A stretch of DNA of 64,000 nucleotides. Origin: Saururus chinensis. Taxonomy: Eukaryota > Streptophyta > Magnoliopsida > Piperales > Saururaceae. The stretch covers positions 4,087,001-4,151,000 of the forward strand of contig CP141148.1 in assembly GCA_035235625.1 (NCBI GenBank). Direction: 5' to 3'. The translations under genes and the position numbers were made by a program. The notes beneath the pieces were generated by a model, which saw only the letters and a program-made list of their open reading frames with translations, ran no database searches and was not told the DNA's origin. Below are positions 1 to 64,000 of this stretch, piece after piece; the stretch's first letter is position 1, and each line of letters begins with the position of its first letter.

Positions 1-1194
1 CCCTTAGTTAGTACTATATGACCCCTAGAGTGTGGGCATTTATACACTCAGGTAAGTAGTATCATGGATCTACTCTTACCTGCTTGATCTTGTGCCCCAT
101 GAACGTAGGTGTGCCTTGCCTTTGAAAAAGTCTATGGCATCTAGTTACTCCCCGAAGGTTAAGGTGATTCCTCAGTGACATTCCTTTTCATTTCGATGCT
201 GGAGCTTGTTAATTGTAATAATCTTCAGAGGTTGATAATATGTGTACGAGTCAATAAATTTCTGACTAAGTTTGTAAGTGTAAAATTTCAAGTAAGTCTC
301 TAAGAGTAAGTTTTTGAGAATTTGAGTAAGACTATAAGAATATGAGTAAGATGGTACGAGTAATACTGTAAAAATGTTATGAGTAAAGCTCTAAGTGTAA
401 AGATTGTATGAGTAAGGCTGTAAGGTTACGAGCAAGTGTAAAATTGTGTAAGAGAGGTAAGATGGCATGTGTTTATGCATGATTGTTACATTATGCGACT
501 ATGATGTGTTTGTACATTTTTATGCTTCATGTTGAGTTATATGAAAACATCTATGTATGGACTTACATATTTCACTATTTAGAATTCCCTTATTGAGTAT
601 ATCTTACTAAGTATTTTTATATAAGTACAAAAATACTTATTTTCCATTTCTTTTTTCAGCCCCGATATTCGGGAGGCTTTTGTAGGTTTGTGACAGAGAG
701 CTCTTGGAGAATGTTGCTTGTTTTTATGGTAGATTGATTTTCATTGACTCAGATATACCCTTGACTCACCGAGAATATTATTTTTGCCATGGTTTGATGT
801 ATTGAGTGAGATAAAAATTAAGACGTTTATACTTTTTGGACTTGTAATTTGGATTACATTTTGCACTATTTATTTGACTTTTACTCATGGATGTTTAAGA
901 GGGATTTGTATTTAAAGTCCATGATTATAGCAATTTATTTCATACATTTGTTTTTGAGTATCGTCTAAGATTGTTTAGCTTGGTCGTATGTTGTTTGTTT
1001 AAAAGGAAAAAAAATCATATGGAAACAATTGACGTGGGATGCTTTAAATGATAAAATTGTTTTCAAAGGTTTTGTGTTTCATCATTTTCTTGATTTACAA
1101 CTATTATATTGCAAAATACTTTCATGAAATTTTAAGAAAACATGTTGAAAACTCTTGGGATTTACAATACGACCTTCTATGTTTGTAAGTAGTC
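1..1194. other. Repeat-derived DNA without a recognised gene
   Basis: No coding region was recognised. Between about 250 and 440 there is a degenerate run of short units built on GAGTAAG and CTGTAAG. The rest is AT-rich and looks like LTR or UTR material of a retrotransposon, but no terminus could be fixed. Confidence 0.4.
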
Positions 1195-1946
1195 ATACTT
1201 TACCTCCTTACAAGTCCATACCTCTTTTTGAATTCCACCATCCAAAGAATAAGATGGGGACCTATTGATCAAATACACCGATATATTCAATGCATTAGCC
1301 CAAAACTAAACTGGTAAACTTGAACAAACCCACATGCTCCTACACACTCAAAGATGGTATGTCCATCCATTCTACCACACTATTATGTTTGGGCTTCCTT
1401 GGCGTAGTGGGAAGTCTTCTAATTCCATTCTTATCACAAAAAGACTAAAACTCCCTGCCACAATACTCACCATCATTGTGAGATTTCAAATGCTTCAGTT
1501 TTAAACGTGTCTCATTCTCCACATGAGCCTTCCACTTCACAAAGTTCTCAAAGATATTAGACTTATGCTTACCCATAACTTTCTAGTAGCATCATCAATA
1601 AAGGGAACAAAATAAATAGCACAACCAAGTGAAGATACCTAACTAGGTCCCCATATGTCTATATGCACCAACTTAGTCATTATGATTTCCTTTCTTGCAC
1701 TACCTTGGTGAAAGATACCTATTTTTGCTTCTCATAGACACAATCTTCATAGAAATCTAGATCAATATCTTTTAGGCTATGCAGTTTGCCCTTATTTTTC
1801 AGAACATGCATACCTTTATCACTCATGTGCCTAAGGCGCTTATGCCATATGCTTGAGTCATCTTGAGAGGATGTCAATGAAATGGAGTTGTGACAATTTG
1901 AGGACAAGTACAACATACCCAGCTTCTTCCCCTTAACTAAGATCAT
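1195..1946 (-). pseudogene. Ty1/copia integrase relic
   Basis: This is the integrase part of a decayed copia polyprotein. The longest open piece (1719-1946) carries a GAG-pre-integrase region with WHKRLRHMSDKGM and a DFYEDCVYEKQ segment, in place of the usual DFCEDC-type zinc-binding residues. Downstream on the minus strand (about 1370-1720) the integrase core can still be read in pieces separated by stops. These include LVHIDIWGPS and FVPFIDDATRK, which match the first catalytic Asp region of copia integrases. No reverse transcriptase follows, so the relic is truncated near 1195. It continues the gag and protease relics to its right on the same strand. Confidence 0.75.
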
Positions 1947-2029
1947 AACACTTTATTCATCTTCCACGTATCATCAACAAAGTTGGTTGTTATGTCATTC
2001 TCAACAAATTGACCAACATAAATAATATT

Positions 2030-2574
2030 TTATGTTAGGCGAGACACATGTCTTACATCTTTTAACAACAATATTGTCTCATTGCCTTGTACAATTTTAA
2101 CATCCACCTTACCAATTATATCGCATGCATCATCATCTCCTAAGTAAACTTTCCCATAGTTTCTATGAACATATTCATTAATTAATCCCCTTTTAGATGT
2201 AGCATGAAAAGATGCACCAGAATCAATGACCCATGACTCACTATGAGATTCTAAAGATAATAACAACTACTCACATCATAATCATTGTTAAGATTGATAA
2301 TATTCTTACCTCCATGATTATCCTTCTTAGGGACTTTGTAGTCTTTCTTTATGTGACCTTTCTGGCTATAGGTCCAACATGTATCATCAACTTTTCCTTG
2401 GCAATTCTTAGATTTTCCTTGTCTAGACTTACTATGACCATTCCCCAAGTTATCCCTCCATTTACACTGACCTCTACCATCAGTAATCAGCACTAAACCA
2501 TATAACTTAGAATCATCGCTCTTCTTTCTTATTTCCTCTGTTAAGAGTAGTTTAGTACTTTCATCAAACTGCAA
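2030..2574 (-). pseudogene. Ty1/copia zinc-knuckle and protease relic
   Basis: Two overlapping frames hold the end of gag and the aspartic protease of the same copia relic. The upstream piece (2251-2574) has a damaged zinc knuckle, CWTYSQKGHIKKDYKV, in which two cysteines of CX2CX4HX4C are replaced. The next piece (2030-2266) begins with WVIDSGASFHATSKR, the DSGA active-site motif of copia proteases, and ends in a conserved VRHVSRLT-type segment. The change of frame between them and the stops elsewhere show that it cannot make a polyprotein. Confidence 0.8.
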
Positions 2575-2610
2575 TTTCTCTTTATCAGACGAACTAATGT
2601 AAGAAATTAC

Positions 2611-3085
2611 TCATGGTTTCCAACTCTCTAACAAAGAATTTAGCAGAGCAATGAATTTTACATCCTCAACAAAAGAAACATCTACACCTTCTAAATAATT
2701 CATGAGGTTATTAAAATGGTTGAGATGAGAGGGAACAAACTCATCCTCACCCATTTTTAGTTCAAACAACTTCTTAACCAAATAAACTTTGTTCATAGTA
2801 GCCGACAAGTCATATAACTATTTTGATGCACTAAACAAATTAAGCACTTGTAGAAGTTACCTTGGAGACATTGGAAGTGACATGTGTCAATAAAGAAAAA
2901 CAAACAATGCTAAGAACCTTCCAATAAAAAATTCTCCAATCTTATAAGACATCTTGTCTAGTTTAAGCCCTCCTATGGGTAGCTACAAATCCTTCTGATA
3001 TGGATAATCTTAAATTTGCATACGCCAAAATGAGAAATTCATGTCATTGAGCTTCTCAATCTTCAATTTCCCTTTATCTACCATT
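2611..3085 (-). pseudogene. Ty1/copia gag relic (UBN2-type)
   Basis: The minus strand opens at an ATG near 3085 with MVDKGKLKIEKLNDMNFSFW, which matches the start of copia gag (KIEKFNGxNFSxWK). Stops interrupt it soon after. The piece at 2611-2808 reads KVYLVKKLFELKMGEDEFVPSHLNHFNNL, the UBN2 region that in intact gags includes the NKVFLMKRLFNLKM block. Together with the protease and integrase relics it outlines a 5' half of a copia element, whose 5' LTR would lie to the right. Confidence 0.75.
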
Positions 3086-3103
3086 ATTGAACCTAGGCCT
3101 CTA

Positions 3104-3371
3104 TTGTTGGGGGGAAGAAGCAACACAAGATCATAACTAGATGCAAACAAATGAGAGAACACACAAGATTTAAAGGTGGTCTAGCTTATGCTAACCTCCA
3201 CCCGTCTCACACAAATCCACTATTGAATCAAGAGAATAGTACATATGAGAAGATTTCACGATCCAACATTGAGTGATATTCCTAGTGCATGCCCTGCTAA
3301 ATACGCTCAACGCATTCTATGAGGACTTTTATATAAATGATTACATGAGTTATGCTTTCCAAAAGATCTAA
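3104..3371 (-). mobile_element. Possible 5' LTR remnant of the copia relic
   Basis: This non-coding stretch lies just upstream of the gag relic in its reading direction, where a 5' LTR is expected. It starts on the plus strand with TTGTTGGGGGGAAGAAG. No matching second LTR was found in the window, so the call rests on position only. Confidence 0.3.
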
Positions 3372-3492
3372 GGGGCTGTTTGGAAATCCTTATGAAAAAG
3401 ATAGTGATTTTCCAAAGAGTGCAAAACATCACATCATAAGAGAGATTATTTTTCTCCTCCAACCCTCATGAGGAGAGACGCCAAACAGCCCC
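3372..3492. mobile_element. Tourist-like (PIF/Harbinger) MITE, 121 bp
   Basis: The element begins GGGGCTGTTTGG and ends CCAAACAGCCCC, a perfect 12-bp terminal inverted repeat. It is flanked on both sides by TAA (3369-3371 and 3493-3495). A 3-bp TAA target duplication with this type of terminus is the signature of Tourist MITEs. It has no coding capacity. Confidence 0.9.
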
Positions 3493-3866
3493 TAAGAAGC
3501 TAGAGCTGTCTCGAGCCTATGACAAACTAATACGAACATGGGCTGGATCAAGAGATGGCACCTACAACTCAAAATCACATCTAGAAGTATAAGATCAAAG
3601 TATTTGGGAATATTCGAGCCTGTAAGATATGCTTAGCTAATTAAGGGAGGTGGCTCATACACATTTGCTACATATGTTGTTGGTTATGGAATCATGGCCC
3701 ATGGATCATGATAAATAGTATATGCCATACTGGGCTACTTTGGTGGGCTAAGGCAGAGAGAACCTTTATAAGCACTTCTTTTGGAGCCTTCACAGCCATG
3801 GCCCATGGCCCATAAATATGAGTTTGTAACACTAGTTTTAAAGTGGATGACATTGTGACACCCAAC
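3493..3866. other. Intergenic, nothing recognised
   Basis: No gene-like reading frame or repeat boundary was found between the Tourist MITE and the hAT-like element. Confidence 0.5.
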
Positions 3867-4860
3867 TAGGGGTGTTAAAGTAAGCTCAAAAACTTGAATT
3901 GGATCAAGCTTTACTCGGCTTGACTTGTGTTTGAACTCAACCTTGAAGTTGGTCAAGTTGATGTGCCCGATGCGGCATAATCGGTACCTTGGAGTTTCAC
4001 GTAGGGAAAGAGAAGGAAGAAGAAAGAAAGGGAAGAAGAAAATGAATATCTAATTGCATAACCAATAAAGAAGAGAAGGGCGACCTATATAGGGAGCCGA
4101 CCCACCCACCTATGAAGTCACATCAGCTAGTGGGTCGGTTATCCCGTGGTCCACTAGCTGGCCCAATACATTTATTTCTCCTAATTTATAAGTAAATACA
4201 TAAGAAAATACTAAGCTTATACATAAGAAAATAGCCTAATGGCCTAAAATAACAAGGAAATAAAGGAAATAAAGTAGTCTGGTAAACATGCACAACACAA
4301 GCCAAGTTCAAACACACCTGCGCTCGGCTCGACTCGGCTTAGCTTAAAGCTTGATAAAAACTTAAACTCACATTAAGTACATTATTTTTTCAAATACACA
4401 TATGCATATATTACATATTATATATAAATTTCATGTCTCCCAAGTTTTAACTCTTTCCATAAAATATATCATTTTTACTTTTTTCATGTATAATTGTATA
4501 AGGCTTTTTGTTAGAGGAATTATATAATGTATCATAAGATCTAGAACCATTTTTTATGAAACATTACTCCCTCTGTCATGTATTAATAGTTTAAATTAGA
4601 AAATCAAAATCAATAAATACTAGTTCATTTGATTATCTAATCTAACACATTGGATCACTTACTAATCATGTTCGTTTTAGTAATTTTTCTCTGGGTCACC
4701 GATTACAATACTAAGTAATGACCATAAGGCATAGCAACTCGACTCAGCTTAAACTCAAAATTGAACTCGATTTGAGCTCAACTCGAGTTCGAAATTAAAG
4801 TTTCAAGCTCAAGCTTAGACACTCTAAATCTTGATGATGCTCGACTCTTTAACACCCCTA
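3867..4860. mobile_element. hAT-like non-autonomous element, 994 bp
   Basis: The left end TAGGGGTGTTAAAG is repeated inverted at the right end (CTTTAACACCCCTA). The flanking 8-mers CACCCAAC (3859-3866) and CTCTCAAC (4861-4868) agree at six of eight positions, as expected for an aged 8-bp hAT target duplication. The interior is rich in CTCGA/GAGCTCAA words near both ends and codes for nothing. A solo LTR is nested inside, and a Stowaway-like end (CTCCCTCTGTC) lies near 4567. Confidence 0.75.
3959..4297. mobile_element. Probable solo LTR nested in the hAT-like element
   Basis: The segment starts TGATGTGCCCG and ends CACAACA. It is flanked by CAAGT on the left and CAAGC on the right, four of five matching. 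It contains a TATA-like CTATATAGGGAGCC near 4088, as in an LTR promoter. The sequence to either side fits the hAT-like arms. Confidence 0.5.
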
Positions 4861-7800
4861 CTCTCAACCTTCATTTTCTCACCTCACTTAGTTGAGATCA
4901 TTGTTCTAAAAATTGGACCGACCCAGCCGGTTGAACCAGGTCCCACCAATAGACTTTCTGACCGATTCTTCTAGTAATGTTCTTATCGTGAAAATTTTGT
5001 CCGATTACATGTTAAATTATTTGTAAAACTTGTTCATGTTTCCTTAATAAAATCAGAATAAACACCAAAGATATTATAGAATATCAGACTAGTTTTTTTG
5101 GTTGACATGTACACTACTTTGTATTAAGTAAGATTTTTTTTGTATGCATGAGTAATTTAATTCATATTGAATAGGTACTCCCCAACTAACAAACAAATAA
5201 GAATATAACATTTTTTAAATATGGCTATAAAGTCTTTGGTATTCTAAAAAATATATGCAACTTTTGAGTATTATCAGACATGGGCTTATAGAGGTGAAAA
5301 CCACCAAAAGAGAGGTAGAAAATAACCCAATTGTCCCTCTTTTCTTTCAACCTCATATCCACCAATAATCCATTGAATCTGCTTTGCCCTTTTCGACTAG
5401 GCCACGCCTCCACCACCTCCTTCTCGTTCTTTGCTTCTTATGTCTTCTCCTTTACCTCTTCCTCTTCTCCTCCTACTCCTTTGCCTCCTCTTCCTCCTTC
5501 CTGGCCTTTTGCATTGCTGGTAGTGAAATGGATGTGAGAGCCATTTAAAAGTTTGATCTTTCTTTCTTTAAACCTATAAACATCTTCGACTACTTAAAAT
5601 CACTAATGAATTTTAATTTTACTTTATTTTGAGTTTTTGATGGTAACGAATAACTCAAACACACTAATAGCACGTTGCCCTATTTATTATGCAAAAATAA
5701 AATACAACTGGAAGTAGCTCAATGCTAATGTCAAATGGGTAAGAAATATTATAATAGTGAGAAGGAGGAGGAGGAAGAGAAGAATAAGAAAGAGGAGAAA
5801 GAGAAGGTGCAGAAGATATTCCAAATATCTCTTATTTTTCCATAGTAAAAGGTAGGGGTGATTTTGCATACCCCTTATTCGTGTCTACCAAGGTCCTTGT
5901 CATGCTTTGTTCAAGTTTGTCTGCTATGGATACAAATGAACACAGATGAACATAGACAAATACAATACCTAAATTTTATCCCAATTAAAATTGTCTAGTA
6001 CATGTTTAGTATATTCGAATTGTCCTAACATGCTACATAGGTATTGAATCTATGTTTTTAATTTGTCCAGTACCAATGTAGCATGTTAAGACTATCCTAA
6101 CTTATTACATAAGTTCTCAATCTATATTTTTAAGTTGTCCATTACCTATGTAGCATGCTAAGATTTTTCTAATATGCTACATAGGTATTAGATTCTATTT
6201 TTTTGTTGATAGTTATAATAATTATTACTAATATTTAAGGAAGCGTTGAGTAAGGGTGGTAGACGCGAATGTCCACGGACATAGACAAGGGTATGTCTGT
6301 GTTTGTAGCTCCTATTAGGGCAAACAAAAAAACTTCGTTTGTGTTTGTGTTTACCTTAGACACAAAAAATTATCCGCTTTATATAAAAATAGATAGAGAC
6401 ATAGACAAACATTCTAACTACATACGTCTATGAGTACCCTTATTAAAAGCTACAAGGTGTTATTAATTGTTATTAATGGGAGTCTAAGTTTTGTTCAGTG
6501 GTGCTGCATAAAGCTTGGATTCAAGTAAAATTAAAACTCACAAGTGATTTTATGTAGCAATTGAAGATGTTTAAAAAGTTATATTTTAAAATTGAACTTG
6601 TAAAGAAAGAAAATTAATTTTTTAAACGGCCATTTACTGCCATTCACACGGTGGTTCTCACGTGTGTAAGGCCATTTCTTCATAACACCAAAAAGTTTCA
6701 TACACCTCGACGAATACCCAGGATTTTAGGGTCTTTTCTGGAAAAATGCTCTTAAGAGTATGCCAATCATTGTTTCTCGGTTTGAGAATTGGAAAGGAGA
6801 TCCCCACTTTGGGACTCGAAAAGTGGTTTTTTGAGTCGAACTCCAACTCAAAAATAGCATAATTTCATATATGACTCAATCACTCCTCAAGCCACTCTGA
6901 AAGTCAAACTCATCAAACTCTATTGGCTAATATGGCCTCCTCTTCCACATTTGTTTCATAAATTTATACAATAAACAATAATTTTCATAATATTATAAAA
7001 ATTATACAATATATTATGTAAATAAAATATTTTTATGTTAAAAGGTAATGTAATATGTGTCTATTTTTTATAATTTTATACCTAGTAAAATGAATTTATT
7101 TTTATTATCTTAATTTTAGCCAAGAGTCAAGTCCAACTCTTTAGTTTTTGAACTATTGACGTGCCACATAAAGAGTTCAATGATCAACATGCTTGTAAAT
7201 GGTACATTAATATGAAGAGTAATAACTCAAAGCAAATGGGTCACTTTTGAAACAAGAAACATGCTAACTTCCAAGTTAGCCTTTTGATGTTTGGTTTATA
7301 TTTTAAGATGTTGGCTTATAATGCAGAGAACCTGGATTGGACTCATCTTGGAGAACCTGGATTAAACGTAACATGCAATATTCCATCACACGACTTAATT
7401 TGAAACACTCTTGAAATAAAGTGAAAATATATTCATCCGCAATGAGTTTTCACTCTTGGTCAATACTCTAGATGAACTTTTCCTTCTTGTTTTATTTTTT
7501 TATTGGTAAATAATATGGGAGGGATGACCCCTTCCAGAAACCAAGGGAGAGTACAGGAAGAAGAAATATTATGAATTCCATTTTTTGAAAGAAAAAAGAA
7601 ATTCATTTAATAATTTAAGCTTGGGGATCAAATAGGTACGGACTAAAGCTTCACAACACTTGAAGACTTGAGTTTTGAGAGTGACTTCGTTGACAAAGAT
7701 ATGATGGTTAAAAATTCCATTCTTTTTAGAGGATGGAAGATGCAATTTCGTTTTAATATTTTCATCTCCTTGTATTTTGGTTCTTATGTATTCTCCCTTT

Positions 7801-8255
7801 AGTTCTTAATGAAATGGATCTCTCCCACCATATTTATCAATCGAAAAAAAGTGCAAACAATTCTTTGTGAAAATTAGATAATTGTCTAAACTAGATTATA
7901 ATGAAGTCAAGTTAGAATATATATAACTAATAATCTTTATTTTTTTTAAAATTGTTAGTATATTCTCTTTCCTTACTGAAAGATGGTGTCTATAATTTCA
8001 TTTTAATTGTCTCGTGACTTTGTTACCCATTTCATTTAATAGAAAGGTGTTTCCTCCTCACAAAATCCTACAAAAAATTTAAATTGATGTCAAATGCAAA
8101 TAAAAAATTGGTTCCCGCTTCTTGTTGCAAATTATGACACATACAAGGTTAAAAAATAACTTCCATTCCATCATTTTCACTAATAATGATCTACATCTAC
8201 ATGAGAGAAAACACAAGCTATAAGTACATTGAGTCATTTAAATACAAAATATATA
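4861..8255. other. Gene-poor AT-rich region with a degenerate tandem repeat
   Basis: No real gene was recognised. From about 5990 to 6200 there are roughly 85-bp degenerate repeats containing TTGTCC and GCTACATAGG, with the inverted form CCTATGTAGC between them. The short frames at 5225-5869 are low-complexity. Confidence 0.5.
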
Positions 8256-8331
8256 CTCCATCCGTCTTAAAATAAGTAGTTTATTTAATTTTAAACTACT
8301 AAATAGGACACTTATTTCAAGACATTGAGAG
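8256..8331. mobile_element. Stowaway-like MITE, 76 bp, just past gene A
   Basis: The left end is CTCCATCCGTCTTAAAATAA. The right end is its imperfect inverted copy (TTATTTCAAGACATTGAGAG). TA flanks both ends (8254-8255, 8332-8333). It ends about 112 bp downstream of the gene A stop codon, so it may lie in that gene's 3' UTR or terminator. Confidence 0.8.
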
Positions 8332-8443
8332 TAAAATTATTTCCAGAGATGAATTTAATATAATTAGTGACCTAAGCACTCTATGTTACCAAGACCCAAA
8401 ATCGTACACTTTCTATTTTTCAAACTACATGCAGAGTATATCG

Positions 8444-8974
8444 TTATCCCAACCTCATCATTGAGTGCTTAATCCCACCTAAGGTCACGAGCTTGTGACC
8501 ACTACCTTTTGGGCTAGGCCCGGATGCCTTAATTCCTCCAACAGTAGTCACAAGCTTGTGCCCACCACCACCTGGGCTTGGCCCAGAGTGCTTGACTCCA
8601 CCAAGAGTATCAGCATTCACGTGGGCATGGCCGCCGCCACCACCTGAGCTCGGGCCGGAGTTTTTGATCCCACCCAGAGCCCCGGCATCCACGTATGAGT
8701 TTCCGGGGCCTTTCGGGCACGGCCCAGAGTCCTTAATCCCTCCCAGGGTGCCAATGGGAGTAAACTTGTGGCCACCACCACCTGGGCTTGGGCCGGAGTT
8801 CTTCATACCATCCAAGACGAGGCCCCTGATCGCCCCCAGTGTTAATTCATCAGCAACAGCACTGGTTTCCTGCTCAGAAGGGGACAATGGACGGGAGTGA
8901 ACAGAAGAGAAACAACTGGAGAACAGGAAAAGAGAGACTTTTAGAACAAGAAGAGGCAGCGGCTTTGGAGCCAT
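8444..8974 (-). CDS. Gene A: secreted precursor with five SGPS peptide repeats (PIP-like, A-type)
   Basis: An intronless 176-residue secretory precursor. Residues 1-27 form a signal peptide with a hydrophobic core (LLVLKVSLFLFSS) and a probable cut after SVHS. A propeptide follows (about 28-55), then five blocks with SGPS at 60, 83 (as SGPC), 106, 130 and 151, spaced 21-24 residues apart. Four are preceded by GG(I/V)K plus one residue and the first by DGMKN. Cores such as SGPSPGGGGHK and SGPSPKGSGHK match the SGPSxxGxGH consensus of PIP/PIPL immune peptides, which in Arabidopsis act through the receptor kinase RLK7. The C-terminus (GGIKHSMMRLG) looks like a sixth, degenerate start. The only in-frame ATG that gives a signal peptide is at 8974, 111 bp downstream of a TATA box. 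The family call rests on the motif; the number of repeats is unusual. Processing into five peptides is inferred. Confidence 0.85.
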   Translation of the reverse strand: MAPKPLPLLVLKVSLFLFSSCFSSVHSRPLSPSEQETSAVADELTLGAIRGLVLDGMKNSGPSPGGGGHKFTPIGTLGGIKDSGPCPKGPGNSYVDAGALGGIKNSGPSSGGGGGHAHVNADTLGGVKHSGPSPGGGGHKLVTTVGGIKASGPSPKGSGHKLVTLGGIKHSMMRLG

Positions 8975-9084
8975 GAGTCCTATCCTCGGTAATACGTAGG
9001 CAACAGAACTAAGAAAATGTTATGGAGTATGAGCTTATGAACAAAATGTAGTGGAGTATGAGCCTCAAAGCCATGAAGTTGGTG

Positions 9085-9093
9085 TATTTATAG
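9085..9093 (-). promoter_or_regulatory. TATA box of gene A
   Basis: CTATAAATA on the minus strand lies 111 bp upstream of the gene A start codon, predicting a transcript start near 9055 and an 80-base leader. The same CTATAAATACACC block occurs upstream of gene C. Confidence 0.75.
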
Positions 9094-9130
9094 GTTGTTC
9101 TAAGTAAATGTTGGGCGAAGATTCACTTAG

Positions 9131-9170
9131 TTGACCCTTGGAAATTGGGTTAGGCAAGTCCAGAAATATG
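9131..9170. promoter_or_regulatory. W-box core and conserved upstream block of gene A
   Basis: TTGACC (9131-9136) is a W-box core, the WRKY binding site common in defence-gene promoters. Next to it, TTGGAAATTGGGTTAGGCA and a following AGAAATATG are shared with genes B (38517-38549) and C (56628-56660). In A and C the block lies about 45 bp upstream of the TATA box. Confidence 0.5.
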
Positions 9171-9849
9171 AGCACAGCACCCTGTTCGCCGCCACGTTCT
9201 TGCCCTTGGTGGCGGAGAGGGAAGATTGGGAGGAAGCATCTTTTCAAGTTGGCTTGAGATGGAGGATACATGGAACTGAGATCAAGAATGTCAAGAATTC
9301 CATCTTGGAAGTAGCTTCCATTATCTGATATGCTTTGTTTATAGATTTAGTTAGTTTCCAGTAGGTTCAGGTGGTGGGTCCAATGGTTTTATGGCCTGAA
9401 AATCCTGACCAGGTGACTGGCGGCCATGAATGGCACCTGGAGGTTGGGCACTTGTGCATGGCTTTGAGTGGCGTATATTAATGTGGGGTAAGGAAAATGA
9501 CAGACACCCATCTAGCCAATGAATGAGTAGACCATCTTCAGAACAAGCAAAACCTAAGGGCTAAGGAGATAGTGGAATGGAGAAAAGCCATGAAGGATGT
9601 ACCAAGGTATATAATTAAAAACCCAATGTTTTTCGATTAGTTTATGTGAGCCCTTGAGGATTGTGCTGAACTTTAGGGAAACAAGAAATGGTGGTTTAAT
9701 TGTGTGTTACCCAATCTAATTAATTAATTACATCTTAAAATTAGGCTGTTCTTATGGTGAGAACTGACCATAGGGATGATGTTAGCATTGATTAGGAAGT
9801 TGGTGTTGCAAAATTAAATGTTTGGAGTGCTATCTTTCATTTTGAATTA
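9171..9849. repeat. Duplicated upstream segment of gene A
   Basis: This non-coding stretch matches the upstream regions of genes B (about 38600-39170), C (56690-58170) and D (60720-61015). Shared landmarks are GTCAAGAATTCCATCTT, GGTTTTATGGCCTGAAAATC and GGTGTTGCAAAATTAAATGT. It is part of the duplicated unit and no coding region is supported. Confidence 0.7.
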
Positions 9850-9967
9850 CAGTCACTCAATCCCACATTAATAGTTTCATTTAATTTTTTAAAATAAACA
9901 AATTTTATATTAATAATTTTATTTAATTTTTTAAAATAAAATAGCTATTAATATAGGGAGGAAATAG
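9850..9967. mobile_element. Stowaway-like MITE
   Basis: Ends are related inverted sequences carrying CATTAATAG and CTATTAATATAGGGAGG, flanked by TA. The interior repeats TTATTTAATTTTTTAAAATAA twice. It resembles the MITE at 39480-39587. Confidence 0.55.
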
Positions 9968-10599
9968 TATTTTATGTATAAAAAATAATTTAATTCAATT
10001 ATAATAGTATTACATTAAATTTATTTATCTTTCTATGTACACTAGGCACATGCCAACAAGCATTAACTTAAACACTTAAAAATTGGGGCATTAACTAGTT
10101 TAACCTCAAAATTTAACTGAATGCATCGCATCTTCTGCATAGAGCATCAATCCCAAAAACTTTAGCAAAAAAAATGAAGAAAGAAAAGACCAATCCCTAA
10201 AACTTAAAAACGGGGACATTAGCTGGCTTCTCCATATTGTCAGGTTGAATTTCAGTCGTGGCCTATGGTGTGTGTGCCGGAGGCCGTCGGGTTTATATCC
10301 TACGACCCACATTATTTAGGCAATATTTATTGTCAGGGTAACGTGGGCTATCAGATTTTGAGTTAACGGCCCAAAGACCTCTGTCTCATGCCGATGCTCA
10401 TTTAAACTAAATCCATATAAAAAATGGGGGACATTCAATTTTGAAATATGCGAATGACGATAACTATATACTTATGGCAATGAAAAATGTGAAGCCTAGG
10501 CAAAGTTACCACAGGTTGCCATCAAAGTGATTAAAATCTTGTTTCTTAAACACGGGCCCTACAAATGAACGGCTCCACGGATCCTAAATGAACGGCCCC
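9968..10599. other. Intergenic part of the duplicated unit
   Basis: No gene was recognised. From about 10430 the sequence is similar to the C-D intergenic region near 58300 and to the region upstream of gene B near 39610, so this is decayed unit DNA. Confidence 0.5.
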
Positions 10600-11622
10600 T
10601 CAAAAGGGCATTGGTTCATGCAGGGTGTAAATAAATGTATTCAAAGGTGACCACACTTTACCATTTCAATTGTATTTTACAGCCATAGGGTAATCAGCCA
10701 TAGTATTAGAAGCTGGTTGCTGCTTATAATAAATGAAGCATATCAATCATCTTGGCAAAAAAAAAAAGCATTTCATTGTTGGGTTGACATTGTATAAGAG
10801 AATCTAGGGGTATACATTCATATACTAAACCCTATAACCAAATTTAGTGAGAGGCATTCTAAAATCAGATTCATTGCTTACTTTACATGGAATTGTGATC
10901 TATACATGGTAAAGGTAACTTCCTTAGTCCTGATCTTCACCTGCAGGTACCAAGTTGAGTGTTACTGGATGGATTCAAGAGATCACTAACCAGTCTCAGG
11001 CCAAGTCTATATCATAGCAACAGTGATCAAGCTGAGTTTTACGGGATGAATTCAAGAGATCACTAACCATTATCAACAGTGATAAGCACTGTAACCATTC
11101 ACCAAGACCCATCAAAAATGGCTTTTAACATTCACTTTGAGCAAAAAGTTCTTCTAGTGCCTAACTCACTGATTAGTCCAATGTCATTCTCATTCTGATG
11201 GGCAATATTCCAGTGTCTTATTTGGAAAAGAAATGAATCTAAAATGAACAAACTTAAATTTCCTTCTTATCTTGGACTCCAACACAGTACAAATATCTAC
11301 ATGGGAAAAGTATGTACCAGCTGTCCACATCATCAAATCTTTTATAAAAAATTTAGCTGATTTCTACTCTGTTGGCTAGTTGATGTGGCACTGGCGTGGA
11401 ACCTTTAAACGCTCTACTTCAGCCTTTATCACACCCATGCGCCCCTCAATGTGACAAGTATTGGATTTGTCTCATGTAGAAAAACGGAGTTATCAACCAC
11501 TAAGCAAGCTTTCCTTGTTATCTGGAAGTACTTCAAGCTAGTGGAACAAGTTATGTAGCTGTGAGTAGGCCTCCATTTTAGTAGTCCACCCTCATGTCTT
11601 ACTCAAGGCTTCATCAACTTAA
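10600..11622. repeat. 3' flank of a B-type gene, cut off from gene B by transposons
   Basis: This segment matches the 3' flanks of relic E (41,940-42,850) and gene D (58,350-59,400). Shared blocks include CACCTGCAGGTACCAAGTT, TCCAATGTCATTCTC and ACTCAAGGCTTCATCAACTT. After CATCAACTTAA near 11,622 the match stops. It resumes at about 37,441 with TTCTATAAACAAGCAAATACC, directly before gene B. In relic E the two halves are contiguous (42,823-42,860). Confidence 0.8.
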
Positions 11623-11869
11623 CTTTTGGGGTTCTGATCCAATAGGTTAAAAAGTAGTGCTCAAACCACTTACAAAGTCAGACGGCTTAATTTTTAACAT
11701 TTTGACAAACCCTCTCATAAAAATGTATTAATTGACCTTTTTAATGCAAAATTTCAAAGTTTGAAACTTGGCCACCACCTCTTCGCTTCCCTATTGCGCC
11801 GCCCTTCCAAGGTTAGGGTGACTGCAACAAGGCCCGACTACCTTTGTCAACCACATTTATTTATTTTTG

Positions 11870-12065
11870 TTATTTTTATTGAAAAAAATTATTTTTATGT
11901 AAATGAGAACACACATGTAAATTATTTGAAGGTTGTAAATGGTCCAATATTGCCTACACAGATCTAAATTGTTTGAAGGTTATAAATAGTCCAATATCGC
12001 CTACGGTGTTGGTATATAAGGCATAAGTTTGCTTGTTTTTCGATTACTCGAACCTAAGGGGTTAG
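11870..12065. mobile_element. Copia LTR-like fragment with internal duplication
   Basis: The segment contains two tandem versions of GAAGGTTRTAAATRGTCCAA followed by ATATCGCCTAC, then GTTGGTATATAAGGCATAAG. The last word matches the copia LTR at 36,358 (GTTGGTATATAAAGCATAAA), so this is a related LTR fragment of unknown origin. Confidence 0.5.
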
Positions 12066-12069
12066 GGGT

Positions 12070-12157
12070 AATTAGATATTTTTTATGAGATTTTAAAATA
12101 TGAAATCTCTTTATATGAGTAGAACTCAAAGTAACAAGTGTAGCGAATTGAAGAACG
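12070..12157 (+). mobile_element. Left piece of a gypsy-type LTR split by the CACTA element
   Basis: AACAAGTGTAGCGAATTGAAGAACG here continues at 32,235 as TGCGAAACAGAGGTCAGGAG. The joined sequence aligns with 23,409-23,500 (ACAAGTGTAACGAACCCAAG then CACGCGAAACGGAGG), an uninterrupted relative. That relative therefore serves as an empty site. Confidence 0.75.
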
Positions 12158-12841
12158 TACTACAACAAAATGTAGTATTAACGACGCACATATTAGCGAT
12201 ATAATGCTAAATGTCGCTAAATTAACTATTTGTGACAAATGAAAAAACGTCGCAAAAAAATAAACTATTAGCGACGCATATTCATATCGTCGCTAATACT
12301 AATCATATTAGCGATAATTTATTATAAGCGTCACTAATATTTTTTTATTTGCGATGCTTTTAACAAGCGTCGCTAAAAGATATATATTTTAAATAAAAAA
12401 TATATATAACTATTAAACATCGCTAATAGCTTTCGCAATAGTGACGTTTTTTTATAAGCATCGCTAATAGTGCTGCTATTAGCGATGCTTACAAAAGTGT
12501 CATTAATAGTTATGAATTAAAAATATAAAAAATAAAAAATTTAAATTATTAGCGACGCTTTTAAATAAGCATCGCAAATAATATTTCTAATAACGACGCT
12601 TCTTTAAAAGCGTCGTTAATAGCTTTATTAATTTATTTTATTTAATAAATAAATATTAAAAATATTATAATAAACTTCTTAAATACAATATATTTTATTC
12701 AATATTTACTATTTGTATATATTAAATAAATATTAAATTTTTAATAAAAACTAATGTTAGTAATAAATTAAACTTTTACTATTTATATATAATATATTTT
12801 ATTTCTTAAATTTTATTATTAATTTTAAAATATAAATTATA

Positions 12842-15300
12842 ATAAAAGAGAGAGTAAAGAGAGTGCATAGAGAGAGAGTGAGAGTGATGAGAGAGAGAAG
12901 AAGAAGAGAGAGAGGGAGGAGAGAGAGAGGGGGAGGGAGGAGGCAGAGAGGGGAGAAAAGAAAAAGGAGATAGAGAGAGAGGAGAGAGAGAGAGAGAGAG
13001 AGGAGAGAGAAGAGAGAAGGGAGGGAGGAGAGAGAGGTAAGAGAAGAGAGAGGAGATAGAGAGAGGAGAGAGAGGGGAAATTTTGTATTTTATTTATTTT
13101 ATATTTTTATTTAAAAATTAATTAAAAAATAAATAAGCATGTATTAGCGACATATTGGTTTATACGTCGCTAATATCACTAAATATTAGCGACGTATAGG
13201 CTTATTCGTCGCTAATACCCTTAGTATTAGCGACGTATAATCCTATGCATGGCTAATATATTTTTATTTATTTTTTAAAATAAATTTTAAACAAAAAATA
13301 TAGATATAGAGAGAGGAGAGAGGGAGATAGAAGAGAGAGAGAGGAGAGAGAGGGGTGAGAGAGTGGGTAGAGAGGGTGAGGAGAGAGAGGGAGGAGAGAG
13401 AAAAGAGAGAGAGGGGGGAGGGAGGAGGGAGAGAGGAGAGAAAGAGGGTGAGGAGAGAGTGAAGAGAGAGGAGAGAGAGGGGAGAGAGAGGGGAGGGAGG
13501 AGAGAGAGAGGGAAGAAGAGTTAGAGAGAGGGTAGAGAAAGAGGAGAGAGGAGAGAGAGGGGAATTTTTTTATTTTTTTTATTTTTTATTTAAAAATTAA
13601 TTAAGAAATGAATAAGCATGTATTAGCGACGTATAGGTACCACTGAGTATTAGCGACATATAGACTTAGATGTCGCTAATACCACTGAGTATTAGTGATG
13701 TATAGGCTTTATACATTGCTAATACCCTTAGTATTAGTGACGTATAATCCTATACTTCGCTAATACATTTTTATTTATTTTTTAAATAATTTTTAAACAA
13801 AAATATAGATATAGAGAGAGAGAGAGGAGAGAGGGTGAGGAGAGAGAGAAGAGAGACGAGAGACGAGAGAGAGAGGAGAGAGAGGGGAGAGAGAGAGAGA
13901 GAAGAGGGTGGAGAGAGGGAGGAGAGAGATAGGAGAGAGAGAGGAGAGAGAGAGGGGAGAGAGAGAGGGGAGAGAGAGAAGAGGGTGGAGAGAGAGAGGA
14001 GAGATAGAAGAGCGTGGGGAATTTTATTATTTTATTTGTTTTATATTTTTTATTTAAAAATTAATTAAAAAATGAATAAGCATGTATTAGCGGCATTATA
14101 GGTCTAAACGTCGCTAATACCACTAGGTATTAGCGATAGATAAACCTATACGTCGCTAATACATTTTTATTTATTTTTTAAAATAATTTTGAAATAAAAA
14201 TATAGATATAGAGAGGAGAGAGGGAGGAGAGAGAGAAGAGAGAGATAGAGAGAGGAGAAAGAGAAGGGAGAGAGGTGAGAGAAAGGGTAGGAGGGGTGAG
14301 AGAGAGGGTAGAGAGGGGGAGGAGAGAGAGAGAGAGAGAGAGAGGAGAGGGAGAGGGAGAGGAGAGGGAGAGTAAATTGTTTTAATTAATTTTTAAACAA
14401 AAAATATAAAATATAGAGGATTTACATAGATTGAGGAGAGAGAGAAGATGGTGGAGAGAGAGAGGGAAGAGAGAGAGGAGAAAAGAGGGTGGAGTGAGGG
14501 AGGAGAGAAAGAGAGGAGAGAGAGGGAGGAGAGAGAAGAGAAAGAGAGAAGAGAGAGAAGAGAGAGAGGAATGAGAGAGAAGAGAGGGAGAGAGAGGAAT
14601 GAGAGGGGGAGAGAGAAGAGGCTGGAGAGAGAGAGAGGAGAGAGAGGGGAGGGAGAGTTAGAGAGAGGGTAGAGAGAGAGGAGAGAGAGAAGAGCGTGGG
14701 GAAATTTTGTATTTTATTTGTTTTATATTTTTTATTTAAAAATTAATTAAAAAATAAATAAGCATGTATCAGCGAAGTATAGGTCTATACGTCGCTAATA
14801 CCACTGAGTATTAGTGATGTATAAACTTAGATGTCGCTAATACCACTGAGTATTAGCAACGTATAGGCTTTATACATCGCTAATACCCTTAGTATTAGCG
14901 ATGTATAATCCTACACTTTGCTAATACATTTTTATTTATTTTTTAAAATAATTTTTAAACAAAAAATATAGATATAGAGAGAGAAGAGAGGGAGGAGAAT
15001 GAGAGGAGAGAAAGAAGAGAGAGAGAGGAGAGAGGAGAGAGAGAGGGTAGAGAGGGGGAGAGAGAGCGGAGAGGAGAGAGAGAGAGAATGGGTGAGAGAG
15101 AGGAGAGAGAGATGAGATAGAGAGAGAGAGAGAGGAGAGGGAGAGGAGAGGAAGAGTAAAATTTTCAATTAATTTTTAAACAAAAAATATAAAATATAGA
15201 GGATATACATAGATTGAGGAGAGAGAGAGAAGATGGTGTAAAGAGAGAGGGAAGAGAGAGGAGCGAGAGGGAGAGAGGAGAGGAGAGGGCAGAGAGAGAA
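12842..15300. repeat. Alternating GA-rich and TTAGCGACG modules in the CACTA element
   Basis: Purine-only GA tracts of about 160-280 bp (starting near 12,842, 13,305, 13,812, 14,210, 14,416, 14,975 and 15,215) alternate with AT-rich spacers. The spacers share AAAATTAATTAA followed by AATAAGCATGTATTAGCG, then inverted TTAGCGACGTATA units. It is a decayed higher-order tandem array. The Arg/Glu-rich frames it contains are low-complexity artefacts. Confidence 0.8.
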
Positions 15301-15619
15301 GATTATAAATAATTTTATAATTTTTTGTATTTTAAATATAAAAAAATAAAGAAATAAGAATACTATTGGCGACGTATTGTTATATACATGCTAATAGTAT
15401 ATGTAGTAGCGACGTAAGGTACTATATGTCGCTACTACATAAATTATTAGTGACGTTGAGAACCATACGTCGCTACAAATTGTATTAGTAGCGACGTAGA
15501 AGAGCTACGTTACTGATAAGTGTTATAGCAGTGTCGCTAATAAAAAAAAATTTGAAAAAAATTAATTTACTCCAGCGTGGCAAAATTTTGCGTGCAAGCA
15601 AAATTTCCCCACTGGCCCG

Positions 15620-16316
15620 CTTCTTATAAATCCCCCCTAGATCCTTTACTTGCTATCCGCCGCCTCCGCCTCCCCTCGCCCACGCCCCGCCCCGCCCAGC
15701 CTTGCCGCAAACCCCCACCCCTCCGGTTCCCCCTCCTCCCTCCCGGTCCCCCTTTTCCTCACTACACTGCACCCCCACCTCCGCTGGCCCCCTTCTTCCG
15801 CCTTCCCACCACCTCCACCTCCCCTCGCGCACGCCCCGTTGTCCCCCGACCCACCACCCCCTCCGGATACCCCCCCTCCCTTCCCGTCCCCCTTTACCCC
15901 CTCGTGTTGCACCCCGCCTCTATCGCCCCACCTTCTGCCGCCTGCCCTAGCCCACGCCCCACCGTCCCCCGGCCCACCACCCCTCCGGTTCCCTCCTCCC
16001 TCCCGATCCCCCTTTTCCCCTCTATGCCACACCCCGCCACTGCCGCCTTGCGCCTCCGCCTCCCCGCCGCCTCTACCTTCCCACCGCCTCTGCCTTCCCT
16101 TGCCCCCGCCCGCCCGGCCTTCCCCACCCCCTCCTCCCTCCTGGTCCCCTTTTCCCCTCTTTGCCGCACCCCCTCCATGTGGACCCGACGGCGGGTCGGC
16201 ACCGTCCTCCCTCCCTTGATTTTGGGGGGAGGAAGGAGAGGGCAGAGCCGGGGAGAGGGGGGCTAGAGGGCGGCAGCGGCGCCCCGCTCCCCCCATCTCT
16301 ACCTGCACCCCCCCTG
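15620..16316. repeat. C-rich tandem repeat in the CACTA element
   Basis: Four copies, 120-150 bp apart, of a block like CCCTCCGGTTCCC...TCCCGGTCCCCCTTTTCC start near 15,717, 15,857, 15,977 and 16,125. The strand is strongly C-biased. The same C-rich DNA resumes at 22,600-22,815 beyond the nested copia element. Proline-rich and glycine-rich frames exist on both strands and are not credible genes. Confidence 0.7.
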
Positions 16317-16318
16317 CT

Positions 16319-16693
16319 TGATAGAACTTAATGCAAAAGACTTAGGCATACTTGTAGCCATTAGAGTCTTCAATGAAGCCTTTCTGCTAATCTTATTCAA
16401 AACCACAATGTGTTTTTGGTTTAGAATTTGACTGAGAGTAATCTTGCGTAAGCCACCGAATCAGGATGGCTAATGGTTTATTTATAACTAAACTAGGACA
16501 CCATTGTTAAGAACCCTAGAATCCTGACCATCCATCCATAGGTTATCCAATGGTTCAAATTTGTCACTTAAAACCATAGTTTAATGGGTATTCTGACTTA
16601 GGCCCATTACCCAGACAGTTTTAAAAGCCCAAAACAATGTCATTTGAGACAGTTGGGCCACTTTATGTTTTATTACAGAAACAAAGCCTCACA
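16319..16693 (-). repeat. 3' LTR of the copia element
   Basis: On the plus strand it runs from TGATAGAACTTAATGC to AAAGCCTCA and is highly similar to the LTR at 22,221-22,595. The scattered differences indicate an insertion that is not recent. Confidence 0.9.
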
Positions 16694-16712
16694 TTCTCCC
16701 CTTGGCACAACT
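16694..16712 (-). promoter_or_regulatory. Polypurine tract of the copia element
   Basis: On the minus strand GCCAAGGGGAGAATG directly precedes the 3' LTR, the site for plus-strand DNA priming. Confidence 0.7.
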
Positions 16713-17153
16713 TCTCAATTGAGCCATATAAAGTATAAAATCTCCCACTTGGTTCAATTAAACTAAATTTAGGAAAAATATTTTAGTTAAAAAATAACCA
16801 AGTAGGTAATAGGAAACTTTAAAATGACTTTCGTATGTGCATACAATTTTTGAAAAAAGAATACCCTTCGAACTATATGTGGTAACTTTATACTCTTACA
16901 AAATGTCATAATTGCATGAATCAAGGCGGTTATGTCCTAAGAGGAAAACATTCCCTTCCATGTATCACAATGCAACTAATTCATTTTGTTTGAGTGCTAT
17001 ATGCCGGCAAAATATATTATGAGTGAAGGCATGCTCCTACTCATTTTGCAAATGTTGTCTCATACTTAAGTGCACTGAAAAATGAGACACAACGTGAAAA
17101 GAAACTGTAATTGCTATGATAAATGAGTAAAGTCCAAAAGTACATAAGCAAAA

Positions 17154-17501
17154 TCAAATGTACGATGAGCTAATAAGACCCATACGATCCACATGACTCT
17201 TAAACAGAGAAGGGGGTAAGCCCTTAGTCATTGGATCAGCAACCATAATCTCAGTACCTATATGCTCAATAACAACCGTCCCTTCTTTAACACGATCCCG
17301 AACAACAAGATACTTGATGTCGATGTGTTTACTCTGACTTCTACTCTTGTTGTTCTTCGTGAAGAACACAACAACACTATTATCACAGAACATCTTTAAC
17401 GGCCTAGATATGGAATCCATAATATTAAATCCTATGACAAAGTTCATCAGCCAAGTAGAATGTGACGTGCCCTCATAACAAGCAACAAACTCTGCCTCCA
17501 T
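17154..17501 (-). pseudogene. Copia RNase H relic
   Basis: The 115-residue frame has MEAEFVACYEGTSHSTWL, the CDN segment (MFCDNSVVVFF) and KHIDIKYLVVRDRVKEG followed by ADPMTKGLP. These are the hallmark blocks of the copia RNase H C-terminus. The strand just upstream (17,502-17,654) still encodes GYTNADFACC and SGYIF, but a stop separates it. Confidence 0.9.
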
Positions 17502-17654
17502 ATATAATAACGCTGTAAGGGTTTGCTTAATACTTTTCTAAGAGATAGCACCGCCTGCCAAAAGGAAAATATAACCCGATGTCAACTTTTTTGAGTCAAC
17601 ACAACAAGCAAAGTCTGCATTTGTGTATCCAACCAGTTCCAAATGATCAGAATG

Positions 17655-18620
17655 TCAGTATGTAAGCATGTAATCCTTCATTCCATGCAGATACCTCATA
17701 ACCTTCTTTGCAGCTCTCCAATGATCCATCCCTGAATTTTTCTGGTATCTACCTAGCATTCCCATAGCAAAGGCAATATCAAGTTTTGTACAGACCTCCA
17801 AGTACATCATACTACCAACTGCTGATGCATAAGGAATTTCCTTCATGCTTTCCAACTCCAAAGAATTCTTTGGACATTGGAACAAGCCAAATTTGTCACC
17901 CTTCACAATAGGAGCTGCACTAGGTGAGCAGTTTTCCATGTTAAACCGTTTTAGAACTTTATTGATATAGGCCTGTTGAGAAAACCCAAGGATCCTTCTG
18001 GATCTATCACGATAGATCTCAATCCCTATGACACAGGATGCCTCTCCTAAATCTTTCATGTCAAAGTTCTGAGAAAGAAATTGCTTAGTCTCGTGCAACA
18101 TCCCTAAGTCATTGCTTGAAAGTAGAATGTCATCAACATACAAGACCAGAAAAGTGTAACTGCTCCCACTAACCTTAAGGTATATGCATTGATCAACAAT
18201 GTTCTCCTTAAAATTAAATGAAGTAATAACATTGTTGAACTTCAAATACCACTGTCGGGAGGCCTGTTTCAGTCCGTATATTGACTTCTTGAGTCTACAA
18301 ACCAGATGACTTCCTTTATCTGAGGTGAATCCTTTTGGCTGAATCATATACACCTCCTCCTCAAGATTCTCATTCAAGAATACCGTCTTGACATCCATTT
18401 GATGTAATTCTAAGTCAAAATGAGCTACAAGGGCCAAAGTAACTCTCATTGAATCCTTTGTAAAAACTGGATAGAAGGTTTCATTATAGTCAACACCATC
18501 TTTTTGAAGAAAACCTTTGGCTACAAGTCAGGCCTTATATTTGCTAATGTTACCAGATGGATCTAATTAGTCTTATAGACCCATTTGCAGCCAAGAGTCC
18601 TAGTGCCTTGCGGTAACTCT
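17655..18620 (-). pseudogene. Copia reverse transcriptase relic
   Basis: The open part (17,655-18,449) shows HQMDVKTVFLNENLEEEVYM, IYGLKQASRQWYLKF, the catalytic LYVDDILLSSND and SAVGSMMYLEVCTKLDIAFA in the order of copia reverse transcriptases. The N-terminal part up to about 18,620 is readable only across stops. Both Asp residues of YVDD are kept, but the polyprotein frame is broken on both sides. Confidence 0.92.
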
Positions 18621-18628
18621 ATGAAATC

Positions 18629-20053
18629 TCAGACTTTATTATCAACCATAGATTTCATCTCATCCTGCATGACATCATACCATTTACTAGAGTTATCTCT
18701 AGACATGGCCTGTGAATATGTAATAGGATCTTGAATGAGTCCAACATTCTCGTCAGACTCCTCGAGGTATACAACATAGTCAAAAGGGAGTGCATGTTTC
18801 CTTACTCTTGACGACCTTCGAAGTCTTATTTCATCAACAGGCAGAGGTGCTTGTGCAATAGGAGCTTCAGCAACTTGTTCCTGAGGGGATGGTGAAGGAA
18901 GGAGAGGCTGCTCTGGAATCACCATAGGTGATGCAGCATGTGTTCCTCCACCGGATGTGGGTATAACAACTGGAACCCATATTTTCTCAAACACAATGTG
19001 TTTAGGGGAAATACTCCCACTGAAGTTGCCTTGCTCAAGAAAACGGGCATTCCATGCTTTGACTACTGTAGGGGTGTGAGATGGACAATAAAACATATAA
19101 CCCTTAGACCTTTTTGCATAACCAATGAAAAATCCACTAACAGTCTTAGGGTCAAGCTTCTTCTCAAGTGGATTATACACCCTAACCTCAACAGGACAAC
19201 CCCAGATATGTACATGATCTAAACTAGGTTTCCATCCATTCCATAGTAAAAAGGGTGTTTTAGGAACGACTTTAGATGGAACTCGATTTAAAATGTACAC
19301 GGCTGTCTTTAAGGCTTCACTCTACATATTGAGAGAAAGAGAGGAGTTACTAATCATACTCCTCACCATATCCATCAATGTGAGGTTCCTCCTTTCAGCA
19401 ACATCATGTTGTTGTGGTGTGTCTACTACTGTGTATTGTGCAACAATACCATTTTTCTTTAGGAACTGCGCAAATGGTTCAGGTTTTTATCCACTCTCTA
19501 TGTACCTGCCATAGTATTTCTCTCGTCTGTCTGATTTAACAATTTTGATACTCAATCTATATTATTTCTCTACCTCTACCTTATTAGTCTTGAAAGCATC
19601 AAATGCTTTAGACTTTTAATTTAAGAGATAAAGATACATGTATTGGGTATGATCATCTATAAAGGTAATGAAATACCTTTGACCATTCAGACAGGGAGTA
19701 CTAAACGGTCCACAGATATCAGTATGTATGGTGCCGAATTTCTCATTATGCCTCTTAGCACCCTTAGAAGACTTGTTAGTTTGCTTTCCTTTTATGCAGT
19801 CTATACATGTCTCGAGATTAGTAAAGTCAAGAGTTTTTAAAACTCCTCTTACTAATCGTTTTAAGCAGTCAATGGAGATATGCCCCAACCACCTGTGCCA
19901 TAACATAGAGGAGTTCTTTTTAATAACACTTCCTTGCGCAAACATCATAGATTGTTCAAAGGAAACATGCAAAGAGAGACAATATAATCCATCAATTAAA
20001 GAACCAAAACTAATGGTGACTGAATCTTTAATAATCAGAAATAAGGAATTCAT
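18629..20053 (-). pseudogene. Copia integrase relic
   Basis: The N-terminal piece (19,616-20,053) has the GAG-pre-integrase WHRWLGHIS, a CIDCIKGKQ pair of cysteines, HTDICGPF and YFITFIDDHTQYMYLYLL, covering the first two catalytic Asp regions. The C-terminal piece (18,629-19,300) carries NRVPSKVVPKTPFLLWNGWK, HIWGCPVEVRVY and FFIGYAKRSKGYMFYCPSHT, the copia-specific region after the core. About 300 bp between them hold the rest of the core with stops, so the enzyme is dead. Confidence 0.9.
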
Positions 20054-20056
20054 AAA

Positions 20057-20476
20057 CTAAAAAATAAAGCCATGAGGCACTAGTCTTGATAGAGAAACTA
20101 AGCTTTTAAAAAAACTTAGAATATAGAAAGCTCTCTCTAAATCTAATGTGTATCCTGTATGGAGAACAAGTCTATATGCCCCCACACCTTTAACCTTCGA
20201 ACACATCTTATTTCCAACATAGATGTTGTGCTCCCCATCATTTAGTTTCCTTAAATTGAGAAACCCCTGCATGACAATAGAAACATGGATTGTAGAACCA
20301 GAGTCAATCCACCATGTGTTATTATAATGAGAATCAATATAATTAGATTCATAACACACTAAAGACATGAAATTACCTCCTTTCTTGGCAAGCCACTTCT
20401 GATACTTATGACAATCTTTCTTTACATGTCCTTTCTTCTTGTAGAAAAAAGCATTTGGTTTCTTTGGTGACACCAT
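20057..20476 (-). pseudogene. Copia protease and zinc-knuckle relic
   Basis: The frame starts within a zinc knuckle that has lost its first cysteines (FFYKKKGHVKKDCHKY). It then carries WWIDSGSTIHVS, the DSGS/T aspartic protease motif, and ends in LSFFKSLVSLSRLV. It lies between gag and integrase as expected. Confidence 0.88.
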
Positions 20477-20600
20477 TAGACTTCATTGGCACACCTTTAT
20501 CAGCTTCTTTCTTTGAAGCACCATGATTACCCATCTTTTGTCCTTTATGAGAAACTATATGGGCACTTTCTAGCTTCTCTTGCTTAAGTCTCCCCTCTTC

Positions 20601-21265
20601 CTAAACACACATACTCAGAAGGTCATTAACTGACCACTGAGTGTTATGTGTGTTATAAGAGATCTTAAATGACCCATATTGTGCAAGCAGGGAGTTCAGA
20701 ATAAAGTGGACCAAAAAAGTATCATCAATCTTTATTTTCATGTTGTTTAAGTGATTAGCAATAAATATCATGCATATGCATGATATGCTCTCCACCCTTT
20801 GTCATCTGTTAGCCTCATGGATGACAACTTGGACATTAAGGTGCTGGCAAAGGCTTTATTAGAACTCTTAAATTGAGCTTCAACAGCTTTCAAAAGTTCT
20901 TGGACTGTAGCATATTCTGGGATGGATTCACTAATGCTTTTATTTATATAAGACCTCATGAGCATCATGTTTAAGCGGTTAGACTGCTCCCACTTTTCAA
21001 AAGATGTTACCTCACTTGGCATACTTTTTTTCGTAGGAGTGGGGGGTACATCCATACGAAACGTTAAATCAAAGTCTATGCACCCTAATAGTAAAAGAAT
21101 CTTTTCTTTCTGATCCGTAAAATTGTTCCCAAACAATAATGGAAGGTGTTGATTAGGGTTAGAAATAAAAGACGGATAAGCTGCAATAAAAGAATAAATA
21201 CATGCAAACATTAAAGAGGGCAAGAAACAATAACATAAGTATGACATATCCAATGCTAAAATCAT
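20601..21265 (-). pseudogene. Copia gag relic
   Basis: Two overlapping frames. The upstream one (20,768-21,265) includes TSFEKWEQSNRLNMMLMRSY and a VQELLKAVEAQFKSSNKAFA block typical of copia gag. The second (20,601-20,795) continues with HLNNMKIKIDDTFLVHFILN. The change of frame near 20,780 marks an indel. The leader between gag and the 5' LTR (21,266-22,220) has no gene. Confidence 0.8.
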
Positions 21266-22207
21266 GTAGTAAAATTGTAAACCCCCCTTTGGGCAAATGT
21301 TGCAATCTTCATCAAATTTACTAAGTCGTGTAGAAACAAAAGTTTATGTTGTCTTATGATAAGGCTAGTGTGTTATACATAAAACATTACATGAAAATCT
21401 CACACCTTTGGGTGTAGGGATTCACCTATGTTAAAATATATAACCCTCTACCCTATCCTAATTATGAAACGCTAATAGTGATTGATTTAATGGCCGACGT
21501 CTAACCGGCATGAATACGCCAACATGAAACGAGTTCCCCACGGTTACCACCTCCCTTTGGGGCCAGATGATAGTCTTTGTCACATAATCAAAATTTGATG
21601 GCAACACAATATTTTTATATATGTGAATCTATGCACCCTGTGGTAACATTCTATATGATTCACACATTGACAAATAACTTAGGATGCTTTGGCCATTCCT
21701 AAATCATCTCAACGGACGTGAGAACTAAATTTGTGCTATTCACCTTTTCAAATAACAAAATGAATGCAATTTAATTATTAAACAATCATGAAAATATCCA
21801 TATACAAAATTGACTGGGGCATGAATGTCAATTTTCTCATTAGGCTTTTGGGACTTGGCCAGGGGTACCATCACCACACACCACAAATAAAAATATAGTC
21901 CAATGTCCTTATACAGTCCCTTTAAAAAAATTGTATAAGTTGGAAGCTATAAGCCCCAAAAATAGAAAAAAAATATTAATTCTTCATGATTGCATCCGCC
22001 TCCAGACAGGGTCCTTGAATTCTGGTGTCGCTTACAAGAAGTATAATGTACACTCTCTCTCAAAATTACATAAGTGGTGCACTCAACAATTTAAAAAAAT
22101 TTAATAAAACATACGATTGCAATATAAACAAAAAAATGCAACGACCATGAACATAAAATTTTCTATCGGCCAAATTTTTTTTGTGTTGGTGCAATAAATT
22201 AAACTTG

Positions 22208-22220
22208 CCTCGATACCAAT
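22208..22220 (-). promoter_or_regulatory. Primer binding site of the copia element
   Basis: ATTGGTATCGAGG on the minus strand directly follows the 5' LTR, similar to the TGGTATCAGAGC site complementary to initiator tRNA-Met used by many copia elements. Confidence 0.65.
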
Positions 22221-22595
22221 TGATAGAACTTAATGCAAAAGACTTAGGCATACCTGTAGCCATTAGAGTCTTCAATAAAGCCTTCTTGCTAATCTTCTTC
22301 AGAACCACAATGTGTTTCTGGTTTAGAATTTGACTGAGAGTAATCTCACTTAAGCCACCGAATTAGGATGGCTAATGGTATATTTATAACTAAACCATGA
22401 CACCATTGTTAACAACCCTAGAATCTTGACCATCTATCTATATGTCATCCAATGGTTCATATTTGCCACTTAAAACCATAGTTTAATGGGTATTCTAACT
22501 TAGGCCCATTACCCAGACAGCTTTAAAAGCCCAAAATAGTGTCAATTGAGACAGTTGGGCCACTTTATGTTTTATTACAAAAACAAAGCCCAACA
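22221..22595 (-). repeat. 5' LTR of the copia element
   Basis: On the plus strand it runs from TGATAGAACTTAATGC to AAAGCCCAACA, 375 bp, matching the other LTR over its full length. Confidence 0.9.
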
Positions 22596-23337
22596 CCACT
22601 CGCCCCCCTGCTCCCCCTACATGCCCACCCCCTCTCCCCCCCATCCCCTCTCCCCTGCATCCTCCCCCATCCCCCATCCCCCCTCCTCCTATCCCCCTGC
22701 ATCCCCCCTCCTCAACCCCTGCATCCCCCCTCTCTCCCTCCTTTGAAAATCAGAGGAGGGGGGCAAAGCTGGGGGTTCGTCCTCCAACCCCCTCTTCCTT
22801 CCCTGGTGGGCCTGGTGGCCCACCAGGGATTTTTTTTTTAAAATTTATTATTAGCAGCACTTCAAAAGTGTTGCTATTTAATTTTTTGTTAAAAAAATTA
22901 TTATAAAAAGCATTGTTATTTAATTTTAGTTTTTTAATATTATAATATTAGTGACACTTTGAATTTTTTTTAAAATTTTTATTCTATTAGTGATGTATTA
23001 AAAGTGTCGCTAATAATGACTTATTAACGAAACATTCATTAAACGTCGCTAATAAATTATTTTTAATTTATTTATTTTATTAGCGTCGTATTCTTAAGTG
23101 TCCCTAATAATTCTTTATTAGCGACGTTTATAGATATATGTCGCTACTAATTTAATTTTTTATTTTTTTTAAAATTAATTTTCTATTAGTGAAGTATCTA
23201 AAAGCATCGTTAATAGCTTATTATTAGCGATGTAAAAAATATACGTCACTAATAAGTTAATATTAGCAACGTATAGCTATACGTCGCTAATACACCTTAT
23301 TAGCGACACTTTTTCTTATATGTTGCAAATTAGTAAT
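22596..23337. repeat. CACTA interior: C-rich end and TTAGCGACG subterminal repeats
   Basis: C-rich DNA up to about 22,815 continues the block at 15,620-16,316. It is followed by AT-rich DNA with many inverted TTAGCGACG units, as at the other CACTA arm. No gene. Confidence 0.75.
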
Positions 23338-23953
23338 TGTAACATCCATAAGTTTTTAAGTACTTTTTATAATTTTTATATATGAAGTATATTAAATAGA
23401 GCTTAGTGAGACAAGTGTAACGAACCCAAGAACACGCGAAACGGAGGTTGGGATGAAAGGTCATGACCTCGGGAAATGTGTCATATGGGTAGGACCTAAT
23501 TTAAAAATGTGAGATAACCTGTCCAACTTTGGTCTAGTATCGAAGGGCACGTTAATATGAGTCTATCGGTACAAAAAATGCGTAATTCCGACATGAGATA
23601 AAAAGATATAAGATTTTAAAATAAAATAAAAAAAGGAGCTTCAAAAATCTGAAGCGCGTAAAAACGCACATTAGAAAACTGATGCTTGTCAAAAAACTGA
23701 CGCGTATCAGTGGCACGTCAGACGAGCGTTAGTGACACATCTGACGCGCGTCAATGACGCGTCAGACGCACGTCACTGTCTTTTTCCTATAAATAGCGGC
23801 CAGTTCTGATTCAGTTCATTTCAAAACTTCTTTTCTTCATTTCTTCCTCATTTCAAAACTTCTTTTCTTCATCTCTATATCTCTGAAATCTGCTATTTAA
23901 TTTCAAACTAGTCGGAGTATCATTTATTTTCTCGCACAGAAATCGAGGTAGGG

Positions 23954-26900
23954 TGTCACGCCCCGGCGATGCCCGACCCGAGCCGAACCCGATCCAGGGC
24001 CAGTCAAACGCGCGGGGGCGACGAAGTGAAAATTGAGAAATGATCTAGCGGAAGACTTAATCCCTAATCCCGGGCGATTAACAGAAACACGGAGTGCGCA
24101 CAATCCTTTGAGCAAAAGTAAATAAAAGGGAAGGAAAAAGTGTTGCTCATCACAAAGTAAACAACAATCTCAAACCCACAAACTTAGTTAAGTAAAGCCC
24201 ACACCGGCTCAAAATAAGTCATAAGCATCACAACTGCAAAATATGACATAAATCCAAACAAGAACCCTACACAAAGGTTCGAACATAAAGCATGAAACAA
24301 ACGCAGGTAAGTCACGCAACGATCTCCATCATCACACCCAAGCTACCTCTGACCTTTCCTCAAAGAGGCAATCCTGTCCGTCTGCGTGTCGCACCACGCA
24401 GCCCCAAATCAAAACACAAAAGAGGGGTGAGTTTTAACAAACTCAGCAATGGTTTTTAATATCACTAACAACATCGAAAATACGATAGCATGACGATATA
24501 ATCCTTCAAATCAACGATGTACAAGGTGTATCATTTTCTGATCACATATTCACATCACTTAGAAACTGCATCATAATGCATAATTCAGCCTGCATGGATG
24601 TATCTCTAACATACATATTCCCACATGCATTATTTCACAATTCAACTTGCATGGATGTATCTCTAACATACATATTCCACATGCATTATATCAAATCAAC
24701 CTGCATGGATGTATCTCTAACATACATATTCCACATGCATAATATCAAATCAAACTGCATGGATGTATCTCAAACATACATATTCCTCATGTATTATATC
24801 AAATCAACCTGCATGGATGTATCTCTAACATACATATTCCCACGTGCATTACATCAAAATCAACATGCATGGATGCATCTCTAACATACATATTCCCACA
24901 TGCATAATGTTATCACAATCAACCTCCATCAAGGAGTAATCACACATTAACGTCACACACACGGGAGCATAGACAAGGCCACGAAGGCGTGTCATGGTCC
25001 AAAATTCTACACAAGAATTCAAGAAAGATCGGGGTTGTCAATCCCTAATACTGCTCGCCTTGGACGATCCTGGCCAAGGATGTCCCATTCTCACACAGAG
25101 AATCTAGAGCAGGGGTGTTCGCCTTGGGACATCTCCTGCGGAGGGAAGAGCCCGAGTTCTCACACAGAGAACCCTAGAACACGTGGTAACGGGGTGCACG
25201 CGGCATACCACACTGGATTCTCAGGGTCCAGATGACACACATAATAAATATTCTCACATATCCGCAAGACAAGTACACAACTCGTCCCCACATCCTTCCA
25301 TTTAACAAGACTCAACCCAGGGAGTGCACTCGTTCCACACAGGAACTTCAAATCGTTTCACACAGGAACTTCAAATCAAAATATGTCCTTTCGGACCAAT
25401 CAACTTGCGATTAATCCACCACCGATCAATCCGGCACACAATTCCATCACATTGCATCCAATCGGTCGAATTCGATTAACCACAATGAAGCCTCATTTGG
25501 AAATCCATTTTCATGATGCATGTAGCATGGTACATACGTGGACAAAGGATACATGAATCCTAATCTATGATAAGTGCTCTCATCAGCCCCTAATGCATCA
25601 TTCATAATCACAATATTAAGCTTCAACATCATCATTTAACCCACACATGTGTGTGTAACTAGTAGAAGCATTTCACATAATGCATATCAACATGCTTGAA
25701 AATCAACTCACTACCACACTACACATGTGAATTTCTATCTAAACATGAATTCCAGCGGAAATCATAGTAGAAGAATCGTTGAAATCATAGCTAAATTCAA
25801 AACTCAACCACAAAGGCTAAAACACCTATAACATCACTCATTTCATCATTGAGTCATGGCAATCACCAACATCCACACACCACTAACCACCATCTATCAT
25901 GACAAATCAGTCCAACAATGATTATAGTCCTACTGAAAATATGCTTAACCAAAGGGAAACAACCATTCATAATTTTAAGATAACGATTCCAACATCATGC
26001 CATAAAACATAAGTCATTCCACCATCTCTAAGCATATATCTCAACTCCATAAACTTAATAGCATGCATTTCTAGTAGCCTAATATAGCTTAAAACACTCC
26101 ACATTCATATAAAATTGGCAAGCTAAAGTGGAATCATCAAAATAGACATCATATGCACAACATGCAATTTTCTGTGTAGCCGATCGATCGCCCTTCAGGC
26201 CGTTTGATTGGCTACACGCAAAAATTTAAAATTTACAGTTCAGCCGATCGATCGCCCTACAGGGCCGATCGATTGCCAACATGGCAGAACAGTCATCTTC
26301 TTCCTTTCGCAAATCCAAACCGAAACACCATAGATAACACTTCAAATCCACATCTAACACCCTAATCATCATCAAAAGTCCTCCTTGACTTCCAGAATAT
26401 CAAACCAAACCATAATAATGCAAAACCCTAAGAAATCGGGATTAAATAATTCTATTTTCTAATCTTACCATTAACACACTAAATCAAGCAAGCCATTTCG
26501 AAATAAGCCAAAAATGGAGAGTTTTACCATGGACAAACAGAGATTTTGAAGACGCATTACCTCATCACTTAATTAAGCTCGGATTGAAGAGTCACCCTTC
26601 TTGAAATCCTTGAAAACACAATGAGTTTGAATTAAACTCTAATAGAAATCGATTTACCCAAGAAATCCCTAATTAAACCTTAGATCTAGGGCTTGTTGGT
26701 AGTAAAAATCGAATTTTTAATGTTAGGGTTTGTAATAAAACAAAAATTAGTAGCTTTTGATGGTCAAAAATGAATTGAATCAAGGGGAAAATGGTAGATT
26801 TGGAAGGAATAAAGAGAAAAGCCATGGATTAGTGCTTAATTAGAATAAGCTTACCTTAATCGGCTTCTAATTCGGGCCTAAGTGGGGATTAGGCCAACCC

Positions 26901-27377
26901 TCCTTCCTTAGCCTATTCTCAAAAATGGAAATGGCTCTGGTTTGCCCTTTTATAGTAAGGGTTGGGGTATGCATAGGTAAGTTTTGGGGTGTAAATATGA
27001 AAAGTAGGCTAAAAGTGGGTATTTTGCAAATTTAAACACTGATTAAGCCTAATAAAATTCTGAAAATTTTTGTATGACCTTAAGTATATGTCTAAGTTCA
27101 TTTGACACAAAAATAAAATTTTCGACGGTGGGGCCCACAGGGGTCCCGCCAAAACCCTAATTTTTGGGAAAATAGTGAAAATTCTAAAAAATCTCAAAAA
27201 TTCACATTTGGTTTAAAATCACTTAAAACCACTAATGTTGAAGTTAATTTTAGTTAAAACCATCACAAACTCTATTTATTTTACGAAATTACCGAATAAG
27301 ATCAGAAAACGTGTTAATCTCATGATAACCCATAATTAAAGAAAACCAAAACCGGTTTAAAGATGAGGGTCCTTACA
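23954..27377 (-). mobile_element. 3.4-kb solo LTR, copy 1 (LTR-X)
   Basis: The element has TG...CA ends (TGTCACGCCCCGGCGATGCC on the plus strand, GAGGGTCCTTACA at the other end). It is flanked by perfect TAGGG duplications (23,949-23,953 and 27,378-27,382). It has no coding capacity. The TATA-like TATAAAAGGGCAAA lies on the minus strand near 26,955, so the LTR reads from right to left. It contains a 53-57-bp tandem repeat and a GCCGATCGATCGCC cluster near 26,170-26,280. Full copies of the family are 3.2-3.4 kb, very long for an LTR. Confidence 0.8.
24585..24910. repeat. Tandem repeat in LTR-X copy 1, about six units
   Basis: Units of 53-57 bp contain CATGGATGTATCTCTAACAT followed by ACATATTCC and CATGCATTATATCA. 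Five units are present in copy 2 (30,190-30,480) and two in copy 3 (49,465-49,565). Confidence 0.85.
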
Positions 27378-27703
27378 TAGGGGCTTTTATCCTCTTTTAT
27401 GACTTAAATACTTGCATTGGTTGCCTTTAAAAGTTTATATGAATAATTCTAGTTACTTTCCATGTATGTTTTATAATTGCCTCGTATACTTGATTTATTA
27501 AGTATTTATCTTTTTGAATTTAATTCAGAATTATGCTTTATATTATATGTGATATAAAGAAAATCTAGCTTCCCCGTTATTTTAAAGTATGGTAAGATTG
27601 AAAGACGGTTTTCATGAAATTGTTGCTCTACCAAAATGATTTTAGAAAATACGTACAATCATGACCACTGAATTGCTGAGATGAGATAGAGAAGGGGTAA
27701 CTG

Positions 27704-30700
27704 TGTAAGGACCCTCATCTCTAAACCGGTTTTTGGTTTCCTTTAATTATTGGTTATCGTAAGATTAATGCGTTTTCTGATTTATTCGGTGATTTCGTGA
27801 ATAAATAGTGTTTAAGATGGTTTTAACCAAAATCAAACCTAAGATTAGTGGTTTTAAGTGATTTTGAAACAAATATGAATTTTTGGAATTTTTCTGAATT
27901 TTTACTATTTTTCCAAAAATTAGGGTTTTGGCAGGACCCTTGTGGGCCCCACCGTCGAAATTTCAATTTTTGGGTCAAATGAACCCAGATGTCTACTTAA
28001 GGTCATATGAAAATTTTTAGAATTTTCTTAGGCTTAATTAGTGCTTAAATTTGTAAAATACCTATTTTTAGCCTACTTTTCCTATTTACACCCCATAACT
28101 TACCCATACATACCCAAACCCTTACTATAAAAGGGCAAAGCTGAGCCATTTCAATTTTTGGGAATAGGATAAAGAGGGAGGTCTGGCCAGATCCCCAATT
28201 AGGCCCGAATTAGAAGCGGTTTAAGGTAAGCTTACTCTAATTAAGCACTAAACCCTACTTCTTCTTAATCTTTTCCAAATCTACCATTTTTTCCTTGTTT
28301 CAATTCATTTTTAGACATCAAAAACTATTGATTTGTGTTTTACTACAAACCCTAACATTCAATTTTTGATTTTTACTATCAACAAGCCCTAGATCTAAGA
28401 TTTAATTAGGGATTTCTTGAGTAAATCGATTTCTATTGGAGTTTAATTCAAACTCAATGTGTTTTCAAGGTTTTCAAGAAGGGCGACTCTCCAATCCGAG
28501 CTTAATCAAGTGCCGAGGTAATGGGTCTTCAAAATCTCTGTTTGTCCATGGTAAAACTCTCCATTTTTGGCTTATTTCGAAATGGTTTGCTTGATTTAGT
28601 GTGTTAATGGTAAGATTAGAAAATAGAATTATTTAATCCCGATTTCTTAGGGTTTTGCATTATTATGATATGGTTTAACATTCGGGAAGTCAAGAAGGAC
28701 TTTTGATGATGATTAGGGTGTTAGATGTGGATTTGAAGTGTTATTAATGGTGTTTCGATTTGGATTTGCAAAAGGAAGAAGATGGTTTGTTCTGCCTTGT
28801 TGGCGTTCGAACGACCCTTCTGCGCATTCGAACGACAACATTGTCGGAATGACAGTTTTCCAGTTCAGCCAATTGAATGGCCTGCTGGGCATTTGAACAG
28901 CCGAACTGTGAATTTCAAATTTCTACATTTAGCCGATCGAACGGCCTGAGGGGTGTTCGAACGGCTACACAACAGGATTTTATTCTTATGTATGATGTTT
29001 ATTTCGATGATTCCACTTTAACTTGCCAATTTTATATGAATGTGAAGTATTTTAAGCTATATAATGCTACTGGAAAGGCATGTTATTGAGGTTGTGAAGT
29101 TGAGATATATGATTAGAGAATTGTGGAATGACATGTTTTGTGGCATGATGTTGGAATTGTTATCTTGAAATTGTGAATGGTTGATTTCCTATAGTTAAGC
29201 ATATTTTCAATAGGACTACAACCTATTATTGGACTGATTTGTCATGGTTGAGTATGGTTAGTTGGTGTGTGGATGTTGGTGAATGCCATGACTCAAGAAC
29301 GAAATGAATGATCTTATATGTGTTTAGCCTTTGTGGTTGAGTTTTGAATTGAGATACGATTTCAACGATTCTTCCTCTATGATTTCTACTGGAATTCATG
29401 TTTAGATGGAAATTCACATGTGTAGTGTGGAAATGAAATTAATTTCAAGCATGTTGACATGCATTGTGTGAAATGCTTCTACTAGGTACACACACATGTG
29501 GGGTTAAATGATGATGTTGAAGCTTGATATTGTGATTATGAATGATGCATTAGGGGCTGATGAGAGCACTTATCATGGATTAGGATTTATGTATGCCTTG
29601 CCCATGTATGTACCATGCTGCATGCATCATGAAAATGGATTTCTAATTGAGGCTTCATCGTGGTTAATCGAATTTGACCGATTGGATGCAATGTGGTGAA
29701 ATTGTGTGCCGGATTGATCGGTCGTGGATTAATCGAAAGTTGATTGGTCCTAAAGGACATGTTTTGATTTGAGTTCCTGTGTGGAACGAGTGCACTCCCC
29801 GGGTTGAGTCTAGTTGAATGGAATTATGTGGGGACAAGTTGTGTACTTGTCTTGCGGATTGTGAGAATGTTATTATGAGTGTCATCTTGACCCTGAGAAT
29901 CCAGTGTGGTATGCCATGTGCACCCGCTACCACGTGTTCTAGGGTTCCCTGTGTGAGAACTTGGGCTCTTCCCTCCGTAGGAAATGTCCCTGGGCGAACA
30001 CCCCTGCTCTAGATTCTCTGTGTGAGAATGGGACATCCTTGGCCATCGTCCAGGGCGAGCAGCATTAGGGATTGACAACCCCGATCTTTCTTTAATTCTT
30101 GTGTAGAATTTTGGATCATGATACGCCTTCGTGGCCTTGTCTATGTTCCATCTGTGTGACACCAAATTTGTGATTACTCCTTCATGGAGGATGTTATGAT
30201 ATGATGCATGTGGGATATGTATGTTAGAGATACATTCATGCAGGTTGTTATGATATAATGCATGTAGGAATATATATGTTAGAGATACATCCATGCAGGT
30301 TGATTATGATATAATGCATGTGGGCATATGTATGTTAGAGATACATCCATGCAGGTTGATTATGATATAATGCATGTGGGCATATGTATGTTAGAGATAC
30401 ATCCATGCAGGTTGATTATGATATGATGCATGTGGGAATATGTATGTTAGAGATACATCCATGCAGGTTGATAATGCACTATGATGCTGTGTTAGGTGAT
30501 ATGTATGTGTGATCAGAAAATGATGCGCCATGTAAATCTTTGATCTGAATGATCTTATTGCTATGCTATCGTATTTTTGATGTTGATAGAGATATTAAAA
30601 ATCATTGCTGAGTTTGTTAAACTCACCCCTCTTTCTTGTGTTTTGATTTGGGGCTGCGTGGTGCTACATGCAAATGGACAGGATCTCCTCTTTGAGGAAA

Positions 30701-31102
30701 GGTCGGAGATGGCTTGGATGTGATCATGGAGATCATTCTGTGACTTATCTTCTTGGGTTTTATGCTTATGTTTAGGACCTTGTGTAGGGTTCTTTGTTTT
30801 GGATTTATGTCACATTTTACAGTTGTGATGCTTATGACTTATTTTGAGCCAGTGTGGGCTTTAATTAACTAAGCATGTGGGTTTGAGTTTTGTTGTTTAC
30901 TTTGTGATAAGGAACACTCTTTCTTTCCTTCTTATTTACTCTTGCTCAAAGGATTGTGCGTACTCCGTATTTCTGTTAATCGCCCGTGGTTAGGGTTAAG
31001 TCTTCTGCTAAGTCATTTCTCAATTTCACTTCGTCGCCCCCGCACGCTTGACCGGCCCTTGGACCGGGTTCGGCTCGGGTCGGGCATCGCCAGGGCATGA
31101 AA
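27704..31102 (+). mobile_element. 3.4-kb solo LTR, copy 2, inverted relative to copy 1
   Basis: It starts TGTAAGGACCCTCATC and ends GGGCATCGCCAGGGCATGAAA, the inverse of copy 1 with decayed final bases. Flanks AACTG and AACTT agree at four of five. TATAAAAGGGCAAAG lies near 28,130 in the same orientation. It is 3399 bp against 3424 bp for copy 1, and the two are separated by about 326 bp of host LTR, so they form a long inverted repeat. Confidence 0.75.
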
Positions 31103-32234
31103 AACTTTCTCGTTGGAACGAGCGACAAACCCTACCTTTACAATCATTGTCAGTAACACGACCATGACTTGTAAAGGCGAGGCTAGGATTTTGAAAGATT
31201 GATCTTCATAGAAGAAGAAAAAAAGAAGGAAATTCCCGTTTGAGTCAGGTATAAGAGGTTAAATTGTTTGGAACTCAAATTGGTAGATGTACCGATAGAG
31301 TTCTATAATTGAGAGTACACAGGGAAATCCGATTTGGAATTGGATCCACGGTACGCACATTAGCCTGGTGAGCCCCTAACGAAGGGCAAGATCCCTAATT
31401 CGCCCCTAACGAAGGGCAACTATCAAGGCTACACGCGCTAGGGTAGAGAGTATCATGGGAAAACTCTCTGCTCTCTAGATCCCGGCGCCCCATGAGCACG
31501 GATGGCTCTTCCCTCTACAAGCACAAAATGTTTTACGAAAAATCTGTAGAGGAGTAAGAGGCCGTTGCTTTGTACCCGCAGCAAATTCTTTAATAGTAAT
31601 ACAAACCCTAGAAGCATCTTCGATACGTAGGGAGAAGCCCTAGGAAAGTTTTTGGGTGAGAGGCACACCCTTATAGATTTTTCGAAAAGTATTGTCTATT
31701 TACCTTGTGATTTACAAACTGCCAAATGTTATATTTATGTCTAATAGGATAAGTACCCCTATTGAGTAGTTTAAAATACTCACTACCCCCCAAACCTTGC
31801 AGGGCCCAGTGTGGAATAGATGGGTGTAGAAGAAAACAATAAAAGATACCTTTTGGAAGCTTCAGCTGGTTACCACAGAGTCTACGATCACACCAATAGT
31901 TTTCTAAGTATATTTTTATATTTTTGGCTTGAGAAGACTTGTTTATATCTTTACTTATGTATTTGTACACAAACAATATATTTCCTGGAGAATAAAATAT
32001 TTCTTGTTACGTTTATGGTTATTCGTATATGGTTGCAACCTGAGCAAGCACTGACTTTACTTTTTAACTCTTTATATATTTTATAAAATCTCAGGTCGTG
32101 ACAATAATAGCTATGACATTTTTTGCGATGCTTATAGTGACATTTATTATAGTCGCAAATAGTCATTAGCGACGCTTATGGGACTATTAGCGACGCAAAA
32201 ATGCGTCGCTAATAGTATTTTTATTGTAGTGACG

Positions 32235-32848
32235 TGCGAAACAGAGGTCAGGAGCAAAAGTTACGAGCTCGAGAAACATGAAATATAGGCGAGACTAACT
32301 TAAAAAGAGTGGGATAAACTACTTTTAAGTGGTTTAATTTCTTAGGGCTTGTCAATATGAGCTCAACGGTTCCAAGAATGCTCGAATCCGAGTCCAGAGT
32401 AGAAAGATATGTGCGTTTGAAGATAAGTATATATATAAAAAAAGGAAAAAGAAAAAGGCTAAACGCGCGCGACGCACTGGCATCATGCACATGAAGCGCA
32501 CCTACCACGTGCGTGCCGCAGTTTTTGACAGCACCACAGTTTGACGTGGCGCAACGCTGCAGTTTACTATGTGCAGATCCGCGGTTTTCACAGCATCGAA
32601 GCCTATTTAAAGGGCTACAGGGGGTGTTTTTTAGGGAGAACTCAGTTTTCTTTGTTTCTAATAGTTTTGAGTCCGATTTTGTCCGTTCAAGAGTCGTTCT
32701 TAACTCAATCGAGCATACTCTATGTACGCAATGAAGGGTCAATTCTTTAATTTGGTGACCATATATGGGGAAAACGTCCTAAGGCAAGAAGAGGCTCTGC
32801 CCGTCGCCCTCGAGCACCGAAGAAAAAGAAGTAGCTTAGAGTAAGAGG
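32235..32848 (+). mobile_element. Right piece of the gypsy-type LTR split by the CACTA element
   Basis: It continues the left piece at 12,070-12,157 and aligns with 23,436-23,950 (GAAACRGAGGTYRGGA, TCAATATGAG/TTAATATGAG and so on). It has a TATA-like CCTATTTAAAGGG near 32,605. It is cut at 32,849 by another LTR-X copy. Confidence 0.7.
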
Positions 32849-34270
32849 TGTAAGATCCCTAAACTTGAACCGATTTATTTTATTTTATTTAAATGCTATT
32901 GTGTGGTTTAATACTAATTCTAATCGGTTTTGACTATTTTCAAAATTAAAGTGGTTAACAAAGGTTTTAGCTAAAATTTTCTTCACATTTATAGTTTTAA
33001 AGTTAATTTAAGTTATTTGAAAATTTTCTAGAATTTTTACTTTTTTTTTTGAAAAATTAGGGGGCGGGACCCAGACCCACGGGCAAAATTAGGATTATTA
33101 ATCCAAAATGACCCTAACTTCAACCTAAGACATAAAATAATTATTTTAAAACTTTTAGACTTCAATTTGGGTTTAAATAAGCAAGATTTTTCATTTTTTG
33201 TGTAAAACTGTATCTACACCCCACAAACCTATTAGGATTACCCAACCCTTTACTATAAAAGGAAAAACCCAGCTGTTTTCCCAATTGGGAAAGGGTTGAG
33301 ACCAGGAGCTTAGGAGTATAATCCCTATTTTTCTAAAAGAGAAAGAAGATTAAGGTACATATTTGCTTAATAATTCATTAATATCTTACGGTTTTTCTTA
33401 AATATTTCAAATCCCTTCATTTGCATTGGATTAAAGTCGAATTTTACTCAAAAACTATTGACTAAGGTTTCTGTTTTCAAAACCTAATGATGGAAATTTC
33501 TTTTTTGAGTCTCTTGAACCCTAGATATACTAGTTCTTGAAGGATTTAAGTGTTTTAAATCGGATTTATGAAGGTATTAATAAAAACTATATGTTGGATT
33601 AGATTTGAAGGTGTTGGAGGAGCTATTTCGAGTCAAGAAGTTGCTGGAAGGTAAGTGTTTTTGTCTGAAATGTTGCTGTGATTTCATATTTAAGTTTTGA
33701 TAGAGTTTGAGGTGGGTTCCATGGTTATGAGCTTTAATGGTGATTTGAAAAATGTCCAATCTCTGATGAGATTTCTTAGGGTTTTTATTTAGTAATGGTT
33801 AGATTTAATGTTCTCTAAACATGGATTGGATTATCATGATGTTTGAGAGTGTGATTTGGTAGTTTAAGGTGTATATATAAAGTTTTGGTTTTGATTTCAA
33901 AGTGGGGAAGACGAACCTGAAATTGTCGTTATGGCTATCGAACAGCTTGATGGCCGATCGAACGGCCAGAGAAGCCGATCGAACGGCCAGAGAGGCCGAT
34001 CAAATGGCCAGACGTTCAAATGGCTTTGCAGGGTGTTCTAACGCCAACACTGCAGTTTGGCTACTTTTGTATATTTTGCTTATTTTAATGTTTTACTCTT
34101 AATATCAATTCTTGTGACTTTGATAAGTAATATATGTTATGATAAGCTACTAGAAGGGTATGAATTGATGTTGAAGGCCATGATGAATGCTCATGTGTTA
34201 AGTGGATTTTATGTTATTCGGTTGAGCATGTGATAAATTAGTATATTGAATCCATGATTGAGTGATTCAC
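32849..34270 (+). mobile_element. Truncated, divergent LTR-X relative (copy 4)
   Basis: It starts TGTAAGATCCCTAAACTTGA, parallel to TGTAAGGACCCTCATCTCTA of copy 2. It keeps the order of landmarks: a GGGACCCAGACCC stretch, ACTATAAAAGGAAAAACC, and the GCCGATCGAACGGCC cluster (33,950-34,030). The far end is lost before the copia relic; the right limit is approximate. Confidence 0.6.
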
Positions 34271-34439
34271 TATATTTTAGTATGATTTCAGAAAAGTTTA
34301 AAGACTAATGATTATGTATTCATTTGTTATGCTAATAATAGTAGTACATTTTACTTTCTTGTTTATAAATATGAAATTCCTAATGTAAATGTCAATATTG
34401 TAATTGAATCCATGAATGATTTATTTTTTAAACATATTT

Positions 34440-36357
34440 TTTCTGAGTAATTCTATAGAAGAGAAAAGTTTTGTTAAAACAACTTTAGATATTGTATAGG
34501 ACAATAGTGAAGATCAAGAAAGAGAAGATGGTGAACCTAGATGCAGCAAACGGTGTAGAACATCAAAATCTTTTGGTCTATATTTTCTGATTTATTTGTT
34601 AGAAAATGAACCTCAAAGCTTTAAGAAAACTATGTTCTCTCTTGAAGCGCAACATTGGTAAAAGATGTAAATAGTGAAATTGAATCCATTATTAAACATC
34701 ATACTTGGGAGCTGATGGATCTTCCACCAGAATGTAAACCTCTAGGATACAAATAGATATTTAAGAGGAAGATGAAAGCTGATGAATCAATTAAAAAATA
34801 TAAAGTTAGACTTGTTATCAAAAAATACAAACAAAAAGAAGGTTAAGATTACTTTGATACATAATTACTAGTCAAAAGAATAACTTCTGTTAAGATGATA
34901 ATCACTATTATTGCTTTGTATAATCATGAAATGCATCAAATGAATGTGAAAACAACATTCTTGAATGGTGACTTAAGAATGAGAAAATATATATGTGATA
35001 ACCTAAAGATTTTGTTATACTGGGTCAAAAAAAGAAACTATATAAACTTGTTAAATCGCTACATGGGGCTAAACAAGTACCATAACAATGATATGAAAAT
35101 TTTAACAAAATGATGTTGTCAAATAGATTCAAAATCAATGCATGTAACAAATGTGTTTATGTCAAAGAAAGATTTATGTCATTGTATGCCTATATGTGGA
35201 TGATATGCTCATTATTAGTAGCAATGATGAAATCATGATTAAAGCTACTAAGAGGATGTTAAACAAATAGTTTAACATGAAATATATGAGCATTGCATAT
35301 GTTTTACATTGTATTATACAAGGTATCTAGTAGTACTAGAGGGTTACTATGATTGAAACTGGATATTTAATACAAAAAACTCAAAATCCAAAAGTGGGTA
35401 TATTTTTACTCTTAGAGATCCAATAGTGTTTTAAAAATTCTCTAAACAAATATGCATAGCAAGATCCACAATGGAATATAAATTTATTGCACTTGATAAA
35501 GTAGGCGAAGAGGTTGAATGACTGTCAGTTTTTAAAGGACATTCCAATGTAGGGGAAACTTGTGTCACCAATTTGCATCCATTATGATAGCCAATCAGCT
35601 TTAAGAATGACACAAAATAACTTGTATAATGATAAATTTTGACATTTACATAAGAGAAATAATACATAAAATAATTACTCTTTTGCGGAATCATTTCTAA
35701 TATGTAAGGTCAAAAGACAATAATGTGGATTCATTGCAGGGAATGGGTATGAAGCCTATGTATTAAAAGTCACCATAATGACAACCCAACCTAGTTGACC
35801 AAGGATTCCAAGATTTAGGTTCAAAGGGAGAAACGAATTGTGGGGGATTTAAGGGGAATGACTATTAAGATAACATTTCGTCCTCATTCCTATGATGAGA
35901 TAGTGATAGTGATGTCTGCAGTGTAAATTAGGATAAACTTTTCTTTAAATGGTTCTTATAGTTTGAATTAATTTAAGTGTGGTATGACAAGATACTCTTA
36001 ATAAGAATCACACATATGAGTGTGAATGGGCAACTTCTATGAGGATTTTAAGGTTGGATCTTTTAGAGAACTCATGAAAACCAAGTTTGTTCAAGGCCGA
36101 AATGAACACAATCATGAGAACTATATTGTGTCTGAGAAGTGATTGTGAATTCTATTGTCTTGGTTTACATAAACAGCTGAACAGTTCAAGATATTATGTT
36201 CATTGATTAGCCAATAAACCTGATAGCTTTCACAAGGGAAGGTTCAAAACTAAAAACTACATTTTCCCTATGTAGGAACTTCTCTATATTTTGCTTTCAT
36301 ATTTTATTTGCATTGTTTTGCATAGTTATCCAACCAATTCTAATTCATGTGGGGGAT
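34440..36357 (+). pseudogene. Copia reverse transcriptase and RNase H relic
   Basis: A heavily mutated pol fragment on the plus strand. Recognisable pieces, between stops, are IKHHTWELMDLPPECKPLGYK, KRITSVKMIITIIALYNHEMHQMNVKTTFLNGDL (34,880-34,975), the YVDDMLIISSND catalytic block near 35,195 and TMEYKFIALDKVGEEVEWL of RNase H near 35,470. Gag, protease and integrase are missing. The region after RNase H ends in a purine tract ATGTGGGGGAT directly before an LTR. Confidence 0.75.
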
Positions 36358-37051
36358 TGTTAACTTTTATGTATATACGTTAATTAGTTAAAAGTTATAA
36401 ATATTCTCACATCGCCTAGGAAATGGTGATGATGTTGGTATATAAAGCATAAATTTAGCCTTTTAAGTTAGGTCCTTGAGATACCCCACTTTTGTGGGGG
36501 AGATATATGATAGACACATATACCTAGGTGGGCTAACCTACACATGTGCTGCCGTCCGTTAGGCCAACCGACTCAATTTCGGCTTGCACACGTGACCGGT
36601 TAGCTGGGCTAGGCCGGGTTGGGTCAAAAAAATAATTATTTTTGGAAAAAGTTCATTTGATTTTCTCTTAACCGAAAATGGGTCCAATTTTCTCTTAACC
36701 TAAATGTGTTCGTTAACGGGCGAATGTGCCCGTTTGAATGTTACAAGATGTCTTCTTCAATGGATTTTTTTATAAAACATTAAAAATTATTTTTTTGAAT
36801 TATCCTTTATTGGATTTCACTACAGTCTTTTGTGAGAGTAATTGCATAACACTAGTTTGTTGTATACGTTGTGCGAAGGCGCTTTTACAGCTCATGGTGG
36901 ATTGTCTAGGCGCCCAAGTGATTCCTAAGCACAATAGAGAGAGCGTAATTCTATCCTAAGGACAAAGTGTGCAACACTTTGATTCGATCTGGTTCTCGAC
37001 TTTTTGTAATTTTCTTTCATCACAATAATTACTAAGGTACAAAATTTAACA
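36358..37051 (+). mobile_element. 3' LTR of the copia relic
   Basis: It follows the polypurine tract, starts TGTTAACTTTTATG and ends AAAATTTAACA, giving the inverted TGTTAA...TTAACA ends of a 694-bp LTR. The 5' partner was not found; the fragment near 11,970 is only related. Confidence 0.7.
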
Positions 37052-37259
37052 ATTTTATCATAATTAAATATGAATGAAAAGGTATATTTTGAATATATAT
37101 TTGTTATTTTTAAATAATTGGCATGTAGGGTTTCCTGCCCAATTGCAATGAGCTTCATTGACTTTGGTAGATGCAATCACACATATAATCAAACTCGATT
37201 CCATGAAATACATTGCTTGATTTTAAAGGATGTTTAGGGGATTAAATAGGAAAATACTA

Positions 37260-37440
37260 GTTAGAGTAAGATGACCATCGGATCATAGCCTAACCACTAA
37301 AAGCTATTATTCTAGCTGGGGAAGTATTTTTTATGCTCCACTATGACAATGCGCCGAGAGTAAGGAATGCATGAGAGTGGTTGGATTTCAAGATAGGTGG
37401 CGCACACGCTAGCGCACGTTAGTGTAAGTAATACTTAACC
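37260..37440. repeat. Small repeat with CACACGCTAGC...CGTTAGTGTAAG
   Basis: ATTTTTTATGCTCC...CACACGCTAGCGCACGTTAGTGTAAGT matches, in inverse, 54,240-54,400. Shorter relatives lie near 58,918-59,050 and 60,480-60,600. It borders the resumption of the gene B 3' flank. The family is not identified. Confidence 0.55.
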
Positions 37441-37690
37441 TTCTATAAACAAGCAAATACCGAAGTCTTATTTATTTATAATGCCAAAGATACATACATG
37501 TTCTACTAGACATGGTACAGAATGAATCGTTGAATTCCAGTGACAATGATTTTAACATTTGTTACGTGGAAGTTGAAAAGTATAAAAAAATGAAAATTGC
37601 AAAAACGAAAAAATACAAGTGAAATGAATCATATACTACAAAAGATACAAAAATCTCCTAATTAAACAGAGAAAAAATGATAATCGGTCA
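37441..37690. repeat. Proximal 3' flank of gene B
   Basis: It matches the 3' flanks of relic E (42,960-43,084) and gene D (59,350-59,597), for example ACTAGACATGGTACAGAATG and the TGACAATGATTTTAACATTTG block. It continues the separated part at 10,600-11,622. Confidence 0.75.
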
Positions 37691-38116
37691 TCACGGGTGC
37701 ACATCATCCACTTTCTCATGTCCAGCTCCGGGGCTTGGTCCAGAGTCCTTGATCCCCTGAATGCTGGCTATGTTTGCGAACTTAACCCCCCCGCCATGGC
37801 TGTAAGAGTTCCCAGCTCCAGGACTTGGGCCAGACTCCATCCCTCCAAGAGGGTACTTCGCAGGGAATCCATTCTCATCTTCATCACTGCGTACATGCCC
37901 TTGACCGGGGCTGGGCCCAGAGTCCTTTATCCCACCAAGAGCATAGCCGTTGATATGTGCATGGTTATCTCCAGGGCTTGGCCCGGAGTTCTTTACCGCG
38001 CCCACAGAGAGTCCATCGACGATCTCTCTGAGAAACGGGTTGAATGGTCTGGCATGGGCAGGGCTCAGGACTGAGCTGAACAAGATAGGAAGAAGAAGAA
38101 GAAGAGAAAGCTTCAT
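37691..38116 (-). CDS. Gene B: secreted precursor with four SGPS peptide repeats (PIP/CEP-like, B-type)
   Basis: An intronless 141-residue precursor. Residues 1-23 are a signal peptide (MKLSLLLLLPILFSSVLSPA, cut after AHA). The propeptide RPFNPFLREIVDGL follows, then SGPS at 44, 66, 95 and 125. Cores are SGPSPGDNH, SGPSPGQGH, SGPSPGAGN and SGPSPGAGH, nine residues with SPGxGH ends like CEP peptides but the SGPS start of PIPs. Linkers contain LGGIKD. The frame stays open upstream to 38,278, but that ATG lies beyond the TATA box (38,218-38,226), so the ATG at 38,116 is the start, as in gene D. It should be exported and proteolytically trimmed. Its partner in the array is gene A. Receptor and exact peptides are not known from sequence. 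Confidence 0.87.
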   Translation of the reverse strand: MKLSLLLLLPILFSSVLSPAHARPFNPFLREIVDGLSVGAVKNSGPSPGDNHAHINGYALGGIKDSGPSPGQGHVRSDEDENGFPAKYPLGGMESGPSPGAGNSYSHGGGVKFANIASIQGIKDSGPSPGAGHEKVDDVHP

Positions 38117-38217
38117 GGTCTCCTTGGCGCTATTCCTCAGCTGAAAGTTTGCCAGATCTGGAAGAGTAGGAAATGCTTTAAATGAATATGGCTTGCTACT
38201 AAAAACTGTAAAGGTTG

Positions 38218-38226
38218 TATTTATAG
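38218..38226 (-). promoter_or_regulatory. TATA box of gene B
   Basis: CTATAAATA on the minus strand, 102 bp upstream of the ATG, in the context CACCACTATAAATACAACC. The same context is kept upstream of gene D and, mutated, at relic E. Confidence 0.75.
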
Positions 38227-38478
38227 TGGTGAGTTGATTCAAAAGTATTGACGAAAACAAAATCGGGAGAGGCACCATTCAAACCCATGTGAGCGCGTGG
38301 TTCCTCATGGGTTGCCATCTTCAACGTCTGTGAAGAGAGGAGGAAGCATCCAGGGGGATTCATCCACGTAGAAGATGGAAGCTGGGCACCTTGAAGTCCA
38401 AGTAACACAGAAGAGAAGAAAGGGATGCGGGGACTTTAATTGATTTTTCAGAGAGGAAAGCTTTTCTGTTTCTGGGTT

Positions 38479-38484
38479 TTGACC
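38479..38484 (+). promoter_or_regulatory. W-box core upstream of gene B
   Basis: TTGACC occurs in the block GGGTTTTGACCAGCTCCTAG, conserved upstream of gene D at 60,364. It fits WRKY control but is only a short motif. Confidence 0.4.
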
Positions 38485-38516
38485 AGCTCCTAGTGTTTTG
38501 GACACTACTGGTTGAT

Positions 38517-39170
38517 TTGGAAATTGGGTTAGGCATGTTGAGAAATATGATGGCATGCAGCGCCATTGTCAACCATCAGTTTGCCGACACTGTACTCTTG
38601 CGTTGGTGGAAGTGAAAGATTGGATACGAGGATAGAACTGGGAAAGAGAATGTCAAGAATTCCATCTTAGAAGTATCTAAGAAGTATATCTTCCTTGGTC
38701 TGATTTGCTTTGTTGAGTTGGCACAACAAAGCAATTCCAGCTTAGGTGGGGGGTCGACACAAATGGTTTTATGGCTTGAAATTCTTAACAAGGTGATCAC
38801 CACCGGCGGCCATGAATAAATAATGTGGAGAAAATAACCGACATTCCCCATTTGACCAAGGAAAGGAGTACTATGGTGAAAGAAAGAACGGGCATTGAGT
38901 ATGTATGTATAGCAAAACAATTAACAATTAAATTTTTGTTTACTGGTTTATATGAGCTTTTGCAGATAGTGCTGGATTTTAGGAAACAAGAAATGGTAGT
39001 TTAGTGGTGTGCTGTTACCCAATCTAATTAATTGCGTAGTATATATAATTAAGCTGTTCTCGTGGTGGGGCTGACCATATGGATGATTTTTAATTAGCAT
39101 TAATTAGGAAGTTGTGCCGGAATTTGGTGTTGAAGATTTTGGAGTGCGATGTTTCTTTTTGAATGTATTA
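38517..39170. repeat. Duplicated upstream segment of gene B
   Basis: It shares TTGGAAATTGGGTTAGGCA, GTCAAGAATTCCATCTTAGA, GGTTTTATGGC and ACCCAATCTAATTAATT with the upstream regions of genes A, C and D. No coding region is supported; similarity to the A-B and C-D intergenic DNA continues to about 39,720. Confidence 0.65.
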
Positions 39171-39479
39171 TTTATATCATCTCAGTCTAATTAACCACAC
39201 ACAAAAGATTGTGACAAAAAAATAGCACATTAAAGAAGCTGTTTTAGAAGGGCTAAAATAAAAAAGAAGCTATCCTCATGGTGGGGCTGACAAGAGGATG
39301 ATTTTAGCTAACTAGGAAGTGATCATGAAGTTGGTGTTGCAAAATCAAAATGTTTTGAGTGATATTGTTTTGGGAATTTATATCCTTTTTGTTTCAAATG
39401 TGAAATTATATTATAACTACTTAAAGCTAATTTGCCTAGAGTAGGATACATGCCTACCTGTAGTCTATGTATAAATAAA

Positions 39480-39587
39480 TATTCTTTATGTCCTATATTA
39501 ATAGCTCTATTTGGTTTTTCAACCTCAACTAATTTTAATTTATTTAAAAAATTAAAGGGAGCTATTAATATGAGACAGGAAAGATAT
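39480..39587. mobile_element. Stowaway-like MITE
   Basis: Ends are imperfect inverted copies containing TGTCCTATATTAATAGCTC and GAGCTATTAATATGAGACA, bounded by TA. The internal arms AATTTATTTAAAAAATTAAA are AT-rich. Confidence 0.6.
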
Positions 39588-41939
39588 TATACTATAGAGC
39601 CTCCCCAGAATTAAAAAATGGGGATGTTAAATTTTAATATGTGCAATTGATAATAAGTTGAATAGTTACGGATATTGAAAGGTCATGATCATACTTTACT
39701 TGAACGACTTACAGATGCCTTTGGAAAAAATAACGATCTAGCCTTAATTGCACTGCTTGGATATTCTATTTGAGTATTGTGGGGAGGTGCTAGGGTCAAA
39801 TGGCATTGCATATAATGTGTCTCTTACAAAAGAAAAAGATAAAAAAGAAAGCCTCCAGTAATGATCAGAGCATGTAACCATGTTACATAGTGCTCATTAA
39901 TTAATATATAGAGGAGTACAACAGTTATAAACATGGTACATATAGCTGTCATGTTAGCCTCTATATACCACGTTAATAGAGCCCGGCCGGTGAGGCTAGA
40001 TGTGTCCCACCACTTTTTGGTCATTCACCCTATCGGTTGAACCCCCCACCAAACAATAATTAAAATCTATTTTTTGGTCATTTAGCTCCTAGTCAAGTCC
40101 ATTGCTGATGCCGGGGCTTTCATACTGCAGCAATATAATTTCACAATTGATGTAATTTTAAACAAATCTCATATCACAAATGTAAATTGATTTACAATTG
40201 AATAAACTGGACTTGTCATTTTCAATTTACAAGTCAATGAGCTAAAACAAATCAACAGTCAGATTGAGTGATCACGAACTCTTATAGAGACAGTTTATTA
40301 CAATCCAAAACAGTAATTTCAATTCCTAACATAGTTTAACTTTTATTACAACTCAAAGCAATAAATTCATAAATACAAAATTCAACTTTGAGCTAAAAAA
40401 ATACTTATCAATCTTCACTGGAGGTTCGGTTTAGCTTGATTAAGAGCATATCCCGCTAATTATTAGAATCAAACTTGCATCAAGTTTCGATAGTTCCATA
40501 TCTAGGAACCAATTTGCCATAAAACTTGCGAAGTTTCAGAGCTTAAAACTAGCAATTTGAATTTCAAAATCTTTCACTTTTTTCATCTTTTATACCTCCA
40601 TTCTCAAGCTATTGCTATAGTAACAAAATTGATGCTGAGCTAAACTTGATGACATGGATTATTGCTTCTTGAATCTTCGATATTAATTTATTATTTTTCT
40701 GCTAATCCTTTTATTCAGAGGTTGAAGATAAAGTACCGAACTTAACAACCATATTAAAATGACCATCACACCCTCGCCTATTTTAATAATAGCCACCCAA
40801 TCATTTTTGCATTAGTGATTGATAATTATACCCTCTATCATTCAAACTGGTAACAAGTGTTCGATAATTTACCTAAACCAGTTTCTCTCTTCTTTCATGT
40901 TCTGAATTTCAAAGAGACAAAGCTGCTGATCCAGCAACTGTCTAGCTGTCTGAGCTCTGTAATCACATACACTTGGGTTAAGAACTTTGAGAAAGGGGGT
41001 ATCTAGCCTGACTATGCTCCATGACGAGAACACCGTGACCAGCTCATATACAACAACTTGTTATCGATCTCTGTACAATTGCCCTTTTGTATACAATGTT
41101 TAAAGATACGATAACTTGTTATCTATGTACAGTTATCCTCTTACGTACTTATGTTCATAGCCCTATCTAAATTGATTATGATGCTCCGGGTTGATCAAGC
41201 AAATATTTTTTCTTTTGAAAAATGTGCCTTTTGATTCTGCCCCTTGAGATATGAGTGTCACGCCACAAAAAATATAGCCTACTTTCAGCCCTTATATAAT
41301 CCTTTCACTAGGTAAAATCTAGACATTTCATAAAATTGCATTCTACTGCATGTGCACCCCTTGCACCAACAGGTGCCACCCTGAATCCGCGTTGTCCCTG
41401 ACCCCTGCGTACCTGCATTCTCGTCCGCCCGTCCCTGTCCTTGCCCCCTGCGTACCTGCTCTTCCTGGCATCTTCGCCAAGGCGGTAGGGTCCCTCCCAT
41501 GGTAGGAGGATTCCTGTTAGGGGAGCAAGAAACCTCATGTCGTCTCAGACGGGGCAGTAACGGGGCCATTCATCCTGGACGGAGGGAGAGGGCAGGGGTT
41601 TCTTGCTCCGATCCCCTGACTAGGTAAGCAGGAAAGCCTCTCTCCTGCTCCATTATCTCCGATGGGGCCCTACAGTCTCTATTGTGGAGGCACCCCCTGG
41701 CAGCATTGGGGTGGGTCCATTGTCCCCAACCTTGGCACAACGAGTGGGAGTGACGGACCGGCCGGTGCCCGAGGTATCACCGGAAAATAGGGGAGTGTGA
41801 AGGGGGTGCATGGGGTGAGTCATGAGTAAAAAAAAAGGTAGAAAATGACTGAATTGACAAGAAAAGTGGGGCGCAAAATCTATGCCTTCATAAGGGAATC
41901 TAAAAGCTCATATTCCTCGGATCATGATCGTTGTACAAC
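39588..41939. other. No gene recognised; GC-rich patch near 41,340-41,800
   Basis: Up to about 39,720 this is decayed unit DNA. After that nothing was recognised. Within 41,340-41,800 there is a GC-rich stretch in which CCCCTGCGTACCTGC occurs twice. No credible coding region or element boundary was found. Confidence 0.4.
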
Positions 41940-43084
41940 AATCCAATAAGAGACAATTCTTAAATTAGGTTCATTGCTTATTTTACATGAAACTCTGACC
42001 TATACATGGTAAATGGAACATCATCCTGAACATCACCTGCAGGTACCAAGTTTAGTTTAAAGTCATCTAAAAAAAAGTTTAGTTTAAAGTGGGCGGACGC
42101 ATAAAACTGCAACAATTCTTATACCATGTCAATATCATATGAAAAGTGGTAAAGCATGCGAACACTTCACAACAGACCCACAAAAAATGGCTTTAACGTT
42201 CACTTTGAGCAAAACTTTCTTCTACTGCGCGCCTACCTTCCCATCTGATCACTCCAATGTCATTGTCACTCTGATAAGCGATCCTTTGTCATAATAGGAA
42301 AAGAAATGAACATTCTTAGCAAGAAGGAAGTGAAAAATACGTACCCAGGCCAGATGGCACCTTAAAAAGGAAAACACCTTTCTATGTGAGTGTAAAATAT
42401 CACATGAAAAAGTGTGTTAGTGAAGAGGGTTAGAGAAAGGCCCTTACATTCAACGCGCTGTATTGTCCCCAACTTCAAATAATTTATATATCAAAATTTA
42501 AAATGGTACTCTCTACTAGTTGATGTGGAACTAGCGTGGCAACTTTAACTGCCCACCTTCATCCTTATCACAAGCATGTCCCTCTCAATTACTGATTTTG
42601 TTTCATGTAGAAAAGCGAAGCCATCAACCACTGAACGGTCTTCCTTGTTATCTGAAACTACTTCAAGCTGGTGGAACACGTTATTTGGTTGTGGAAGTGA
42701 AGGGAAATGTGACGGTAGGCCTTCAATTTAGTATATCTTCTACAGAAAGTCTACCCTCTTCTTCTTCTTCTTCTCTCTCTTTTTTTTTCTAAGTCCACGC
42801 CCTTCTCCACTCAAGACTTCGACAACTTAAATTCTATAAAGGACCAAATACCAAAGTCATCTTACTTTTTTTTCCATATCCCAGATATACAAGTGTCTCT
42901 TCACATCTCATAGAATGAATTTCGATATCCTGCACGAAAAAATCTACTTATTTTTGCTTATGCAAGGGATACTGGATACGTACATGTATGGCTACAGACA
43001 GTAGAAAATGAATCATGGAATTCCTGTGACAAAGATGTTAGCATTTGTCACATGAATCGTATACAAAAAATAATGATGATCGGT
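41940..43084. repeat. 3' flank of relic E, homologous to those of genes B and D
   Basis: Shared blocks include ACCTGCAGGTACCAAGTT, CTGATCACTCCAATGTCATT, ACTCAAGACTTC and GTGACAAAGATGTTAGCATT. Here the flank is uninterrupted across the point where the 25.8-kb block sits next to gene B. Confidence 0.75.
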
Positions 43085-43265
43085 CATCACAGGCGCACAT
43101 CATCCACCTTCCCATGGCCAGCTCATAGTCACCTGAAGTGCTCTGCCTTAGATTGGAGATGGCTGGTTCTGAAAGAATAGGAAATGCTGCAAATGAGCCT
43201 GACCTACTACTGAAAATGGATTAGTTTATTCAAAAAATGGATTATTTTATCTATAGTGGTGAGGG
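43085..43265 (-). pseudogene. Relic E: B-type SGPS precursor with the coding region deleted
   Basis: The end of the coding region (minus strand GGCCATGGGAAGGTGGATGATG, equivalent to the C-terminal GHxKVDDV) is fused directly to the conserved start region GGTGACTATG. The ATG survives, but the next bases belong to the last repeat, so it reads MSWPWEGG and stops. About 390-400 bp, including the signal peptide and essentially all four repeats, are missing. The TATA context CACCACTATAGATAA near 43,250 is mutated from CACTATAAATA. The 3' and 5' flanks on both sides match gene D. Confidence 0.85.
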
Positions 43266-43480
43266 GATTTTTCTGTTTTTGGGGCAAGGAGAGGATTCAA
43301 AGGTATTGATGAAACAGTTGCCAGTTGAGGCCAAGCGGCATTCAATGCCATGAGGGACAAGTTCAACATCTGTGAGGAGAATAGGAAGTATCCAGGGGGA
43401 TTCATCGACGTGGAAGATGGAACCTGGGTGCCGTGGAGTCCAAGTACAAAAGAGAAGGGAGGGGTCGTGGGGAATCTAGT
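43266..43480. repeat. Upstream segment of relic E
   Basis: It matches the sequence upstream of genes B and D, including GGATTCAAAGGTATTGA and GGAAGTATCCAGGGGGATTCAT. Similarity fades after about 43,480. Confidence 0.7.
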
Positions 43481-44819
43481 TGATTAGTAATTAGAAGGAC
43501 TTGTCTAACTTAGACTAGTTTTTATGACCACAGCTAAGTGACCCACAATGGGAACGGAAGACTGCCATATCGAAAGAGAAACTTGGGACCAACAATTTGA
43601 TCATACAATGCGGTGGTCATGCAATGTGATCAAGAAAATATTTATTTCTCTGCTTGGAAAGGAAAAGTAATTCGAGGTTTTGATAGGTTCATAGTGTTTG
43701 GACTCTACTGGTTGTTTGGGCTTATTTTTCTGGTCGCGGTAGTTTAAACAACTTTTCTTATTTGGCTCCTCACATTAATTAAGAAATCAGGTTTTGGTAC
43801 ACGAGGAATAGAAAACAAGCCAAAGTGTGATCCATGTTACTAACATATAAAATTTTTAGTCAATATTTGACATTTGACGATTTAAATAGTGATAGACGAC
43901 TTAAAATTTGGCATCTAATAAATTAAATTCCAACTCACAAATGTCAAATTTATTATTTATTATCTTTCTTCTTATACCTATTTAAATAACAAATAAAAGT
44001 ACAACGACAATACATTGTACCATAAAAAATTTACATGCTATTACTATCTACCGTTAAAATGCCAAATGCCACTGGACCAAATTTGCTTGGGGTTGAGAAT
44101 GTATTTCTCTTTCGCGAATTCACATGTGACTGAATGAAATCCATGAGTTAATCACAGACACTACAAAGTCATCATTTTTATCCTCTCTTAATTCATTATT
44201 GAGTGAAAGCTTTTTATCATGTTCATCTTCAACAATTATATTATATTATGCTTTATAATACGTACATTCATGATATATCGAAGAGTTCGATGATCCCATA
44301 AACGTGTAAGCTCATATATGATTGCATACCGCACTTGCAATCCTTCAAGCACTAGCTCAACATGCATCCTCGCAGACTCTTGCGCCACAATAAATTTGCG
44401 GCCTTTGGCCCTTGTGGACATAGTATTTTTTTTCACAAATGTAAATGCTACCCTCACATGAGCACACAGGGATATGTGCCATCAACAAGATGATATATCA
44501 TCATATACTATGGTTATTAATTGACTAATTAGGTGGAGGACTTTGGCCTTTGGAGAGGTAAGTAAATAAAGAAAAATGTTATACCCATGAGCTATTTTTC
44601 ACGAGATACCCACGTAATTTATTCAAACTACGTGGGCCCAACTAACAAATGGTCATCTATGAACCAGTGGGTGAATCCCGTGGCTGTTTTAACATAGCGA
44701 TAGCACATAAATCTAAAAAAAATATGCATGCTCAAATATCATAAAAGGAAACAATAAGAATCAACAAAGGCTCATGGTGGTCTCCACAAACATCTATACC
44801 TTTCTATGCAAGAAGATCA
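43481..44819. other. Intergenic, nothing recognised
   Basis: AT-rich DNA without a supported gene. A 73-residue frame at 44,236-44,457 on the minus strand matches nothing I recognise. Confidence 0.4.
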
Positions 44820-45030
44820 TTCTTCCACTTCTAGTGTATATAATCGATAACCTAGCATCCTAGGAAACCCATATCTCACACTTTCTTATATCAATCTACA
44901 AAATGTCGGCATTGTTTGGACTTCTCAAATACTTGCCACCAAGAACAACCATTGCTGCTTCATCAAACCTTCTCAATGACTCAATTGAGGTACTTTCACT
45001 GACCCACACATACAATATTTGCGGCAAACT
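44820..45030 (+). other. Possible promoter and first exon of an unidentified gene or fragment
   Basis: A TATATAATC motif near 44,838 is followed 65 bp later by an ATG (44,903). The frame reads MSALFGLLKYLPPRTTIAAS and on to CGKL, and then meets a strong splice-donor-like GTAAGTAAG near 45,030. The frame itself stops at 45,109. No downstream exon was found and the protein is not recognised, so this could be a gene fragment or chance. Confidence 0.2.
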
Positions 45031-45109
45031 CGTAAGTAAGCATCCTCATTGCAATAATGACCTTTTTAGGAGACGACAAACCAATACAACCCATGTATCT
45101 CTTTTTTGA

Positions 45110-48100
45110 ACAAATTAAGGATCATATTCCTCCACTATGTTTAAAATTTGAAGAAAAAGATATTGGGGCTTTTGAAACTTCCTATGTAATTAATTTGGGG
45201 TTTTTAGCAAATTAGCCATTAATGTAGAGTCATTGATAGACTTGGATTCGTACTCTAAAAAGAAATGTATGACCTAAAATGGAACGACACCTCAACCAAT
45301 AGGCTTTATTTGTGACATCTAGGAATTCCCAATATTTCTAACTTCTTGTCATGTCAAAAACTAATAGTTTTGACCTCTGAACATTCTCATCAACAAAACT
45401 TTCTATGTAAAATGATTTTGGGTCTTAGACTTGGAGAAATAGAAAGTAGACTTTGAGAAATGGTGCTAAGAAAACGGAAATGGGAGTTCCAAAGAGGAAG
45501 TTATGCACATTTAAAGTTTATGGACAAATTTGCTAATGAGGCATCAATGTGTTGATGGCATGTAGATATTGGTGTTGATGAACCATTGACTTGTTGATGG
45601 TGGTGGTAGTAATCTAAATAATCATCAATGGACGGGCCAATGATGTGGAGCATAAAATGGGAATTTGACAGGTACATAGAAAGTGTCAGTTCTATCCCTA
45701 TTTAATGCTTCACATTTCTTGTGGTATCTATCATAAGAAAAACTCTCAATAGACAATAGGAGCACATTTCATAGGCTTGAGAAGCATTAGAAGGGAGATC
45801 AAGAAGGATGCTCATTGAACCAATCACAAAAACTTATGTAGATCCCTCCACGCAATTCCTCATGTATTGCATGACTGGTATTCATTTTTTCTAGTGCTAC
45901 TTGTTAGGCTATGAACGACACTTGCATGGTTGTATTAGTCTTCAATCTCATTGATGAATGACTTCCATTTGTACCTTACGTAGGGCTCATTGTTAGAGGG
46001 GAGTATAAAAAATATTTCCTATATCTTGCATTCCCAAACTTAGATTTACATATTATTAGTACCATTGGAAAGCTCTCAATTAGCTCTATCAAGTGAGATC
46101 CTAAATAAATATGTGTTCTCAAATGTTTTTGTATGTGCCACACATACTTCATGCTTTCTTATAATATTTTTTGTATTTTTGCCTATGTTATACATGTTTG
46201 AGTTCCTGCATTCATGACACCAATGAAAAATTCTTGACCAGCTCTATGAAATGAAACTCACTACCAAATTTGTCCTAAATATGAAATATGAGTTTCATAG
46301 AGTGAAGTCTTTTGACACCATTGTCCTCTCCAACCTATGACCTAATATTTAGCCTGTAAGATTTAGACTTGTACTTGCCTACTATTAGTGTATTTAGGTT
46401 TTTATAATACTTATAATTATATATGCATGTAATATATGATCATTGTAATTTTAGAAGTGTGTATTGTAATTATAGCATGCAAGAGAGATTTTTGTTTGAT
46501 AAGTTCTTTTATTTTTTTCTTAACTAATCTATACTTTTATGCACAATATGTGTGCATTCTTGCTAATATAAATAATCAAGGTATAAGATAGGATCTCATA
46601 TGTGCAAATGCATATAGATTCTACACTACATTCAACCTACCTGCTTCTCATAAACTATATCACGGGCTATAATAGCACAAGAACCAAAAGCAACAGCAAT
46701 GACAAGGAATAACTCTTAAGCTTTAAAGAGCATTCCATAAGAACAAGATATTTAATTATCAACAATTAGATATGGTCAACATCTCCTAAGATGTTAGTTG
46801 CTTACATACATGTTAGATAACATCTAGAATGTTACAATCAACAGCATCAAATCTAAACATAATTTTCCCTAACATGTAGCACCATCTTATAAAGTATACA
46901 ATCATACATGAAATGCTTGTGTTATCAAATAACATTTTTACCATCATCACAACTAAGTAGCATATTTCAAGGTGTAACGATAATGATACTTTTGTGCCGC
47001 CACTAATACATACATCACATGCCATGGATTTTTCACAAATCCACTTAATCAACACAATCATGGAGTCACACAACTAACTTTTAAGCTCTACACAAGCACA
47101 CCACATTGGATAGATCCACGACCCTTCATTAACACATCACCTAAAAGTATTAGTGTGGTTTTATTATTTCTCATAAGAGTGTTATCAATCATCATGTTCA
47201 TCTTCAAGATTGAATTATTCTTGTTTCAACTTGATCTAACATAGCTTCTTAGTTTTCCACTTTGCTAACACTCACAATAACCCACACAACAACCAATCCT
47301 AGGGAGACTGTATATAATCCATCAATATAGGTTTGACAACACACCCACCCTCATTAACCAAAATACTCAATACAAACTCTCCTTATATAAAAACGAATGT
47401 GAAGGTATGATACCTTACCATGCCTCATATTTACAACAATTGATAGAGCAACTCATATCTAGAACCTCTGTCTACAAACAACTTATAGAGAAACTCATAT
47501 GTGAAAGCTCTATCTATACCCTAAACCTCACTGTCCATGAAATAGGGTTGAGGTCCCTTAAGGCTCATGGACTCAAGTGACAACAATTCTCAGCCTATTA
47601 TAATTGTAAAAAAAACCCAAATGGTCATGTTGTACCGTGGTCCTTTGTAAATTATGCTCTTGTGCATTCATACTCATATTTCATAGAACTATACACTAGG
47701 AGCAACTCTCAAGCATCTTTACAAGAGAGACAATGACTCTCAAAAGGCTAAATACCACCTTGTCGTGTCTAACATACAGCCATTTGAAGACCTCATTCTC
47801 ATACATTCCATTATATATTTCTTAGTATTATGCAATGGAAAGTCAAATTCTTTATTTAAAGTTTAATTCATCGTAATGCTATTGACTACCAAACATTTAA
47901 GTCAACTTTGGTTCTTACTCTCTCTACAACATTTCTCTATCTAGAAAACATTCTAGCTATGGGTACAGTCTCACTCACCCTCAAAAGACTCTCTATTTAG
48001 TCCACTCTTATGAACAATCTACCATACTTTGGTTTAGTCCCTCAAGCACACTAGGAACTAACTCATAAGATCAACTCTAAGGAAGGACATGTAATCCTCT

Positions 48101-48824
48101 TTGATTACCAAAAGTCTGAAGTTAAAATTCTTATTTAATTCTATATAATTCCAAATGTATGTTATGTTTTACACTATTTAACCATTGTTACTAGATTTAT
48201 CTCCTCATGCAACCCCAACAACCTAGTCCCAACCCATCCCATGAGTCTACCCTATGTTTACTTTTAGTGTATTTTAATAATTATCTTTAGCCTCTTTTAG
48301 GGTACAACTCAAATCTAAGGATCATTTTGACCTCATACCAACTCTTAATAAAATGACAATATTTTCTTCTCTAACCATCATATTTTTGTGAGGAATTTAT
48401 AACATTAGCCTCCCTAAGAATCTTACTCATACTAGGGTTATCATTCTGTAAATAGTAGTCAAGTTTGACCCACATTGACATCTATCTTTATCTCTACTAA
48501 CACGTCAACAACCATGTCATTGTCCACCACACACTCGTTGACACTTTGTCCTGTGTCAATAGTAAGATGTCAGCATCTTTCCTTCTCGTCGGCAAATATC
48601 AACATGTTGTTGTCCATCAACAAGTTCACCGACATGTTTGTGACTTATTGATAGTATTATAAGCTTTGGGTTTAGTTTATCGACATGTCGATGCTCTATT
48701 GATGCGTCTATTGACATATTAGTGTCATGTCATTAATTTGTTTATTTTCAACAAATACTAGCTCCTACTTTTTAAACTTATTTTTGGCCAAGATCATTAT
48801 ATTTTAGTTATCATCAACACTTGG
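45110..48824. other. Repeat-derived DNA without a recognised gene
   Basis: The only identified piece is the gypsy LTR relic at 45,800-45,935. GTTGATG-rich text near 45,540-45,620 and its inverse near 48,480-48,720 hint at an older, larger element, but no boundaries could be fixed. Confidence 0.35.
45800..45935 (-). mobile_element. LTR relic related to the gypsy LTR at 53,511
   Basis: On the minus strand, ACCATGCAAGTGTCGTTCATAG and GAGGAATTGCGTGGAGGGATC match the first 130 bp of the LTR at 53,511 (ACCATGCAAGTGTCGTTC; GAGGAATTGGATAGAGGGATC). Confidence 0.7.
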
Positions 48825-51800
48825 TGTCACACCCCGGCGATGCCCGAGCCGAGCCGAACCCGGTCCAAGGGCCGGTGAAGCGCGCGGGGGCGACAAAGGA
48901 AGATTGAGAAACGATCTAGCGGAAGACTTAACCCTAATTAACCACGGGCGATTAACAAAAATACGGAGTACGCACAATCCTTTGAGCAAGAGTAAATAAA
49001 AAGGGAAGGAAGAGTGTTGTTTATCACAAAGTAAACAACTAATCTCAAACCCACATGCTTAGTTAACTAAAGCCCACACTGGCTCAAATAAGTCTTAAGC
49101 AAACATAACAGTGAAATGTGACATAAATCCAAAACAAAGAACCCTACACAAAGGTTCTAAACATAAGCATAAAACTAAAGAAGATAAGTCACACAACGAT
49201 CTCCATGATCACATCCAAGCCATCTCTGACCTTTCATCAAAGAGGAGATCCTGTCTGTCTGCGTGTCGCACCACACAGCCCCAAATCAAAACACAAGAAA
49301 GAGGGGTGAGTTTAACAAACTCAGCAATGGTTTTTATTATATCACTAGCAACATCAAAAATACCATAGCATAGCAATATAGTCATTCAGATCAAAGATTT
49401 ACATGGTGCATCATTTTCTGATCACACATATACATCTCCTAACACTGCATCATAGTGCATAATCAACCTGCATGGATGTATCTCTAACATACATATTCCC
49501 ACATGCATCACATCAAAATCAACCTGAATGGATGTATCTCTATCATACATATTCCATCATGCATTATATCATCACAACCTCCATCAAGGAGTACACATTA
49601 ATGTCATACAGATGGGAGCATAGACAAGGCCACGAAGGTGTGTCATGATCCAAAATTCTACACAAGAATTAAAGAAAGATCGGGGTTGTCAATCCCTAAT
49701 GCTGCTCGCCCTGGACGATCCTGACCAAGGATGTCCCATTTTCACACAGAGAATATAGAGCAGGGGTGTTCGCCCAGGGACATCTCCTGCGGAGGGAAGA
49801 GCCCGAGTCCTCACACAGAGAACCCTCGAACACGTGGTAGCGGGGTGCACACGGCATACCACACTGGATTCTCAGGGTCTAGATGACACTTATAATAATA
49901 TTCTCAGAATCCGCAAGATAAGTACACAACGCGTCCCCACATAATCCCATTTAATTAGACTCAACCCAGGGAATGCACTCATTCCACACAGGAACTCAAA
50001 TCAAAATATGTCCTTTCGGACCAATCAACTTACGATTAATCTACGACCAATCAATCTAGCATACAATTTCACCACATTGCATCCAATCAGTCAAATTTGA
50101 TAAACCTCGATGAAGCCTCAATTTGAAATTCATTCTCATGATGCATGCAGCATGGTACATACATGGGCAAGGCATACATGAATCCTAATCCATGATAAGT
50201 GCTCTCATCAGCTCCTAATGCATCATTCATAATCACAATATTAAGCTTCAACATCATCATTTAACCCCCACATGTGTGTAACTAGTAGAAGCACTTCACT
50301 CAATGCATTTCAACATGCTTGAAATTAACTTACTACTACACTACACATATGAATTTCCATCTAAACATGAATTCCAGCGAAAATCAAAGAAGAAGAATCG
50401 TTGAAATCGTATCCCAATTCAAATCTCAACCACAAAGGCTAAACACATATAAAATCATTCATTTCATCCTTGAGTCATGGCATTCACCAACATTCACACC
50501 TCAACTAACCACATTCTATCATGACAAATCAGTCCAATAATAAGTTGTAGTCCTACTGAAAATATGCTTAACCAAAGGGAATCAACCATTCATAATTTTT
50601 AAGATGACAATTCCAACATCATGTCACAAAACATAAGTTATCCCACAAATTCCTAAGCATATATCTCAATTTTATAACCTCAATAGCATGCTTTTTCAGT
50701 AACATAACAAAACTTAAAATACACCACATTCATATGAAATTGGCAAGCTAAAGTGGAATCATCAAAATAAACATCATGCATTAGAACACCAATCTGTTGT
50801 GTAGCCGTTCGAACGCCCTTCAGGCCGTTCGATAGGTTAAACGTAAAAATTTGTAATTCACAGTTTGGCCGTTCGAATGCCCAGTAGGCCGTTCAATCGG
50901 CTGAACTGAAAAACTGTCATTCTGACAGTGTTGCCGTTCAAACGCCCAGAAGGGCCGTTCAAATGCCAACAAGGCAGAACTGGTCATCTTCTTCCTTTCG
51001 CAAATCCAAACCGAAACACCATTGATAACACTTCAAATCCACATCTAACTCCCTAATCATCATCAAAAGTCCTTCATGACTTCTAGAATATCAAACCATA
51101 TCATAATAATGCAAAACCCTAAGAAATCGGGATTAAATAATTTCATTTTCTAATCTTACCATTAACACTCCAAATTAAGTAATCTTCATTTGAAATAAGC
51201 CAAAAATCAAGAATTTTACCATGGATAAACTGAGATTTCGAAGACCCATTACCTCAACACTTGATTAAGCTCGGATTGGAGGGTCACCCTTCTTGAAATC
51301 CTTGAAAACACAATAAGTTTGAATTAAACTCCAATAGAAATCGATTTACCCAAGAAATCCCTAATTAAATCTTAAATCTAGGGCTTATTGATAGTAAAAA
51401 TCGAATTTTGAATGTTAGGGTTTATAGTAAAACACAAATCAGTAGCTTTTGAGGTCTAAAAATGAATTAAAACATGGGGAAATTAGCAGATTTGGAAGAG
51501 ATTAAGGAGAAGGCTAGGGCTTAGTGCTTAATTAGAGTAGGCTTACCTTAATCGGCTTCTAATCCGGGCCTAAGTGGGGTTTAGGCCAGACCTCCTTCCT
51601 TAGCCTATTCCCAAAAATGGAAATGACTCAGGTTTACCCTTTTATAGTAAGGGTTGGGGTATGCATGGGTAAGTTATGAGGTGTAAATAGGAAAAGTATG
51701 CTAAAAATGGGTATTTTACAAATTTAAGCACTAATTAAGCCTAATAAAATTCTAAAAATTTTTGTATGACCTTAAGTAGATGTCTAGGTTCATTCGACCC

Positions 51801-52068
51801 AAAAATTAAAATTTCGACGGTGGGGCCCACAGGGGTCCCGCCAAAACCCTAATTTTTGAAAAAATAGTAAAAATTCAGAAAAATTCCAAAAAATTATATT
51901 TGATTTAAAATCACTTAAAACTACTAATATTAAAGTTAATTTTGGTTAAAACTATCTTAAACACTATTTATTCACGAAATCGCCGAATAAATCAGAAAAT
52001 GCGTAAGTCTCACGATAATCAATAATTAAAGGAAACCAAAAACCGGTTTAGAGATGAGGGTCCTTACA
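48825..52068 (-). mobile_element. 3.2-kb solo LTR, copy 3 (LTR-X)
   Basis: It starts TGTCACACCCCGGCGATGCC on the plus strand and ends GAGGGTCCTTACA, collinear with copy 1 over its length. The flanks CTTGG and CTCAG match at three of five. It has two units of the tandem repeat and a GCCGTTCGAACGCCC cluster near 50,800-50,960. No coding capacity. Confidence 0.8.
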
Positions 52069-52524
52069 CTCAGAGTCATGTAACTCCCTCAAATTCTTGT
52101 AATATAATAATTTAAACAATAAAACACAATAATTCATGACTGGTATTTTTTATCTTCATTCAACATATATTATACTCTTGGCATCGTTTGACCATGCTAA
52201 AATTTATTATGTAGAAACTAAGTACATTCAATGATGTTAAAATTTTGTGTTGTGTCTAGGAATCCAACTTACTAAAATCATAATCATGTGTTTGGACAAT
52301 GCCAAAACTCTCCAAAATGTGAAGAATAAGTTTTAGTTATTTCTTTGATTGTGTTATAGTCATTGGACTTTCATGAAATTTTGTACAGTGATCATACTAG
52401 TTACATCATTCTTTCAAGGGTTTAGATTCCATATCAAGGTAAGATCTGGTTTGATCACAACAAATTCTGCAATTTAGACTATTATATGTCATTCTCAAAT
52501 AAACTTGAACTTCTTATGATGTAT
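52069..52524. other. Intergenic, nothing recognised
   Basis: AT-rich sequence with no supported gene. It is the continuation of the DNA left of LTR-X copy 3. Confidence 0.4.
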
Positions 52525-54114
52525 ACAAAGAAGGATGAAGCCTAAATTGGAAGTTGTTCAAAGTATCACGTCAAGTCCTTTTGAAGAGTCTTGTGTAAGA
52601 GTCCCTTTGAAATTGGACTTTATATCACTGGTCTGAATTTGCTTAGAGACTTGATGACGTGCTCATAATTCCTAGATTTTAGTTATAAGTTTATCATTAA
52701 ATTATATTATTTGTTAATCTTTATTTATGATTGGTAATTAAATTAGAAGTTAGGTATCTTCATTGTTAGGCTACTCAATGTCTCTCTTCTATATAGCTCT
52801 TGTAATTGAGACGTATGAGGTTTTTGTGGTGGTTTTTATTGTTTAAGATTTTCAATGATAGAGAATTGAATTCTCTTAGTTATTTTTTCCACAATATAGT
52901 GCTTTTTTTACGTGTTCGAGAGAAGTTTGATGTGGAAGATCAAGTTACCTATTAGCCGGATTCATTGACGAAATATCCTCTTTTCCAACCTGCATCGGTT
53001 GGTGGCCCTATGTAGGTTTTAGCAATGGATTTGCTCACAAGCACAACATAAGTATGTGTTCGTGATGTTGTAGCAGGGTCTCTATGGAAATCATTGTTGG
53101 AATGTCGTGTAGCATTTCATGATGATTTTTACCCCTTCAACGTGGTTGAGTTACATGAGGTACAAATGTTTTGGGTTGTGTTTTAGAGAAATCACATCAG
53201 AATTTGAAGAACGTACTTACAATTCTATCACTAATGCACACATCAAGTATTGTTATACCAATCCCCATGTTACCGACCAAAAAATTAGTGGTTGAAGTTC
53301 ATTTAGTATGCTTAGCGTCACTGCTCGTCTTATTGTTGCTCAGTGGTAAAGTTCAATCTCTTAAATTGCTACTAGATCGACCATCTACATGAGTATTTCA
53401 TATGCAGTTCGACCTATGTTTTAGTCCTACATGAGCTGAACTCTAATCGTGCATTGGGACGATGATGTTCTGAATTTGAGGGTGAATTCTTTCCAACTAG
53501 GGGAGAATGATGTAACCATGCAAGTGTCGTTCATAGCCTAACAAGCTGCACTACAAAAAATGAACACCATTCATGTAATACGTGAGGAATTGGATAGAGG
53601 GATCTACATGAGTTGTTGTGATTGGTGAGTCAAAAGAAGGTCAAAGCCTAAATTGGAAGTTGTTCAAAGTATCACGTTAAGTCCTTTTGAAGACACTTGT
53701 GCAAGAGTCCCTTTAAAACTAGACTTTATATCCTTGGTTTGGGATTTGCTTAGAGACTTGTTGACATAATAATTAATCCTAGATTTTAACTATTAGTTTA
53801 TCATTTGGATATATTCTTTGTTATTCTTTATTTATGATTGGCTGTTGAATTAGAAGTAAGTATATTCATTGTTAGGCCACTCTATCACTACTCTAGGTCT
53901 CTCTTCTATATAGCTCTTGTAATTGAGACGCATAAGGTTTTTATGGCAGTTTCTATTGTTTGAGATTTGCAATAATAGTGAATTGAATTCTTTTAGTTAT
54001 TTCCCCCGCAATATAGTTCTTTCTCTACATGTTCAAGAGAAGTCTTGACGTGGAAGGTCAAGTTACCTGTTAGCTAGATGATGGATGAAACATCCTCTTT
54101 TCTGCCCTACATCA
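52525..54114 (+). mobile_element. Internally deleted Ty3/gypsy element with two LTRs
   Basis: Two direct repeats (about 52,525-52,996 and 53,511-54,114) begin alike from GCCTAAATTGGAAGTTGTTC and end near CCTGCATC and CCTACATCA. The second starts TGTAACCATGC directly after a polypurine tract AGGGGAGAATGA. Before it the plus strand reads WDDDVLNLRVNSFQLGEND, the usual C-terminal end of gypsy polyproteins (LRxNxFQxGEND). The internal region is only about 514 bp and the first LTR lacks its first 130 bp, so almost the whole coding part is gone. Confidence 0.75.
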
Positions 54115-54124
54115 ATGGCGTACA

Positions 54125-54420
54125 CATTAGTTACCCATTACCTGGATAATCAATGAAATGTCCTCTTTTATAGCCTACATCAACAACTTTACACGCTAGT
54201 ACATATTAGCGTAAGCATCACATGCAAGTGCACGTTAGTGTAAGTATAAGTATCACTTACACTAACGTGTGCTAGCGTGTGTACCACGGATCTGAAATAT
54301 CAACTGCTCTCATGCATACCTTACACTAGGCTCATTGCCAAAGAGGAACATAAAAAACTCTTCCCAAGATATGACCTTATAAATTAAAAATTACAGAATG
54401 TAAAAAGTAAGGCCCGTGTT
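54125..54420. repeat. Repeat with inverted GTTAGTGTAAG/CTTACACTAAC words
   Basis: GTGCACGTTAGTGTAAGTAT is followed after a few bases by CACTTACACTAACGTGTGC, giving a near-perfect hairpin at 54,228-54,265. The right part matches the repeat at 37,310-37,440 in inverse orientation. Confidence 0.55.
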
Positions 54421-55974
54421 TAGATGAACAACAAGTATCAAGCTAACACATGACAACCATTTAAAAGAATATCATTTAAATCAGTATAAGGGTTTTAGTA
54501 TAATACATGGTTTTACTAAAATACACCCTCACTACATGCCAATTTAAACCTATATCTAAGGGTTTTTATAAGAAATATGAAGACAATATAGAAAGTTTTA
54601 TAAAAATTTGTTTGTCACCCTTGGTGCTTTATACATTCATATGATTACCTAGTATGGTAAAGCTTTGTGAAAAGAAATAGTAATGCTTAGGATACTTTGA
54701 CTGCTTTGGTTTATGAAACAAAAATGGTACCACATTTTCTCCGTTGTATTTGCGAAAAACTTTCCAAAACATGGGGCGTTACATGAGGAGTCTTCAAAGA
54801 CCTCAAATAAGAAAGGAAATTAGAAGAGCGGTTGTAGGTTGAGCAAGAAATTATGATTGCCTGTTTTTTAGGCAAGTTTTTGTTTCCTTTGCACCAATGT
54901 GGTTTTAGTTTTGTGGCCTCCTCCAAGGCTCTAGGCTTGGGAAGGTATTCTTGTAAAATTGGATCTCATGTACTCTTCTTTTGAGCTTTGCTCTTTAATG
55001 GGTTTTAATTATAAAAAATAAAAAGGATGGTGTAGCGGTCACAAGAACAACTAGCTAGAGTGAATACATATTGACATATGTCTAAATGATTAAATTATAA
55101 AGCGAGGATTAGACTGGAAGAAGAAGAACTTAGTAAGGAAAATTTTTTGATGTCTCTCAATGTGTATAGTGAGCATTTGTGATATTTTATATACAACGAA
55201 CTAATGAATGTGAAAGAAATATCACAAGATAGTAGAACATGTACAAAACTCCGTTACAAGGGGATGGGTCCGATTGGAAGAGCTGAGATTTCTTAATATG
55301 CTTAATAAATAAAAAATATTTTTTTGACCTGTCAGTGATTATGGTACATAAGGGTCACAACATATGATACATAGAGCATAGTACATAGCTACTAGATGGC
55401 TATGCTAGGACTATGCCATGTAGCCATGTACCATGCTAAAACCAATATAGAACGTGTGTCACCACCTGAAACAAGAAAAATATTGTTGACCCCCAAATTA
55501 GCTTTTGTATGTTTTGCTTACACTTTAGAGTGTGGCTATTGAAGTGGAGAAGAATTGGAATGTACACTTAGAATTCAGCGGGTATTTAAACATAACACAT
55601 GAAAATTTTTGTCGTGTGAATTATGGAAACAAAGTGCAAATAAATTCATGTAAAAAACTCGATCGTGCACGCTTGTTCTTGCAAAATAAAGTTCTGTTTC
55701 TGTTTGAACAATCAGTCTTCATCGTTGGGAGGGATTACAACACATGATCCAAAGTTTTAAAGATATATAATTTTCATCCCATCAGCTTTTTTTATCTAAC
55801 ATCAAGACGAGCTATTGTACAAATATACATCTAAGTCTCATATTGTATATACAATATAGACGCTCTAATTTCAACAAATAAATTCAATAAAATTAATGAA
55901 CACTTTCCTAAGCTCTACGTTACCACGACCCATAATATGAAACAATCAAAAACTACATGCAATAATCCAAGTGT
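54421..55974. other. Intergenic, nothing recognised
   Basis: No gene was recognised. The 71-residue frame at 55,532-55,747 begins with GTG rather than ATG and resembles nothing known to me. Confidence 0.4.
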
Positions 55975-56507
55975 TTATTGTCGTCCCAGCCTCATCTTTG
56001 ACTGCTTAATCTCACCTAAAGTCATGAGCTTGGGACCGCCACCTTTTGGGCTAGGCCCGGACGCCTTAATTCCACCAACAGCAGTCACAAGCTTGTGCCA
56101 ACCACCACCTGGGCTTGGCCCAGAGTTCTTGGCCCACCGAGCATATCAGCATTCACGTCGGCATGGCCGTCACCACCTGAGCTCTGACCGGAGTTCTTAA
56201 TCCCACCCAGAGTTGCGGCGTCCACGTACGAGTGGCCGGGGCCTTTCGGGCTCGGCCCGGAGTCCTTAATCCCTCCCAGAGTGCTTATGTCAGTGAACTT
56301 GTGGCCACCACCACCTGGACTTGGGCCGGAGTTCTTCATCCCATCCAAGACGAGGCCCCTGATCACCCCCAATGTTAATTCATCAGCTACAGCAACGGTT
56401 TCCTGCTCAGAAGGGGGAAATGGCCGGGAGTAAACAGAAGTGAAAGAACTAGAGAACAGGAAAAGAGAGACTTGCAGAACAAGAAGAGACACCATGTTTG
56501 GAGCCAT
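55975..56507 (-). pseudogene. Gene C: A-type SGPS precursor with a one-base deletion
   Basis: Copy of gene A. The ATG at 56,507 starts MAPNMVSLLVLQVSLFLFSS, a signal peptide ending near VYS. Three repeats follow: SGPSPGGGGH, SGPSPKGPGH and a degenerate SGQSSGGDGH. After NADMLGG the frame shifts and ends at 56,085, giving 140 residues. Against gene A, one base is missing near 56,130 (GTTCTTGGCCC versus GTGCTTGACTCC). In the old frame two more SGPSP repeats and the ending MRLG can be read, to a stop at 55,975. The interval is 533 bp, one short of a multiple of three and one codon longer than gene A when counted. An upstream in-frame ATG (56,555) falls before the expected transcript start. It could still be expressed as a three-repeat precursor, so pseudogene status is likely but not certain. 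Confidence 0.8.
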
Positions 56508-56574
56508 GAGTTCTATCCTCAGTACTGCGTAGGCAATAGTACTATGGCAATGCAATTGACACCCTAAGCTGGTG

Positions 56575-56583
56575 TATTTATAG
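56575..56583 (-). promoter_or_regulatory. TATA box of gene C
   Basis: CTATAAATA on the minus strand in the context CTATAAATACACCAGC, almost identical to gene A, 68 bp upstream of the ATG. The promoter core is intact although the coding frame is broken. Confidence 0.7.
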
Positions 56584-56627
56584 ATTGTTCGTTGTAAATG
56601 GTGGGCGGAGATTCATGTAGCTGACCG

Positions 56628-58170
56628 TTGGAAATTGGGTTAGGCACGTTCAGAAATATGGGCGCAGCGCCCTCGTCACCCTTTCCGCCACTTTCTTGCA
56701 TTAGCGGAAAAGGAAGATTGGGAGGAAGCATCTCATCAAGATAGAGCATGGAACTGAGCGCAAGAAGGGTCAAGAGTTCTCTATGACTTGTGGTGGGGAG
56801 CCATCTTAGAAGTATCTCTTCCATAGTCTGATTTGCTTTATTGGTTTGGAAAGGAGGGTTGATGGTTGGAAGGAATAAGGGAGATCTTCTGGTCAACTTT
56901 CGGTCCTTCCTGTTCAGGTGGGTCCAACGGTGAATGGCCTGAAAATCCTGACTAGGTGGCCACCGGCGGCCGTGGATTGCACTTGGAAATTGGTCGTTGT
57001 GTATGGCTTCGAGTGGTGTATATTAATGTGGGGAAAATGACAGACACCCAATGAATGAATAGGCCATCCTAATTCCTAAGCGTAGAGGACAAGCAAAACC
57101 CAACGAGATAGCGAAAGGGCATTGAGGATTTACGAGGCAATTAATTAGCCAACTCACCCCGCTTATACATACTCACAATAATAGACGATGGATCTTCAGC
57201 AACCGTGTTAAAGAGTTAGGTTCGCTAAAAGAGAATGGTTCTACCACGTGACTCTTTATATGTTTATTTATTATTTGACACCTTAACTAAACTCAATACC
57301 TGAAATAATTACTCATGTTTAGACACCATAAAATTGTTAAAATATGTTAAATAGTAAATAAACAGAAAATTATATGAATAATATTAAAAATAAAATATTT
57401 ACTAAACTATTAGAAAGATAAAAGATTATTAAAATAGTATTTATTTTTGCAACATAAGTGTTGCGCTTACATGACTTATTTTTAAAAAAATTAATAATTT
57501 TATCCTTTAAAAGGACAAAATCACTATTGAATGGCAAATGATGAAATCACTTTTTATAATAATTTTATCCTTTAAAGGATAAATCACTATTTAATCATAA
57601 GTTTATCCTTGATCACTATTAAATAGTAATTTGTTCTTTGATTTTGTTTTTGTAAAGGATAAAATTATGATAAAATCACTAAAAAATATTAAAATAAAGC
57701 CATGCAGGTGCCTATGTGGTAAAAGTAATACTATTTTGATAAATATTTTCATCTTCATACTATTTCAGTAAATATTTTATTTTTTAATATTATTTATATG
57801 ATTTTTTCTAAATAAACCTATGCACCGACATGACCTTTGAAACAATTCTATTTGATAATTCTCTGGTGGAGTAATGACTTAGAGTGGAGTAACTAAAATA
57901 GCTGGTGATAAACTCCTCATCGATAGCCTACTATTCATGTGGGCTTTTGAAGATTGTGCTGGACTTTATGAAACAGGAAACGATAGTTTAGTTGTGTAAA
58001 ACTGCCCAACCTAATTAACCACATATAAAATTAAGCTATTCTTATGGTTGCCGGGGCTGACCATGGGGATGATTGTAGCATTAATTAGGAACTGATCATG
58101 AAGATGGTGTTGCAAAATTAAATGTTTGGAGTGCATTGTTACTTATTCGAATTTATATCATCTCACTTGC
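56628..58170. repeat. Duplicated upstream segment of gene C
   Basis: It begins with TTGGAAATTGGGTTAGGCA and continues through blocks shared with genes A, B and D to GGTGTTGCAAAATTAAATGT near 58,110. It is interrupted by the inverted-repeat MITE at 57,330-57,830. The W-box core of gene A is CTGACC here (56,621). No coding region is supported. Confidence 0.65.
57330..57830. mobile_element. MITE with long inverted-repeat arms
   Basis: The left arm (about 57,345-57,450) contains ATATGAATAATATTAAAAAT and AAATATTTACTAAA. The right arm (57,722-57,830) is its inverse (TTTCAGTAAATATTTTATTT, AATATTATTTATATGA). Arms are about 95 bp around an AT-rich core holding TTTATCCTTTAAAGGATAAA. Genes A and B lack it, so it entered after the duplication. 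Confidence 0.6.
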
Positions 58171-59597
58171 ATTAATCAATTTGATTGGATAATGGCAGTA
58201 AGCCTTTGAACTTGTTAATCTGGCTGCACTAGGTTACATGTCCGCCCATGGTATCTAACTATATATTCTGTATCCGTTGAATCCCCAAAATTTAAAAAAT
58301 GGGGGCGTCAAATATCAACATGAGCAATTGATAATAACTATTTATTAGCATTAAAAGGTGGTCATACTTTCCATGAACAAATTATATTAATTAGGTGCTT
58401 TATTGAAAGCAAACATAAATATTCAGCCATACAAGAAATGGGGGTAGGATTAAAAGCTGTTGCTGCTTATAAAGAATGAATCATATCATTGTTGGGTTCA
58501 GCATTGCTGCTTTTTATTGTGACTCTATGTCTAAAAAAATATTTTTTTGTTTTTGTCTTGTAACTAAACCCTATAACTAAAGGATAGTGATATACACCCA
58601 AAGAATCTATCCAATAAACCTTCTTAACTAGGTTTTGCCTAGGACATATGTGTAGGGTTCAAACAAGGCTGGTTTATATGTTCTATCCAACCAAAACCTA
58701 CTTAGAGAGGGTTTAGACAGGGTTTGGTTGATAGATTCCTTAGGTGATTATCATTTTCTATAGTGATATCTAGATATAATTCTAAATTAGATCGATTGGA
58801 TACCTTACATGAAACCGTGACCTATAAAAGGACGAACTTCATCATTACCATCTCCCACAAAGAAGAGTTTTTTTATGCTGCCAGCTTAGCGTAAGGTACC
58901 TATAGGAGCTGTTGATATTTCATATTACTGTCGTACACGCTACATGCTAGTGAACATTAGCATAAGAAAAATTTACGTTAATATGAGTAAATGAATGGCT
59001 GCCTTGCATAAGGTACGAAGTAAGTTTTAGTAGATAGGCTCGTGACTCGTGAGATTATACCCAATCTCATGCCATGTCAATATCATACCAACAGTAGTTG
59101 AGCATGTGAAACATTTCACCAAGACCCATACAAAATGGCATTAATATTCACATTCGATAAGAGTTTCTTCCACGGCCAAACTCTCCATCTGATCACTCCA
59201 ATGTCATTCTCCTTCTGATTGGCAATCCACTGACTTATTCGGAAAAAGAAATGAGTCTAAAACGAACCAGCTTACATTAATTTCCTTATCAAGCTAGTGG
59301 AACAAGTTATGCATCTTCTCCAGAAAGTCCACCCTCATGCCTCTATTTAAGACTTCAACACCTCAAATTCCATAAGAAATAAATACCAAGTCTTCTTTAT
59401 TTTTTTTGTAATTATGCCAGATATGCATGCGTCACTAGACATAGTACAGAATGAATCATTGAATTCATGTGACAAAGATGTTAGCATTTGTCACGAGAAA
59501 TGTGAAAAAAGAAAAGAACAATGAATACAAGTAAAAAATGAATCATATCCCACAAAAACATGTGGAGTACAAGAAGGAAAAGAATAATAATCGGCCG
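58171..59597. repeat. C-D intergenic DNA and 3' flank of gene D
   Basis: From about 58,300 this matches the A-B intergenic DNA (10,430-11,622 plus 37,441-37,690) and the flank of relic E. A relative of the CACGCTAGC repeat sits at 58,918-59,050. No gene was recognised. Confidence 0.6.
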
Positions 59598-60029
59598 TCA
59601 CAGGTGCACATCATCCACCTTCGCATGGCCAGCTCCTGGGCTGGATCCGGAGTCCTTGATCCCCTTAATGCTGTCTACATTTGCGTACTTAGGACCCCCG
59701 CCGTGTGTGAAAGAGTTCCCAGCGCCAGGACTAGGACCAGAGTCTTTCATTCCGCCAAGTGGGTACTTTGCAGGGAATCCAGTCTCCTCTCCATCACTGT
59801 GTGCGTTCCCTTGTCCGGGGCTGGGCCCAGAGTCCTTCAACCCACCAAGAAAATAGCCGTTGATATGTGCATGGTTGTCTCCTGGACTTGGCCCGGAGTC
59901 CTTTACCGCGCCCAAAGAGAGGCCATCGACGATCTCTCTGAGAAACGGGGTGAATGGTCTGGCGTGGGCAGGGCTCAAAACAGAGCTGAACAAGATGGGG
60001 AGGAGAAGAAGATGAAGAAAAAGCTTCAT
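59598..60029 (-). CDS. Gene D: secreted precursor with four SGPS repeats (B-type)
   Basis: An intronless 143-residue precursor and close copy of gene B. The signal peptide is MKLFLHLLLLPILFSSVLSP with a cut after AHA. RPFTPFLREIVDGL follows, then cores at 45 (SGPSPGDNH), 67 (SGPSPGQGN), 97 (SGPSPGAGN) and 127 (SGSSPGAGH). The fourth has Ser in place of the first Pro, the best conserved position of PIP-type peptides, so this copy may no longer signal. The first three keep SGPSPG but two end in GN instead of GH. The ATG at 60,029 aligns with the start of gene B; a GTG two codons upstream is not a start. TATA box 108 bp upstream. The gene lies 3.1 kb from gene C in the same order as the original B-A pair. 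Confidence 0.85.
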   Translation of the reverse strand: MKLFLHLLLLPILFSSVLSPAHARPFTPFLREIVDGLSLGAVKDSGPSPGDNHAHINGYFLGGLKDSGPSPGQGNAHSDGEETGFPAKYPLGGMKDSGPSPGAGNSFTHGGGPKYANVDSIKGIKDSGSSPGAGHAKVDDVHL

Positions 60030-60136
60030 GGTCACCTGAGTGCTATGCCTAAGCTTGGAGATTGCTAGCTATGAGATTAAGAGCAGGAACAGCTTGAAAT
60101 GATTAGTACGTCTTGCTACTGAAAATGGATTTGTAG

Positions 60137-60145
60137 AATTTATAG
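60137..60145 (-). promoter_or_regulatory. TATA box of gene D
   Basis: CTATAAATT on the minus strand in the context CGCCACTATAAATTC, matching the CACCACTATAAATAC of gene B. Confidence 0.7.
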
Positions 60146-60363
60146 TGGCGAGGGGATTCAAAGATATTGACGAAACCAAGATTGGGTCAGGCGGCATTCC
60201 TCATGAACCGCCATCTTCAATGACTGTGAGGGGGAGAGGAAGCATCCGGGGGGTTTCATCCGCATAGAAGATGAAGCTTGACTTCCATAGCACAAAATAG
60301 AAGAACGGGGTGTGGGAAATTTAATTGATTTTTCAGACAGGAATGTTTTTCTGTTCCTGGGTT

Positions 60364-60369
60364 TTGACC
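60364..60369 (+). promoter_or_regulatory. W-box core upstream of gene D
   Basis: TTGACC in GGGTTTTGACCGTCTCCTAG, conserved at the same place upstream of gene B. Confidence 0.4.
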
Positions 60370-60479
60370 GTCTCCTAGTGCTTTGGACACTACGGGTTGA
60401 TTAAGGTCATCAGCTTTGGGGAACCGTTTTTCATGTTCCCTTTTGACCATGAACCCCAGTGTAAGCTGAGATCGACAGG

Positions 60480-60615
60480 GCACATGCTAGTATATATTAG
60501 CATAGGCTAACATGTGAGTTGTTGATCTAAAATATCCACGGCACCCTATACGGGACTCATTGTTAAGAGCATAAAAAATCCTTCTAGCTCTGGTGCCATA
60601 TGACCTATCTACAGT
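60480..60615. repeat. Relative of the CACGCTAGC repeat
   Basis: ACATGCTAGTATATATTAGC followed by GGGACTCATTGTTAAGAGCA and TATGACCT parallels the repeat at 54,240-54,400. Confidence 0.45.
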
Positions 60616-61020
60616 AAAGACTAGGCAACAGTACTGTGATAATGTTGTGCATTACGAGCCAGAAAAGCCAACCAGTTGATGTATCTGGTAGGCGAGGATC
60701 CATTTATTTTGCAGCCACTGTACTCTTGCGTGTGTGGAAGGGGAGGACGATAAGGAGGAAGCATCTCATGAAGTTAGATAGAGACGGAAGATGGAACTGT
60801 GAGCAAGATGGTCAAGAATTCTCTATGACTTGTGGGGCGGAGCCATCTTAGAAGTATATCTTCCATGGTCTTATTAGCTCTGTTGGGTTGGAAAGGAGGG
60901 TTAATGGTTGGAAAGAATGGAGGAGATCTTTTTAGTCAGCTCTAGTCATTCTTGTTCAGTGGTAGGACCAATGGTTTTATGGCCTGAAAATATTGACTAG
61001 ATTGCCACAGGCTGCCATGA
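60616..61020. repeat. Distal duplicated upstream segment of gene D
   Basis: It contains GGAGGAAGCATCTCATGAAG, GGTCAAGAATTCTCTATGAC and GGTTTTATGGCCTGAAAAT, shared with gene C (56,720-56,990) and partly with A and B. The unit homology ends near 61,020. Confidence 0.65.
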
Positions 61021-61680
61021 ACGGCTTCGGATCGGCTGTGATGCACTCCCACCGGGGTGGGTGGGAGTGCCGAATTAGGTGAAACCACGTCACCAGGGTG
61101 GCAGCAGGAGACCGGGTTACTCGGTGACCCGGGTGACCGATGGTTTCGTGAACAGGATGACCGGGCGAAGGTATTAATCAGATCAGAGCCAGGCCAGGCC
61201 AGTGGAGTGCATTTCACGGAACCCAAAACTCCCGCTCTGATCTGCCCCGGTGATCCTTGGAGCACTCTGCAACTCACTCCGTCCCGCTGCTCCCGCTCCT
61301 ACCTGGTGACCAGAGAAGCACCGATCGACGCCGGAGAAGAGTGGAGTATTCTTCAAGGAACCCACTTTTAGAACTCCCGCTCCCACCCACCCCGGCGATC
61401 AGAAGAGCTCCCGCTCTGCTCTACCCCGGTGATCCTTGGAGCACTCTGCAACTCACTCCGTCCCGCTGCTCCCGCTCCCACCTAGTGACCAAAGAAGCAC
61501 CGATCGACGCCGGAGAAGAGTGGAGTGTTCTTCAAGGAACCCACTTTCAGAACTCCCGCTCCCACCCACCCCGGCGATCGGCAGGGCGCTATGCAACTCA
61601 CCCATCCCGGTGACCAGAGAAGCGGCGATCAACGCCGAAGAAGAGTGGTCATGCAGCAACATTCTTAGAGGCAGCCGACA
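61021..61680. repeat. GC-rich segment with 179-bp tandem duplication
   Basis: GGTGATCCTTGGAGCACTCT occurs at about 61,248 and 61,427, and the sequences between and after are nearly identical. A partial third unit starts near 61,570. A hairpin (GCACTCCCACC...GGTGGGAGTGC) lies at 61,043-61,070. Long frames here change with the frame of the repeat and are not credible genes. Confidence 0.8.
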
Positions 61681-61859
61681 CATAAAAAACGAAATAGGAG
61701 GTGCAGTCTGTTGGCGCTCGCTCCTGCAAGTCAATCTGATTCCCGTTCGACAGTCGAAAAAGCACGATCGTTGAGGTACAACAAACAAACTTGAGATGCA
61801 GATGCGCTTATGTATTTTTTTTTTGTCTCTATCCGTCATTCCAGGGGAAAAAAAGGAAC

Positions 61860-62560
61860 TTTGATTGTTTTAACATTCCATTTTCTTTCATGGACAACTT
61901 CTGGGGTTTGATTGTTCTGCATTGTGTTTACTGCACGCCAAAATGACTGCTCCATCCCAAATTCTTTAGGTTCCATTTTCTTTCATAGATATTTTCTGGG
62001 TTTTGAATGTTCCACATTGTGTTTACTGCAAGCTTCAGTCACTACTCCATCCCAAATTCTTTAAAGAATAGAAAATTGGATTTTTTGCTTTTTACCACAT
62101 TTCCACCGACCTGCATTTCGTTTGTTCCGCATTTTTTGATGGGCTTTCTTTCAGCTTACCACACTTCTATATGTCGGAGAGAATAAACTGCATATGCTTT
62201 GTGGTTATTTTTATTTTTGAATCTGAAGTCCTAGATCGACAAAGTGAGGCCTTTTCATCTCCTGCAAATCAAAATTATGTTGTCCAGAGCCTCTTCTCTG
62301 TTGTGCTTTTTCCAGGAAAAATTGTATCTTTTCCACTTTGGAATTTTTTGTTGCCTGTCTACTGATGAAACTGCATATGCTTTGTGTTTATTTTTATTTT
62401 TTAATCTGAAGTCCTAGATCACCAAAGTGAGGCCTTTTCGTCTCCTGCAAATCAAAATTATGTTGTCCAGAGCCTCTTCTCCGTTTTGTTTTTTCCAGGA
62501 AAAATTGTATCTTTTCCACTTTGGAATTTTTTGTTGCATGTCTACTGATGATTGTGAACA
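61860..62560. repeat. Two nested tandem duplications
   Basis: TTCCATTTTCTTTCATRGA...GTGTTTACTGCA occurs twice (61,876-61,933 and 61,972-62,030). A longer block of about 190 bp with GAAGTCCTAGATC, AAAGTGAGGCCTTTTC and TTGTTGC occurs twice (62,185-62,360 and 62,370-62,540). No gene. Confidence 0.75.
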
Positions 62561-62639
62561 CCGAATGGTTTCATTTCTCATGTTCACGAAACCTACCACG
62601 CATAAAAGGATTTTAGAGTGTCCCCTTTGTCTTCTCTTT

Positions 62640-63560
62640 ATATCAACTAAATGCTTGCCGATGATTTTGATGCCTTTAAATGTTCAATTATTTTGATGCC
62701 TTCAATTCATATAAGCCTTGCAGCAATATTGCTGTAGGGTTGGAGCAATATTGCTCCAACCTTGAGTAATATTGCATCAGCATTGGAGCAATATTGCTCC
62801 AACTTGGAGCAATATTGCATCAACCTTGGAGCAATATTCTTCCAACTTGGAGCAATATTGCATCAACCTTGTAGCAATATTGCTCCAACCTTGGAGCAAT
62901 ATTGTTTCAACTTGGAGCAATATTACATCAACATTGGAGCAATATTGCTCCAACCTTGGACAATATAGCATCAACATTGGGGCAATATTGCTCCAACCTG
63001 AAACTGTTCATTGATTTTGATGCCTTTAAATGTTTACCGATGATTTTGATGCCTTTAATATTCGATTATTTTGATGCCTTCAATTTATATAAGCCTTGCA
63101 GCAATATTGTTGTAGGGTTGGAGCAATATTGATTCAACTTGGAGCAATATTGTTCCAACTTGGAGCAATATTGTTCCAACTTGGAGCAATATTGCTCCAA
63201 CCTTTGAGCAATATTGCTCCAACCTGAAATGTTCTATAATTTTGATGCCTTTAATTTATATATGTCTTGGAGCAAAATTGCTATAGGGTTGGAGCAATAT
63301 TACATCAACATTGGAGCAATATTGCTCCAACCTTGGAGCAATATTGCTACACCGTCAAAGCAATATTGCTCCAACATAAAATGTATTATTACTACACCGT
63401 CGGAGCAATATTGCTCCAACCTGATAGGTTCGATGATTTTGATGCCTTTAATTTATTTAAGTCTTGGAGCAATATTGCTACACCGTAGGAGCAATATTAC
63501 TACACCTTAGGATCAATATTGCTCCAACCTTGCAACAATATTGATGCAAGGATTGAGCAA
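62640..63560. repeat. Palindromic tandem array (core TTGGAGCAATATTGCTCCAA)
   Basis: Units of 20-22 bp carry GGAGCAATATTG followed by either CTCCAAC or CATCAAC. Where the first form occurs the 20-bp core is a perfect palindrome. Blocks of units are separated by a spacer with TTTTGATGCCTTTAATTTAT, which recurs at least six times. The Gln/Asn/Ser-rich frames are products of the repeat. Confidence 0.85.
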
Positions 63561-64000
63561 TATTGCTACAATTGTAAATTATAAATGCTAATAATTCTTA
63601 ACAACATTATAACTTTTGTAATGTGCTTTTTGATATTTCAGGAACAGTGTCTTCACTATAGTAGGGCTTCCTTTCATTGAATATCTATCATGGCAACTAA
63701 ATCAAGTAGGTTTTTTTTAGTCCCTACATTTAAAATGTTTGTGGATGTTGTTGATGTACTAATATTAATGCTTATGCATTAGGATTATTGCTCTTGTTAT
63801 AACAATATTTTAAATGTTAATCCTATTATCAATAATTGAATTATATGCGACATTTTAAAGACATTATTGCTACAACATTTCTGCATTATTGGTAATTTTA
63901 TAGCACACTAGCTAAAAATGTTGTAGCATTATTTCAGCTATACTCATACCATCTTAAATATGATGTCAGTGTATATTTTAAATATTGCTATGTTATTTAC
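63561..64000. other. AT-rich end with a possible splice acceptor and ATG
   Basis: A pyrimidine-rich TTTTTGATATTTCAG ends near 63,641. It is followed 48 bp later by an ATG (near 63,690, MATKS) and a GTAGGT donor-like site at about 63,705. It could be a small exon of a gene beyond the window or chance. Confidence 0.2.

Follow-up and report, generated by a model that had tools for sequence, protein, structure and literature searches.

PIP and PIP-like (PIPL) precursors of Arabidopsis are described as carrying one or two motifs each, with GxGH at the extreme C terminus (published sources are represented here and below by excerpts), and the initial annotation of this DNA had likewise given the family one or two SGPS motifs, together with action through RLK7. 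Among the PIP2-like members, AtPIP2, AtPIP3, potato StPIP1 and N. benthamiana TIPTOP resemble the proteins reported below in combining a signal peptide with SGPS and GxGH units; StPIP1 also shares an LGGIK-type lead before the motif. StPIP1 continues past GH (KVVNSHHQ), though it is termed PIP in print, so that an extreme C-terminal motif may not be a general PIP feature.

AtCEP9, like the proteins reported here, holds five peptide motifs in a single precursor, but these are CEP motifs with no SGPS reported in the excerpts. Group II CEPs (CEP13-15) have a GxGH end and a Pro9/Pro11 pattern said to be PIP-like; their perception is mainly through CEPR2 and SGPS is unreported in CEPs in the same texts, Vie et al. 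describing it as absent from Arabidopsis CEPs. For wheat, PIPs were separated from CEPs by two residues between SGPS and GxGH in the former and a central proline in the latter. Pea PsCEP20/22/23 and Medicago MtPIP8 also unite CEP-like and PIP-like units within one family (PsCEP22 has two CEP-II and two PIP-like units), and a common CEP/PIP origin was proposed by the pea authors.

The array described here probably consists, judging from its sequence, of duplicated genes for PIP/PIPL-related precursors of secreted and post-translationally modified peptides, nearest to the PIP2-like members, in which the unit has been multiplied to three to five (probability about 0.68). Arabidopsis PIP/PIPL precursors have one or two units, and PIP2, PIP3 and TIPTOP have two each; given such relatives, the array would appear to be a hormone system of known type in enlarged form. 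In contrast to PIP2-like precursors, tails follow the last GH (genes A, B, D, E and G), the motif thus not lying at the extreme C terminus, and two spacings are split between genes. Whereas the pea and Medicago mixed precursors have both unit types in each protein, each gene here has one spacing, and A and G have five PIP-like units. The units contain SGPS, unlike canonical group I CEPs as described by Vie et al. Among the literature matches listed, no precursor of PIP type has three or more SGPS motifs, which does not prove that none exists; multi-motif or mixed precursors as such (PsCEP20/22/23, MtPIP8, AtCEP9) are already published.

Organization and extent of the array

The window, that is the whole stretch of 64,000 nucleotides analysed, and the contig beyond its end contain the following loci.

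8444-8974, minus strand: gene A, open frame of 176 aa; signal-peptide-like N terminus, Arg28 and five SGPS-type units (motifs at residues 60, 83, 106, 130, 151); PIP spacing in the complete units, one with an extra residue
37691-38116, minus strand: gene B, open frame of 141 aa; four SGPS units of shorter spacing (residues 44, 66, 95, 125)
42514-43485 (approximate), minus strand: locus H, deleted remnant of B/D type, from blastn pieces and three-frame reading
about 55975-56507 (low end approximate), minus strand: locus C, A/G type
59598-60029, minus strand: gene D, open frame of 143 aa; four units of shorter spacing (residues 45, 67, 97, 127; the last is SGSS)
C9:4169430-4169765, beyond the window: E
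C9:4183805-4184203, beyond the window: F
C9:4193227-4193757, opposite strand, beyond the window: G

Five loci on one strand over 52 kb had been annotated initially, three intact, one frameshifted and one deleted. Within the window this description holds: A, B and D are open on the minus strand, C loses its frame after unit 3, and H is a real remnant. The array continues on the same contig, however, with E, F and G, for a total of eight loci within about 98 kb, and G lies on the strand opposite to A, B, C, D and H. The first frame of C is open for 140 aa (56085-56507) and covers units 1-3, units 4 and 5 being in another frame. H keeps the promoter, the leader to about the start codon, the end of the last unit and the 3' flank, with no open frame for the protein. 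Two of the eight loci (C and H) are broken, and F is truncated. MKLS was taken as the start of gene B because it aligns with the starts of D, E and F, in preference to an upstream ATG at 38278. Copia-, gypsy- and MULE-type pieces surround the loci. Scanning the window for Rfam families and tRNA genes gave no match.

The 516 Mb assembly was searched twice at the protein level; with 13 and 10 first-look candidates scored, the searches gave no other convincing match outside the array among these candidates; with scoring so restricted, a single-motif PIP gene may have escaped. Two weak C10 matches outside the array (E 0.24 and E 0.08) were rejected after reading their frames, one being a long frame that is PPR-protein-like by eye and the other a frame without SGPS repeats. 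The SGPSPGxGH pattern occurs at five places genome-wide, against none in the reversed control, and four of the five are in the array. The fifth (C3) was discarded: its codons read CGPCPGLGH and it has no SGP-bearing frame longer than 60 residues. The short SGPSP pattern, with 599 places against 454 in the reversed control (places on contigs 1-2 listed), was set aside.

Precursor architecture and likeness to published peptides

The signal peptides proposed initially agree with a hydrophobic N terminus in 6/6 proteins, the most hydrophobic 12-residue stretch beginning at residue 3-6, and with a helix at residues 5-25 in the structure model of A. Right behind this region, at residue 23-28, all six proteins have Arg-Pro, the Arg being preceded by SVHS, PAHA, PVHA or CVHA; C also reads SRP. 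An Arg after the signal peptide has been noted for PIP/PIPL proteins (Vie et al. 2015). The helix is the only one in the model, pLDDT is below 50 for 126 of the 176 residues, and A is predicted to be disordered beyond it. The acidic propeptide that had been suggested is not a general feature: beyond residue 23, A has 8 acidic and 14 basic residues, and D has 13 and 10.

In Pfam, which may hold no PIP/CEP model, A, B, D and the first frame of C match no family above the cut-off; the one family listed at E up to 10 was DUF1180, below threshold in D (E 0.4), and was taken as chance. Compared with PDB sequences at the same E limit of 10, A had no match.

Unit 4 of A, VKHSGPSPGGGGH, shares 11 of 13 residues with AtPIP2, VKHSGPSPSGPGH (as given in PMC10704477). 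The AtPIP2 score was reached by 0/2000 shuffles for A, G and B, and the likeness is weaker elsewhere (25/2000 for D, 3/2000 for F, 1/2000 for E). SGPSPQGPGH of G corresponds to SGPSPRGPGH of potato StPIP1_1 (0/2000 shuffles), while for B, D, E and F the StPIP1_1 scores were reached by 14-206/2000 shuffles and those of AtPIP1 by 1-46/2000. Potato StPIP1, TLGGIKAGPSPGEGHKVVNSHHQ, scored above 2000/2000 shuffles for A, B, D, E and F and was matched by 1/2000 for G. Over the four peptides (AtPIP1, AtPIP2, StPIP1, StPIP1_1), in 24 uncorrected comparisons, 0-2/2000 shuffles were as good for A and G and 0-206/2000 for the B/D class, varying with peptide and protein. The hydrophobic N terminus, the Arg, SGPS, GxGH and these near-matches above shuffles, strongest in A and G, together support the PIP/PIPL kinship claimed at the outset.

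Repeat units and two spacing classes

Two classes of genes can be distinguished. A, C and G have five units, mostly SGPS-xx-GxGH, which is the spacing of AtPIP1 and AtPIP2. B, D, E and F have three or four units, and the complete ones read SGPSPGxGH, one residue shorter and TIPTOP-like; SPGxGH is present in B, D (last unit), E and F and absent from A and G. The consensus of 16 chosen units is xLGGIKDSGPSPxGxGH. SGP[SCT] is found 5 times in A and G, 4 in B, 3 in D and E and once in F, and shuffling of the mature part (C left out) reached these counts in 0/5000 cases for A, B, D, E and G and in 158/5000 for F. Exact SGPS occurs 1-5 times per protein (seven proteins, C via its first frame); one SGPC in A and one SGSS in D depart from it. 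The four or five evenly spaced SGPSP repeats first described are present as SGPS-type motifs in A (5) and B (4); D has three SGP[SCT] and its fourth is the SGSS. The motifs of A and G are evenly spaced, 21-24 residues apart, and those of B, D and F are not (22, 29-30, 30).

Read by the wheat spacing rule, the SGPSPGxGH spacing of B, E and F could mean that B/D/E/F are group II CEP-like and act via CEPR2, only A/C/G being PIP-like, and PsCEP20/22/23 provide a precedent for combining the two unit types. StPIP1 (GPSPGEGH) and TIPTOP (sGPSPGxGH) share the same spacing and are nevertheless named PIP or PIP-like, and Arabidopsis CEPs are reported to lack SGPS in the excerpted texts; we regard this assignment, which overlaps with the PIP/PIPL reading and whose odds are not exclusive of it, as unlikely.

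Complete SGPS+GxGH units are unequally distributed: 4/5 in A (one with an extra residue), 5/5 in G, 2/3 in the first frame of C, 2/4 in B, 1/3 in E, 1/4 in F and 0/4 in D. The initial claim of four or five peptides from each precursor is an inference, and it is too strong for the B/D class, where the full GxGH is mostly missing. The same scarcity would fit a single hormone unit per precursor and a single peptide per gene, the rest being spacers, decoys or decaying copies. This is rather doubtful, since complete units are kept in A and G and the off-consensus ends recur from gene to gene (B, D, E and F all have GDNH in unit 1, and B, D and F have GxGN in unit 3), which makes random decay look unlikely.

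Conservation among the copies

Across genes of a class, unit identity is 0.79 at the same position and 0.55 between different positions (A, G, B, D, F; hand-placed gaps). In A/G, conservation is higher in the cores than in the linkers (63/70 vs 51/75; 3/144 shifted masks reach this), while the difference in B/D/E/F is not significant (22/52 vs 21/60; 25/111 shifts).

Pairwise dN/dS ranges from 0.23 to 0.52 in nine pairs, with bootstrap upper bounds of 0.39-0.93, and from 0.23 to 0.39, at dS 0.34-0.45, in the four within-class pairs among the open A, B, D, E and G. For the frameshifted C, ratios over its first 128 codons are 0.40 and 0.48, vs 0.39 for the pair A-G; with values about as low in a broken copy, dN/dS is no proof of function copy by copy. 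The frameshift in C, the deletion in H, the truncation of F and the nearby transposon-type pieces are what a dying cluster in transposon-rich DNA, lacking present function, would display, but five genes are still open and the four within-class ratios are low, so we hold this to be improbable. That the loci encode secreted Gly/Pro-rich structural repeat proteins of cell-wall type with a superficial PIP likeness, as their repetitive Gly/Pro/Ser-rich composition, hydrophobic N terminus and predicted disorder might suggest, is highly improbable in view of the short proteins, the few units, the near-identity to active PIP peptides and the core conservation in A/G.

Possible mode of action

As PIP/PIPL-related precursors, the proteins would be secreted and then cut at the linkers, the SGPSP prolines would be hydroxylated, and each precursor could give several non-identical peptides. 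Their receptors may be LRR receptor kinases: RLK7 in the case of A/G peptides, and either RLK7 or CEPR2 in the case of B/D peptides. Their role would probably be in stress or immune signalling. RLK7, the receptor named initially, stays a candidate but is not the sole one: PIP-like group II CEPs are described as acting mainly through CEPR2.

A further and quite tentative proposal, which we think unlikely on present sequence data, is that the locus makes two ligand types, with PIP spacing in the five-unit A and G and CEP-II/TIPTOP spacing in B, D and E with three or four units, whose units would be kept distinct by selection and whose non-identical peptides would reach RLK7 and CEPR2 at set ratios; the cluster would then naturally connect PIP signalling with CEP signalling. 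Should the precursors be cut into several peptides, each transcript of this PIP-type system could provide up to five ligands, and the cluster as a whole two ligand spacings. The copies provide natural variants for asking what determines RLK7 versus CEPR2 ligands, a future task according to the excerpt of PMC12494267, and they bear on the shared CEP/PIP origin proposed for pea.

Upstream regions

Within the window, the following upstream elements were recorded.

9087-9092, minus strand: TATAAA of A, 118 bases upstream of the start; another at -369
38220-38225, minus strand: TATAAA of B, 109 bases upstream of the start
56577-56582, minus strand: TATAAA of C, 75 bases upstream of the start
60139-60144, minus strand: TATAAA of D, 115 bases upstream of the start
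60744-61019, minus strand: block upstream of D with a 79% match to the C upstream region

W-boxes are weakly enriched (10 vs 5.2 expected, P 0.042), which we considered too weak to serve as support. The block at 60744-61019 may represent either a promoter common to both genes or repeat DNA of the dispersed kind. In a plain count made without a chance rate, TATAAA lies at -75 to -121 before 7/7 starts.

Organization and extent of the array

A six-frame scan of the window detected SGPS repeats in four loci (A to D), all on the minus strand, and whole-genome searches with D and A added three more on the same contig, C9 (E to G). Together with the deleted remnant H, the eight loci span about 98 kb in total.

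A: 8444-8974, minus strand; codes for 176 amino acids
B: 37691-38116, minus strand; codes for 141 amino acids
H: about 42514-43485; deleted B/D-type locus, seen as blastn pieces
C: about 55975-56507, minus strand; A-like, frame shift after unit 3
D: 59598-60029, minus strand; codes for 143 amino acids
E: C9:4169430-4169765; found by the whole-genome search
F: C9:4183805-4184203 (4805-5203 of the DNA stretch L034); found by the whole-genome search
G: C9:4193227-4193757, opposite strand; found by the whole-genome search

The initial annotation had recognized five loci on one strand, which is accurate within the window (A, B, C, D and H) but not for the whole array, which is larger and includes G on the opposite strand. 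Its frameshifted copy is indeed C and its deleted copy H, where blastn pieces correspond to the B/D promoter, the leader to about the start codon, the end of the last unit and the 3' flank; reading of about 42514-43485 revealed no open frame for the precursor protein. Outside the array, searches of the whole 516 Mb, 11-contig genome with D and A gave just two weak matches on C10 (E-values of 0.24 and 0.08), both without the repeat, in searches that scored first-look candidates only and do not reliably detect a single-motif gene.

Two classes of precursors and probable history of their units

Two classes can be distinguished by their units, each consisting of an SGPS-type motif and the following GxGH-type end: (i) A and G, with a common signal-peptide type and five units each at a spacing of 21-24 residues, joined by C, whose fourth and fifth units are not in frame, and (ii) B, D and F, with four units each, and E, with three. 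Complete units read SGPS-xx-GxGH in the first class, save for a single unit of A that is one residue longer, and SGPSPGxGH in B, E and F; D has no complete unit. The last of the four units kept in F is PEPSPGVGQ, and the reading frame of F ends sooner than those of B, D and E. The even spacing originally described holds for A and G, but spacing in B, D and F is uneven (22, 29-30 and 30 residues), and E, with three units, falls short of the four or five described.

Within a class, units from different genes have a mean identity of 0.79 when their positions correspond (17 pairs), against 0.55 when they do not (56 pairs), with C and E omitted and gaps placed by hand. Units thus probably multiplied before the genes were duplicated within each class, without later homogenisation of the copies. 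In the same comparison, no clean position-to-position match was seen between the two classes. Shared upstream blocks may tie the classes together; as an example, 60744-61019 matches the region before C at 79% (blastn).

On the minus strand at 10979-11625, about 2-2.7 kb upstream of A, there are pieces similar (70-86%, blastn) to the DNA on the 3' side of D and E, a placing that parallels that of D, about 3 kb upstream of C. They may be what is left of a B/D-type gene since lost, in which case the duplicated unit would be a pair (B/D type, A/C type); they could also represent a dispersed repeat.

Likeness to PIP peptides and possible perception

Pfam gave no match above cut-off for A, B, C and D, and PDB none for A. 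The AtPIP2 peptide (VKHSGPSPSGPGH; PMC10704477) agrees with the fourth unit of A in 11 of 13 residues. Published peptides were scored against 2000 shuffles of the mature part of each protein, in 24 peptide-protein comparisons with uncorrected counts. For AtPIP2, no shuffle of A, G or B did as well as the protein itself, against 1 shuffle of E, 3 of F and 25 of D. A and G are also matched well by AtPIP1 and StPIP1_1 (0-2 of 2000 shuffles), the B/D class less closely (1-46 for AtPIP1, 14-206 for StPIP1_1). The potato StPIP1 peptide (TLGGIKAGPSPGEGHKVVNSHHQ; PMC10667265) suits every one of the six proteins, its score being reached by none of the 2000 shuffles, or by 1 in the case of G. An arginine directly follows the signal peptide in all six, as described by Vie et al. 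for the IDA and PIP families (PMC4526919). AlphaFold, run on an alignment of six sequences headed by A, predicted one helix (5-25) and low confidence elsewhere (mean pLDDT 49), as would be expected of a propeptide, from an alignment too shallow to exclude a fold.

The loci are best described as PIP-like, departing from the Arabidopsis definition in motif number and in the extreme C-terminal position. In Arabidopsis, each PIP/PIPL has one or two motifs (PMC4526919), and TIPTOP has two (PMC5427549), compared with three to five units here. CEP-II and PIP-like units occur together in pea PsCEP20/22/23 and in MtPIP8, PsCEP22 having two of each (PMC9739355), and AtCEP9 carries five CEP motifs (PMC4526919). 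Tandem PIP genes are already known in Arabidopsis. Among the papers listed, the running open-access text reports no PIP-type precursor with four or five SGPS units.

Such precursors would be secreted and cleaved in the linkers between units, the prolines of SGPSP hydroxylated, and the released peptides perceived by LRR receptor kinases. Residues of the kind described by Hou et al. are present in the linkers, where cleavage is putative. Unit spacing may matter for receptor choice: a wheat study gives the gap from SGPS to GxGH as two residues in PIPs and one proline in CEPs (PMC9532867), and group II CEPs have CEPR2 as main and RLK7 as minor receptor (PMC12494267). TIPTOP (PMC5427549) and StPIP1 (PMC10667265) have the shorter spacing yet are named PIP-like and PIP, so that spacing alone does not place B/D in the CEPs.

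Gene status

A TATAAA lies 75-121 bases 5' of the start in all seven loci with a start. Nei-Gojobori dN/dS was 0.23-0.52 in nine pairs (dS 0.29-0.45; bootstrap upper bounds 0.39 to 0.93); the first 128 codons of frameshifted C also gave low values (0.40 and 0.48), and low dN/dS is therefore no proof for every copy. Unit cores are conserved above linkers in A/G (63/70 vs 51/75 columns, equalled by 3 of 144 shifted masks) but not in B/D/E/F (22/52 vs 21/60, equalled by 25 of 111). The latter result is due in part to E, whose loss of a unit in frame is counted as change. W-boxes were weakly enriched (10 observed vs 5.2 expected, P 0.042).

Surrounding DNA

Retrotransposon domains, which we take to be of copia and gypsy types, MULE/FAR1, a PPR gene and a weak plant-mobile-domain match occur in and around the window and mark the DNA as that of a plant. 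Between A and B, 17154-21265 (minus strand) holds pieces of a broken copia-type element with RVT_2, GAG-pre-integrase and Pol beta-barrel domains. A unit of 54-56 bases with ATGGATGTATCTCTAACATACATATTCC or its complement is repeated in tandem at 24585-24905, 30183-30476 and 49430-49571, and a frame in another DNA stretch, L037, reads like this unit. At 12847-15156, a 41-42 base unit with TATTAGCGACGTATA alternates with long GA-rich low-complexity stretches, and at 62714-63571 a 22-base unit (about TTGGAGCAATATTGCTCCAAC), close to a palindrome in its own right, is repeated in a long array.
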